DNA of 64,000 nucleotides, taken from Bimastos eiseni (Eukaryota > Annelida > Clitellata > Crassiclitellata > Lumbricidae). Positions within the stretch are counted from its first letter, which is position 1. Every line of letters starts with the position of its first letter. Positions 1-64,000 of the stretch are shown here, piece after piece. The notes beneath the pieces are model-generated. The model did no database searches. It saw only the letters and a list, made by a program, of their open reading frames with translations, and was not told the origin of the DNA. The position numbers and the translations under genes were made by a program. Location: contig OY365815.1 in the NCBI GenBank assembly GCA_959347315.1, forward strand, positions 558,001-622,000, read 5' to 3'.

Positions 1-630
1 GGGAAACTAAGACTAACACATGGACCAGACGTGAAAAGAGTCCTAAAACTAAGAACACCGATAACAATCTCCTCCCTCCCAGTAGTCATTCCGTACAACC
101 CACTATCTATGCGCATATTTTATGAATGGAAGAAAATCCTCATGCAAGATAATAATACACTGCAGCATTACCGCATAATACCAGCCCACTCTAGAAATAG
201 GAACCTAAAAGAATTACTAGCTCCATGTAAAAATAAGCCTATAAAACCCACGCAAAATACTAACATAGGTTCAAACAAATGTAACACACCTTCATGCACA
301 CAATCATGCCCATACATAACAGTCTCCAAAACATACTCAAGCACATACACACGCCGCAAGTACACCATAATCAAGCGACTAGGCTGCCAAGGCACTAACA
401 CAATCTGCCTAATAACTTGTAGCGCCTGCAACGAACAATACATAGACCACACACAAGGCAAAGTAGTAGAAGGCCTATTAGAACACATCCACAATATAAC
501 GAATCAGCATAATAACCCACTAGCAAACCACTTCAACTCAAACAACCACTCACTAGAAAATGTTACAGTTATGCCAACAGTCACTGTTGCTGCATTAGAA
601 ATGGCTCTTTTCAGGCCAACAGTAATATAA
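1..630 (+). pseudogene. U0: GIY-YIG segment, 5' part of unit cut by window
   Basis: Only the GIY-YIG portion and 3' region of this unit are in view. The frame is open from position 1 to TAA at 628-630. It carries the LLAPCKNKPIKPTQ variant (Cys where other classes have Arg) and lacks the 9-bp deletion. Left inverted-repeat arm 467-520; TCA tract 735-812. Confidence 0.85.
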
Positions 631-698
631 TAGGTAGGCCTTCTGTGGGTTATTACGCTTATTTGTTATATTGTGGATGTGTCCTAATAGGCCTTCTA
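467..698 (+). repeat. Long inverted repeat (54-bp arms) across GIY-YIG end and 3' non-coding region
   Basis: Left arm 467-520 and right arm 645-698 are reverse complements at 50 of 54 positions, with a 124-nt loop. The left arm codes for the helix that should carry the endonuclease Arg; the right arm lies after the stop codon. The arrangement recurs in all units that contain this region: arms lie 163-110 bases before and 15-68 bases after the last base of the GIY-YIG segment (for example 3942-3995 and 4120-4173). In units with the early TGA the left arm has an extra mismatch. A transcript would form a long hairpin. It also explains why open frames on opposite strands share the peptide MWMCSNRPS or MWMCPNRPS. 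Confidence 0.92.
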
Positions 699-966
699 TT
701 CGTCCTCATCAAACTCAGCAGCATCGGCACTGCATCGTCGTCATCATCATCCTCACCATCATCATCATCATCATCATCATCATAATCATTATCATCATCA
801 TCATCACCACCACCCCAACCATTACCGCCATGATCACATCCACCAGCATCAATATCATTAGCATCATCAGACCTCACCCGCCATCTGTGATTCTCCCATC
901 AACGAACTGTGCCCGTGCTCAACAATCACCTCGTGACTCGACACCTGACCCTGACCCTGACCCTAG
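631..966 (+). other. Non-coding part of the monomer: 3' region, (TCA)n tract and linker (U0 copy)
   Basis: Between the GIY-YIG stop and the next RT segment lie about 100 bases of 3' region including the right inverted-repeat arm, an imperfect TCA tract at 735-812, and a linker of about 150 bases rich in ATCA/CCA remnants. The linker ends in CCTGAC-type hexamers and CCCTAGG. I see no coding signal, promoter or RNA gene. The same region recurs between every pair of units. The TCA tract may be the microsatellite-like 3' tail of the original insertion, with the linker as flanking DNA captured at amplification; that is inference. Confidence 0.8.
735..812 (+). repeat. Imperfect (TCA)n microsatellite tract
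   Basis: About 78 bp of TCA/CAT repeats interrupted by CCTCACCA and TAATCATTA. The tract is present in every unit with lengths of about 51 to 98 bp, and is the main source of monomer length variation. In-frame reading gives poly-Ile on + and poly-Asp on -, which are artefacts of the triplet repeat. Confidence 0.97.
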
Positions 967-967
967 G
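935..967 (+). repeat. Short CCCTGA/CCCTAA-like hexamer run at the 5' edge of the PLE fragment
   Basis: The linker ends in four degenerate hexamers of the CCCTAA type, read in most units as CCTAAC CCTGAC CCTGAC CCTAGG, and as CCTGAC-only before CCTAGG in U0. It resembles the C-rich strand of the common animal telomere repeat, but only one of the four matches exactly. It abuts the point where RT-like coding begins. Confidence 0.6.
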
Positions 968-2370
968 CCCTGGCCAACAAACATCCATCATACATTCAGG
1001 ACGCCTATGACTTCATATACAGAATCAGAGACACTACAATAAAACCAAACTATATCTTAGTCACAGGTGATGTCACAGCATTATATACAGATATGAACGT
1101 AGATAGAACCATCACTACTGTAAAAGAATTCTTCCGTAAAAATCCAAAAACTAACAGACCAGACGCTGAACTCTTAGAACTCCTGGAAATAGCAATGAAA
1201 ACTGATGACTTCTCCTTCTGCAACAAACTCTTCCCACAAATGTTTGGGACAGCTATGAGGGAAGAACCTTTGCGCGTTACTTAGCAAACATGTACCTGGT
1301 AGAATTTGACCAAAAAGCAATGGAGGCCTTCCACATTCACCCACTTGACTTCTTCCGGTTTCTTGACGATATCTCCTTCATATGACCCGGTACTGTCGAG
1401 GAGCTAAAACAATATGAGGCATTTCTAAATTCTTTAATCACTGACATTACAGTAACCTTAACATACAATGACACTGAAATATTAACTTCCTTGACACAAC
1501 GACTTCTAGATACACAGTCCAGGACAGGACTACACTGCAGACGAGAGTTTATTTTAAACAGACAGACACGCACCATTTACTGCACAGCTCATCATTCCAT
1601 CCCAAACACACATTCACTGGCATTCTGAAATCCCAAATTTTAAGATTTAAGAGATTATCTTCATTTAATTTAGAACGGACTTCGATTACTCATATAAGAC
1701 ACTATTTGACAGTCCGATACACAGAGGATATATAGCAAACGACTACTAAGTGAAACTAAGACTAACTCATGGACCAGACGTGAAAAGAGTCCTAAAACTA
1801 AGAACACCGATAACAATCTCCTCCCTCCCAGTAGTCATTCCGTACAACCCACTATCTATGCGCATATTATATGAATGGAAGAAATTCCTCATGCAAGATA
1901 ATAATACACTGCAGCATTACCGCATAATACCAGCCCACTCTAGAAATAGGAACCTAAAAGCTCCACGTAAAAATAAGCCTATAAAACACACGCAAAATAC
2001 TAACATAGGTTCAAACAAATGTAACACACCTTCATGCACACAATCATGCCCATACGCAACAGTCTCCAAAACATACTCAACCACATACACACGCCGCAAG
2101 TACACCATAATCAAGCGACTAGGCTGCCAAGGCACTAACACAATCTACCTAATAACTTGTAGCGCCTGCAACGAACAATATATAGACCACACACAAGGCA
2201 AAGCAGTAGAAGGCCTATTAGAACACATCCACAATATAACGAATCAGCATAATAACCCACTAGCAAACCACTTCAACTCAAACAACTACTCACTAGAAAA
2301 TGTTACAGTTATGCCAACAGTCACTGTTGCTGCATTAGAAATGGCTCTTTTCAGGCCAACAGTAATATAA
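967..2370 (+). pseudogene. U1: PLE unit, class c RT, open GIY-YIG
   Basis: RT-a 967-1284 and RT-b 1290-1735. RT-b has TGA at 1383-1385 in place of the Trp after motif C, and a 2-bp AT insertion near 1480 (class c). The GIY-YIG segment (1750-2370) has the 9-bp deletion (NLKAPRK) but, unlike other 9-bp-deleted block 1 units, no early TGA, so it is a mosaic. TCA tract 2475-2540. Confidence 0.85.
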
Positions 2371-2496
2371 TAGGTAGGCCTTCTGTGGGTTATTACGCTT
2401 ATTTGTTATATTGTGGATGTGTTCTAATAGGCGTTCTATTCGTCCTCATCAAACTCAGCAGCATCGGCACTGCATCGTCGTCATCATCATCCTCAC

Positions 2497-2534
<38 letters not shown>

Positions 2535-2694
2535 CCACCACCCCAACCATTACCGCCATGATCACATCCACCAGCACCATTATCTTATGCATCATCAGAC
2601 CTCACCCGCCATCTGTGATTCTCCCATCAACGAACTGTGCCCGTGCTCAACAATCACCTCGTGATTCGACGCCTAACCCTGACCCTGACCCTAG

Positions 2695-3012
2695 GCCCTG
2701 GCCAACAAACATCCATCATACATTAAGGACGCATATGACTTCATAAACAGAATCAGAGACCCCACAATAAAACCACACTATATCTTAGTCACAGGTGATG
2801 TAACAGCATTACATACAGATATGAACGTAGATAGAACCATCACTACTGTAAAAGAATTCTTCCGTAAAAATCCAAAAACCAACAGACTAGACGCTGAACT
2901 CTTAGAACTCCTGGAAATAGCAATGAAAACTGATGACTTCTCCTTCTGCAACAAACTCTTCCCACAAATGTTTCGGACAGCTATGAGGGAAGAACCATTG
3001 CACGTAACTTAG
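2695..3012 (+). pseudogene. PLE reverse transcriptase segment a (motifs A and B), reference copy in U2
   Basis: Open frame from the codon after the in-frame TAG at 2692-2694 to the TAG at 3010-3012. It reads into an RT palm just upstream of motif A (KDAYDFINRI), then motif A (GDVTAL then HTDMN in this unit, GDVTALYTDMN in others), with the first catalytic Asp, and ends after motif B (PQMF then GTAM-like). RT finger motifs 1 and 2 are absent, so the element is 5'-truncated. In PLEs this palm polymerises cDNA from the element RNA. The frame is lost just after motif B by a one-base-type shift found in every unit. The ATG at 2821 is internal to the domain and need not be a start. Confidence 0.85.
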
Positions 3013-3017
3013 CAAAC

Positions 3018-3461
3018 ATGTACCTGGTAGAATTTGACCAAAAAGCAATGGAGGCCTTCCACATTCACCCACTTGACTTTTTCAGGTTTCTTGACGATAT
3101 CTTCTTCATATGGCCCGGTACTGTCGAGGAGCTAAAACAATATGAGGCATTTCTAAATTCTTTAATCCCTGACATTACAGTAACCTTAACATACAATGAC
3201 ACTGAAATTAACTTCCTTGACACAACGATTTCTAGATACACAGACCAGGACAGGACTACACTGCAGACGAGAGTTTATTTTAAACAGACAGACACGCACC
3301 AATTACTGCACAGGTCATCATTCCATCCCAAACACACATTCACTGGCATTCTGAAATCCCAAATTTTAAGATTTAAGAGATTATCTTCATTTAATTTAGA
3401 ACGGACTTCGATTACTCATGTAAGACACTATTTGACAGTCCGTTACACAGAGGATATATAG
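3018..3461 (+). pseudogene. PLE reverse transcriptase segment b (motif C to thumb), reference copy in U2
   Basis: This frame continues the same RT domain in another phase. Reading backwards from ATG 3018 the phase still gives RT-like residues ending in LAN, so the true break lies about 15-25 bases upstream. Visible parts are NMYLVEFD, motif C (RFLDDIFFIWPGT, the YxDD equivalent with both Asp present), LNSLIPDITVT, INFLDTTI, and the thumb-like stretch KQTDTHQLLH then SFHPKHTFTGILKSQ and RFKRLSS, which is typical of PLEs. It ends at a TAG produced by an extra TA in GATATATAG; units U5 and U23 lack this insertion. This is one of the best preserved copies, but still not translatable with segment a. 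Confidence 0.88.
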
Positions 3462-3475
3462 CAAACGACTACTAA

Positions 3476-4105
3476 GGGAAACTAAGACTAACACATGGAC
3501 CAGACGTGAAAAGAGTCCTAAAACTAAGAACACCGATAACAATCTCCTCCCTCCCAGTAGTCATTCCGTACAACCCACTATCTATGCGCATATTTTATGA
3601 ATGGAAGAAAATCCTCATGCAAGATAATAATACACTGCAGCATTACCGCATAATACCAGCCCACTCTAGAAATAGGAACCTAAAAGAATTACTAGCTCCA
3701 TGTAAAAATAAGCCTATAAAACCCACGCAAAATACTAACATAGGTTCAAACAAATGTAACACACCTTCATGCACACAATCATGCCCATACATAACAGTCT
3801 CCAAAACATACTCAAGCACATACACACGCCGCAAGTACACCATAATCAAGCGACTAGGCTGCCAAGGCACTAACACAATCTGCCTAATAACTTGTAGCGC
3901 CTGCAACGAACAATACATAGACCACACACAAGGCAAAGTAGTAGAAGGCCTATTAGAACACATCCACAATATAACGAATCAGCATAATAACCCACTAGCA
4001 AACCACTTCAACTCAAACAACCACTCACTAGAAAATGTTACAGTTATGCCAACAGTCACTGTTGCTGCATTAGAAATGGCTCTTTTCAGGCCAACAGTAA
4101 TATAA
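3476..4105 (+). pseudogene. Degenerate GIY-YIG endonuclease segment of the PLE, reference copy in U2
   Basis: Open frame from the codon after TAA 3473-3475 to TAA 4103-4105. It encodes the end of the RT connection (LRTPITISSLPVVIPYNPLS), a Cys cluster (CNTPSCTQSC) and a GIY-YIG-like domain: TIYLITCSACNEQYI, then an EHIHNI helix and PLANHF. In PLEs this nuclease nicks target DNA. Here the YIG-like triplet reads YID, the position where the family has its catalytic Arg (helix before EHI) is Gly, and the frame ends soon after, without the later catalytic Glu region. It is therefore probably inactive. A GTG at 3506 is not a credible eukaryotic start. Confidence 0.8.
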
Positions 4106-4441
4106 TAGGTAGGCCTTCTGTGGGTTATTACGCTTATTTGTTATATTGTGGATGTGTCCTAATAGGCCTTCTATTCGTCCTCATCAAACTCAGCAGCATC
4201 GGCACTGCATCGTCGTCATCATCATCCTCACCATCATCATCATCATCATCATCATCATAATCATTATCATCATCATCATCACCACCACCCCAACCATTAC
4301 CGCCATAATCACATCCACCAGCACCAATATCATTAGCATCATCAGACCTCACCCGCCATCTGTGATTCTCCCATCAACGAACTGTGCCCGTGCTCAACAA
4401 TCACCTCGTGACTCGACACCTAACCCTGACCCTGACCCTAG

Positions 4442-5845
4442 GCCCTGGCCAACAAACATCCATCATACATTCAGGACGCCTATGACTTCATATACAGAAT
4501 CAGAGACACTACAATAAAACCAAACTATATCTTAGTCACAGGTGATGTCACAGCATTATATACAGATATGAACGTAGATAGAACCATCACTACTGTAAAA
4601 GAATTCTTCCGTAAAAATCCAAAAACTAACAGACCAGACGCTGAACTCTTAGAACTCCTGGAAATAGCAATGAAAACTGATGACTTCTCCTTCTGCAACA
4701 AACTCTTCCCACAAATGTTTGGGACAGCTATGAGGGAAGAACCTTTGCGCGTTACTTAGCAAACATGTACCTGGTAGAATTTGACCAAAAAGCAATGGAG
4801 GCCTTCCACATTCACCCACTTGACTTCTTCCGGTTTCTTGACGATATCTCCTTCATATGACCCGGTACTGTCGAGGAGCTAAAACAATATGAGGCATTTC
4901 TAAATTCTTTAATCACTGACATTACAGTAACCTTAACATACAATGACACTGAAATATTAACTTCCTTGACACAACGACTTCTAGATACACAGTCCAGGAC
5001 AGGACTACACTGCAGACGAGAGTTTATTTTAAACAGACAGACACGCACCATTTACTGCACAGCTCATCATTCCATCCCAAACACACATTCACTGGCATTC
5101 TGAAATCCCAAATTTTAAGATTTAAGAGATTATCTTCATTTAATTTAGAACGGACTTCGACTACTCATGTAAGACACTATTTGACAGTCCGATACACAGA
5201 GGATATATAGCAAACGACTACTAAGTGAAACTAAGACTAACTCATGGACCAGACGTGAAAAGAGTCCTAAAACTAAGAACACCGATAACAATCTCCTCCC
5301 TCCCAGTAGTCATTCCGTACAACCCACTATCTATGCGCATATTATATGAATGGAAGAAATTCCTCATGCAAGATAATAATACACTGCAGCATTACCGCAT
5401 AATACCAGCCCACTCTAGAAATAGGAACCTAAAAGCTCCACGTAAAAATAAGCCTATAAAACACACGCAAAATACTAACATAGGTTCAAACAAATGTAAC
5501 ACACCTTCATGCACACAATCATGCCCATACGCAACAGTCTCCAAAACATACTCAACCACATACACACGCCGCAAGTACACCATAATCAAGCGACTAGGCT
5601 GCCAAGGCACTAACACAATCTACCTAATAACTTGTAGCGCCTGCAACGAACAATACATAGACCACACACAAGGCAAAGTAGTAGAAGGCCTATGAGAACA
5701 CATCCACAATATAACGAATCAGCATAATAACCCACTAGCAAACCACTTCAACTCAAACAACCACTCACTAGAAAATGTTACAGTTATGCCAACAGTCACT
5801 GTTGCTGCATTAGAAATGGCTCTTTTCAGGCCAACAGTAATATAA
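4442..5845 (+). pseudogene. U3: PLE unit, class c RT, GIY-YIG with early stop
   Basis: RT-a to 4759. RT-b begins at 4765 and is broken by TGA 4858-4860 and the AT insertion. The GIY-YIG segment starts 5225, has the 9-bp deletion and stops at TGA 5693-5695 (TTA to TGA in the helix that should carry the Arg). Tract 5950-6033. Confidence 0.85.
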
Positions 5846-6187
5846 TAGGTAGGCTTTCTGTGGGTTATTACGCTTATTTGTTATATTGTGGATGTGTTCT
5901 AATAGGCGTTCTATTCGTCCTCATCAAACTCAGCAGCATCGGCACTGCATCGTCGTCATCATCATCCTCACCATCATCATCATCATCATCATCATCATAA
6001 TCATCATCATCATCATCATCATCATCACCACCACCCCAACCATTACCGCCATGCTCACATCCACCAGCACCATTATCATATGCATCATCAGACCTCACCC
6101 GCCATCTGTGATTCTCCCATCAACGAACTGTGCCCGTGCTCAACAATCACCTCGTGATTCGACGCCTAACCCTGACCCTGACCCTAG

Positions 6188-7589
6188 GCCCTGGCCAACA
6201 AACATCCATCATACATTAAGGACGCATATGACTTCATAAACAGAATCAGAGACCCCACAATAAAACCACACTATATCTTAGTCACAGGTGATGTAACAGC
6301 ATTACATACAGATATGAACGTAGATAGAACCATCACTACTGTAAAAGAATTCTTCCGTAAAAATCCAAAAACCAACAGACTAGACGCTGAACTCTTAGAA
6401 CTCCTGGAAATAGCAATGAAAACTGATGACTTCTCCTTCTGCAACAAACTCTTCCCACAAATGTTTCGGACAGCTATGAGGGAAGAACCATTGCACGTAA
6501 CTTAGCAAACATGTACCTGGTAGAATTTGACCAAAAAGCAATGGAGGCCTTCCACATTCACCCACTTGACTTTTTCAGGTTTCTTGACGATATCTTCTTC
6601 ATATGGCCCGGTACTGTCGAGGAGCTAAAACAATATGAGGCATTTCTAAATTCTTTAATCCCTGACATTACAGTAACCTTAACATACAATGACACTGAAA
6701 TTAACTTCCTTGACACAACGATTTCTAGATACACAGACCAGGACAGGACTACACTGCAGACGAGAGTTTATTTTAAACAGACAGACACGCACCAATTACT
6801 GCACAGGTCATCATTCCATCCCAAACACACATTCACTGGCATTCTGAAATCCCAAATTTTAAGATTTAAGAGATTATCTTCATTTAATTTAGAACGGACT
6901 TCGATTACTCATGTAAGACACTATTTGACAGTCCGTTACACAGAGGATATATAGCAAACGACTACTAAGGGAAACTAAGACTAACACATGGACCAGACGT
7001 GAAAAGAGTCCTAAAACTAAGAACACCGATAACAATCTCCTCCCTCCCAGTAGTCATTCCGTACAACCCACTATCTATGCGCATATTTTACGAATGGAAG
7101 AAAATCCTCATGCAAGATAATAATACACTGCAGCATTACCGCATAATACCAGCCCACTCTAGAAATAGGAACCTAAAAGCTCCACGTAAAAATAAGCCTA
7201 TAAAACACACGCAAAATACTAACATAGGTTCAAACAAATGTAACACACCTTCATGCACACAATCATGCCCATACGCAACAGTCTCCAAAACATACTCAAC
7301 CACATACACACGCCGCAAGTACACCATAATCAAGCGACTAGGCTGCCAAGGCACTAACACAATCTACCTAATAACTTGTAGCGCCTGCAACGAACAATAC
7401 ATAGACCACACACAAGGCAAAGTAGTAGAAGGCCTATGAGAACACATCCACAATATAACGAATCAGCATAATAACCCACTAGCAAACCACTTCAACTCAA
7501 ACAACCACTCACTAGAAAATGTTACAGTTATGCCAACAGTCACTGTTGCTGCATTAGAAATGGCTCTTTTCAGGCCAACAGTAATATAA
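6188..7589 (+). pseudogene. U4: PLE unit, class b RT, chimeric GIY-YIG with early stop
   Basis: RT-a to 6505; RT-b 6511-6954 is open with DDIFFIW. The GIY-YIG segment starts at 6969 like the open class (FYEWKKILMQD) but then switches to the 9-bp-deleted class with TGA at 7437-7439, so a conversion or crossover lies between about 7100 and 7180. Tract 7694-7771. Confidence 0.85.
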
Positions 7590-7925
7590 TAGGTAGGCTT
7601 TCTGTGGGTTATTACGCTTATTTGTTATATTGTGGATGTGTTCTAATAGGCGTTCTATTCGTCCTCATCAAACTCAGCAGCATCGGCACTGCATCGTCGT
7701 CATCATCATCCTCACCATCATCATCATCATCATCATCATCATAATCATTATCATCATCATCATCACCACCACCCCAGCCATTACCGCCATGATCACATCC
7801 ACCAGCACCATTATCATATGTATCATCAGACCTCACCCGCCATCTGTGATTCTCCCACCAACGAACTGTGCCCGTGCTCAACAATCACCTCGTGATTCGA
7901 CACCTAACCCTGACCCTGACCCTAG

Positions 7926-9334
7926 GCCCTGGCCAACAAACATCCATCATACATTAAGGACGCATATGACTTCATAAACAGAATCAGAGACACCACAATA
8001 AAACCACACTATATCTTAGTCACAGGTGATGTAACAGCATTATATACAGATATGAACGTAGATAGAACCATCACTACTGTAAAAGAATTCTTCCGTAAAA
8101 ATCCAAAAACCAACAGACTAGACGCTGAACTCTTAGAACTCCTGGAAATAGCAATGAAAACTGATGACTTCTCCTTCTGCAACAAACTCTTCCCACAAAT
8201 GTTTCGGACAGCTATGAGGGAAGAACCATTGCACGTAACTTAGCAAACATGTACCTGTTAGAATTTGACCAAAAAGCAATGGAGGCCTTCCACATTCACC
8301 CACTTGACTTCTTCCGGATTCTTGACGATATCTCCTTTATATGGCCCGGTACTGTCGAGGAGCTAAAACAATATGAGGCATTTCTAAATTCTTTAATCCC
8401 TGACATTACAGTAACCTTAACATACAATGACACTGATATTAACTTCCTTGACACAACGATTTCTAGATACACAGACCAGGACAGGACTACACTGCAGACG
8501 AGAGTTTATTTTAAACAGACAGACACGCACCAATTACTGCACAGCTCATCATTCCATCCCAAACACACATTCACTACCATTCTGAAATGGCAAATTTTAA
8601 GATTTAAGAGATTATCTTCATTTAATTTAGAACGAACTTCGATTACTCATGTAAGACACTATTTGACAGTCCGATACACAGAGGATATAGCAAACGACTA
8701 CTAAGGGAAACTAAGACTAACACATGGACCAGACGTGAAAAGAGTCCTAAAACTAAGAACACCGATAACAAACTCCTCCCTCCCAGTAGTCATTCCGTAC
8801 AACCCACTATCTATGCGCATATTTTATGAATGGAAGAAATTCCTCATGCAAGATAATAATACACTGCAGCATTACCGCATAATACCAGCCCACTCTAGAA
8901 ATAGGAACCTAAAAGAATTACTAGCTGCACGTAAAAATAAGCCTATAAAACACACGCAAAATACTAACATAGGTTCAAACAAATGTAACACACCTTCATG
9001 CACACAATCATGCCCATACGCAACAGTCTCCAAAACATACTCAAGCACATACACACGCCGCAAGTACACCATAATCAAGCGACTAGGCTGCCAAGGCACT
9101 AACACAATCTACCTAATAACTTGTAGCGCCTGCAACGAACAATATATAGACCACACACAAGGCAAAGCAGTAGAAGGCCTATTAGAACACATCCACAATA
9201 TAACGAATCAGCATAATAACCCACTAGCAAACCACTTCAACTCAAACAACCACTCACTAGAAAATGTTACAGTTATGCCAACAGTCACTGTTGCTGCATT
9301 AGAAATGGCTCTTTTCAGGCCAACAGTAATATAA
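7926..9334 (+). pseudogene. U5: PLE unit, class a, RT-b and GIY-YIG in one phase
   Basis: RT-a to 8243; RT-b 8249-8704 carries class a marks (MYLLEFD, RILDDIS, TTILKW). It lacks the TA insertion, so it runs on through IANDY to TAA 8702-8704, and the GIY-YIG frame begins in the same phase at 8705 and stays open to 9334. Tract is short, 9439-9498. Confidence 0.87.
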
Positions 9335-9652
9335 TAGGTAGGCTTTCTGTGGGTTATTACGCTTATTTGTTATATTGTGGATGTGTTCTAATAGGCGTTC
9401 TATTCGTCCTCATCAAACTCAGCAGCATCGGCACTGCATCGTCGTCATCATCATCCTCACCATCATCATCATCATCATCATCATCATAATCGTCACCACC
9501 TCAGCCATTACCGCCATGATCACATCCACCAGCACCATTATCATATGTATCATGAGACCTCACCCGCCATCTGTGATTCTCCCACCAACGAACTGTGCCC
9601 GTGCTCAACAATCACCTCGTGATTCGACACCTAACCCTGACCCTGACCCTAG

Positions 9653-11056
9653 GCCCTGGCCAACAAACATCCATCATACATTCAGGACGCCTATGACTTC
9701 ATATACAGAATCAGAGACACTACAATAAAACCAAACTATATCTTAGTCACAGGTGATGTCACAGCATTATATACAGATATGAACGTAGATAGAACCATCA
9801 CTACTGTAAAAGAATTCTTCCGTAAAAATCCAAAAACTAACAGACCAGACGCTGAACTCTTAGAACTCCTGGAAATAGCAATGAAAACTGATGACTTCTC
9901 CTTCTGCAACAAACTCTTCCCACAAATGTTTGGGACAGCTATGAGGGAAGAACCATTGCACGTAACTTAGCAAACATGTACCTGGTAGAATTTGACCAAA
10001 AAGCAATGGAGGCCTTCCACATTCACCCACTTGACTTCTTCCGGTTTCTTGACGATATCTCCTTCATATGACCCGGTACTGTCGAGGAGCTAAAACAATA
10101 TGAGGCATTTCTAAATTCTTTAATCACTGACATTACAGTAACCTTAACATACAATGACACTGAAATATTAACTTCCTTGACACAACGACTTCTAGATACA
10201 CAGTCCAGGACAGGACTACACTGCAGACGAGAGTTTATTTTAAACAGACAGACACGCACCATTTACTGCACAGCTCATCATTCCATCCCAAACACACATT
10301 CACTGGCATTCTGAAATCCCAAATTTTAAGATTTAAGAGATTATCTTCATTTAATTTAGAACGGACTTCGACTACTCATGTAAGACACTATTTGACAGTC
10401 CGATACACAGAGGATATATAGCAAACGACTACTAAGTGAAACTAAGACTAACTCATGGACCAGACGTGAAAAGAGTCCTAAAACTAAGAACACCGATAAC
10501 AATCTCCTCCCTCCCAGTAGTCATTCCGTACAACCCACTATCTATGCGCATATTATATGAATGGAAGAAATTCCTCATGCAAGATAATAATACACTGCAG
10601 CATTACCGCATAATACCAGCCCACTCTAGAAATAGGAACCTAAAAGCTCCACGTAAAAATAAGCCTATAAAACACACGCAAAATACTAACATAGGTTCAA
10701 ACAAATGTAACACACCTTCATGCACACAATCATGCCCATACGCAACAGTCTCCAAAACATACTCAACCACATACACACGCCGCAAGTACACCATAATCAA
10801 GCGACTAGGCTGCCAAGGCACTAACACAATCTACCTAATAACTTGTAGCGCCTGCAACGAACAATACATAGACCACACACAAGGCAAAGTAGTAGAAGGC
10901 CTATGAGAACACATCCACAATATAACGAATCAGCATAATAACCCACTAGCAAACCACTTCAACTCAAACAACCACTCACTAGAAAATGTTACAGTTATGC
11001 CAACAGTCACTGTTGCTGCATTAGAAATGGCTCTTTTCAGGCCAACAGTAATATAA
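9653..11056 (+). pseudogene. U6: PLE unit, class c, early GIY-YIG stop
   Basis: RT-a to 9970; RT-b from 9976 with TGA 10069-10071 and the AT insertion. GIY-YIG 10436 to TGA 10904-10906, with the 9-bp deletion. Tract 11161-11244. Confidence 0.85.
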
Positions 11057-11398
11057 TAGGTAGGCTTTCTGTGGGTTATTACGCTTATTTGTTATATTGT
11101 GGATGTGTTCTAATAGGCGTTCTATTCGTCCTCATCAAACTCAGCAGCATCGGCACTGCATCGTCGTCATCATCATCCTCACCATCATCATCATCATCAT
11201 CATCATCATAATCATCATCATCATCATCATCATCATCACCACCACCCCAGCCATTACCGCCATGATCACATCCACCAGCACCATTATCATATGTATCATC
11301 AGACCTCACCCGCCATCTGTGATTCTCCCACCAACGAACTGTGCCCGTGCTCAACAATCACCTCGTGATTCGACACCTAACCCTGACCCTGACCCTAG

Positions 11399-12809
11399 GC
11401 CCTGGCCAACAAACATCCATCATACATTAAGGACGCATATGACTTCATAAACAGAATCAGAGACACCACAATAAAACCACACTATATCTTAGTCACAGGT
11501 GATGTAACAGCATTATATACAGATATGAACGTAGATAGAACCATCACTACTGTAAAAGAATTCTTCCGTAAAAATCCAAAAACCAACAGACTAGACGCTG
11601 AACTCTTAGAACTCCTGGAAATAGCAATGAAAACTGATGACTTCTCCTTCTGCAACAAACTCTTCCCACAAATGTTTCGGACAGCTATGAGGGAAGAACC
11701 ATTGCACGTAACTTAGCAAACATGTACCTGTTAGAATTTGACCAAAAAGCAATGGAGGCCTTCCACATTCACCCACTTGACTTCTTCCGGATTCTTGACG
11801 ATATCTCCTTTATATGGCCCGGTACTGTCGAGGAGCTAAAACAATATGAGGCATTTCTAAATTCTTTAATCCCTGACATTACAGTAACCTTAACATACAA
11901 TGACACTGATATTAACTTCCTTGACACAACGATTTCTAGATACACAGACCAGGACAGGACTACACTGCAGACGAGAGTTTATTTTAAACAGACAGACACG
12001 CACCAATTACTGCACAGCTCATCATTCCATCCCAAACACACATTCACTACCATTCTGAAATGGCAAATTTTAAGATTTAAGAGATTATCTTCATTTAATT
12101 TAGAACGAACTTCGATTACTCATGTAAGACACTATTTGACAGTCCGATACACAGAGGATATATAGCAAACGACTACTAAGGGAAACTAAGACTAACACAT
12201 GGACCAGACGTGAAAAGAGTCCTAAAACTAAGAACACCGATAACAAACTCCTCCCTCCCAGTAGTCATTCCGTACAACCCACTATCTATGCGCATATTTT
12301 ATGAATGGAAGAAATTCCTCATGCAAGATAATAATACACTGCAGCATTACCGCATAATACCAGCCCACTCTAGAAATAGGAACCTAAAAGAATTACTAGC
12401 TCCACGTAAAAATAAGCCTATAAAACACACGCAAAATACTAACATAGGTTCAAACAAATGTAACACACCTTCATGCACACAATCATGCCCATACATAACA
12501 GTCTCCAAAACATACTCAAGCACATACACACGCCGCAAGTACACCATAATCAAGCGACTAGGCTGCCAAGGCACTAACACAATCTACCTAATAACTTGTA
12601 GCGCCTGCAACGAACAATATATAGACCACACACAAGGCAAAGCAGTAGAAGGCCTATTAGAACACATCCACAATATAACGAATCAGCATAATAACCCACT
12701 AGCAAACCACTTCAACTCAAACAACCACTCACTAGAAAATGTTACAGTTATGCCAACAGTCACTGTTGCTGCATTAGAAATGGCTCTTTTCAGGCCAACA
12801 GTAATATAA
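11399..12809 (+). pseudogene. U7: PLE unit, class a
   Basis: RT-a to 11716; RT-b 11722-12165 open, class a, with the TA insertion and terminal TAG that U5 lacks. GIY-YIG 12180-12809 is open, with LLAPRK. First member of an a-b-c trimer. Tract 12914-12997. Confidence 0.86.
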
Positions 12810-13151
12810 TAGGTAGGCCTTCTGTGGGTTATTACGCTTATTTGTTATATTGTGGATGTGTCCTAATAGGCCTTCTATTCGTCCTCATCAAACTCAGCAG
12901 CATCGGCACTGCATCGTCGTCATCATCATCCTCACCATCATCATCATCATCATCATCATCATAATCATTATCATCATCATCATCATCATCATCACCACCC
13001 CAACCATTACCGCCATGCTCACATCCACCAGCACCATTATCATATGCATCATCAGACCTCACCCGCCATCTGTGATTCTCCCATCAACGAACTGTGCCCG
13101 TGCTCAACAATCACCTCGTGATTCGACGCCTAACCCTGACCCTGACCCTAG

Positions 13152-14562
13152 GCCCTGGCCAACAAACATCCATCATACATTAAGGACGCATATGACTTCA
13201 TAAACAGAATCAGAGACCCCACAATAAAACCACACTATATCTTAGTCACAGGTGATGTAACAGCATTACATACAGATATGAACGTAGATAGAACCATCAC
13301 TACTGTAAAAGAATTCTTCCGTAAAAATCCAAAAACCAACAGACTAGACGCTGAACTCTTAGAACTCCTGGAAATAGCAATGAAAACTGATGACTTCTCC
13401 TTCTGCAACAAACTCTTCCCACAAATGTTTCGGACAGCTATGAGGGAAGAACCATTGCACGTAACTTAGCAAACATGTACCTGGTAGAATTTGACCAAAA
13501 AGCAATGGAGGCCTTCCACATTCACCCACTTGACTTTTTCAGGTTTCTTGACGATATCTTCTTCATATGGCCCGGTACTGTCGAGGAGCTAAAACAATAT
13601 GAGGCATTTCTAAATTCTTTAATCCCTGACATTACAGTAACCTTAACATACAATGACACTGAAATTAACTTCCTTGACACAACGATTTCTAGATACACAG
13701 ACCAGGACAGGACTACACTGCAGACGAGAGTTTATTTTAAACAGACAGACACGCACCAATTACTGCACAGCTCATCATTCCATCCCAAACACACATTCAC
13801 TGGCATTCTGAAATCCCAAATTTTAAGATTTAAGAGATTATCTTCATTTAATTTAGAACGGACTTCGATTACTCATGTAAGACACTATTTGACAGTCCGT
13901 TACACAGAGGATATATAGCAAACGACTACTAAGGGAAACTAAGACTAACACATGGACCAGACGTGAAAAGAGTCCTAAAACTAAGAACACCGATAACAAT
14001 CTCCTCCCTCCCAGTAGTCATTCCGTACAACCCACTATCTATGCGCATATTTTATGAATGGAAGAAAATCCTCATGCAAGATAATAATACACTGCAGCAT
14101 TACCGCATAATACCAGCCCACTCTAGAAATAGGAACCTAAAAGAATTACTAGCTCCATGTAAAAATAAGCCTATAAAACACACGCAAAATACTAACATAG
14201 GTTCAAACAAATGTAACACACCTTCATGCACACAATCATGCCCATACATAACAGTCTCCAAAACATACTCAAGCACATACACACGCCGCAAGTACACCAT
14301 AATCAAGCGACTAGGCTGCCAAGGCACTAACACAATCTGCCTAATAACTTGTAGCGCCTGCAACGAACAATACATAGACCACACACAAGGCAAAGTAGTA
14401 GAAGGCCTATTAGAACACATCCACAATATAACGAATCAGCATAATAACCCACTAGCAAACCACTTCAACTCAAACAACCACTCACTAGAAAATGTTACAG
14501 TTATGCCAACAGTCACTGTTGCTGCATTAGAAATGGCTCTTTTCAGGCCAACAGTAATATAA
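13152..14562 (+). pseudogene. U8: PLE unit, class b
   Basis: RT-a to 13469; RT-b 13475-13918 open. GIY-YIG 13933-14562 open, Cys variant but with KPIKHTQ, a mixture of class marks. Tract 14667-14744. Confidence 0.86.
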
Positions 14563-14898
14563 TAGGTAGGCCTTCTGTGGGTTATTACGCTTATTTGTTA
14601 TATTGTGGATGTGTCCTAATAGGCCTTCTATTCGTCCTCATCAAACTCAGCAGCATCGGCACTGCATCGTCGTCATCATCATCCTCACCATCATCATCAT
14701 CATCATCATCATCATAATCATCATCATCATCATCATCACCACCACCCCAACCATTACCGCCATGATCACATCCACCAGCACCAATATCATTAGCATCATC
14801 AGACCTCACCCGCCATCTGTGATTCTCCCATCAACGAACTGTGCCCGTGCTCAACAATCACCTCGTGACTCGACACCTAACCCTGACCCTGACCCTAG

Positions 14899-16302
14899 GC
14901 CCTGGCCAACAAACATCCATCATACATTCAGGACGCCTATGACTTCATATACAGAATCAGAGACACTACAATAAAACCAAACTATATCTTAGTCACAGGT
15001 GATGTCACAGCATTATATACAGATATGAACGTAGATAGAACCATCACTACTGTAAAAGAATTCTTCCGTAAAAATCCAAAAACTAACAGACCAGACGCTG
15101 AACTCTTAGAACTCCTGGAAATAGCAATGAAAACTGATGACTTCTCCTTCTGCAACAAACTCTTCCCACAAATGTTTGGGACAGCTATGAGGGAAGAACC
15201 TTTGCGCGTTACTTAGCAAACATGTACCTGGTAGAATTTGACCAAAAAGCAATGGAGGCCTTCCACATTCACCCACTTGACTTCTTCCGGTTTCTTGACG
15301 ATATCTCCTTCATATGACCCGGTACTGTCGAGGAGCTAAAACAATATGAGGCATTTCTAAATTCTTTAATCACTGACATTACAGTAACCTTAACATACAA
15401 TGACACTGAAATATTAACTTCCTTGACACAACGACTTCTAGATACACAGTCCAGGACAGGACTACACTGCAGACGAGAGTTTATTTTAAACAGACAGACA
15501 CGCACCATTTACTGCACAGCTCATCATTCCATCCCAAACACACATTCACTGGCATTCTGAAATCCCAAATTTTAAGATTTAAGAGATTATCTTCATTTAA
15601 TTTAGAACGGACTTCGATTACTCATGTAAGACACTATTTGACAGTCCGATACACAGAGGATATATAGCAAACGACTACTAAGTGAAACTAAGACTAACTC
15701 ATGGACCAGACGTGAAAAGAGTCCTAAAACTAAGAACACCGATAACAATCTCCTCCCTCCCAGTAGTCATTCCGTACAACCCACTATCTATACGCATATT
15801 ATATGAATGGAAGAAATTCCTCATGCAAGATAATAATACACTGCAGCATTACCGCATAATACCAGCCCACTCTAGAAATAGGAACCTAAAAGCTCCACGT
15901 AAAAATAAGCCTATAAAACCCACGCAAAATACTAACATAGGTTCAAACAAATGTAACACACCTTCATGCACACAATCATGCCCATACGCAACAGTCTCCA
16001 AAACATACTCAACCACATACACACGCCGCAAGTACACCATAATCAAGCGACTAGGCTGCCAAGGCACTAACACAATCTACCTAATAACTTGTAGCGCCTG
16101 CAACGAACAATACATAGACCACACACAAGGCAAAGTAGTAGAAGGCCTATGAGAACACATCCACAATATAACGAATCAGCATAATAACCCACTAGCAAAC
16201 CACTTCAACTCAAACAACCACTCACTAGAAAATGTTACAGTTATGCCAACAGTCACTGTTGCTGCATTAGAAATGGCTCTTTTCAGGCCAACAGTAATAT
16301 AA
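14899..16302 (+). pseudogene. U9: PLE unit, class c
   Basis: RT-a to 15216; RT-b from 15222 with TGA 15315-15317. GIY-YIG 15682 to TGA 16150-16152; Met to Ile at LSIRILYEW. First of a near-identical tandem with a 1740-bp step (GIY-YIG starts 15682, 17422, 19162). Tract 16407-16484. Confidence 0.85.
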
Positions 16303-16638
16303 TAGGTAGGCCTTCTGTGGGTTATTACGCTTATTTGTTATATTGTGGATGTGTCCTAATAGGCCTTCTATTCGTCCTCATCAAACTCAGCAGCATCGGC
16401 ACTGCATCGTCGTCATCATCATCCTCACCATCATCATCATCATCATCATCATCATAATCATCATCATCATCATCATCACCACCACCCCAACCATTACCGC
16501 CATGATCACATCCACCAGCACCAATATCATTAGCATCATCAGACCTCACCCGCCATCTGTGATTCTCCCATCAACGAACTGTGCCCGTGCTCAACAATCA
16601 CCTCGTGACTCGACACCTAACCCTGACCCTGACCCTAG

Positions 16639-18042
16639 GCCCTGGCCAACAAACATCCATCATACATTCAGGACGCCTATGACTTCATATACAGAATCAG
16701 AGACACTACAATAAAACCAAACTATATCTTAGTCACAGGTGATGTCACAGCATTATATACAGATATGAACGTAGATAGAACCATCACTACTGTAAAAGAA
16801 TTCTTCCGTAAAAATCCAAAAACTAACAGACCAGACGCTGAACTCTTAGAACTCCTGGAAATAGCAATGAAAACTGATGACTTCTCCTTCTGCAACAAAC
16901 TCTTCCCACAAATGTTTGGGACAGCTATGAGGGAAGAACCTTTGCGCGTTACTTAGCAAACATGTACCTGGTAGAATTTGACCAAAAAGCAATGGAGGCC
17001 TTCCACATTCACCCACTTGACTTCTTCCGGTTTCTTGACGATATCTCCTTCATATGACCCGGTACTGTCGAGGAGCTAAAACAATATGAGGCATTTCTAA
17101 ATTCTTTAATCACTGACATTACAGTAACCTTAACATACAATGACACTGAAATATTAACTTCCTTGACACAACGACTTCTAGATACACAGTCCAGGACAGG
17201 ACTACACTGCAGACGAGAGTTTATTTTAAACAGACAGACACGCACCATTTACTGCACAGCTCATCATTCCATCCCAAACACACATTCACTGGCATTCTGA
17301 AATCCCAAATTTTAAGATTTAAGAGATTATCTTCATTTAATTTAGAACGGACTTCGATTACTCATGTAAGACACTATTTGACAGTCCGATACACAGAGGA
17401 TATATAGCAAACGACTACTAAGTGAAACTAAGACTAACTCATGGACCAGACGTGAAAAGAGTCCTAAAACTAAGAACACCGATAACAATCTCCTCCCTCC
17501 CAGTAGTCATTCCGTACAACCCACTATCTATACGCATATTATATGAATGGAAGAAATTCCTCATGCAAGATAATAATACACTGCAGCATTACCGCATAAT
17601 ACCAGCCCACTCTAGAAATAGGAACCTAAAAGCTCCACGTAAAAATAAGCCTATAAAACCCACGCAAAATACTAACATAGGTTCAAACAAATGTAACACA
17701 CCTTCATGCACACAATCATGCCCATACGCAACAGTCTCCAAAACATACTCAACCACATACACACGCCGCAAGTACACCATAATCAAGCGACTAGGCTGCC
17801 AAGGCACTAACACAATCTACCTAATAACTTGTAGCGCCTGCAACGAACAATACATAGACCACACACAAGGCAAAGTAGTAGAAGGCCTATGAGAACACAT
17901 CCACAATATAACGAATCAGCATAATAACCCACTAGCAAACCACTTCAACTCAAACAACCACTCACTAGAAAATGTTACAGTTATGCCAACAGTCACTGTT
18001 GCTGCATTAGAAATGGCTCTTTTCAGGCCAACAGTAATATAA
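16639..18042 (+). pseudogene. U10: PLE unit, class c
   Basis: RT-a to 16956; RT-b from 16962 with TGA 17055-17057. GIY-YIG 17422 to TGA 17890-17892, shares LSIRIL with U9, showing a very recent duplication of exactly 1740 bp. Tract 18147-18224. Confidence 0.85.
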
Positions 18043-18378
18043 TAGGTAGGCCTTCTGTGGGTTATTACGCTTATTTGTTATATTGTGGATGTGTCCTAAT
18101 AGGCCTTCTATTCGTCCTCATCAAACTCAGCAGCATCGGCACTGCATCGTCGTCATCATCATCCTCACCATCATCATCATCATCATCATCATCATAATCA
18201 TCATCATCATCATCATCACCACCACCCCAACCATTACCGCCATGATCACATCCACCAGCACCAATATCATTAGCATCATCAGACCTCACCCGCCATCTGT
18301 GATTCTCCCATCAACGAACTGTGCCCGTGCTCAACAATCACCTCGTGACTCGACACCTAACCCTGACCCTGACCCTAG

Positions 18379-19782
18379 GCCCTGGCCAACAAACATCCAT
18401 CATACATTCAGGACGCCTATGACTTCATATACAGAATCAGAGACACTACAATAAAACCAAACTATATCTTAGTCACAGGTGATGTCACAGCATTATATAC
18501 AGATATGAACGTAGATAGAACCATCACTACTGTAAAAGAATTCTTCCGTAAAAATCCAAAAACTAACAGACCAGACGCTGAACTCTTAGAACTCCTGGAA
18601 ATAGCAATGAAAACTGATGACTTCTCCTTCTGCAACAAACTCTTCCCACAAATGTTTGGGACAGCTATGAGGGAAGAACCTTTGCGCGTTACTTAGCAAA
18701 CATGTACCTGGTAGAATTTGACCAAAAAGCAATGGAGGCCTTCCACATTCACCCACTTGACTTCTTCCGGTTTCTTGACGATATCTCCTTCATATGACCC
18801 GGTACTGTCGAGGAGCTAAAACAATATGAGGCATTTCTAAATTCTTTAATCACTGACATTACAGTAACCTTAACATACAATGACACTGAAATATTAACTT
18901 CCTTGACACAACGACTTCTAGATACACAGTCCAGGACAGGACTACACTGCAGACGAGAGTTTATTTTAAACAGACAGACACGCACCATTTACTGCACAGC
19001 TCATCATTCCATCCCAAACACACATTCACTGGCATTCTGAAATCCCAAATTTTAAGATTTAAGAGATTATCTTCATTTAATTTAGAACGGACTTCGACTA
19101 CTCATGTAAGACACTATTTGACAGTCCGATACACAGAGGATATATAGCAAACGACTACTAAGTGAAACTAAGACTAACTCATGGACCAGACGTGAAAAGA
19201 GTCCTAAAACTAAGAACACCGATAACAATCTCCTCCCTCCCAGTAGTCATTCCGTACAACCCACTATCTATGCGCATATTATATGAATGGAAGAAATTCC
19301 TCATGCAAGATAATAATACACTGCAGCATTACCGCATAATACCAGCCCACTCTAGAAATAGGAACCTAAAAGCTCCACGTAAAAATAAGCCTATAAAACA
19401 CACGCAAAATACTAACATAGGTTCAAACAAATGTAACACACCTTCATGCACACAATCATGCCCATACGCAACAGTCTCCAAAACATACTCAACCACATAC
19501 ACACGCCGCAAGTACACCATAATCAAGCGACTAGGCTGCCAAGGCACTAACACAATCTACCTAATAACTTGTAGCGCCTGCAACGAACAATACATAGACC
19601 ACACACAAGGCAAAGTAGTAGAAGGCCTATGAGAACACATCCACAATATAACGAATCAGCATAATAACCCACTAGCAAACCACTTCAACTCAAACAACCA
19701 CTCACTAGAAAATGTTACAGTTATGCCAACAGTCACTGTTGCTGCATTAGAAATGGCTCTTTTCAGGCCAACAGTAATATAA
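18379..19782 (+). pseudogene. U11: PLE unit, class c
   Basis: RT-a to 18696; RT-b from 18702 with TGA 18795-18797. GIY-YIG 19162 to TGA 19630-19632; lacks the U9/U10 Met to Ile change. Short tract 19887-19946, as in U20. Confidence 0.85.
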
Positions 19783-20100
19783 TAGGTAGGCTTTCTGTGG
19801 GTTATTACGCTTATTTGTTATATTGTGGATGTGTTCTAATAGGCGTTCTATTCGTCCTCATCAAACTCAGCAGCATCGGCACTGCATCGTCGTCATCATC
19901 ATCCTCACCATCATCATCATCATCATCATCATCATAATCATCACCACCCCAGCCATTACCGCCATGATCACATCCACCAGCACCATTATCATATGTATCA
20001 TGAGACCTCACCCGCCATCTGTGATTCTCCCACCAACGAACTGTGCCCGTGCTCAACAATCACCTCGTGATTCGACACCTAACCCTGACCCTGACCCTAG

Positions 20101-21511
20101 GCCCTGGCCAACAAACATCCATCATACATTCAGGACGCCTATGACCTCATAAACAGAATCAGAGACACTACAATAAAACTACACTATATCTTAGTCACAG
20201 GTGATGTCACAGCATTATATACAGATATGAACGTAGATAGAACCATCACTACTGTAAAAGAATTCTTCTGTAAAAATCCAAAAACTAACAGACCAGACGC
20301 TGAACTCTTAGAACTCCTGGAAATAGCAATGAAAACTGATGACTTCTCCTTCTGCAACAAACTCTTCCCACAAATGTTTGGGACAGCTATGGGGGAAGAA
20401 CCTTTGCACGTGACTTAGCAAACATGTACCTGGTAGAATTTGAGCAAAAAGCAATGGAGGCCTTCCACATTCACCCACTTGACTTCTTCCGTTTTCTTGA
20501 CGATATCTCCTTCATATGACCCGGTATTGTCGAGGAGCTAAAACAATATGAGGCATTTCTAAATTCTTTAATCCCTGACATTACAGTAACCTTAACATAC
20601 AATGACACTGAAATTAACTTCCTTGACACAACGATTTCTAGATACACAGACCAGGACAGGACTACACTGCAGACGAGAGTTTAGTTTAAACAGACAGACA
20701 CGCACCAATTACTGCACAGGTCATCATTCCATCCCAAACACACATTCACTGGCATTCTGAAATCCCAAATTTTAAGATTTAAGAGATTATCTTCATTTAA
20801 TTTAGAACGGACTTCGATTACTCATGTAAGACACTATTTGACAGTCCGTTACACAGAGGATATATAGCAAACGACTACTAAGGGAAACTAAGACTAACAC
20901 ATGGACCAGACGTGAAAAGAGTCCTAAAACTAAGAACACCGATAACAATCTCCTCCCTCCCAGTAGTCATTCCGTACAACCCACTATCTATGCGCATATT
21001 TTATGAATGGAAGAAAATCCTCATGCAAGATAATAATACACTGCAGCATTACCGCATAATACCAGCCCACTCTAGAAATAGGAACCTAAAAGAATTACTA
21101 GCTCCATGTAAAAATAAGCCTATAAAACCCACGCAAAATACTAACATAGGTTCAAACAAATGTAACACACCTTCATGCACACAATCATGCCCATACATAA
21201 CAGTCTCCAAAACATACTCAAGCACATACACACGCCGCAAGTACACCATAATCAAGCGACTAGGCTGCCAAGGCACTAACACAATCTGCCTAATAACTTG
21301 TAGCGCCTGCAACGAACAATACATAGACCACACACAAGGCAAAGTAGTAGAAGGCCTATTAGAACACATCCACAATATAACGAATCAGCATAATAACCCA
21401 CTAGCAAACCACTTCAACTCAAACAACCACTCACTAGAAAATGTTACAGTTATGTTAACAGTCACTGTTGCTGCATTAGAAATGGCTCTTTTCAGGCCAA
21501 CAGTAATATAA
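20101..21511 (+). pseudogene. U12: PLE unit, class d RT with two stops, open GIY-YIG
   Basis: RT-a to 20418 with Arg to Cys (EFFCKNP) and the GTAMGEE form of motif B. RT-b (20424-20867) has no AT insertion but carries TGA 20517-20519 and TAG 20682-20684. GIY-YIG 20882-21511 open, Cys variant, with Pro to Leu in VMLTVTV. Tract 21616-21693. Confidence 0.84.
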
Positions 21512-21847
21512 TAGGTAGGCCTTCTGTGGGTTATTACGCTTATTTGTTATATTGTGGATGTGTCCTAATAGGCCTTCTATTCGTCCTCATCAAACTCAGC
21601 AGCATCGGCACTGCATCGTCGTCATCATCATCCTCACCATCATCATCATCATCATCATCATCATAATCATTATCATCATCATCATCACCACCACCCCAAC
21701 CATTACCGCCATGATCACATCCACCAGCACCAATATCATTAGCATCATCAGACCTCACCCGCCATCTGTGATTCTCCCATCAACGAACTGTGCCCGTGCT
21801 CAACAATCACCTCGTGACTCGACACCTAACCCTGACCCTGACCCTAG

Positions 21848-23251
21848 GCCCTGGCCAACAAACATCCATCATACATTCAGGACGCCTATGACTTCATATA
21901 CAGAATCAGAGACACTACAATAAAACCAAACTATATCTTAGTCACAGGTGATGTCACAGCATTATATACAGATATGAACGTAGATAGAACCATCACTACT
22001 GTAAAAGAATTCTTCCGTAAAAATCCAAAAACTAACAGACCAGACGCTGAACTCTTAGAACTCCTGGAAATAGCAATGAAAACTGATGACTTCTCCTTCT
22101 GCAACAAACTCTTCCCACAAATGTTTGGGACAGCTATGAGGGAAGAACCTTTGCACGTTACTTAGCAAACATGTACCTGGTAGAATTTGACCAAAAAGCA
22201 ATGGAGGCCTTCCACATTCACCCACTTGACTTCTTCCGGTTTCTTGACGATATCTCCTTCATATGACCCGGTACTGTCGAGGAGCTAAAACAATATGAGG
22301 CATTTCTAAATTCTTTAATCACTGACATTACAGTAACCTTAACATACAATGACACTGAAATATTAACTTCCTTGACACAACGACTTCTAGATACACAGTC
22401 CAGGACAGGACTACACTGCAGACGAGAGTTTATTTTAAACAGACAGACACGCACCATTTACTGCACAGCTCATCATTCCATCCCAAACACACATTCACTG
22501 GCATTCTGAAATCCCAAATTTTAAGATTTAAGAGATTATCTTCATTTAATTTAGAACGGTCGTCGATTACTCATGTAAGACACTATTTGACAGTCCGATA
22601 CACAGAGGATATATAGCAAACGACTACTAAGTGAAACTAAGACTAACTCATGGACCAGACGTGAAAAGAGTCCTAAAACTAAGAACACCGATAACAATCT
22701 CCTCCCTCCCAGTAGTCATTCCGTACAACCCACTATCTATGCGCATATTATATGAATGGAAGAAATTCCTCATGCAAGATAATAATACACTGCAGCATTA
22801 CCGCATAATACCAGCCCACTCTAGAAATAGGAACCTAAAAGCTCCACGTAAAAATAAGCCTATAAAACCCACGCAAAATACTAACATAGGTTCAAACAAA
22901 TGTAACACACCTTCATGCACACAATCATGCCCATACGCAACAGTCTCCAAAACATACTCAACCACATACACACGCCGCAAGTACACCATAATCAAGCGAC
23001 TAGGCTGCCAAGGCACTAACACAATCTACCTAATAACTTGTAGCGCCTGCAACGAACAATACATAGACCACACACAAGGCAAAGTAGTAGAAGGCCTATG
23101 AGAACACATCCACAATATAACGAATCAGCATAATAACCCACTAGCAAACCACTTCAACTCAAACAACCACTCACTAGAAAATGTTACAGTTATGCCAACA
23201 GTCACTGTTGCTGCATTAGAAATGGCTCTTTTCAGGCCAACAGTAATATAA
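21848..23251 (+). pseudogene. U13: PLE unit, class c
   Basis: RT-a to 22165; RT-b from 22171 with TGA 22264-22266. Shares with U14 the change GAACGGTCGTCGA where others have GAACGGACTTCGA. GIY-YIG 22631 to TGA 23099-23101. Tract 23356-23433. Confidence 0.84.
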
Positions 23252-23587
23252 TAGGTAGGCCTTCTGTGGGTTATTACGCTTATTTGTTATATTGTGGATG
23301 TGTCCTAATAGGCCTTCTATTCGTCCTCATCAAACTCAGCAGCATCGGCACTGCATCGTCGTCATCATCATCCTCACCATCATCATCATCATCATCATCA
23401 TCATAATCATTATCATCATCATCATCACCACCACCCCAACCATTACCGCCATGATCACATCCACCAGCACCAATATCATTAGCATCATCAGACCTCACCC
23501 GCCATCTGTGATTCTCCCATCAACGAACTGTGCCCGTGCTCAACAATCACCTCGTGACTCGACACCTAACCCTGACCCTGACCCTAG

Positions 23588-24991
23588 GCCCTGGCCAACA
23601 AACATCCATCATACATTCAGGACGCCTATGACTTCATATACAGAATCAGAGACACTACAATAAAACCAAACTATATCTTAGTCACAGGTGATGTCACAGC
23701 ATTATATACAGATATGAACGTAGATAGAACCATCACTACTGTAAAAGAATTCTTCCGTAAAAATCCAAAAACTAACAGACCAGACGCTGAACTCTTAGAA
23801 CTCCTGGAAATAGCAATGAAAACTGATGACTTCTCCTTCTGCAACAAACTCTTCCCACAAATGTTTGGGACAGCTATGAGGGAAGAACCATTGCACGTAA
23901 CTTAGCAAACATGTACCTGGTAGAATTTGACCAAAAAGCAATGGAGGCCTTCCACATTCACCCACTTGACTTCTTCCGGTTTCTTGACGATATCTCCTTC
24001 ATATGACCCGGTACTGTCGAGGAGCTAAAACAATATGAGGCATTTCTAAATTCTTTAATCACTGACATTACAGTAACCTTAACATACAATGACACTGAAA
24101 TATTAACTTCCTTGACACAACGACTTCTAGATACACAGTCCAGGACAGGACTACACTGCAGACGAGAGTTTATTTTAAACAGACAGACACGCACCATTTA
24201 CTGCACAGCTCATCATTCCATCCCAAACACACATTCACTGGCATTCTGAAATCCCAAATTTTAAGATTTAAGAGATTATCTTCATTTAATTTAGAACGGT
24301 CGTCGACTACTCATGTAAGACACTATTTGACAGTCCGATACACAGAGGATATATAGCAAACGACTACTAAGTGAAACTAAGACTAACTCATGGACCAGAC
24401 GTGAAAAGAGTCCTAAAACTAAGAACACCGATAACAATCTCCTCCCTCCCAGTAGTCATTCCGTACAACCCACTATCTATGCGCATATTATATGAATGGA
24501 AGAAATTCCTCATGCAAGATAATAATACACTGCAGCATTACCGCATAATACCAGCCCACTCTAGAAATAGGAACCTAAAAGCTCCACGTAAAAATAAGCC
24601 TATAAAACACACGCAAAATACTAACATAGGTTCAAACAAATGTAACACACCTTCATGCACACAATCATGCCCATACGCAACAGTCTCCAAAACATACTCA
24701 ACCACATACACACGCCGCAAGTACACCATAATCAAGCGACTAGGCTGCCAAGGCACTAACACAATCTACCTAATAACTTGTAGCGCCTGCAACGAACAAT
24801 ACATAGACCACACACAAGGCAAAGTAGTAGAAGGCCTATGAGAACACATCCACAATATAACGAATCAGCATAATAACCCACTAGCAAACCACTTCAACTC
24901 AAACAACCACTCACTAGAAAATGTTACAGTTATGCCAACAGTCACTGTTGCTGCATTAGAAATGGCTCTTTTCAGGCCAACAGTAATATAA
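23588..24991 (+). pseudogene. U14: PLE unit, class c
   Basis: RT-a to 23905; RT-b from 23911 with TGA 24004-24006. GIY-YIG 24371 to TGA 24839-24841. The 5246-bp higher-order repeat starts within this unit. Tract 25096-25179. Confidence 0.84.
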
Positions 24992-25333
24992 TAGGTAGGC
25001 TTTCTGTGGGTTATTACGCTTATTTGTTATATTGTGGATGTGTTCTAATAGGCGTTCTATTCGTCCTCATCAAACTCAGCAGCATCGGCACTGCATCGTC
25101 GTCATCATCATCCTCACCATCATCATCATCATCATCATCATCATAATCATCATCATCATCATCATCATCATCACCACCACCCCAGCCATTACCGCCATGA
25201 TCACATCCACCAGCACCATTATCATATGTATCATCAGACCTCACCCGCCATCTGTGATTCTCCCACCAACGAACTGTGCCCGTGCTCAACAATCACCTCG
25301 TGACTCGACACCTAACCCTGACCCTGACCCTAG

Positions 25334-26744
25334 GCCCTGGCCAACAAACATCCATCATACATTAAGGACGCATATGACTTCATAAACAGAATCAGAGACA
25401 CCACAATAAAACCACACTATATCTTAGTCACAGGTGATGTAACAGCATTATATACAGATATGAACGTAGATAGAACCATCACTACTGTAAAAGAATTCTT
25501 CCGTAAAAATCCAAAAACCAACAGACTAGACGCTGAACTCTTAGAACTCCTGGAAATAGCAATGAAAACTGATGACTTCTCCTTCTGCAACAAACTCTTC
25601 CCACAAATGTTTCGGACAGCTATGAGGGAAGAACCATTGCACGTAACTTAGCAAACATGTACCTGTTAGAATTTGACCAAAAAGCAATGGAGGCCTTCCA
25701 CATTCACCCACTTGACTTCTTCCGGATTCTTGACGATATCTCCTTTATATGGCCCGGTACTGTCGAGGAGCTAAAACAATATGAGGCATTTCTAAATTCT
25801 TTAATCCCTGACATTACAGTAACCTTAACATACAATGACACTGATATTAACTTCCTTGACACAACGATTTCTAGATACACAGACCAGGACAGGACTACAC
25901 TGCAGACGAGAGTTTATTTTAAACAGACAGACACGCACCAATTACTGCACAGCTCATCATTCCATCCCAAACACACATTCACTACCATTCTGAAATGGCA
26001 AATTTTAAGATTTAAGAGATTATCTTCATTTAATTTAGAACGAACTTCGATTACTCATGTAAGACACTATTTGACAGTCCGATACACAGAGGATATATAG
26101 CAAACGACTACTAAGGGAAACTAAGACTAACACATGGACCAGACGTGAAAAGAGTCCTAAAACTAAGAACACCGATAACAAACTCCTCCCTCCCAGTAGT
26201 CATTCCGTACAACCCACTATCTACGCGCATATTTTATGAATGGAAGAAATTCCTCATGCAAGATAATAATACACTGCAGCATTACCGCATAATACCAGCC
26301 CACTCTAGAAATAGGAACCTAAAAGAATTACTAGCTCCACGTAAAAATAAGCCTATAAAACACACGCAAAATACTAACATAGGTTCAAACAAATGTAACA
26401 CACCTTCATGCACACAATCATGCCCATACATAACAGTCTCCAAAACATACTCAAGCACATACACACGCCGCAAGTACACCATAATCAAGCGACTAGGCTG
26501 CCAAGGCACTAACACAATCTACCTAATAACTTGTAGCGCCTGCAACGAACAATATATAGACCACACACAAGGCAAAGCAGTAGAAGGCCTATTAGAACAC
26601 ATCCACAATATAACGAATCAGCATAATAACCCACTAGCAAACCACTTCAACTCAAACAACCACTCACTAGAAAATGTTACAGTTATGCCAACAGTCACTG
26701 TTGCTGCATTAGAAATGGCTCTTTTCAGGCCAACAGTAATATAA
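25334..26744 (+). pseudogene. U15: PLE unit, class a
   Basis: RT-a to 25651; RT-b 25657-26100 open. GIY-YIG 26115-26744 open with Met to Thr (LSTRIFYEW), shared only with U18. Tract 26849-26932. Confidence 0.86.
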
Positions 26745-27086
26745 TAGGTAGGCCTTCTGTGGGTTATTACGCTTATTTGTTATATTGTGGATGTGTCCTA
26801 ATAGGCCTTCTATTCGTCCTCATCAAACTCAGCAGCATCGGCACTGCATCGTCGTCATCATCATCCTCACCATCATCATCATCATCATCATCATCATAAT
26901 CATTATCATCATCATCATCATCATCATCACCACCCCAACCATTACCGCCATGCTCACATCCACCAGCACCATTATCATATGCATCATCAGACCTCACCCG
27001 CCATCTGTGATTCTCCCATCAACGAACTGTGCCCGTGCTCAACAATCACCTCGTGATTCGACGCCTAACCCTGACCCTGACCCTAG

Positions 27087-28497
27087 GCCCTGGCCAACAA
27101 ACATCCATCATACATTAAGGACGCATATGACTTCATAAACAGAATCAGAGACCCCACAATAAAACCACACTATATCTTAGTCACAGGTGATGTAACAGCA
27201 TTACATACAGATATGAACGTAGATAGAACCATCACTACTGTAAAAGAATTCTTCCGTAAAAATCCAAAAACCAACAGACTAGACGCTGAACTCTTAGAAC
27301 TCCTGGAAATAGCAATGAAAACTGATGACTTCTCCTTCTGCAACAAACTCTTCCCACAAATGTTTCGGACAGCTATGAGGGAAGAACCATTGCACGTAAC
27401 TTAGCAAACATGTACCTGGTAGAATTTGACCAAAAAGCAATGGAGGCCTTCCACATTCACCCACTTGACTTTTTCAGGTTTCTTGACGATATCTTCTTCA
27501 TATGGCCCGGTACTGTCGAGGAGCTAAAACAATATGAGGCATTTCTAAATTCTTTAATCCCTGACATTACAGTAACCTTAACATACAATGACACTGAAAT
27601 TAACTTCCTTGACACAACGATTTCTAGATACACAGACCAGGACAGGACTACACTGCAGACGAGAGTTTATTTTAAACAGACAGACACGCACCAATTACTG
27701 CACAGCTCATCATTCCATCCCAAACACACATTCACTACCATTCTGAAATCCCAAATTTTAAGATTTAAGAGATTATCTTCATTTAATTTAGAACGGACTT
27801 CGATTACTCATGTAAGACACTATTTGACAGTCCGTTACACAGAGGATATATAGCAAACGACTACTAAGGGAAACTAAGACTAACACATGGACCAGACGTG
27901 AAAAGAGTCCTAAAACTAAGAACACCGATAACAATCTCCTCCCTCCCAGTAGTCATTCCGTACAACCCACTATCTATGCGCATATTTTATGAATGGAAGA
28001 AAATCCTCATGCAAGATAATAATACACTGCAGCATTACCGCATAATACCAGCCCACTCTAGAAATAGGAACCTAAAAGAATTACTAGCTCCACGTAAAAA
28101 TAAGCCTATAAAACCCACGCAAAATACTAACATAGGTTCAAACAAATGTAACACACCTTCATGCACACAATCATGCCCATACATAACAGTCTCCAAAACA
28201 TACTCAAGCACATACACACGCCGCAAGTACACCATAATCAAGCGACTAGGCTGCCAAGGCACTAACACAATCTACCTAATAACTTGTAGCGCCTGCAACG
28301 AACAATATATAGACCACACACAAGGCAAAGCAGTAGAAGGCCTATTAGAACACATCCACAATATAACGAATGAGCATAATAACCCACTAGCAAACCACTT
28401 CAACTCAAACAACCACTCACTAGAAAATGTTACAGTTATGCCAACAGTCACTGTTGCTGCATTAGAAATGGCTCTTTTCAGGCCAACAGTAATATAA
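27087..28497 (+). pseudogene. U16: PLE unit, class b
   Basis: RT-a to 27404; RT-b 27410-27853 open but with the TTILKS form, a class a/b mixture shared with U19. GIY-YIG 27868-28497 open, with Gln to Glu (ITNEHNN). Tract 28602-28679. Confidence 0.86.
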
Positions 28498-28833
28498 TAG
28501 GTAGGCCTTCTGTGGGTTATTACGCTTATTTGTTATATTGTGGATGTGTCCTAATAGGCCTTCTATTCGTCCTCATCAAACTCAGCAGCATCGGCACTGC
28601 ATCGTCGTCATCATCATCCTCACCATCATCATCATCATCATCATCATCATAATCATCATCATCATCATCATCACCACCACCCCAACCATTACCGCTATGA
28701 TCACATCCACCAGCACCAATATCATTAGCATCATCAGACCTCACCCGCCATCTGTGATTCTCCCATCAACGAACTGTGCCCGTGCTCAACAATCACCTCG
28801 TGACTCGACACCTAACCCTGACCCTGACCCTAG

Positions 28834-30237
28834 GCCCTGGCCAACAAACATCCATCATACATTCAGGACGCCTATGACTTCATATACAGAATCAGAGACA
28901 CTACAATAAAACCAAACTATATCTTAGTCACAGGTGATGTCACAGCATTATATACAGATATGAACGTAGATAGAACCATCACTACTGTAAAAGAATTCTT
29001 CCGTAAAAATCCAAAAACTAACAGACCAGACGCTGAACTCTTAGAACTCCTGGAAATAGCAATGAAAACTGATGACTTCTCCTTCTGCAACAAACTCTTC
29101 CCACAAATGTTTGGGACAGCTATGAGGGAAGAACCTTTGCGCGTTACTTAGCAAACATGTACCTGGTAGAATTTGACCAAAAAGCAATGGAGGCCTTCCA
29201 CATTCACCCACTTGACTTCTTCCGGTTTCTTGACGATATCTCCTTCATATGACCCGGTACTGTCGAGGAGCTAAAACAATATGAGGCATTTCTAAATTCT
29301 TTAATCACTGACATTACAGTAACCTTAACATACAATGACACTGAAATATTAACTTCCTTGACACAACGACTTCTAGATACACAGTCCAGGACAGGACTAC
29401 ACTGCAGACGAGAGTTTATTTTAAACAGACAGACACGCACCATTTACTGCACAGCTCATCATTCCATCCCAAACACACATTCACTGGCATTCTGAAATCC
29501 CAAATTTTAAGATTTAAGAGATTATCTTCATTTAATTTAGAACGGACTTCGACTACTCATGTAAGACACTATTTGACAGTCCGATACACAGAGGATATAT
29601 AGCAAACGACTACTAAGTGAAACTAAGACTAACTCATGGACCAGACGTGAAAAGAGTCCTAAAACTAAGAACACCGATAACAATCTCCTCCCTCCCAGTA
29701 GTCATTCCGTACAACCCACTATCTATGCGCATATTATATGAATGGAAGAAATTCCTCATGCAAGATAATAATACACTGCAGCATTACCGCATAATACCAG
29801 CCCACTCTAGAAATAGGAACCTAAAAGCTCCACGTAAAAATAAGCCTATAAAACACACGCAAAATACTAACATAGGTTCAAACAAATGTAACACACCTTC
29901 ATGCACACAATCATGCCCATACGCAACAGTCTCCAAAACATACTCAACCACATACACACGCCGCAAGTACACCATAATCAAGCGACTAGGCTGCCAAGGC
30001 ACTAACACAATCTACCTAATAACTTGTAGCGCCTGCAACGAACAATACATAGACCACACACAAGGCAAAGTAGTAGAAGGCCTATGAGAACACATCCATA
30101 ATATAACGAATCAGCATAATAACCCACTAGCAAACCACTTCAACTCAAACAACCACTCACTAGAAAATGTTACAGTTATGCCAACAGTCACTGTTGCTGC
30201 ATTAGAAATGGCTCTTTTCAGGCCAACAGTAATATAA
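28834..30237 (+). pseudogene. U17: PLE unit, class c
   Basis: RT-a to 29151; RT-b from 29157 with TGA 29250-29252. GIY-YIG 29617 to TGA 30085-30087. Tract 30342-30425. End of the first and start of the second 5246-bp copy. Confidence 0.84.
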
Positions 30238-30579
30238 TAGGTAGGCTTTCTGTGGGTTATTACGCTTATTTGTTATATTGTGGATGTGTTCTAATAGGCG
30301 TTCTATTCGTCCTCATCAAACTCAGCAGCATCGGCACTGCATCGTCGTCATCATCATCCTCACCATCATCATCATCATCATCATCATCATAATCATCATC
30401 ATCATCATCATCATCATCACCACCACCCCAGCCATTACCGCCATGATCACATCCACCAGCACCATTATCATATGTATCATCAGACCTCACCCGCCATCTG
30501 TGATTCTCCCACCAACGAACTGTGCCCGTGCTCAACAATCACCTCGTGATTCGACACCTAACCCTGACCCTGACCCTAG

Positions 30580-31990
30580 GCCCTGGCCAACAAACATCCA
30601 TCATACATTAAGGACGCATATGACTTCATAAACAGAATCAGAGACACCACAATAAAACCACACTATATCTTAGTCACAGGTGATGTAACAGCATTATATA
30701 CAGATATGAACGTAGATAGAACCATCACTACTGTAAAAGAATTCTTCCGTAAAAATCCAAAAACCAACAGACTAGACGCTGAACTCTTAGAACTCCTGGA
30801 AATAGCAATGAAAACTGATGACTTCTCCTTCTGCAACAAACTCTTCCCACAAATGTTTCGGACAGCTATGAGGGAAGAACCATTGCACGTAACTTAGCAA
30901 ACATGTACCTGTTAGAATTTGACCAAAAAGCAATGGAGGCCTTCCACATTCACCCACTTGACTTCTTCCGGATTCTTGACGATATCTCCTTTATATGGCC
31001 CGGTACTGTCGAGGAGCTAAAACAATATGAGGCATTTCTAAATTCTTTAATCCCTGACATTACAGTAACCTTAACATACAATGACACTGATATTAACTTC
31101 CTTGACACAACGATTTCTAGATACACAGACCAGGACAGGACTACACTGCAGACGAGAGTTTATTTTAAACAGACAGACACGCACCAATTACTGCACAGCT
31201 CATCATTCCATCCCAAACACACATTCACTACCATTCTGAAATGGCAAATTTTAAGATTTAAGAGATTATCTTCATTTAATTTAGAACGAACTTCGATTAC
31301 TCATGTAAGACACTATTTGACAGTCCGATACACAGAGGATATATAGCAAACGACTACTAAGGGAAACTAAGACTAACACATGGACCAGACGTGAAAAGAG
31401 TCCTAAAACTAAGAACACCGATAACAAACTCCTCCCTCCCAGTAGTCATTCCGTACAACCCACTATCTACGCGCATATTTTATGAATGGAAGAAATTCCT
31501 CATGCAAGATAATAATACACTGCAGCATTACCGCATAATACCAGCCCACTCTAGAAATAGGAACCTAAAAGAATTACTAGCTCCACGTAAAAATAAGCCT
31601 ATAAAACACACGCAAAATACTAACATAGGTTCAAACAAATGTAACACACCTTCATGCACACAATCATGCCCATACATAACAGTCTCCAAAACATACTCAA
31701 GCACATACACACGCCGCAAGTACACCATAATCAAGCGACTAGGCTGCCAAGGCACTAACACAATCTACCTAATAACTTGTAGCGCCTGCAACGAACAATA
31801 TATAGACCACACACAAGGCAAAGCAGTAGAAGGCCTATTAGAACACATCCACAATATAACGAATCAGCATAATAACCCACTAGCAAACCACTTCAACTCA
31901 AACAACCACTCACTAGAAAATGTTACAGTTATGCCAACAGTCACTGTTGCTGCATTAGAAATGGCTCTTTTCAGGCCAACAGTAATATAA
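30580..31990 (+). pseudogene. U18: PLE unit, class a
   Basis: RT-a to 30897; RT-b 30903-31346 open. GIY-YIG 31361-31990 open, repeats the LSTRIF change of U15 exactly 5246 bp downstream. Tract 32095-32178. Confidence 0.86.
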
Positions 31991-32332
31991 TAGGTAGGCC
32001 TTCTGTGGGTTATTACGCTTATTTGTTATATTGTGGATGTGTCCTAATAGGCCTTCTATTCGTCCTCATCAAACTCAGCAGCATCGGCACTGCATCGTCG
32101 TCATCATCATCCTCACCATCATCATCATCATCATCATCATCATAATCATTATCATCATCATCATCATCATCATCACCACCCCAACCATTACCGCCATGCT
32201 CACATCCACCAGCACCATTATCATATGCATCATCAGACCTCACCCGCCATCTGTGATTCTCCCATCAACGAACTGTGCCCGTGCTCAACAATCACCTCGT
32301 GATTCGACGCCTAACCCTGACCCTGACCCTAG

Positions 32333-33743
32333 GCCCTGGCCAACAAACATCCATCATACATTAAGGACGCATATGACTTCATAAACAGAATCAGAGACCC
32401 CACAATAAAACCACACTATATCTTAGTCACAGGTGATGTAACAGCATTACATACAGATATGAACGTAGATAGAACCATCACTACTGTAAAAGAATTCTTC
32501 CGTAAAAATCCAAAAACCAACAGACTAGACGCTGAACTCTTAGAACTCCTGGAAATAGCAATGAAAACTGATGACTTCTCCTTCTGCAACAAACTCTTCC
32601 CACAAATGTTTCGGACAGCTATGAGGGAAGAACCATTGCACGTAACTTAGCAAACATGTACCTGGTAGAATTTGACCAAAAAGCAATGGAGGCCTTCCAC
32701 ATTCACCCACTTGACTTTTTCAGGTTTCTTGACGATATCTTCTTCATATGGCCCGGTACTGTCGAGGAGCTAAAACAATATGAGGCATTTCTAAATTCTT
32801 TAATCCCTGACATTACAGTAACCTTAACATACAATGACACTGAAATTAACTTCCTTGACACAACGATTTCTAGATACACAGACCAGGACAGGACTACACT
32901 GCAGACGAGAGTTTATTTTAAACAGACAGACACGCACCAATTACTGCACAGCTCATCATTCCATCCCAAACACACATTCACTACCATTCTGAAATCCCAA
33001 ATTTTAAGATTTAAGAGATTATCTTCATTTAATTTAGAACGGACTTCGATTACTCATGTAAGACACTATTTGACAGTCCGTTACACAGAGGATATATAGC
33101 AAACGACTACTAAGGGAAACTAAGACTAACACATGGACCAGACGTGAAAAGAGTCCTAAAACTAAGAACACCGATAACAATCTCCTCCCTCCCAGTAGTC
33201 ATTCCGTACAACCCACTATCTATGCGCATATTTTATGAATGGAAGAAAATCCTCATGCAAGATAATAATACACTGCAGCATTACCGCATAATACCAGCCC
33301 ACTCTAGAAATAGGAACCTAAAAGAATTACTAGCTCCACGTAAAAATAAGCCTATAAAACCCACGCAAAATACTAACATAGGTTCAAACAAATGTAACAC
33401 ACCTTCATGCACACAATCATGCCCATACATAACAGTCTCCAAAACATACTCAAGCACATACACACGCCGCAAGTACACCATAATCAAGCGACTAGGCTGC
33501 CAAGGCACTAACACAATCTACCTAATAACTTGTAGCGCCTGCAACGAACAATATATAGACCACACACAAGGCAAAGCAGTAGAAGGCCTATTAGAACACA
33601 TCCACAATATAACGAATCAGCATAATAACCCACTAGCAAACCACTTCAACTCAAACAACCACTCACTAGAAAATGTTACAGTTATGCCAACAGTCACTGT
33701 TGCTGCATTAGAAATGGCTCTTTTCAGGCCAACAGTAATATAA
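32333..33743 (+). pseudogene. U19: PLE unit, class b
   Basis: RT-a to 32650; RT-b 32656-33099 open, TTILKS as in U16. GIY-YIG 33114-33743 open, ITNQHNN. Tract 33848-33925. Confidence 0.86.
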
Positions 33744-34079
33744 TAGGTAGGCCTTCTGTGGGTTATTACGCTTATTTGTTATATTGTGGATGTGTCCTAA
33801 TAGGCCTTCTATTCGTCCTCATCAAACTCAGCAGCATCGGCACTGCATCGTCGTCATCATCATCCTCACCATCATCATCATCATCATCATCATCATAATC
33901 ATCATCATCATCATCATCACCACCACCCCAACCATTACCGCTATGATCACATCCACCAGCACCAATATCATTAGCATCATCAGACCTCACCCGCCATCTG
34001 TGATTCTCCCATCAACGAACTGTGCCCGTGCTCAACAATCACCTCGTGACTCGACACCTAACTCTGACCCTGACCCTAG

Positions 34080-35483
34080 GCCCTGGCCAACAAACATCCA
34101 TCATACATTCAGGACGCCTATGACTTCATATACAGAATCAGAGACACTACAATAAAACCAAACTATATCTTAGTCACAGGTGATGTCACAGCATTATATA
34201 CAGATATGAACGTAGATAGAACCATCACTACTGTAAAAGAATTCTTCCGTAAAAATCCAAAAACTAACAGACCAGACGCTGAACTCTTAGAACTCCTGGA
34301 AATAGCAATGAAAACTGATGACTTCTCCTTCTGCAACAAACTCTTCCCACAAATGTTTGGGACAGCTATGAGGGAAGAACCTTTGCGCGTTACTTAGCAA
34401 ACATGTACCTGGTAGAATTTGACCAAAAAGCAATGGAGGCCTTCCACATTCACCCACTTGACTTCTTCCGGTTTCTTGACGATATCTCCTTCATATGACC
34501 CGGTACTGTCGAGGAGCTAAAACAATATGAGGCATTTCTAAATTCTTTAATCACTGACATTACAGTAACCTTAACATACAATGACACTGAAATATTAACT
34601 TCCTTGACACAACGACTTCTAGATACACAGTCCAGGACAGGACTACACTGCAGACGAGAGTTTATTTTAAACAGACAGACACGCACCATTTACTGCACAG
34701 CTCATCATTCCATCCCAAACACACATTCACTGGCATTCTGAAATCCCAAATTTTAAGATTTAAGAGATTATCTTCATTTCATTTAGAACGGACTTCGACT
34801 ACTCATGTAAGACACTATTTGACAGTCCGATACACAGAGGATATATAGCAAACGACTACTAAGTGAAACTAAGACTAACTCATGGACCAGACGTGAAAAG
34901 AGTCCTAAAACTAAGAACACCGATAACAATCTCCTCCCTCCCAGTAGTCATTCCGTACAACCCACTATCTATGCGCATATTATATGAATGGAAGAAATTC
35001 CTCATGCAAGATAATAATACACTGCAGCATTACCGCATAATACCAGCCCACTCTAGAAATAGGAACCTAAAAGCTCCACGTAAAAATAAGCCTATAAAAC
35101 ACACGCAAAATACTAACATAGGTTCAAACAAATGTAACACACCTTCATGCACACAATCATGCCCATACGCAACAGTCTCCAAAACATACTCAACCACATA
35201 CACACGCCGCAAGTACACCATAATCAAGCGACTAGGCTGCCAAGGCACTAACACAATCTACCTAATAACTTGTAGCGCCTGCAACGAACAATACATAGAC
35301 CACACACAAGGCAAAGTAGTAGAAGGCCTATGAGAACACATCCACAATATAACGAATCAGCATAATAACCCACTAGCAAACCACTTCAACTCAAACAACC
35401 ACTCACTAGAAAATGTTACAGTTATGCCAACAGTCACTGTTGCTGCATTAGAAATGGCTCTTTTCAGGCCAACAGTAATATAA
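34080..35483 (+). pseudogene. U20: PLE unit, class c
   Basis: RT-a to 34397; RT-b from 34403 with TGA 34496-34498. GIY-YIG 34863 to TGA 35331-35333. One hexamer at the start differs (CTAACT then CTGACC). Short tract 35588-35647. Confidence 0.84.
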
Positions 35484-35801
35484 TAGGTAGGCTTTCTGTG
35501 GGTTATTACGCTTATTTGTTATATTGTGGATGTGTTCTAATAGGCGTTCTATTCGTCCTCATCAAACTCAGCAGCATCGGCACTGCATCGTCGTCATCAT
35601 CATCCTCACCATCATCATCATCATCATCATCATCATAATCATCACCACCCCAGCCATTACCGCCATGATCACATCCACCAGCACCATTATCATATGTATC
35701 ATGAGACCTCACCCGCCATCTGTGATTCTCCCACCAACGAACTGTGCCCGTGCTCAACAATCACCTCGTGATTCGACACCTAACCCTGACCCTGACCCTA
35801 G

Positions 35802-37203
35802 GCCCTGGCCAACAAACATCCATCATACATTCAGGACGCCTATGACTTCATATACAGAATCAGAGACACTACAATAAAACCACACTATATCTTAGTCACA
35901 GGTGATGTCACAGCATTATATACAGATATGAACGTAGATAGAACCATCACTACTGTAAAAGAATTCTTCCGTAAAAATCCAAAAACTAACAGACCAGACG
36001 CTGAACTCTTAGAACTCCTGGAAATAGCAATGAAAACTGATGACTTCTCCTTCTGCAACAAACTCTTCCCACAAATGTTTGGGACAGCTATGGGGGAAGA
36101 ACCTTTGCACGTGACTTAGCAAACATGTACCTGGTAGAATTTGAGCAAAAAGCAATGGAGGCCTTCCACATTCACCCACTTGACTTCTTCCGTTTTCTTG
36201 ACGATATCTCCTTCATATGACCCGGTATTGTCGAGGAGCTAAAACAATATGAGGCATTTCTAAATTCTTTAATCCCTGACATTACAGTAACCTTAACATA
36301 CAATGACACTGAAATTAACTTCCTTGACACAACGATTTCTAGATACACAGACCAGGACAGGACTACACTGCAGACGAGAGTTTAGTTTAAACAGACAGAC
36401 ACGCACCAATTACTGCACAGGTCATCATTCCATCCCAAACACACATTCACTGGCATTCTGAAATCCCAAATTTTAAGATTTAAGAGATTATCTTCATTTA
36501 ATTTAGAACGGACTTCGATTACTCATGTAAGACACTATTTGACAGTCCGTTACACAGAGGATATATAGCAAACGACTACTAAGGGAAACTAAGACTAACA
36601 CATGGACCAGACGTGAAAAGAGTCCTAAAACTAAGAACACCGATAACAATCTCCTCCCTCCCAGTAGTCATTCCGTACAACCCACTATCTATGCGCATAT
36701 TTTATGAATGGAAGAAAATCCTCATGCAAGATAATAATACACTGCAGCATTACCGCATAATACCAGCCCACTCTAGAAATAGGAACCTAAAAGCTCCACG
36801 TAAAAATAAGCCTATAAAACCCACGCAAAATACTAACATAGGTTCAAACAAATGTAACACACCTTCATGCACACAATCATGCCCATACGCAACAGTCTCC
36901 AAAACATACTCAACCACATACACACGCCGCAAGTACACCATAATCAAGCGACTAGGCTGCCAAGGCACTAACACAATCTACCTAATAACTTGTAGCGCCT
37001 GCAACGAACAATACATAGACCACACACAAGGCAAAGTAGTAGAAGGCCTATGAGAACACATCCACAATATAACGAATCAGCATAATAACCCACTAGCAAA
37101 CCACTTCAACTCAAACAACCACTCACTAGAAAATGTTACAGTTATGCCAACAGTCACTGTTGCTGCATTAGAAATGGCTCTTTTCAGGCCAACAGTAATA
37201 TAA
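35802..37203 (+). pseudogene. U21: PLE unit, class d RT, chimeric GIY-YIG
   Basis: RT-a to 36119, RT-b 36125-36568 with the same two stops as U12 (TGA 36218-36220, TAG 36383-36385), 15701 bp away. GIY-YIG starts at 36583 as the open class, then switches to the 9-bp-deleted class with TGA 37051-37053, like U4. Tract 37308-37385. Confidence 0.84.
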
Positions 37204-37539
37204 TAGGTAGGCCTTCTGTGGGTTATTACGCTTATTTGTTATATTGTGGATGTGTCCTAATAGGCCTTCTATTCGTCCTCATCAAACTCAGCAGCATCGG
37301 CACTGCATCGTCGTCATCATCATCCTCACCATCATCATCATCATCATCATCATCATAATCATCATCATCATCATCATCACCACCACCCCAACCATTACCG
37401 CCATGATCACATCCACCAGCACCAATATCATTAGCATCATCAGACCTCACCCGCCATCTGTGATTCTCCCATCAACGAACTGTGCCCGTGCTCAACAATC
37501 ACCTCGTGACTCGACACCTAACCCTGACCCTGACCCTAG

Positions 37540-38943
37540 GCCCTGGCCAACAAACATCCATCATACATTCAGGACGCCTATGACTTCATATACAGAATCA
37601 GAGACACTACAATAAAACCAAACTATATCTTAGTCACAGGTGATGTCACAGCATTATATACAGATATGAACGTAGATAGAACCATCACTACTGTAAAAGA
37701 ATTCTTCCGTAAAAATCCAAAAACTAACAGACCAGACGCTGAACTCTTAGAACTCCTGGAAATAGCAATGAAAACTGATGACTTCTCCTTCCGCAACAAA
37801 CTCTTCCCACAAATGTTTGGGACAGCTATGAGGGAAGAACCTTTGCGCGTTACTTAGCAAACATGTACCTGGTAGAATTTGACCAAAAAGCAATGGAGGC
37901 CTTCCACATTCACCCACTTGACTTCTTCCGGTTTCTTGACGATATCTCCTTCATATGACCCGGTACTGTCGAGGAGCTAAAACAATATGAGGCATTTCTA
38001 AATTCTTTAATCACTGACATTACAGTAACCTTAACATACAATGACACTGAAATATTAACTTCCTTGACACAACGACTTCTAGATACACAGTCCAGGACAG
38101 GACTACACTGCAGACGAGAGTTTATTTTAAACAGACAGACACGCACCATTTACTGCACAGCTCATCATTCCATCCCAAACACACATTCACTGGCATTCTG
38201 AAATCCCAAATTTTAAGATTTAAGAGATTATCTTCATTTAATTTAGAACGGACTTCGACTACTCATGTAAGACACTATTTGACAGTCCGATACACAGAGG
38301 ATATATAGCAAACGACTACTAAGTGAAACTAAGACTAACTCATGGACCAGACGTGAAAAGAGTCCTAAAACTAAGAACACCGATAACAATCTCCTCCCTC
38401 CCAGTAGTCATTCCGTACAACCCACTATCTATGCGCATATTATATGAATGGAAGAAATTCCTCATGCAAGATAATAATACACTGCAGCATTACCGCATAA
38501 TACCAGCCCACTCTAGAAATAGGAACCTAAAAGCTCCACGTAAAAATAAGCCTATAAAACACACGCAAAATACTAACATAGGTTCAAACAAATGTAACAC
38601 ACCTTCATGCACACAATCATGCCCATACGCAACAGTCTCCAAAACATACTCAACCACATACACACGCCGCAAGTACACCATAATCAAGCGACTAGGCTGC
38701 CAAGGCACTAACACAATCTACCTAATAACTTGTAGCGCCTGCAACGAACAATACATAGACCACACACAAGGCAAAGTAGTAGAAGGCCTATGAGAACACA
38801 TCCACAATATAACGAATCAGCATAATAACCCACTAGCAAACCACTTCAACTCAAACAACCACTCACTAGAAAATGTTACAGTTATGCCAACAGTCACTGT
38901 TGCTGCATTAGAAATGGCTCTTTTCAGGCCAACAGTAATATAA
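37540..38943 (+). pseudogene. U22: PLE unit, class c
   Basis: RT-a to 37857 with a private Cys to Arg (FSFRNKL); RT-b from 37863 with TGA 37956-37958. GIY-YIG 38323 to TGA 38791-38793. Tract 39048-39131. Confidence 0.84.
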
Positions 38944-39285
38944 TAGGTAGGCTTTCTGTGGGTTATTACGCTTATTTGTTATATTGTGGATGTGTTCTAA
39001 TAGGCGTTCTATTCGTCCTCATCAAACTCAGCAGCATCGGCACTGCATCGTCGTCATCATCATCCTCACCATCATCATCATCATCATCATCATCATAATC
39101 ATCATCATCATCATCATCATCATCACCACCACCCCAGCCATTACCGCCATGATCACATCCACCAGCACCATTATCATATGTATCATCAGACCTCACCCGC
39201 CATCTGTGATTCTCCCACCAACGAACTGTGCCCGTGCTCAACAATCACCTCGTGATTCGACACCTAACCCTGACCCTGACCCTAG

Positions 39286-40694
39286 GCCCTGGCCAACAAA
39301 CATCCATCATACATTAAGGACGCATATGACTTCATAAACAGAATCAGAGACACCACAATAAAACCACACTATATCTTAGTCACAGGTGATGTAACAGCAT
39401 TATATACAGATATGAACGTAGATAGAACCATCACTACTGTAAAAGAATTCTTCCGTAAAAATCCAAAAACCAACAGACTAGACGCTGAACTCTTAGAACT
39501 CCTGGAAATAGCAATGAAAACTGATGACTTCTCCTTCTGCAACAAACTCTTCCCACAAATGTTTCGGACAGCTATGAGGGAAGAACCATTGCACGTAACT
39601 TAGCAAACATGTACCTGTTAGAATTTGACCAAAAAGCAATGGAGGCCTTCCACATTCACCCACTTGACTTCTTCCGGATTCTTGACGATATCTCCTTTAT
39701 ATGGCCCGGTACTGTCGAGGAGCTAAAACAATATGAGGCATTTCTAAATTCTTTAATCCCTGACATTACAGTAACCTTAACATACAATGACACTGATATT
39801 AACTTCCTTGACACAACGATTTCTAGATACACAGACCAGGACAGGACTACACTGCAGACGAGAGTTTATTTTAAACAGACAGACACGCACCAATTACTGC
39901 ACAGCTCATCATTCCATCCCAAACACACATTCACTACCATTCTGAAATGGCAAATTTTAAGATTTAAGAGATTATCTTCATTTAATTTAGAACGAACCTC
40001 GATTACTCATGTAAGACACTATTTGACAGTCCGATACACAGAGGATATAGCAAACGACTACTAAGGGAAACTAAGACTAACACATGGACCAGACGTGAAA
40101 AGAGTCCTAAAACTAAGAACACCGATAACAAACTCCTCCCTCCCAGTAGTCATTCCGTACAACCCACTATCTATGCGCATATTTTATGAATGGAAGAAAT
40201 TCCTCATGCAAGATAATAATACACTGCAGCATTACCGCATAATACCAGCCCACTCTAGAAATAGGAACCTAAAAGAATTACTAGCTCCACGTAAAAATAA
40301 GCCTATAAAACACACGCAAAATACTAACATAGGTTCAAACAAATGTAACACACCTTCATGCACACAATCATGCCCATACGCAACAGTCTCCAAAACATAC
40401 TCAACCACATACACACGCCGCAAGTACACCATAATCAAGCGACTAGGCTGCCAAGGCACTAACACAATCTACCTAATAACTTGTAGCGCCTGCAACGAAC
40501 AATATATAGACCACACACAAGGCAAAGCAGTAGAAGGCCTATGAGAACACATCCACAATATAACGAATCAGCATAATAACCCACTAGCAAACCACTTCAA
40601 CTCAAACAACCACTCACTAGAAAATGTTACAGTTATGCCAACAGTCACTGTTGCTGCATTAGAAATGGCTCTTTTCAGGCCAACAGTAATATAA
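39286..40694 (+). pseudogene. U23: PLE unit, class a, RT-b and GIY-YIG in one phase
   Basis: RT-a to 39603; RT-b 39609-40064 lacks the TA insertion as in U5 and ends at TAA 40062-40064. GIY-YIG from 40065 keeps the three residues deleted elsewhere (ELLAPRK) yet carries the early TGA at 40542-40544, a combination seen in no other unit. Tract 40799-40876. Confidence 0.86.
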
Positions 40695-40841
40695 TAGGTA
40701 GGCCTTCTGTGGGTTATTACGCTTATTTGTTATATTGTGGATGTGTTCTAATAGGCGTTCTATTCGTCCTCATCAAACTCAGCAGCATGGGCACTGCATC
40801 GTCGTCATCATCATCCTCACCATCATCATCATCATCATCAT

Positions 40842-40873
<32 letters not shown>

Positions 40874-41030
40874 CCACCCCAACCATTACCGCCATGCTCA
40901 CATCCACCAGCACCATTATCATATGCATCATCAGACCTCACCCGCCATCTGTGATTCTCCCATCAACGAACTGTGCCCGTGCTCAACAATCACCTCGTGA
41001 TTCGACGCCTAACCCTGACCCTGACCCTAG

Positions 41031-42441
41031 GCCCTGGCCAACAAACATCCATCATACATTAAGGACGCATATGACTTCATAAACAGAATCAGAGACCCCA
41101 CAATAAAACCACACTATATCTTAGTCACAGGTGATGTAACAGCATTACATACAGATATGAACGTAGATAGAACCATCACTACTGTAAAAGAATTCTTCCG
41201 TAAAAATCCAAAAACCAACAGACTAGACGCTGAACTCTTAGAACTCCTGGAAATAGCAATGAAAACTGATGACTTCTCCTTCTGCAACAAACTCTTCCCA
41301 CAAATGTTTCGGACAGCTATGAGGGAAGAACCATTGCACGTAACTTAGCAAACATGTACCTGGTAGAATTTGACCAAAAAGCAATGGAGGCCTTCCACAT
41401 TCACCCACTTGACTTTTTCAGGTTTCTTGACGATATCTTCTTCATATGGCCCGGTACTGTCGAGGAGCTAAAACAATATGAGGCATTTCTAAATTCTTTA
41501 ATCCCTGACATTACAGTAACCTTAACATACAATGACACTGAAATTAACTTCCTTGACACAACGATTTCTAGATACACAGACCAGGACAGGACTACACTGC
41601 AGACGAGAGTTTATTTTAAACAGACAGACACGCACCAATTACTGCACAGGTCATCATTCCATCCCAAACACACATTCACTGGCATTCTGAAATCCCAAAT
41701 TTTAAGATTTAAGAGATTATCTTCATTTAATTTAGAACGGACTTCGATTACTCATGTAAGACACTATTTGACAGTCCGTTACACAGAGGATATATAGCAA
41801 ACGACTACTAAGGGAAACTAAGACTAACACATGGACCAGACGTGAAAAGAGTCCTAAAACTAAGAACACCGATAACAATCTCCTCCCTCCCAGTAGTCAT
41901 TCCGTACAACCCACTATCTATGCGCATATTTTATGAATGGAAGAAAATCCTCATGCAAGATAATAATACACTGCAGCATTACCGCATAATACCAGCCCAC
42001 TCTAGAAATAGGAACCTAAAAGAATTACTAGCTCCATGTAAAAATAAGCCTATAAAACCCACGCAAAATACTAACATAGGTTCAAACAAATGTAACACAC
42101 CTTCATGCACACAATCATGCCCATACATAACAGTCTCCAAAACATACTCAAGCACATACACACGCCGCAAGTACACCATAATCAAGCGACTAGGCTGCCA
42201 AGGCACTAACACAATCTGCCTAATAACTTGTAGCGCCTGCAACGAACAATACATAGACCACACACAAGGCAAAGTAGTAGAAGGCCTATTAGAACACATC
42301 CACAATATAACGAATCAGCATAATAACCCACTAGCAAACCACTTCAACTCAAACAACCACTCACTAGAAAATGTTACAGTTATGCCAACAGTCACTGTTG
42401 CTGCATTAGAAATGGCTCTTTTCAGGCCAACAGTAATATAA
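41031..42441 (+). pseudogene. U24: PLE unit, class b
   Basis: RT-a to 41348; RT-b 41354-41797 open. GIY-YIG 41812-42441 open, Cys variant. Protein-level match to U2 is complete in RT-b and GIY-YIG. Tract 42546-42623. Confidence 0.87.
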
Positions 42442-42777
42442 TAGGTAGGCCTTCTGTGGGTTATTACGCTTATTTGTTATATTGTGGATGTGTCCTAATA
42501 GGCCTTCTATTCGTCCTCATCAAACTCAGCAGCATCGGCACTGCATCGTCGTCATCATCATCCTCACCATCATCATCATCATCATCATCATCATAATCAT
42601 TATCATCATCATCATCACCACCACCCCAACCATTACCGCCATGATCACATCCACCAGCACCAATATCATTAGCATCATCAGACCTCACCCGCCATCTGTG
42701 ATTCTCCCATCAACGAACTGTGCCCGTGCTCAACAATCACCTCGTGACTCGACACCTAACCCTGACCCTGACCCTAG

Positions 42778-44190
42778 GCCCTGGCCAACAAACATCCATC
42801 ATACATTCAGGACGCCTATGACTTCATATACAGAATCAGAGACACTACAATAAAACCAAACTATATCTTAGTCACAGGTGATGTCACAGCATTATATACA
42901 GATATGAACGTAGATAGAACCATCACTACTGTAAAAGAATTCTTCCGTAAAAATCCAAAAACTAACAGACCAGACGCTGAACTCTTAGAACTCCTGGAAA
43001 TAGCAATGAAAACTGATGACTTCTCCTTCTGCAACAAACTCTTCCCACAAATGTTTGGGACAGCTATGAGGGAAGAACCTTTGCACGTTACTTAGCAAAC
43101 ATGTACCTGGTAGAATTTGACCAAAAAGCAATGGAGGCCTTCCACATTCACCCACTTGACTTCTTCCGGTTTCTTGACGATATCTCCTTCATATGACCCG
43201 GTATTGTCGAGGAGCTAAAACAATATGAGGCATTTCTAAATTCTTTAATCACTGACATTACAGTAACCTTAACATACAATGACACTGAAATATTAACTTC
43301 TTTGACACAACGATTTCTAGATACACAGTCCAGGACAGGACTACACTGCAGACGAGAGTTTATTTTAAACAGACAGACACGCACCATTTACTGCACAGCT
43401 CATCATTCCATCCCAAACACACATTCACTGGCATTCTGAAATCCCAAATTTTAAGATTTAAGAGATTATCTTCATTTAATTTAGAACGGACTTCGATTAC
43501 TCATGTAAGACACTATTTGACAGTCCGTTACACAGAGGATATATAGCAAACGACTACTAAGGGAAACTAAGACTAACACATGGACCAGACGTGAAAAGAG
43601 TCCTAAAACTAAGAACACCGATAACAATCTCCTCCCTCCCAGTAGTCATTCCGTACAACCCACTATCTATGCGCATATTTTATGAATGGAAGAAAATCCT
43701 CATGCAAGATAATAATACACTGCAGCATTACCGCATAATACCAGCCCACTCTAGAAATAGGAACCTAAAAGAATTACTAGCTCCATGTAAAAATAAGCCT
43801 ATAAAACCCACGCAAAATACTAACATAGGTTCAAACAAATGTAACACACCTTCATGCACACAATCATGCCCATACATAACAGTCTCCAAAACATACTCAA
43901 GCACATACACACGCCGCAAGTACACCATAATCAAGCGACTAGGCTGCCAAGGCACTAACACAATCTGCCTAATAACTTGTAGCGCCTGCAACGAACAATA
44001 CATAGACCACACACAAGGCAAAGTAGTAGAAGGCCTATTAGAACACATCCACAATATAACGAATCAGCATAATAACCCACTAGCAAACCACTTCAACTCA
44101 AACAACCACTCACTAGAAAATGTTACAGTTATGCCAACAGTCACTGTTGCTGCATTAGAAATGGCTCTTTTCAGGCCAACAGTAATATAA
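42778..44190 (+). pseudogene. U25: PLE unit, class c RT, open Cys-variant GIY-YIG
   Basis: RT-a to 43095; RT-b from 43101 with TGA 43194-43196 and AT insertion, plus private TTCTTTGAC. GIY-YIG 43561-44190 open. Start of a tandem with a 1749-bp step (43591, 45340, 47089) in which class c RT is joined to the open nuclease segment. Tract 44295-44372. Confidence 0.85.
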
Positions 44191-44526
44191 TAGGTAGGCC
44201 TTCTGTGGGTTATTACGCTTATTTGTTATATTGTGGATGTGTCCTAATAGGCCTTCTATTCGTCCTCATCAAACTCAGCAGCATCGGCACTGCATCGTCG
44301 TCATCATCATCCTCACCATCATCATCATCATCATCATCATCATAATCATTATCATCATCATCATCACCACCACCCCAACCATTACCGCCATGATCACATC
44401 CACCAGCACCAATATCATTAGCATCATCAGACCTCACCCGCCATCTGTGATTCTCCCATCAACGAACTGTGCCCGTGCTCAACAATCACCTCGTGACTCG
44501 ACACCTAACCCTGACCCTGACCCTAG

Positions 44527-45939
44527 GCCCTGGCCAACAAACATCCATCATACATTCAGGACGCCTATGACTTCATATACAGAATCAGAGACACTACAAT
44601 AAAACCAAACTATATCTTAGTCACAGGTGATGTCACAGCATTATATACAGATATGAACGTAGATAGAACCATCACTACTGTAAAAGAATTCTTCCGTAAA
44701 AATCCAAAAACTAACAGACCAGACGCTGAACTCTTAGAACTCCTGGAAATAGCAATGAAAACTGATGACTTCTCCTTCTGCAACAAACTCTTCCCACAAA
44801 TGTTTGGGACAGCTATGAGGGAAGAACCTTTGCACGTTACTTAGCAAACATGTACCTGGTAGAATTTGACCAAAAAGCAATGGAGGCCTTCCACATTCAC
44901 CCACTTGACTTCTTCCGGTTTCTTGACGATATCTCCTTCATATGACCCGGTACTGTCGAGGAGCTAAAACAATATGAGGCATTTCTAAATTCTTTAATCA
45001 CTGACATTACAGTAACCTTAACATACAATGACACTGAAATATTAACTTCCTTGACACAACGACTTCTAGATACACAGTCCAGGACAGGACTACACTGCAG
45101 ACGAGAGTTTATTTTAAACAGACAGACACGCACCATTTACTGCACAGCTCATCATTCCATCCCAAACACACATTCACTGGCATTCTGAAATCCCAAATTT
45201 TAAGATTTAAGAGATTATCTTCATTTAATTTAGAACGGACTTCGATTACTCATGTAAGACACTATTTGACAGTCCGTTACACAGAGGATATATAGCAAAC
45301 GACTACTAAGGGAAACTAAGACTAACACATGGACCAGACGTGAAAAGAGTCCTAAAACTAAGAACACCGATAACAATCTCCTCCCTCCCAGTAGTCATTC
45401 CGTACAACCCACTATCTATGCGCATATTTTATGAATGGAAGAAAATCCTCATGCAAGATAATAATACACTGCAGCATTACCGCATAATACCAGCCCACTC
45501 TAGAAATAGGAACCTAAAAGAATTACTAGCTCCATGTAAAAATAAGCCTATAAAACCCACGCAAAATACTAACATAGGTTCAAACAAATGTAACACACCT
45601 TCATGCACACAATCATGCCCATACATAACAGTCTCCAAAACATACTCAAGCACATACACACGCCGCAAGTACACCATAATCAAGCGACTAGGCTGCCAAG
45701 GCACTAACACAATCTGCCTAATAACTTGTAGCGCCTGCAACGAACAATACATAGACCACACACAAGGCAAAGTAGTAGAAGGCCTATTAGAACACATCCA
45801 CAATATAACGAATCAGCATAATAACCCACTAGCAAACCACTTCAACTCAAACAACCACTCACTAGAAAATGTTACAGTTATGCCAACAGTCACTGTTGCT
45901 GCATTAGAAATGGCTCTTTTCAGGCCAACAGTAATATAA
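44527..45939 (+). pseudogene. U26: PLE unit, class c RT, open GIY-YIG
   Basis: RT-a to 44844; RT-b from 44850 with TGA 44943-44945. GIY-YIG 45310-45939 open, same protein as in U25. Tract 46044-46121. Confidence 0.85.
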
Positions 45940-46275
45940 TAGGTAGGCCTTCTGTGGGTTATTACGCTTATTTGTTATATTGTGGATGTGTCCTAATAGG
46001 CCTTCTATTCGTCCTCATCAAACTCAGCAGCATCGGCACTGCATCGTCGTCATCATCATCCTCACCATCATCATCATCATCATCATCATCATAATCATTA
46101 TCATCATCATCATCACCACCACCCCAACCATTACCGCCATGATCACATCCACCAGCACCAATATCATTAGCATCATCAGACCTCACCCGCCATCTGTGAT
46201 TCTCCCATCAACGAACTGTGCCCGTGCTCAACAATCACCTCGTGACTCGACACCTAACCCTGACCCTGACCCTAG

Positions 46276-47688
46276 GCCCTGGCCAACAAACATCCATCAT
46301 ACATTCAGGACGCCTATGACTTCATATACAGAATCAGAGACACTACAATAAAACCAAACTATATCTTAGTCACAGGTGATGTCACAGCATTATATACAGA
46401 TATGAACGTAGATAGAACCATCACTACTGTAAAAGAATTCTTCCGTAAAAATCCAAAAACTAACAGACCAGACGCTGAACTCTTAGAACTCCTGGAAATA
46501 GCAATGAAAACTGATGACTTCTCCTTCTGCAACAAACTCTTCCCACAAATGTTTGGGACAGCTATGAGGGAAGAACCTTTGCACGTTACTTAGCAAACAT
46601 GTACCTGGTAGAATTTGACCAAAAAGCAATGGAGGCCTTCCACATTCACCCACTTGACTTCTTCCGGTTTCTTGACGATATCTCCTTCATATGACCCGGT
46701 ACTGTCGAGGAGCTAAAACAATATGAGGCATTTCTAAATTCTTTAATCACTGACATTACAGTAACCTTAACATACAATGACACTGAAATATTAACTTCCT
46801 TGACACAACGACTTCTAGATACACAGTCCAGGACAGGACTACACTGCAGACGAGAGTTTATTTTAAACAGACAGACACGCACCATTTACTGCACAGCTCA
46901 TCATTCCATCCCAAACACACATTCACTGGCATTCTGAAATCCCAAATTTTAAGATTTAAGAGATTATCTTCATTTAATTTAGAACGGACTTCGATTACTC
47001 ATGTAAGACACTATTTGACAGTCCGTTACACAGAGGATATATAGCAAACGACTACTAAGGGAAACTAAGACTAACACATGGACCAGACGTGAAAAGAGTC
47101 CTAAAACTAAGAACACCGATAACAATCTCCTCCCTCCCAGTAGTCATTCCGTACAACCCACTATCTATGCGCATATTTTATGAATGGAAGAAAATCCTCA
47201 TGCAAGATAATAATACACTGCAGCATTACCGCATAATACCAGCCCACTCTAGAAATAGGAACCTAAAAGAATTACTAGCTCCATGTAAAAATAAGCCTAT
47301 AAAACCCACGCAAAATACTAACATAGGTTCAAACAAATGTAACACACCTTCATGCACACAATCATGCCCATACATAACAGTCTCCAAAACATACTTAAGC
47401 ACATACACACGCCGCAAGTACACCATAATCAAGCGACTAGGCTGCCAAGGCACTAACACAATCTGCCTAATAACTTGTAGCGCCTGCAACGAACAATACA
47501 TAGACCACACACAAGGCAAAGTAGTAGAAGGCCTATTAGAACACATCCACAATATAACGAATCAGCATAATAACCCACTAGCAAACCAATTCAACTCAAA
47601 CAACCACTCACTAGAAAATGTTACAGTTATGCCAACAGTCACTGTTGCTGCATTAGAAATGGCTCTTTTCAGGCCAACAGTAATATAA
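46276..47688 (+). pseudogene. U27: PLE unit, class c RT, open GIY-YIG
   Basis: RT-a to 46593; RT-b from 46599 with TGA 46692-46694. GIY-YIG 47059-47688 open with private Ser to Leu (KTYLSTY) and His to Gln (PLANQF). Tract 47793-47870. Confidence 0.85.
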
Positions 47689-48024
47689 TAGGTAGGCCTT
47701 CTGTGGGTTATTACGCTTATTTGTTATATTGTGGATGTGTCCTAATAGGCCTTCTATTCGTCCTCATCAAACTCAGCAGCATCGGCACTGCATCGTCGTC
47801 ATCATCATCCTCACCATCATCATCATCATCATCATCATCATAATCATTATCATCATCATCATCACCACCACCCCAACCATTACCGCCATGATCACATCCA
47901 CCAGCACCAATATCATTAGCATCATCAGACCTCACCCGCCATCTGTGATTCTCCCATCAACGAACTGTGCCCGTGCTCAACAATCACCTCGTGACTCGAC
48001 ACCTAACCCTGACCCTGACCCTAG

Positions 48025-49428
48025 GCCCTGGCCAACAAACATCCATCATACATTCAGGACGCCTATGACTTCATATACAGAATCAGAGACACTACAATAA
48101 AACCAAACTATATCTTAGTCACAGGTGATGTCACAGCATTATATACAGATATGAACGTAGATAGAACCATCACTACTGTAAAAGAATTCTTCCGTAAAAA
48201 TCCAAAAACTAACAGACCAGACGCTGAACTCTTAGAACTCCTGGAAATAGCAATGAAAACTGATGACTTCTCCTTCTGCAACAAACTCTTCCCACAAATG
48301 TTTGGGACAGCTATGAGGGAAGAACCTTTGCACGTTACTTAGCAAACATGTACCTGGTAGAATTTGACCAAAAAGCAATGGAGGCCTTCCACATTCACCC
48401 ACTTGACTTCTTCCGGTTTCTTGACGATATCTCCTTCATATGACCCGGTATTGTCGAGGAGCTAAAACAATATGAGGCATTTCTAAATTCTTTAATCACT
48501 GACATTACAGTAACCTTAACATACAATGACACTGAAATATTAACTTCCTTGACACAACGACTTCTAGATACACAGTCCAGGACAGGACTACACTGCAGAC
48601 GAGAGTTTATTTTAAACAGACAGACACGCACCATTTACTGCACAGCTCATCATTCCATCCCAAACACACATTCACTGGCATTCTGAAATCCCAAATTTTA
48701 AGATTTAAGAGATTATCTTCATTTAATTTAGAACGGACTTCGATTACTCATGTAAGACACTATTTGACAGTCCGATACACAGAGGATATATAGCAAACGA
48801 CTACTAAGTGAAACTAAGACTAACTCATGGACCAGACGTGAAAAGAGTCCTAAAACTAAGAACACCGATAACAATCTCCTCCCTCCCAGTAGTCATTCCG
48901 TACAACCCACTATCTATGCGCATATTATATGAATGGAAGAAATTCCTCATGCAAGATAATAATACACTGCAGCATTACCGCATAATACCAGCCCACTCTA
49001 GAAATAGGAACCTAAAAGCTCCACGTAAAAATAAGCCTATAAAACACACGCAAAATACTAACATAGGTTCAAACAAATGTAACACACCTTCATGCACACA
49101 ATCATGCCCATACGCAACAGTCTCCAAAACATACTCAACCACATACACACGCCGCAAGTACACCATAATCAAGCGACTAGGCTGCCAAGGCACTAACACA
49201 ATCTACCTAATAACTTGTAGCGCCTGCAACGAACAATACATAGACCACACACAAGGCAAAGTAGTAGAAGGCCTATGAGAACACATCCACAATATAACGA
49301 ATCAGCATAATAACCCACTAGCAAACCACTTCAACTCAAACAACCACTCACTAGAAAATGTTACAGTTATGCCAACAGTCACTGTTGCTGCATTAGAAGT
49401 GGCTCTTTTCAGGCCAACAGTAATATAA
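48025..49428 (+). pseudogene. U28: PLE unit, class c, early GIY-YIG stop
   Basis: RT-a to 48342; RT-b from 48348 with TGA 48441-48443. GIY-YIG 48808 to TGA 49276-49278, returning to the 9-bp-deleted class. Tract 49533-49610. Confidence 0.84.
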
Positions 49429-49764
49429 TAGGTAGGCCTTCTGTGGGTTATTACGCTTATTTGTTATATTGTGGATGTGTCCTAATAGGCCTTCTATTCG
49501 TCCTCATCAAACTCAGCAGCATCGGCACTGCATCGTCGTCATCATCATCCTCACCATCATCATCATCATCATCATCATCATAATCATCATCATCATCATC
49601 ATCACCACCACCCCAACCATTACCGCCATGATCACATCCACCAGCACCAATATCATTAGCATCATCAGACCTCACCCGCCATCTGTGATTCTCCCATCAA
49701 CGAACTGTGCCCGTGCTCAACAATCACCTCGTGACTCGACACCTAACCCTGACCCTGACCCTAG

Positions 49765-50686
49765 GCCCTGGCCAACAAACATCCATCATACATTCAGGAC
49801 GCCTATGACTTCATATACAGAATCAGAGACACCACAATAAAACCAAACTATATCTTAGTCACAGGTGATGTCACAGCATTATATACAGATATGAACGTAG
49901 ATAGAACCATCACTACTGTAAAAGAATTCTTCCGTAAAAATCCAAAAACTAACAGACCAGACGCTGAACTCTTAGAACTCCTGGAAATAGCAATGAAAAC
50001 TGATGACTTCTCCTTCTGCAACAAACTCTTCCCACAAATGTTTGGGACAGCTATGAGGGAAGAACCTTTGCGCGTTACTTAGCAAACATGTACCTGGTAG
50101 AATTTGACCAAAAAGCAATGGAGGCCTTCCACATTCACCCACTTGACTTCTTCCGGTTTCTTGACGATATCTCCTTCATATGACCCGGTACTGTCGAGGA
50201 GCTAAAACAATATGAGGCATTTCTAAATTCTTTAATCACTGACATTACAGTAACCTTAACATACAATGACACTGAAATATTAACTTCCTTGACACAACGA
50301 CTTCTAGATACACAGTCCAGGACAGGACTACACTGCAGACGAGAGTTTATTTTAAACAGACAGACACGCACCAATTACTGCACAGCTCATCATTCCATCC
50401 CAAACACACATTCACTGGCATTCTGAAATCCCAAATTTTAAGATTTAAGAGATTATCTTCATTTAATTTAGAACGGACTTCGATTACTCATGTAAGACAC
50501 TATTTGACAGTCCGTTACACAGAGGATATATAGCAAACGACTACTAAGGGAAACTAAGACTAACACATGGACCAGACGTGAAAAGAGTCCTAAAACTAAG
50601 AACACCGATAACAATCTCCTCCCTCCCAGTAGTCATTCCGTTCAACCCACTATCTATGCGCATATTTTATAAATGGAAGAAAATCC
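49765..50686 (+). pseudogene. U29: PLE unit truncated by the minisatellite
   Basis: RT-a to 50082; RT-b from 50088 with TGA 50181-50183. The GIY-YIG segment begins at 50548 and is cut after ATGGAAGAAAATCC at 50686, where the 36-bp minisatellite starts. The rest of the nuclease segment, the inverted repeat, the TCA tract and the linker are missing from this unit (about 815 bp). Confidence 0.88.
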
Positions 50687-50880
50687 GTCACTGCTCTCTC
50701 TGTTTCTTCTACTGTTTGATTGGCCACTGCTCTCTCTGTTTCTTCTACTGTTTGATTGGTCACTGCTCTCTCTGTTTCTTCTGCTGTTTGATTGGGCACT
50801 GCTCTCTCTGTTTCTTCTACTGTTTGATTGGTCACTGCTCTCTCTGTTTCTTCTGCTGTTTGATTGGGCACTGCTCTCTC

Positions 50881-51120
50881 TGTTTCTTCTACTGTTTGAT
50901 TGGTCACTGCTCTCTCTGTTTCTTCTACTGTTTGACCTTTCACTGCTCTCTCTCTCCTTCTTCTGCTGTTTGATACATCACTGCTCTCTCTCTCTGTTTC
51001 TTCTACTGTTTCATTTTTCACTGCTCTCGCTGTTTCTTATACTGTTTGATTGGTCACTGCTCTCTCTGTTTCTTCTACTGTTTGATACATCACTGCTTTC
51101 TCTGTTTCTTATACTGTTTG
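50881..51120 (+). repeat. Higher-order block in the minisatellite, copy 1
   Basis: Base for base the same as 53341-53580, 2460 bp downstream, including unusual units with CCTTCTTCTGCTG, CATTTTTCACTG and CTTATACTG. The match breaks just after 51150. Confidence 0.9.
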
Positions 51121-53340
51121 ATTGGTCACTGCTCTCTCTGTTTCTTCTACTGTTTGATTGGTCACTACTCTCTCTGTTTCTTCTACTGTTTGATTGGTCA
51201 CTGCTCTCTCTGTTTCTTCTACTGTTTGATTGGTCACTGCTCTGTCGGTTTCTTCTACTGTTTGATTGGTCAATGCTCTCTCTGTTTCTTCTACTGTTTG
51301 ATACATCACTGCTCTCTCTCTTTCCTCTGCTGTTTGATACGTCACTGCTCTCTGTGTTTCTTCTACTGTTTGATTGGTCACTGCTCTCTCTGTTTCTTCT
51401 ACTGTTTGATTGGCCACTGCTGTCTCTGTTTCTTCTACTCTTTGATACGTCACTGCTCTTTCTGTTTTTTCTACTGTTTGATTGGTCACTGCTCTCTTTC
51501 TTTTTCTTCTACTGTTTGATTGGTCACTGCTCTCTCTGTTTCTTCTACTGTTTGATTGGTCACTGCTCTCTCTGTTTCTTTAACTGTTTGATTGGTCACT
51601 GCTATCTCTGTTTTCTCTACTGTTTGATTGGTCACTGCTCTCTCTGTTTCTTCTACTGTTTGATTGGTCACTGCACTCTGTGTTTCTTCTAGTGTTTGAT
51701 ACATCACTGCTCTCTCTGTTTCTTCTACTGTTTGATACATCACTGCTCTCTCTCTTTCCTCTGCTGTTTGATACGTCACTGCTCTCTGTGTTTCTTCTAC
51801 TGTTTGATTGGTCACTACTCTCTCTGTTTCTTCTACTGTTTGATTGGTCACTGCTGTCTCTGTTTCTTCTACTCTTTGATACGTCACTGCTCTTTCTGTT
51901 TTTTCTACTGTTTGATTGGTCACTGCTCTCTTTCTTTTTCTTCTACTGTTTGATTGGTCACTGCTCTTTCTGTTTCTTCTACTGTTTGATTGGTCACTGC
52001 TCTCTCTGTTTCTTTTACTGTTTGATTGGTCACTGCTCTCTCTGTTTCTTCTACTGTTTCATTGGTCACTGCTCTCTCTGTTTCTTCTACTGTTTGATTG
52101 GTCACTGCTATCTCTGTTTTCTCTACTGTTTGATTGGTCACTGCTCTCTCTGTTTCTTTTACTGTTTCATTGGTCACTGATCTCGCTGTTTCTTATACTG
52201 TTTGATTGGTCACTGCTCTCTCTGTTTCTTCTACTGTTTGATACATCACTGCTCTCTCTGTTTCTTCTACTGTTTGATTGGTCACTGCTATCTCTGTTTT
52301 CTCTACTGTTTGATTGGTCACTGCTCTCTCTGTTTCTTCTACTGTTTGATTGGTCACTGCACTCTCTGTTTCTTCTAGTGTTTGATACATCACTGCTCTC
52401 TCTGTTTCTTCTACTGTTTCATTGGTCACTACTCTCTCTGTGTCTTCTACTGTTTGATACGTCACAGCTCTCTCTGTTTCTTCTACTGTTTCATTGGTCA
52501 CTGCTCTCTCTGTTTCTTCTACTGTTTGATTGGTCACTGCTCTCTCTGTTTCTTCTACTGTTTGATTGGTCAATGCTCTCTCTGTTTCTTCTACTGTTTG
52601 ATTGGTCACTGCTCTCTCTGTTTCTTCTACTGTGTGATACATCACTGCTCTCTCTGTTTCTTCTACTGTTTGATTGGTCACTACTCTCTCTGTTTCTTCT
52701 ACTGTTTGATTAGTCACTGCACTCTCTGTTTCTTCTACTGTTTTATTGGTCACTGCTCTCTCTGTTTCTTCTACTGTTTGATTGGTCACTCCTCTCTCTT
52801 TTTCTTCTACTGTTTGATCTTTCACTGCACTCTTTGTTTCTTCTACTGTTTGATACATCACTGCTCTCTGTGTTTCTTCTACTGTTTGATTGGTCACTGC
52901 TCTCTCTGTTTCTTCTACTGTTTGATTAGTCACTGCACTCTCTGTTTCTTCTACTGTTTTATTGGTCACTGCTCTCTCTGTTTCTTCTACTGTTTGATTG
53001 GTCACTCCTCTCTCTTTTTCTTCTACTGTTTGATCTTTCACTGCACTCTTTGTTTCTTCTACTGTTTGATACATCACTGCTCTCTCTGTTTCTTCTACTG
53101 TTTGATTGGTCAATGCTCTCTCTGTTTCTTCTACTGTTTGATTGGTCACTGCTCTCTCTGTTTCTTCTACTCTTTGATAGGTCACTGCTCACTCTCTGTT
53201 TCTTCTACTGTTTGATACTTCACTGCTCTCTGTGTTTCTTCTACTGTTTGATTGGTCACTACTCTCTCTGTTTCTTCTACTGTTTGATTGGTCACTGCAC
53301 TCTCTGTTTCTTCTACTGCTTGATTGGTCACTGCTCTCTC

Positions 53341-53580
53341 TGTTTCTTCTACTGTTTGATTGGTCACTGCTCTCTCTGTTTCTTCTACTGTTTGACCTTT
53401 CACTGCTCTCTCTCTCCTTCTTCTGCTGTTTGATACATCACTGCTCTCTCTCTCTGTTTCTTCTACTGTTTCATTTTTCACTGCTCTCGCTGTTTCTTAT
53501 ACTGTTTGATTGGTCACTGCTCTCTCTGTTTCTTCTACTGTTTGATACATCACTGCTTTCTCTGTTTCTTATACTGTTTG
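53341..53580 (+). repeat. Higher-order block in the minisatellite, copy 2
   Basis: Second copy of the block at 50881-51120. It shows duplication of a multi-unit segment rather than independent unit-by-unit growth. Confidence 0.9.
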
Positions 53581-54260
53581 ATTGGTCACTGCTCTCTCTG
53601 TTTCTTCTACTGTTTGATTGGTCACTGCTATCTCTGTTTTCTCTACTGTTTGATTGGTCACTGCTCTCTCTGTTTCATCTACTGTTTGATTGGTCACTGC
53701 ACTCTCTGTTTCTTCTAGTGTTTGATACATCACTGCTCTCTCTGTTTCTTCTACTGTTTCATTGGTCACTACTCTTTCTGTGTCTTCTACTGTTTGATAC
53801 GTCACAGCTCTCTCTGTTTCTTCTACTGTTTGATTGGTCACTGCTCTCTCTGTTTCTTCTACTGTGTGATACATCACTGCTCTCTCTGTTTCTTCTACTG
53901 TTTGGTTGGTCAATGCTCTCTCTGTTTCTTCTAGTGTTTGATTGGTCACTGCTCTCTCTGTTTCTTCTACTGTGTGATACATCACTGCTCTCTCTGTTTC
54001 TTCTACTGTTTGATACATCACTGCTCTCTGTGTTTCTTCTACTGTTTGACTGGTCACTACACTCTCTGTTTCTTCTACTGTTTGATTGGTCACTGCACTC
54101 TCTGTTTCTTATACTGTTTGATTGGTCACTGCTCTCTCTTTTTCTTCTACTGTTTGATTGGTCACTGCTCTCTCTGTTTCTTCTACTGTTTGACCTTTCA
54201 CTGCTCTCTCTGTTTCTTCTACTGTTTGATTGGTCACTGCTCTCTCTGTTTCTTCTACTG

Positions 54261-54840
54261 TTTGATAGATCACTGCTCTCTCTCTCCTTCTTCTGCTGTT
54301 TGATACATGACTGCTCTCTCTGTTTCTTCTACTGTGTGATACATCACTGCTCTCTCTGTTTCTTCTACTGTTTGATTTGTCACTGCTCTCTCTGTTTCTT
54401 CTACTGTTTGATTGGTCACTGCTCTCTCTGTTTCTTCTACTGTGTGATACATCACTGCTCTCTCTGTTTCTTCTACTGTTTGATACATCACTGCTCTCTG
54501 TGTTTCTTCTACTGTTTGATTGGTCACTACTCTCTCTGTTTCTTCTACTGTTTGATAGATCACTGCTCTCTCTCTCCTTCTTCTGCTGTTTGATACATGA
54601 CTGCTCTCTCTGTTTCTTCTACTGTGTGATACATCACTGCTCTCTCTGTTTCTTCTACTGTTTGATTTGTCACTGCTCTCTCTGTTTCTTCTACTGTTTG
54701 ATTGGTCACTGCTCTCTCTGTTTCCTCTACTGTGTGATACATCACTGCTCTCTCTGTTTCTTCTACTGTTTGATACATCACTGCTCTCTGTGTTTCTTCT
54801 ACTGTTTGATTGGTCACTACTCTCTCTGTTTCTTCTACTG
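54261..54840 (+). repeat. Tandem pair of 290-bp higher-order units in the minisatellite
   Basis: Two adjacent 290-bp blocks, 54261-54550 and 54551-54840, each start with TTTGATAGATCACTG and the CCTTCTTCTGCTG unit. A third copy lies at 55129-55418. 290 is eight 36-bp units plus 2 bases, so each copy moves the reading phase. Confidence 0.9.
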
Positions 54841-55645
54841 TTTGATTGGTCACTGCACTCTCTGTTTCTTAAACTGTTTGATTGGTCACTGCTCTCTCTG
54901 TTTCTTCTACTGTTTGATTAGTCACTGCTCTCTCTGTTTCTTTTACTGTTTGATTGGTGACTGCTCTCTCTTTTTCTTCTACTGTTTGATTTGTCACTGC
55001 TCTCTCTGTTTCTTCTACTGTTTGATACATCACTGCTCTCTCTGTTTCTTCTACTGTTTGACCTTTCACTGCTCTCTTTGTTTCTTCTACTGTTTGATTG
55101 GTCACTACTCTCTCTGTTTCTTCTACTGTTTGATAGATCACTGCTCTCTCTCTCCTTCTTCTGCTGTTTGATACATGACTGCTCTCTCTGTTTCTTCTAC
55201 TGTGTGATACATCACTGCTCTCTCTGTTTCTTCTACTGTTTGATTTGTCACTGCTCTCTCTGTTTCTTCTACTGTTTGATTGGTCACTGCTCTCTCTGTT
55301 TCTTCTACTGTGTGATACATCACTGCTCCCTCTGTTTCTTCTACTGTTTGATACATCACTGCTCTCTGTGTTTCTTCTACTGTTTGATTGGTCACTACTC
55401 TCTCTGTTTCTTCTACTGTTTGATTGGTCACTGCACTCTCTGTTTCTTAAACTGTTTGATTGGTCACTGCTCTCTCTGTTTCTTCTACTGTTTGATTGGT
55501 GACTGCTCTCTCTTTTTCTTCTACTGTTTGATTTGTCACTGCTCTCTCTGTTTCTTCTACTGTTTGATACATCACTGCTTTCTCTGTTTCTTCTACTGTT
55601 TGACCTTTCACTGCTCTCTTTGTTTCTTCTACTGTTTGATTCTAG

Positions 55646-57047
55646 GCCTAGGCCAACAAACATCCATCATACATTAAGGACGCCTATGACTTCATAAACA
55701 TAATCAGAGACACTACAATAAAACCACACTATATCTTAGTCACAGGTGATGTCACACTATTATATACAGATATGAACGTAGATAGAACCATCACTACTGT
55801 AAAAGAATTCTTCCGTAAAAATCCAAAAACTTACAGACCAGACGCTGAACTCTTAGAACTCCTGGAAATAGCAATGAAAACTGATGACTTCTCCTTCTGC
55901 AACAAACTCTTCCCACAAATGTTTGGGACAGCTATGGGGGAAGAATTTTTGCACGTAACTTAGCAAACATGTACCTGGTGGAATTCGACCAAAAAGCAAT
56001 GGAGGCCTTCCACATTCACCCACTTGACTTCTTCCGGTTTCTTGACGATATCTCCTTCATATGGCCCGGTACAGTCGAGGAGCTAAAACAATATGAGGCA
56101 TTTCTAAATTCTTTAATCCCTGACATTACAGGAACCTTAACATACAATGACACTGAATTTAACTTCCTTGACACAACGATTTCTAGCTACACAGACCAGG
56201 ACAGGACTACACTGCAGACGAGAGTTTATTTTAAACAGACAGACACGCACCAATTACTGCACAGCTCATCATTCCATCCCAAACACACATTCACTGGCAT
56301 TCTGAAATCCCAAATTTTAAGATTTAAGAGATTATCTTCATTTAATTTAGAACGGACTTCGATTACTCATGAAAGACACTATTTGACAGTCCGTTACACA
56401 GAGGATATATAGCAAACGACTACTAAGGGAAACCAAGACTAACACATGGACCAGACGTGAAAAGAGTCCTTAAACTAAGAACACCGATAATAATCTCCTC
56501 CCTCCCAGTAGTCATTCCGTACAACCCACTGTCTATGAGCATATTTTATTAATGGAAAAAAATCCTCATGCAAGATAATAATACACTGCAGCATTACCGC
56601 ATAATACCAGCCCACTCTAGAAATAGGAACCTAAAAGCTCCACGTAAAAATAGGCCTATAAAACCCACGCAAAATACTAACATAGGTTCAAACAAATGTA
56701 ACACACCTTCATGCACACAATCATGCCCATACATAACAGTCTCCAAAACATACTCAAGCACATACACACGCCGCAAGTACACCATAAACAAGCGACTAGG
56801 CTGCCAAGGCACTAACACAATCTACCTAATAACTTGTAGCGCCTGCAACGAACAATACATAGACCACACACAAGGCAAAGTAGTAGAAGGCCTATTAGAA
56901 CACATCCACAATATAACGAATCAGCATAATAACCCACTAGCAAACCACTTCAACTCAAACAACCACTCACTAGAAAATGTTACAGTTATGCCAACAGTCA
57001 CTGTTGCTGCATTAGAAATGGCTCTTTTCAGGCCAACAGCAATATAA
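55646..57047 (+). pseudogene. U30: PLE unit right of the minisatellite
   Basis: RT-a to 55963 with GTAMGEEFL; RT-b 55969-56412 is open with DDISFIWPGT and no AT insertion, but with private changes (TGTLTYND, EFNFLDTT, THERHYL). GIY-YIG region 56427-57047 is broken by TAA 56550-56552 (Glu of the YEWKK stretch), then open from 56568. Tract is short, 57152-57211. Confidence 0.86.
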
Positions 57048-57365
57048 TAGGTAGGCCATCTGTAAGTTATGACGCTTATTTGTTATATTGTGGATGTGTT
57101 CTAATAGGCCTTCTATTCGTCGTCATCAAACTCAGCAGCATCGGCACTGCATCGTCGTCATCATCATCCTCACCATCATCATCATAATCATCATCATCAC
57201 CATCACCACCACACCAACCTTTACCGCCATGATCACATCCACCAGCACCATTATCATATGCATCATCAGACCTCACCCGCCATCTGTGATTCTCCCATCA
57301 ACGAACTGTGCCCGTGCTCAACAATCACCTCGTGATTCGACACCTAACCCTGACCCTGACCCTAG

Positions 57366-58766
57366 GCCCTGGCCAACAAACAACCATCATACATTAAGGA
57401 CGCCTATGACTCCATAAACAGAATCAGAGACACTACAATAAAACCACACTATATCTTAGTCACAGGTGATGTCACAGCATTATATACAGATATGAACGTA
57501 GATAGAACCATCACTACCGTAAAAGAATTCTTCCGTAAAAATCCAAAAACTAACAGACCAGACGCTGAACTCTTAGAACTCCTGGAAATAGCAATGAAAA
57601 CTGATGACTTCTCCTTCTGCAACAAACTCTTCCCACAAATGTTTGGGACAGCTATGGGGGAAGAACCTTTGCACGTAACTTAGCAAACCTGTAACTGGTA
57701 GAATTCGACCAAAAAGCAATGGAGGCCTTCCACATTCACCCACTTGACTTCTTCCGGTTTCTTGACGATATCTCCTTCATATGGCCCGGTACTGTCGAGG
57801 GGCTAAAACAATATGAGGCATTTCTAAATTCTTTAATCCCTGACATTACAGTAACCTTAACATACAATGACACTGAAATTAACTTCCTTGACACAACGAT
57901 TTCTAGATACACAGACCAGGACAGGACTACACTGCAGACGAGAGTTTATTTAAACAGACAGACACGCACCAATTACTGCACAGCTCATCATTCCATCCCA
58001 AACACACATTCACTGGCATTCTGAAATCCCAAATTTTAAGATTTAAGAGATTATCTTCATTTAATTTAGAACGGACTTCGATTACTCATGTAAGACACTA
58101 TTTGACAGTCCGTTACACAGAGGATATATAGCAAACGACTACTAAGGGAAACTAAGACTAACACATGGACCAGACGTGAAAAGAGTCCTAAAACTAAGAA
58201 CACCGATAACAATCTCCTCCCTCCCAGTAGTCATTCCGTACAACCCACTATCTGTGCGCATATTTTATGAATGGAAGAAAATCCTCATGCAAGATAATAA
58301 TACACTGCAGCATTACCGCATAATACCAGCCCACTCTAGAAATAGGAACCTAAAAGCTCCACGTAAAAATAAGCCTATAAAACCCTCGCAAAATACTAAC
58401 ATAGGTACAAACAAATGTAACACACCTTCATGCACACAATCATGCCCAGACATAACAGTCTCCAAAACATACTCAAGCACATACACACGCCGCAAGTACA
58501 TCACAATCAAGCGACTAGGCTGCCAAGGCACTAACACAATCTACCTAATAACTTGTAGCGCCTGCAACGAACAATACATAGACCACACACAAGGCAAAGT
58601 AGTATAAGGACTATTAGAACACATCCACAATATAACGAATGAGCATAATAACCCACTAGCAAACCACTTCAACTCAAACAACCACTCACTAGAAAATGTT
58701 ACAGTTATGCGAACAGTCACTGTTGCTGCATTAGAAATGGCTCTTTTCAGGCCAACAGTAATATAA
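57366..58766 (+). pseudogene. U31: PLE unit with private breaks
   Basis: RT-a to 57683. RT-b has TAA at 57692-57694 (Tyr of NMYLV), and loses one T near 57948, which ends its frame at 58024. GIY-YIG from 58146 stops at TAA 58605-58607 (Glu of VVEGL). Tract 58871-58921, among the shortest in the window. Confidence 0.86.
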
Positions 58767-59075
58767 TAGGTAGGCCTTCTGTGGGTTATTACGCTTATTT
58801 GTTATATTGTGGATGTGTTCTAATAGGCCTTCTATTCGTCCTCATCAAACTCAGCAGCATCGGCACTGCATCGTCGTCATCATCATCCTCACCATCATCA
58901 TCATCATCATCATGACCACTACCCCAACCATTACCGCCATGATCACTTCCACCAGCACCATTATCATATGCATCATCAGACCTCACCCGCCATCTGTGAT
59001 TCTCTCATCAACGAACTGTGCCCGTGCTCAACAATCACCTCGTGATTCGACACCTAACCCTGACCCTGACCCTAG

Positions 59076-60477
59076 GCCCTGGCCAACAAACATCCATCAT
59101 ACATTAAGGACGCCTATGACTTCATAAACAGAATCAGAGACACTACAATAAAACCACACTATATCTTAGTCACAGGTGATGTTACAGCATTATATACAAA
59201 TATGAACGTAGATAGAACCATCACTTCTGTAAGAGAATTCTTCCGTAAAAATCCAAAAACTAAAAGACTAGACGCTGAACTCTTAGAACTCCCGGAAATA
59301 GCAATGAAAACTGATGACTTCTCCTTCTGCAACAAACTCTTCCCACAAATGTTTGGGACAGCTATGGGGGAAGAACCTTTGCACGTAACTTAGCAAACCT
59401 GTAACTGGTAGAATTCGACCAAAAAGCAATGGAGGCCTTCCACATTCACCCACTAGACTTCTTCCGGTTTCTTGACGATATCTCCTTCATATGGCCCGGT
59501 ACTGCCGAGGAGCTAAAACAATATGAGGTATTTCTAAATTCTTTAATCCCTGGCATTACAGTAACCTTAACATACAATGACACTGAAATTAACTTCCTTG
59601 ACACAACGATTTCTAGATACACAGACCAGGACAGGACTACACTGCAGACGAGAGTTTATTTTAAACAGACAGACACGCACCAATTACTGCACAGCTCATC
59701 ATTCCATCCCAAACACACATTCACTGGCATTCTGAAATCCAAAATTTTAAGATTTAAGAGATTATCTTCATTTAATTTAGAACGGACTTCGATTACTCAT
59801 GTAAGACACTATTTGACAGTCCGTTACACAGAGGATATATAGCAAACGACTACTAAGGGAAACTAAGACTAACACATGGACCAGACGTGAAAAGAGTCCT
59901 AAAACTAAGAACACCGATAACAATCTCCTCCCTCTCAGTAGTCATTCCATACAACCCACTATCTCTGCGCATATTTTATGAATGGAAGAAAATCCTCATG
60001 CAAGATAATAATACACTGCAGCATTACCGCATAATACCAGCCTAATCTAGAAATAGGAACCTAAAAGCTCCACGTAAAAATAAGCCTATAAAACCCACGC
60101 AAAATACTAACATAGGTTCAAACAAATGTAACACATCTTCATGCACACAATCATGCCCATACATAACAGTCTCCAAAACATACTCAAGCACATACACACG
60201 CCGCAAGTACACCATAATCAAGCGACTAGGCTGCCAAGGCACGAACACAATCTACCTAATAACTTGTGGCGCCTGCAACGAGCAATACATAGACCACACA
60301 CAAGGCAAAGTAGTAGAAGGCCTATTAGAACACATCCACAATATAACGAATCAGCATAATAACCCACTAGCAAACCACTTCAACTCAAACAACCACTCAC
60401 TAGAAAATGTTACAGTTATGCCAACAGTCACTGTTGCTGCATTAGAAATGGCTCTTTTCAGGCCAACAGTAATATAA
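59076..60477 (+). pseudogene. U32: PLE unit with private breaks and following partial duplication
   Basis: RT-a to 59393 with Leu to Pro (LLELPEI) and Lys to Arg changes. RT-b has the same CTGTAA change as U31 (TAA 59402-59404), then is open 59429-59842. GIY-YIG from 59857 has TAA 60043-60045 replacing the His of PAHSR. First TCA tract 60582-60641. Confidence 0.85.
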
Positions 60478-60603
60478 TAGGTAGGCCTTCTATGGGTTAT
60501 TACGCTTATTTGTTATATTGTGGATGTGTCCTAATAGGCCTTCTATTCGTCGTCATCAAACTCGGCAGCATCGGCACTGCATCGTCGTCATCATCATCCT
60601 CAC

Positions 60604-60635
<32 letters not shown>

Positions 60636-60752
60636 CCACCACCCCAACCATTACCGCCATGATCACATCCACCAGCACCATTATCATAAGCATCATCAGA
60701 CCTCTCCCGCCATCTGTGATTCTCCTATCAACGAACTGTGCCCGTCCTAGAA

Positions 60753-61068
60753 CTATTAGAACACATCCACAATCTAACGAATCAGCATATTAACCCACTA
60801 GCAAACCACTTCAACTCAAACAACCACTCACTAGAAAATGTTACAGTTATGCCAACAGTCACTGTTGCGGCATTAGAAATGGCTCTTTTCAGGCCAACAG
60901 TAATATAATAGGTAGGCCTTCTATGGGTTATTACGCTTATTTGTTATATTGTGGATGTGTTCTAATAGGCCTTCTAATCGTCCTCATCAAACTCGGCAGC
61001 ATCGGCACTGCATCGTCGTCATCATCATCCTCACCATCATCATCATCATCCTCACCATCATCATCATC

Positions 61069-61100
<32 letters not shown>

Positions 61101-61215
61101 CATCACCACCCCAAAGCATTACCGCCATGATCACATCCACCAGCACCATTATCATATGCATCATCAGACCTCACCCGCCATCTGTGATTCTCCCATCAAC
61201 GAACTGTGCCCGTCC
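60753..61215 (+). repeat. Partial duplication inside U32 (GIY-YIG end, 3' region, TCA tract)
   Basis: From CTATTAGAACACATCC at 60753 the sequence repeats 60322 onward, offset 431, through the nuclease end (TAA at 60906-60908), the right inverted-repeat arm and a longer TCA tract (61012-61109), and rejoins the normal unit after GTGCCCGTCCT. The two copies differ by scattered substitutions. It accounts for the 2188-bp spacing. The left breakpoint lies in the left inverted-repeat arm. Confidence 0.9.
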
Positions 61216-61263
61216 TCAACAATCACCTCGTGATTCGACACCTAACCCTGACCCTCACCCTAG

Positions 61264-62667
61264 GTCCTGGCCAACAAACATTCATCATACATTAAGGACG
61301 CCTATGACTTCATAAACAGAATCAGAGACACTACAATAAAACCACACTATATCTTAGTCACAGGTGATGTCACAGCATTATATACAGATATGAACGTAGA
61401 TAGAACCATCACTACTGTAAAAGAATTCTTCCGTAAAAATCCAAAAACTAACAGACTAGACGCTGAACTCTTAGAACTCCTCGAAATAGCAATGAAAACT
61501 GATGACTTCTCCTTCTGCAACAAACTCTTCCCACAAATTTTTGGGACAGCTATGGGGGAAGAACCTTTGCACGTCACTTAGCAAACATGTACCTGGTAGA
61601 ATTTGACCAAAAAGCAATGGAGGCCTTTCACATTCACCCACTTGACTTCTTCCGGTTTCTTGACGATATCTCCTTCATATGGCCCGGTACTGTCGAGGAG
61701 CTAAAACAATATGAGGCATTTCTAAATTCTTTAATCCCTGACATTACAGTAACCTTAACATACAATGACACTGAAATATTAACTTCCTCGACACAACGAT
61801 TTCTAGATACACAGACCAGGACAGGACTACACTGCAGACGAGAGTTTATTTTAAACAGACAGACACGCACCAATTACTGCACAGCTCATCATTCCATCCC
61901 AAACACACATTCACTGGCATTCTGATATCCCAAATTTTAAGATTTAAGAGATTATCTTCATTTAATTTAGAACGGACTTCGATTACTCATGTAAGACACT
62001 ATTTGACAGTCCGTTACACAGAGGATATATAGCAAACGACTACTAAGGGAAACTAAGACTAACACATGGACCAGACGTGAAAAGAGTCCTAAAACTAAGA
62101 ACACCGATAACAATCTCCTCCCTCCCAGTAGTCATTCCGTACAACCCACTATCTATGCGCATATTTTATGAATGGAAGAAAATCCTCATGCAAGATAATA
62201 ATACACTGCAGCATTACCGCATAATACCAGCCCACTCTAGAAATTGGAACCTAAGAGCTCCACGTAAAAATAAGCCTATAAAACCCACGAAAAATACTAA
62301 CATAGGTTCAAACAAATGTAACACACCTTCATGCACACAATCATACCCATACATAACAGTCTCCAAAACATACTCAAGCACATACACACGCCGCAAGTAC
62401 ACCATAATCAAGCGACTAGGCTGCCAAGGCACTAACACAATCTACCTAATAACTTGTAGCGCCTGCAACGAACAATACATAGACCACACACATGGCAAAG
62501 TAGTAGAAGGCCTATTAGAACACATCCACAATATAACGAATCAGCATAATAACCCACTAGCAAACCACTTCAACTCAAACAACCACTCACTAGAAAATGT
62601 TACAGTTATGCCAACAGTCACTGTTGCTGCATTAGAAATGGCTCTTTTCAGGCCAACAGTAATATAA
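61264..62667 (+). pseudogene. U33: PLE unit, AT insertion without the TGA
   Basis: RT-a to 61581 with Met to Ile (PQIFGTAM). RT-b from 61587 keeps the Trp after motif C (FIWPGT) but has the AT insertion near 61777, ending the frame at 61925. GIY-YIG 62047-62667 is open, with the 9-bp deletion and private changes (NLRAPRK, QSYPY, HTHGKVV). Tract 62772-62831. Confidence 0.86.
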
Positions 62668-62793
62668 TAGGTAGGCCATCTGTAAGTTATTACGCTTATT
62701 TGTTATATTGTGGATGTGTTCTAATAGGCCTTCTATTCGTCCTCATCAAACTCAGCAGCATCGGCACTGCATCGTCGTCATCCTCATCCTCAC

Positions 62794-62825
<32 letters not shown>

Positions 62826-62985
62826 CCTCCACCCCAACCATTACCGCCATGATCACATCCACCAGCACCATTATCATATGCTTCATCAGACCTCACCTGC
62901 CATCTGTGATTCTCCCTTCAACGAACTGTGCCCGTCCTCAACAATCACCTCGTGATTCGACACCTAACCCTGACCCAGACCCTAG

Positions 62986-64000
62986 GCCCTGGCCAACAAA
63001 CATCCATCATACATTAAGGACGCCTATGACTTCATAAGCAGAATCAGAGACACTACAACAAAACCACACTATATCTTAGTCACAGGTGATGTCATAGCAT
63101 TATATACAGATATGAACGTAGATAGAACCATCACTACTGTAAAAGAATTCTTCCGTAAAAATCCAAAAACTAACAGACCAGACGCTGAACTCTTAGAACT
63201 CCTGGAAATAGCAATGAAAACTGATGACTTCTCCTTCTGCAACCAACTCTTCCCACAAATGTTTGGGACAGCTATGGGGGACGAACCTTTGCACGTAACT
63301 TAGCAAACATGTACCTGGTAGAATTTGACCAAAAAGCAATGGAGGCCTTCCACATTCACCCACTTGACTTCTTCCGGTTTCTTGACGATATCTCCGTCAT
63401 ATGGCCCGGTACTGTCGAGGAGCTAAAACAATATGAGGCATTTCTAAATTCTTTTATCCCTGACATTACAGTAACCTTAACATACAATGACACTGAAATT
63501 AACTTCCTTGACACAACGATTTCTAGATACACAGACCAGGACAGGACTACACTGCAGACGAGAGTTTATTTTAAACAGACAGACACGCACCAATTACTGC
63601 ACAGCTCATCATTCCATCCCAAACACACATTCACTGGCATTCTGAAATCCCAAATTTTAAGATTTAAGAGATTATCTTTATTTTAATTAGAACGGACTTC
63701 GATTACTCATGTAAGACACTATTTGACAGTCCGTTACACAGAGGATATATAGCAAACGACTACTACGGGAAACTAAGACTAACACATGGACCAGACGTGA
63801 AAAGAGTCTTAAAACTAAGAACACCGATAACAATCTCCTCCCTCCCAGTAGTCATTCCGTACAACCCACTATCTATGCGCATATTTTATGAATGGAAGAA
63901 AATCCTCATGCAAGATAATAATACACTGCAGCATTACCGCATAATACCAGCCCACTCTAGAAATAGGAACCTAAGAGCTCCACGTAAAAATAAGCCTATA
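62986..64000 (+). pseudogene. U34: PLE unit cut by the window end; TAA replaced by TAC
   Basis: RT-a to 63303 (GTAMGDE); RT-b 63309-63686 with Phe to Val (DDISVIW), ended early by a small rearrangement CTTTATTTTAATTAG that gives TAA. The codon before the GIY-YIG segment is TAC (63764-63766) where the other units have TAA. The GIY-YIG segment starts at 63767 and is open to the window edge. Confidence 0.86.

What the first reader, a model, noticed from the sequence alone, without database searches (positions are those of the whole stretch)
1..64000. A satellite DNA made of a 5'-truncated Penelope-like element
The sequence shows 34 anchored head-to-tail copies of an RT plus GIY-YIG fragment at about 1.74 kb spacing. 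PLEs are known to form tandem partial copies, but a long homogenised array of one defective PLE fragment behaves as a satellite. Inference: one frameshifted insertion with its flank was amplified by recombination rather than by repeated retrotransposition.
Basis: partly seen in the sequence, partly recalled or inferred. Interest (0 to 1): 0.75.

Follow-up and report, generated by a model that had tools for sequence, protein, structure and literature searches.

The report
Chromosome-end satellite from a telomere retroelement
A huge tandem repeat next to a chromosome end of an unnamed animal is built from a dead fragment of a retroelement whose longer relatives in the same genome sit mainly at chromosome ends and carry a DNA-cutting domain with altered active-site residues.

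Summary
The array is real: 35 anchors, 34 intervals, 32 of them 1711-1753 bp, mean divergence 2.0%. The unit is an internal Penelope-like element (PLE) fragment cut at both ends, joined to an inverted PLE piece, a CAT microsatellite, a copy of a subtelomeric element's 3' end and degenerate telomeric repeats. One frame break is shared by 34 of 34 copies and the old reading frame shows no constraint: DNA-level amplification of a dead unit. The window lies 558 kb from a (CCCTAA)n telomere, in a block from 25 to 735-750 kb. On C8 telomeric repeats run directly into a satellite unit. Outside the window: of 51 strong placed hits to this PLE lineage, 37 lie within 60 kb of 13 scaffold ends, 37 of 37 with 5' outward; 11 on C13 point inward, 3 are internal. 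Six of six endonuclease cores read lack the YIG glycine and the arginine, while 101 of 103 database relatives keep the core. The satellite shares its replacements with a C9-end copy. Closest known: Athena/terminons and a Penelope-related catfish satellite. Best reading: a telomere-attached, endonuclease-dead PLE lineage, one truncated copy of which was amplified as subtelomeric satellite.

The parts
1..64000 (+). Part of a subtelomeric satellite block, head-to-tail units of about 1.74 kb, all on one strand
57366..58766 (+). Exemplar unit (57366-59075): internal PLE ORF fragment from the RT core to the GIY-YIG-like domain, truncated at both ends, with a frame break
   Evidence: boundaries by tblastn and alignment on the equivalent unit 2698-4105; frame break fixed in 34 of 34; stop codon checked
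58781..58834 (-). Inverted copy of the unit's own endonuclease-coding segment (54 nt; 49 of 54 complementary in this unit, 93% in the unit at 3942-4173)
58869..58913 (+). CAT microsatellite of the linker
58986..59051 (+). Copy of the 3' end of a subtelomeric element found next to the C10 telomere and, in part, at the C17 right end
59052..59075 (+). Degenerate telomeric repeats abutting the PLE 5' break; 20 of 24 match (CCCTAA)n
   Evidence: the same 30-nt tract in 100 of the 127 junctions that a pattern matched in 254 kb
50687..55641 (+). 36-bp minisatellite, 137 copies, replacing the middle of one unit; its right junction falls at the PLE 5' break
59875..62064 (+). 2190-bp interval with an internal partial duplication of the endonuclease/linker region
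56445..64000 (+). Right-hand units, more diverged (three simple units, 2.5-3.53% from every other simple unit)

Best explanation
The window is part of a subtelomeric satellite of about 0.7 Mb. Its unit descends from one truncated, rearranged copy of a PLE lineage that lives mainly at chromosome ends. Shown: strong hits to the lineage's N-terminal part are clustered at scaffold ends with the 5' end outward, many in long open frames. At one end (C2R) two copies are separated by telomeric repeats, and one 3' end (C8) runs into telomeric repeats. In the copies read, the GIY-YIG domain is kept but lacks core active-site residues; in one subfamily the ORF ends before the domain. Inferred: these elements no longer cut DNA. 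Their RT uses the chromosome's own TTAGGG 3' end as primer, so the element's 3' end joins CCCTAA repeats and the 5'-truncated end is recapped by telomerase. One such dead, capped copy (PLE fragment plus subtelomeric 3' end plus telomeric repeats) was then amplified as DNA by unequal exchange or break-induced replication between chromosome ends, giving a satellite that can itself be capped by telomeric repeats (C8).
For: Array and homogenisation. Dead founder: frame break in 34 of 34; 86 nonsynonymous and 21 synonymous variants against a neutral expectation of 75.4% nonsynonymous (dN/dS about 1.33, p 0.26), 5 of them stops. Telomere at the C10 start, 1409 CCCTAA in 10 kb. Telomeric repeats run into a unit on C8. 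Linker end aligns over 89 nt with a C10 element followed by telomeric repeats; telomere-like tract 20/24, 0 of 200 Markov controls as high, best elsewhere in the unit 16. Terminal copies: 37 of 37 within 60 kb oriented 5' outward at 13 ends; 24 of these 37 have an open frame of at least 795 aa and no stop in the probed part (counted). Telomeric spacer and 5' truncation at C2R. 59-nt 3'UTR then CTAACCCTAACCC at C8. EN cores of 6 of 6 copies read lack Gly and Arg; 101 of 103 relatives intact; altered rows one clade, 96/78. Satellite and C9R share YIDHT and VVEGL, 86.8% nt over 250, 100/100 sisters; the glycine codon is aspartate in 33 of 33 satellite copies matched.
Against: The satellite at C11 (50 kb) and 11 strong PLE hits at C13 (134-182 kb) point inward, on scaffolds whose first 300 bp hold no telomeric repeats. 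Three strong hits are internal, and the 40 weaker hits, which I did not tabulate, include many internal fragments. The open frames can run through telomeric repeats, so their length alone does not prove an intact ORF; no copy was read in full, and 8 of the 37 terminal hits have a stop in the probed part. The type order in the array is not significantly non-random by my trigram shuffle (p 0.08 and 0.54). Only seven copies were read near the end of the ORF, four of them one subfamily, one (C13) not terminal. The C9R copy is 13% diverged over 250 nt, so it is not the immediate parent. The C8 telomere tract is flanked outward by Ns. Priming at telomeres is inferred. The 96/78 clade rests on 89 columns of 37 rows and midpoint rooting.
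Confidence: 0.76

Rival explanations
1. The array grew by serial terminal retrotransposition: each unit is a separate 5'-truncated cDNA added to a telomere, as in terminon head-to-tail arrays.
For: Units are separated by telomere-like repeats and on C8 and C10 the 5' side faces the telomere; two copies at C2R do look like this.
Against: 100 of the 127 junctions matched have the identical tract, and the units share one frame break (34 of 34); the internal deletion and inverted piece recur too (inverted repeat measured in two units). Independent cDNAs would differ in 5' end and telomere length.
Confidence: 0.08
2. A canonical PLE tandem with pLTRs, i.e. ordinary PLE tandem organisation.
For: PLEs are described as tandem or partial-tandem (PMC11167929, passages).
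Against: [quoted passage not shown] no Rfam family at gathering level in the window.
Confidence: 0.04
3. Assembly inflation of a short array, or misplacement of it near the telomere.
For: Several other scaffold ends begin with N gaps; reads were not available.
Against: No N in the 190 kb of flanks fetched; units differ and form subtypes; a second array on C8 is joined to telomeric repeats.
Confidence: 0.06
4. The block has been kept because it works as telomere-associated sequence: a recombination backup that lengthens ends when telomeres fail.
For: Subtelomeric place, telomeric repeats directly on a unit at C8, near-identical units kilobases apart.
Against: 14 of 16 left ends sampled once, at 50 kb, are negative (C8 among them, which has its array at 8-15 kb); right ends were not sampled for it except on C10; no functional data.
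Confidence: 0.15

Closest known systems
Athena/terminon EN-deficient PLEs of bdelloid rotifers
   Same: PLE RT, chromosome ends, 5' truncation by telomeric repeats, head-to-tail arrays (PMC6431247 and PMC3846280, passages). Terminons can carry GDSL esterase ORFs; the second ORF seen here looks GDSL-like by eye only.
   Different: Here the EN segment groups with relatives that have an intact GIY-YIG core, and most copies read still carry an altered domain fused to the RT ORF. Athena forms a separate clade and lacks the fused domain (passage), though terminons may hold stand-alone GIY-YIG-like genes (passage). No Athena sequence was compared here.
EN-containing PLEs (Penelope/Poseidon type, e.g. 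PAc of Anolis)
   Same: RT then GIY-YIG order; the read-through query is 51-65% identical to its twelve best hits, P0060-P0071; tandem habit (PMC11167929, outline and passages). The clade name is recalled; no Poseidon sequence was compared.
   Different: Core EN residues replaced; location mainly at scaffold ends; no pLTR seen in the satellite unit or at the one C2R junction read.
Harttia catfish satellite HviSat02-2707
   Same: Satellite with a kilobase unit related to Penelope (PMC11955569, passages).
   Different: Scattered, pericentromeric or without visible FISH signal, depending on the species, in the passages I saw; no telomeric repeats or inverted copy are mentioned there.
SART/TRAS and HeT-A/TART telomeric retrotransposons
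   Same: Retroelements at chromosome ends (abstract starts and passages).
   Different: Non-LTR elements, not PLEs.

Membership tests
Satellite DNA | Long head-to-tail array with homogenised units | tested here: met
Satellite DNA | Cytological location and copy number by FISH or reads | not testable with these tools
   assembly only; array from 25 to 735-750 kb of C10
Penelope-like elements | PLE-type RT homology | tested here: met
   65% identity over 99% to P0060; the relatives aligned have 635-812 aa. That they are PLEs rests on domain order and on recalled PLE motifs; Pfam finds GIY-YIG in P0001 and RVT_1 in P0008, neither in P0002
Penelope-like elements | GIY-YIG domain with active-site residues (EN-containing PLE) | tested here: not met
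   satellite and 6 of 6 copies read (five at ends, one on C13) lack Gly and Arg; 101 of 103 relatives have them
Penelope-like elements | pLTR flanks | tested here: inconclusive
   none in the satellite unit, whose element ends are missing; one C2R junction shows telomeric repeats instead; other full copies were not read
Telomere-associated EN-deficient PLEs (Athena type) | Copies at chromosome ends, 5' outward, telomeric repeats at the truncated 5' end | tested here: met
   for the lineage in this genome: 37 of 51 strong placed hits within 60 kb of ends, all 37 outward; telomeric repeats at the 5' truncation in the one junction read (C2R) and, degenerate, in the satellite
Telomere-associated EN-deficient PLEs (Athena type) | EN domain absent | tested here: inconclusive
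   absent in the one 613-aa-class copy sampled (C5R); present but altered in three subfamilies
Telomere-associated EN-deficient PLEs (Athena type) | Phylogenetic membership of the Athena clade | not tested
   no Athena sequence was in hand; the EN tree groups the lineage with EN-containing relatives
Telomere-associated EN-deficient PLEs (Athena type) | Hammerhead next to the 3' end | tested here: inconclusive
   no match in the window at gathering level nor in 7 kb at E<=5; 3' ends of the full copies were not scanned

The most novel reading that the evidence does not exclude
In this animal a PLE lineage nested among endonuclease-containing PLEs has become a telomere dweller by changing its GIY-YIG active site while keeping the domain, with a subfamily that has dropped the domain. 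That would be a separate, independent origin of telomere-attached PLEs caught midway, alongside TTAGGG telomeres, with one dead copy spreading as a telomere-capped subtelomeric satellite.
Probability: 0.52. Interest if true: 0.82.

Novelty: new variant of a known kind. Interest (0 to 1): 0.7.

Why it matters
[quoted passage not shown] The telomere-attached PLEs described in the passages I saw already lack the fused endonuclease. A genome with open-frame, active-site-altered and domain-less subfamilies at its ends would let the switch from cutting DNA to living off chromosome ends be tested directly. The satellite also shows how a telomeric retroelement junction can turn into a subtelomeric satellite that telomeric repeats cap directly.

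Tried and rejected
Rfam: no match at gathering level in the window; in the first 7 kb only sub-threshold C/D-box matches. Pfam on four broken ORFs: no RVT or GIY-YIG hit. PDB sequence search: two weak hits (E 0.34, 0.35), bacterial RTs. Viral contigs and genome contigs: no relative of P0060 in the first, no exact anchor in either. Order of unit types: suggestive (C-B-A four times) but not significant in my shuffle. The masked control for the telomere-like tract failed (reported 20 because the tract was not masked) and was redone (16). The Pfam check of the ORF upstream of the C8 PLE failed because I gave the wrong frame and was not repeated. The identity of the linker's subtelomeric 3' end (perhaps the PLE's own 3' UTR) stayed open. 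Papers: searches (satellite, tandem) gave the catfish precedent; one search found no paper; searches (telomeric or subtelomeric PLEs; one listed 25 of 27; enrichment) listed no active-site-dead telomeric PLE by title or abstract start. Of the papers I saw passages of eight (PMC11955569, PMC3124438, PMC12910113, PMC10294476, PMC11167929, PMC3846280, PMC10088271, PMC6431247), none in full; PMC3124438, PMC12910113 and PMC10294476 added nothing used here.
Full report
What is in the window. The array is real. One 24-base anchor occurs 35 times on the + strand, giving 34 intervals, of which 32 measure 1711-1753 bp. One interval (5879 bp) holds 137 copies of a 36-bp minisatellite, and one (2190 bp) holds a partial internal duplication. 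The 32 simple units differ by 1.98% on average, from 0 to 3.53%; the three simple units right of the minisatellite are the most diverged, at 2.5-3.53% from every other. Clustering gives subtypes, with neighbours in the order C-B-A four times, but my shuffle test of that order is not significant (p 0.08 and 0.54).

What a unit is made of. A read-through of one unit (468 aa, frames joined) matches 722 proteins at E<=1e-3, the best at 65% identity over 99%; the relatives aligned are 635-812 aa long. Homology begins inside the RT domain at LANKHPSYI and ends near ALFRPT, so about 260 N-terminal residues (by P0061) and about 34-56 C-terminal residues (by P0060, P0061, P0062) are missing. The linker starts with a 54-nt inverted copy of the unit's own endonuclease segment, 93% complementary in the unit examined and 49 of 54 in the exemplar, and continues with a CAT microsatellite. 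Its last 89 nt align, telomeric repeats included, with an element next to the C10 telomere, where (CCCTAA)n follows at the same point. In the satellite that point carries ACCTAACCCTGACCCTGACCCTAG, 20 of 24 identical to telomeric repeats; 0 of 200 first-order Markov versions of a unit reach that, and the best elsewhere in the unit is 16. The PLE 5' break follows directly.

The unit is dead and amplified as DNA. The distance across one frame break is the same, out of frame, in 34 of 34 copies. Variants in the former coding frame are 86 nonsynonymous and 21 synonymous, against 75.4% nonsynonymous expected without selection (p 0.26), five of them stops. A 2-nt indel splits the 32 aligned units 16 to 16. 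In 100 of the 127 junctions that my pattern matched (146 anchors in the 254 kb) the tract before the PLE is identical. A shared 5' end and frame break speak for amplification of one founder rather than repeated insertion.

Where it lies. The window is bases 558001-622000 of scaffold C10 in a 660-Mb, 118-contig assembly with 17 scaffolds of more than 20 Mb among the 19 whose lengths I saw. C10 begins with telomeric repeats, 1409 CCCTAA in the first 10 kb. All 254 kb from 468 to 722 kb are array, apart from the minisatellite, with 146 anchors forward and none reverse. Single samples at 30, 60, 100, 150, 200, 250, 300, 350, 400 and 440 kb are array on the + strand, the other 10 of the 20 samples are not (15 kb, and 750 kb or beyond; one of these is N). 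In one search 735 kb is array and 22 kb is not. The first exact anchor on C10 is at 25109. The whole genome has 457 forward and 25 reverse exact anchors; only the first places are listed, on C8 (4) and C10. Samples at 50 kb of 16 other left ends are array in 2 of 16, C12 forward and C11 reverse; right ends were not sampled for it, apart from two places on C10. On C8 about 65 telomeric repeats, preceded by Ns, run directly into a satellite unit at about 7.9 kb, and the short array ends at 15.4 kb, where TAACTCTAACTCTAACC precedes the next sequence.

The lineage lives mainly at scaffold ends. A probe for the N-terminal part, which the satellite lacks, gives 94 matches. I tabulated the 51 hits with E up to 1.4e-59 on the large scaffolds. 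Two of that strength on unplaced contigs were left out, as was the next one, on C17 (also outward, at the right end), and 40 weaker hits, many of them internal fragments. Of the 51, 37 lie within 60 kb of a scaffold end, at 13 ends, and 37 of 37 have their 5' end outward. Eleven lie at 134-182 kb of C13 pointing inward, on a scaffold whose first 300 bp hold no telomeric repeat, and three are internal. Counting ends, 13 of 13 are outward (sign p 1.2e-4), or 13 of 14 if C13 counts as an end. The binomial value treats copies as independent and should not be used. Of the 37, 24 have an open frame of at least 795 aa without a stop in the probed part and 8 have a stop there; open frames can run through telomeric repeats, and I read no copy in full. 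On C2R neighbouring copies start about 3.9 kb apart; between two of them at least 353 nt of mostly telomeric repeats are followed by a 5'-truncated upstream ORF. On C8 the ORF ends, a 59-nt 3' UTR follows, then telomeric repeats.

The endonuclease is altered. The EN core was read in six copies (C8L; C2R, C12L, C15R, C9R and C13). Six of six lack the glycine of the YIG motif and the arginine; four of six, one subfamily, also lack the first tyrosine and the histidine. A seventh copy (C5R, 613-aa class) ends its ORF before the domain. Of 120 listed relatives 103 cover the five positions, and 101 of 103 keep tyrosine, tyrosine, glycine and arginine; P0060 lacks the arginine, P0067 the glycine, the arginine and the histidine. 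A midpoint-rooted tree of 37 EN segments (four typed rows and 33 of the 40 relatives P0060-P0099 that aligned over more than 75 positions) puts the six altered rows on one side of a branch (96/78), inside a group of 16 rows (99/97), and makes the satellite sister of C9R (100/100). The tyrosine and glycine are named as active-site residues in PMC11167929 (figure legend passage); the role of the arginine and histidine is recalled. C9R and the satellite share YIDHT and VVEGL and are 86.8% identical over 250 nt; 33 of 33 satellite copies matched have aspartate for the glycine. So the changes came before the satellite, in copies with a long open frame.

How it most likely works. For EN-deficient PLEs, priming on exposed chromosome ends followed by telomeric repeats on the truncated 5' end is described in PMC3846280 (passages), and terminons form head-to-tail arrays truncated by telomeric repeats (PMC6431247, passages). 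The pattern here matches: outward 5' ends, telomeric repeats at the junctions read, no working endonuclease expected. That the RT uses the TTAGGG end as primer is inferred. The satellite then arose from one truncated, rearranged and capped copy by recombination; the exact event is inferred.

Against and open. The C11 and C13 exceptions, N gaps at several ends, few EN cores read, no read coverage, no Athena sequence in the tree, and the unidentified 3' end in the linker.

Comparison and score. A Penelope-related satellite is in print for Harttia fishes (PMC11955569, passages), and telomeric EN-deficient PLEs are well known. In the titles, abstract starts and passages that I saw I did not meet an active-site-dead GIY-YIG PLE at telomeres or a telomere-capped satellite made from it. 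I rate it a new variant of known kinds.

Noticed in passing
window 50687-55641: 36-bp minisatellite of 137 copies replaces the middle of one unit; its right junction lies within a few bases of the PLE 5' break.
   Followed up: partly
L112 (C8:15001-17000) about 392-1840, and L116: An upstream open frame of about 480 aa with an esterase-like (GDSL) look by eye precedes the PLE ORF on C8, with a short CCCTAA tract between them; a 5'-truncated version precedes a C2R copy. Domain not confirmed.
   Followed up: partly
one search list, e.g. G000:C3:1711086, C2:1732039, C14:1613519: A very uniform RT family with a 1265-aa open frame recurs, several copies 1-3 Mb from scaffold starts; others lie elsewhere.
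   Followed up: no
L009 8682-8770, L057 1036-1097, L074 end: A subtelomeric element 3' end with hairpin AATCAC-TTC-GTGATT and a T-run is followed by telomeric repeats at two of these three places and by CCTAAACCTAAACC at the third.
   Followed up: partly
P0060, P0067: Two database relatives from unnamed sources have altered endonuclease cores (P0060 lacks the arginine; P0067 the glycine, arginine and histidine), so the change may not be confined to this genome.
   Followed up: partly
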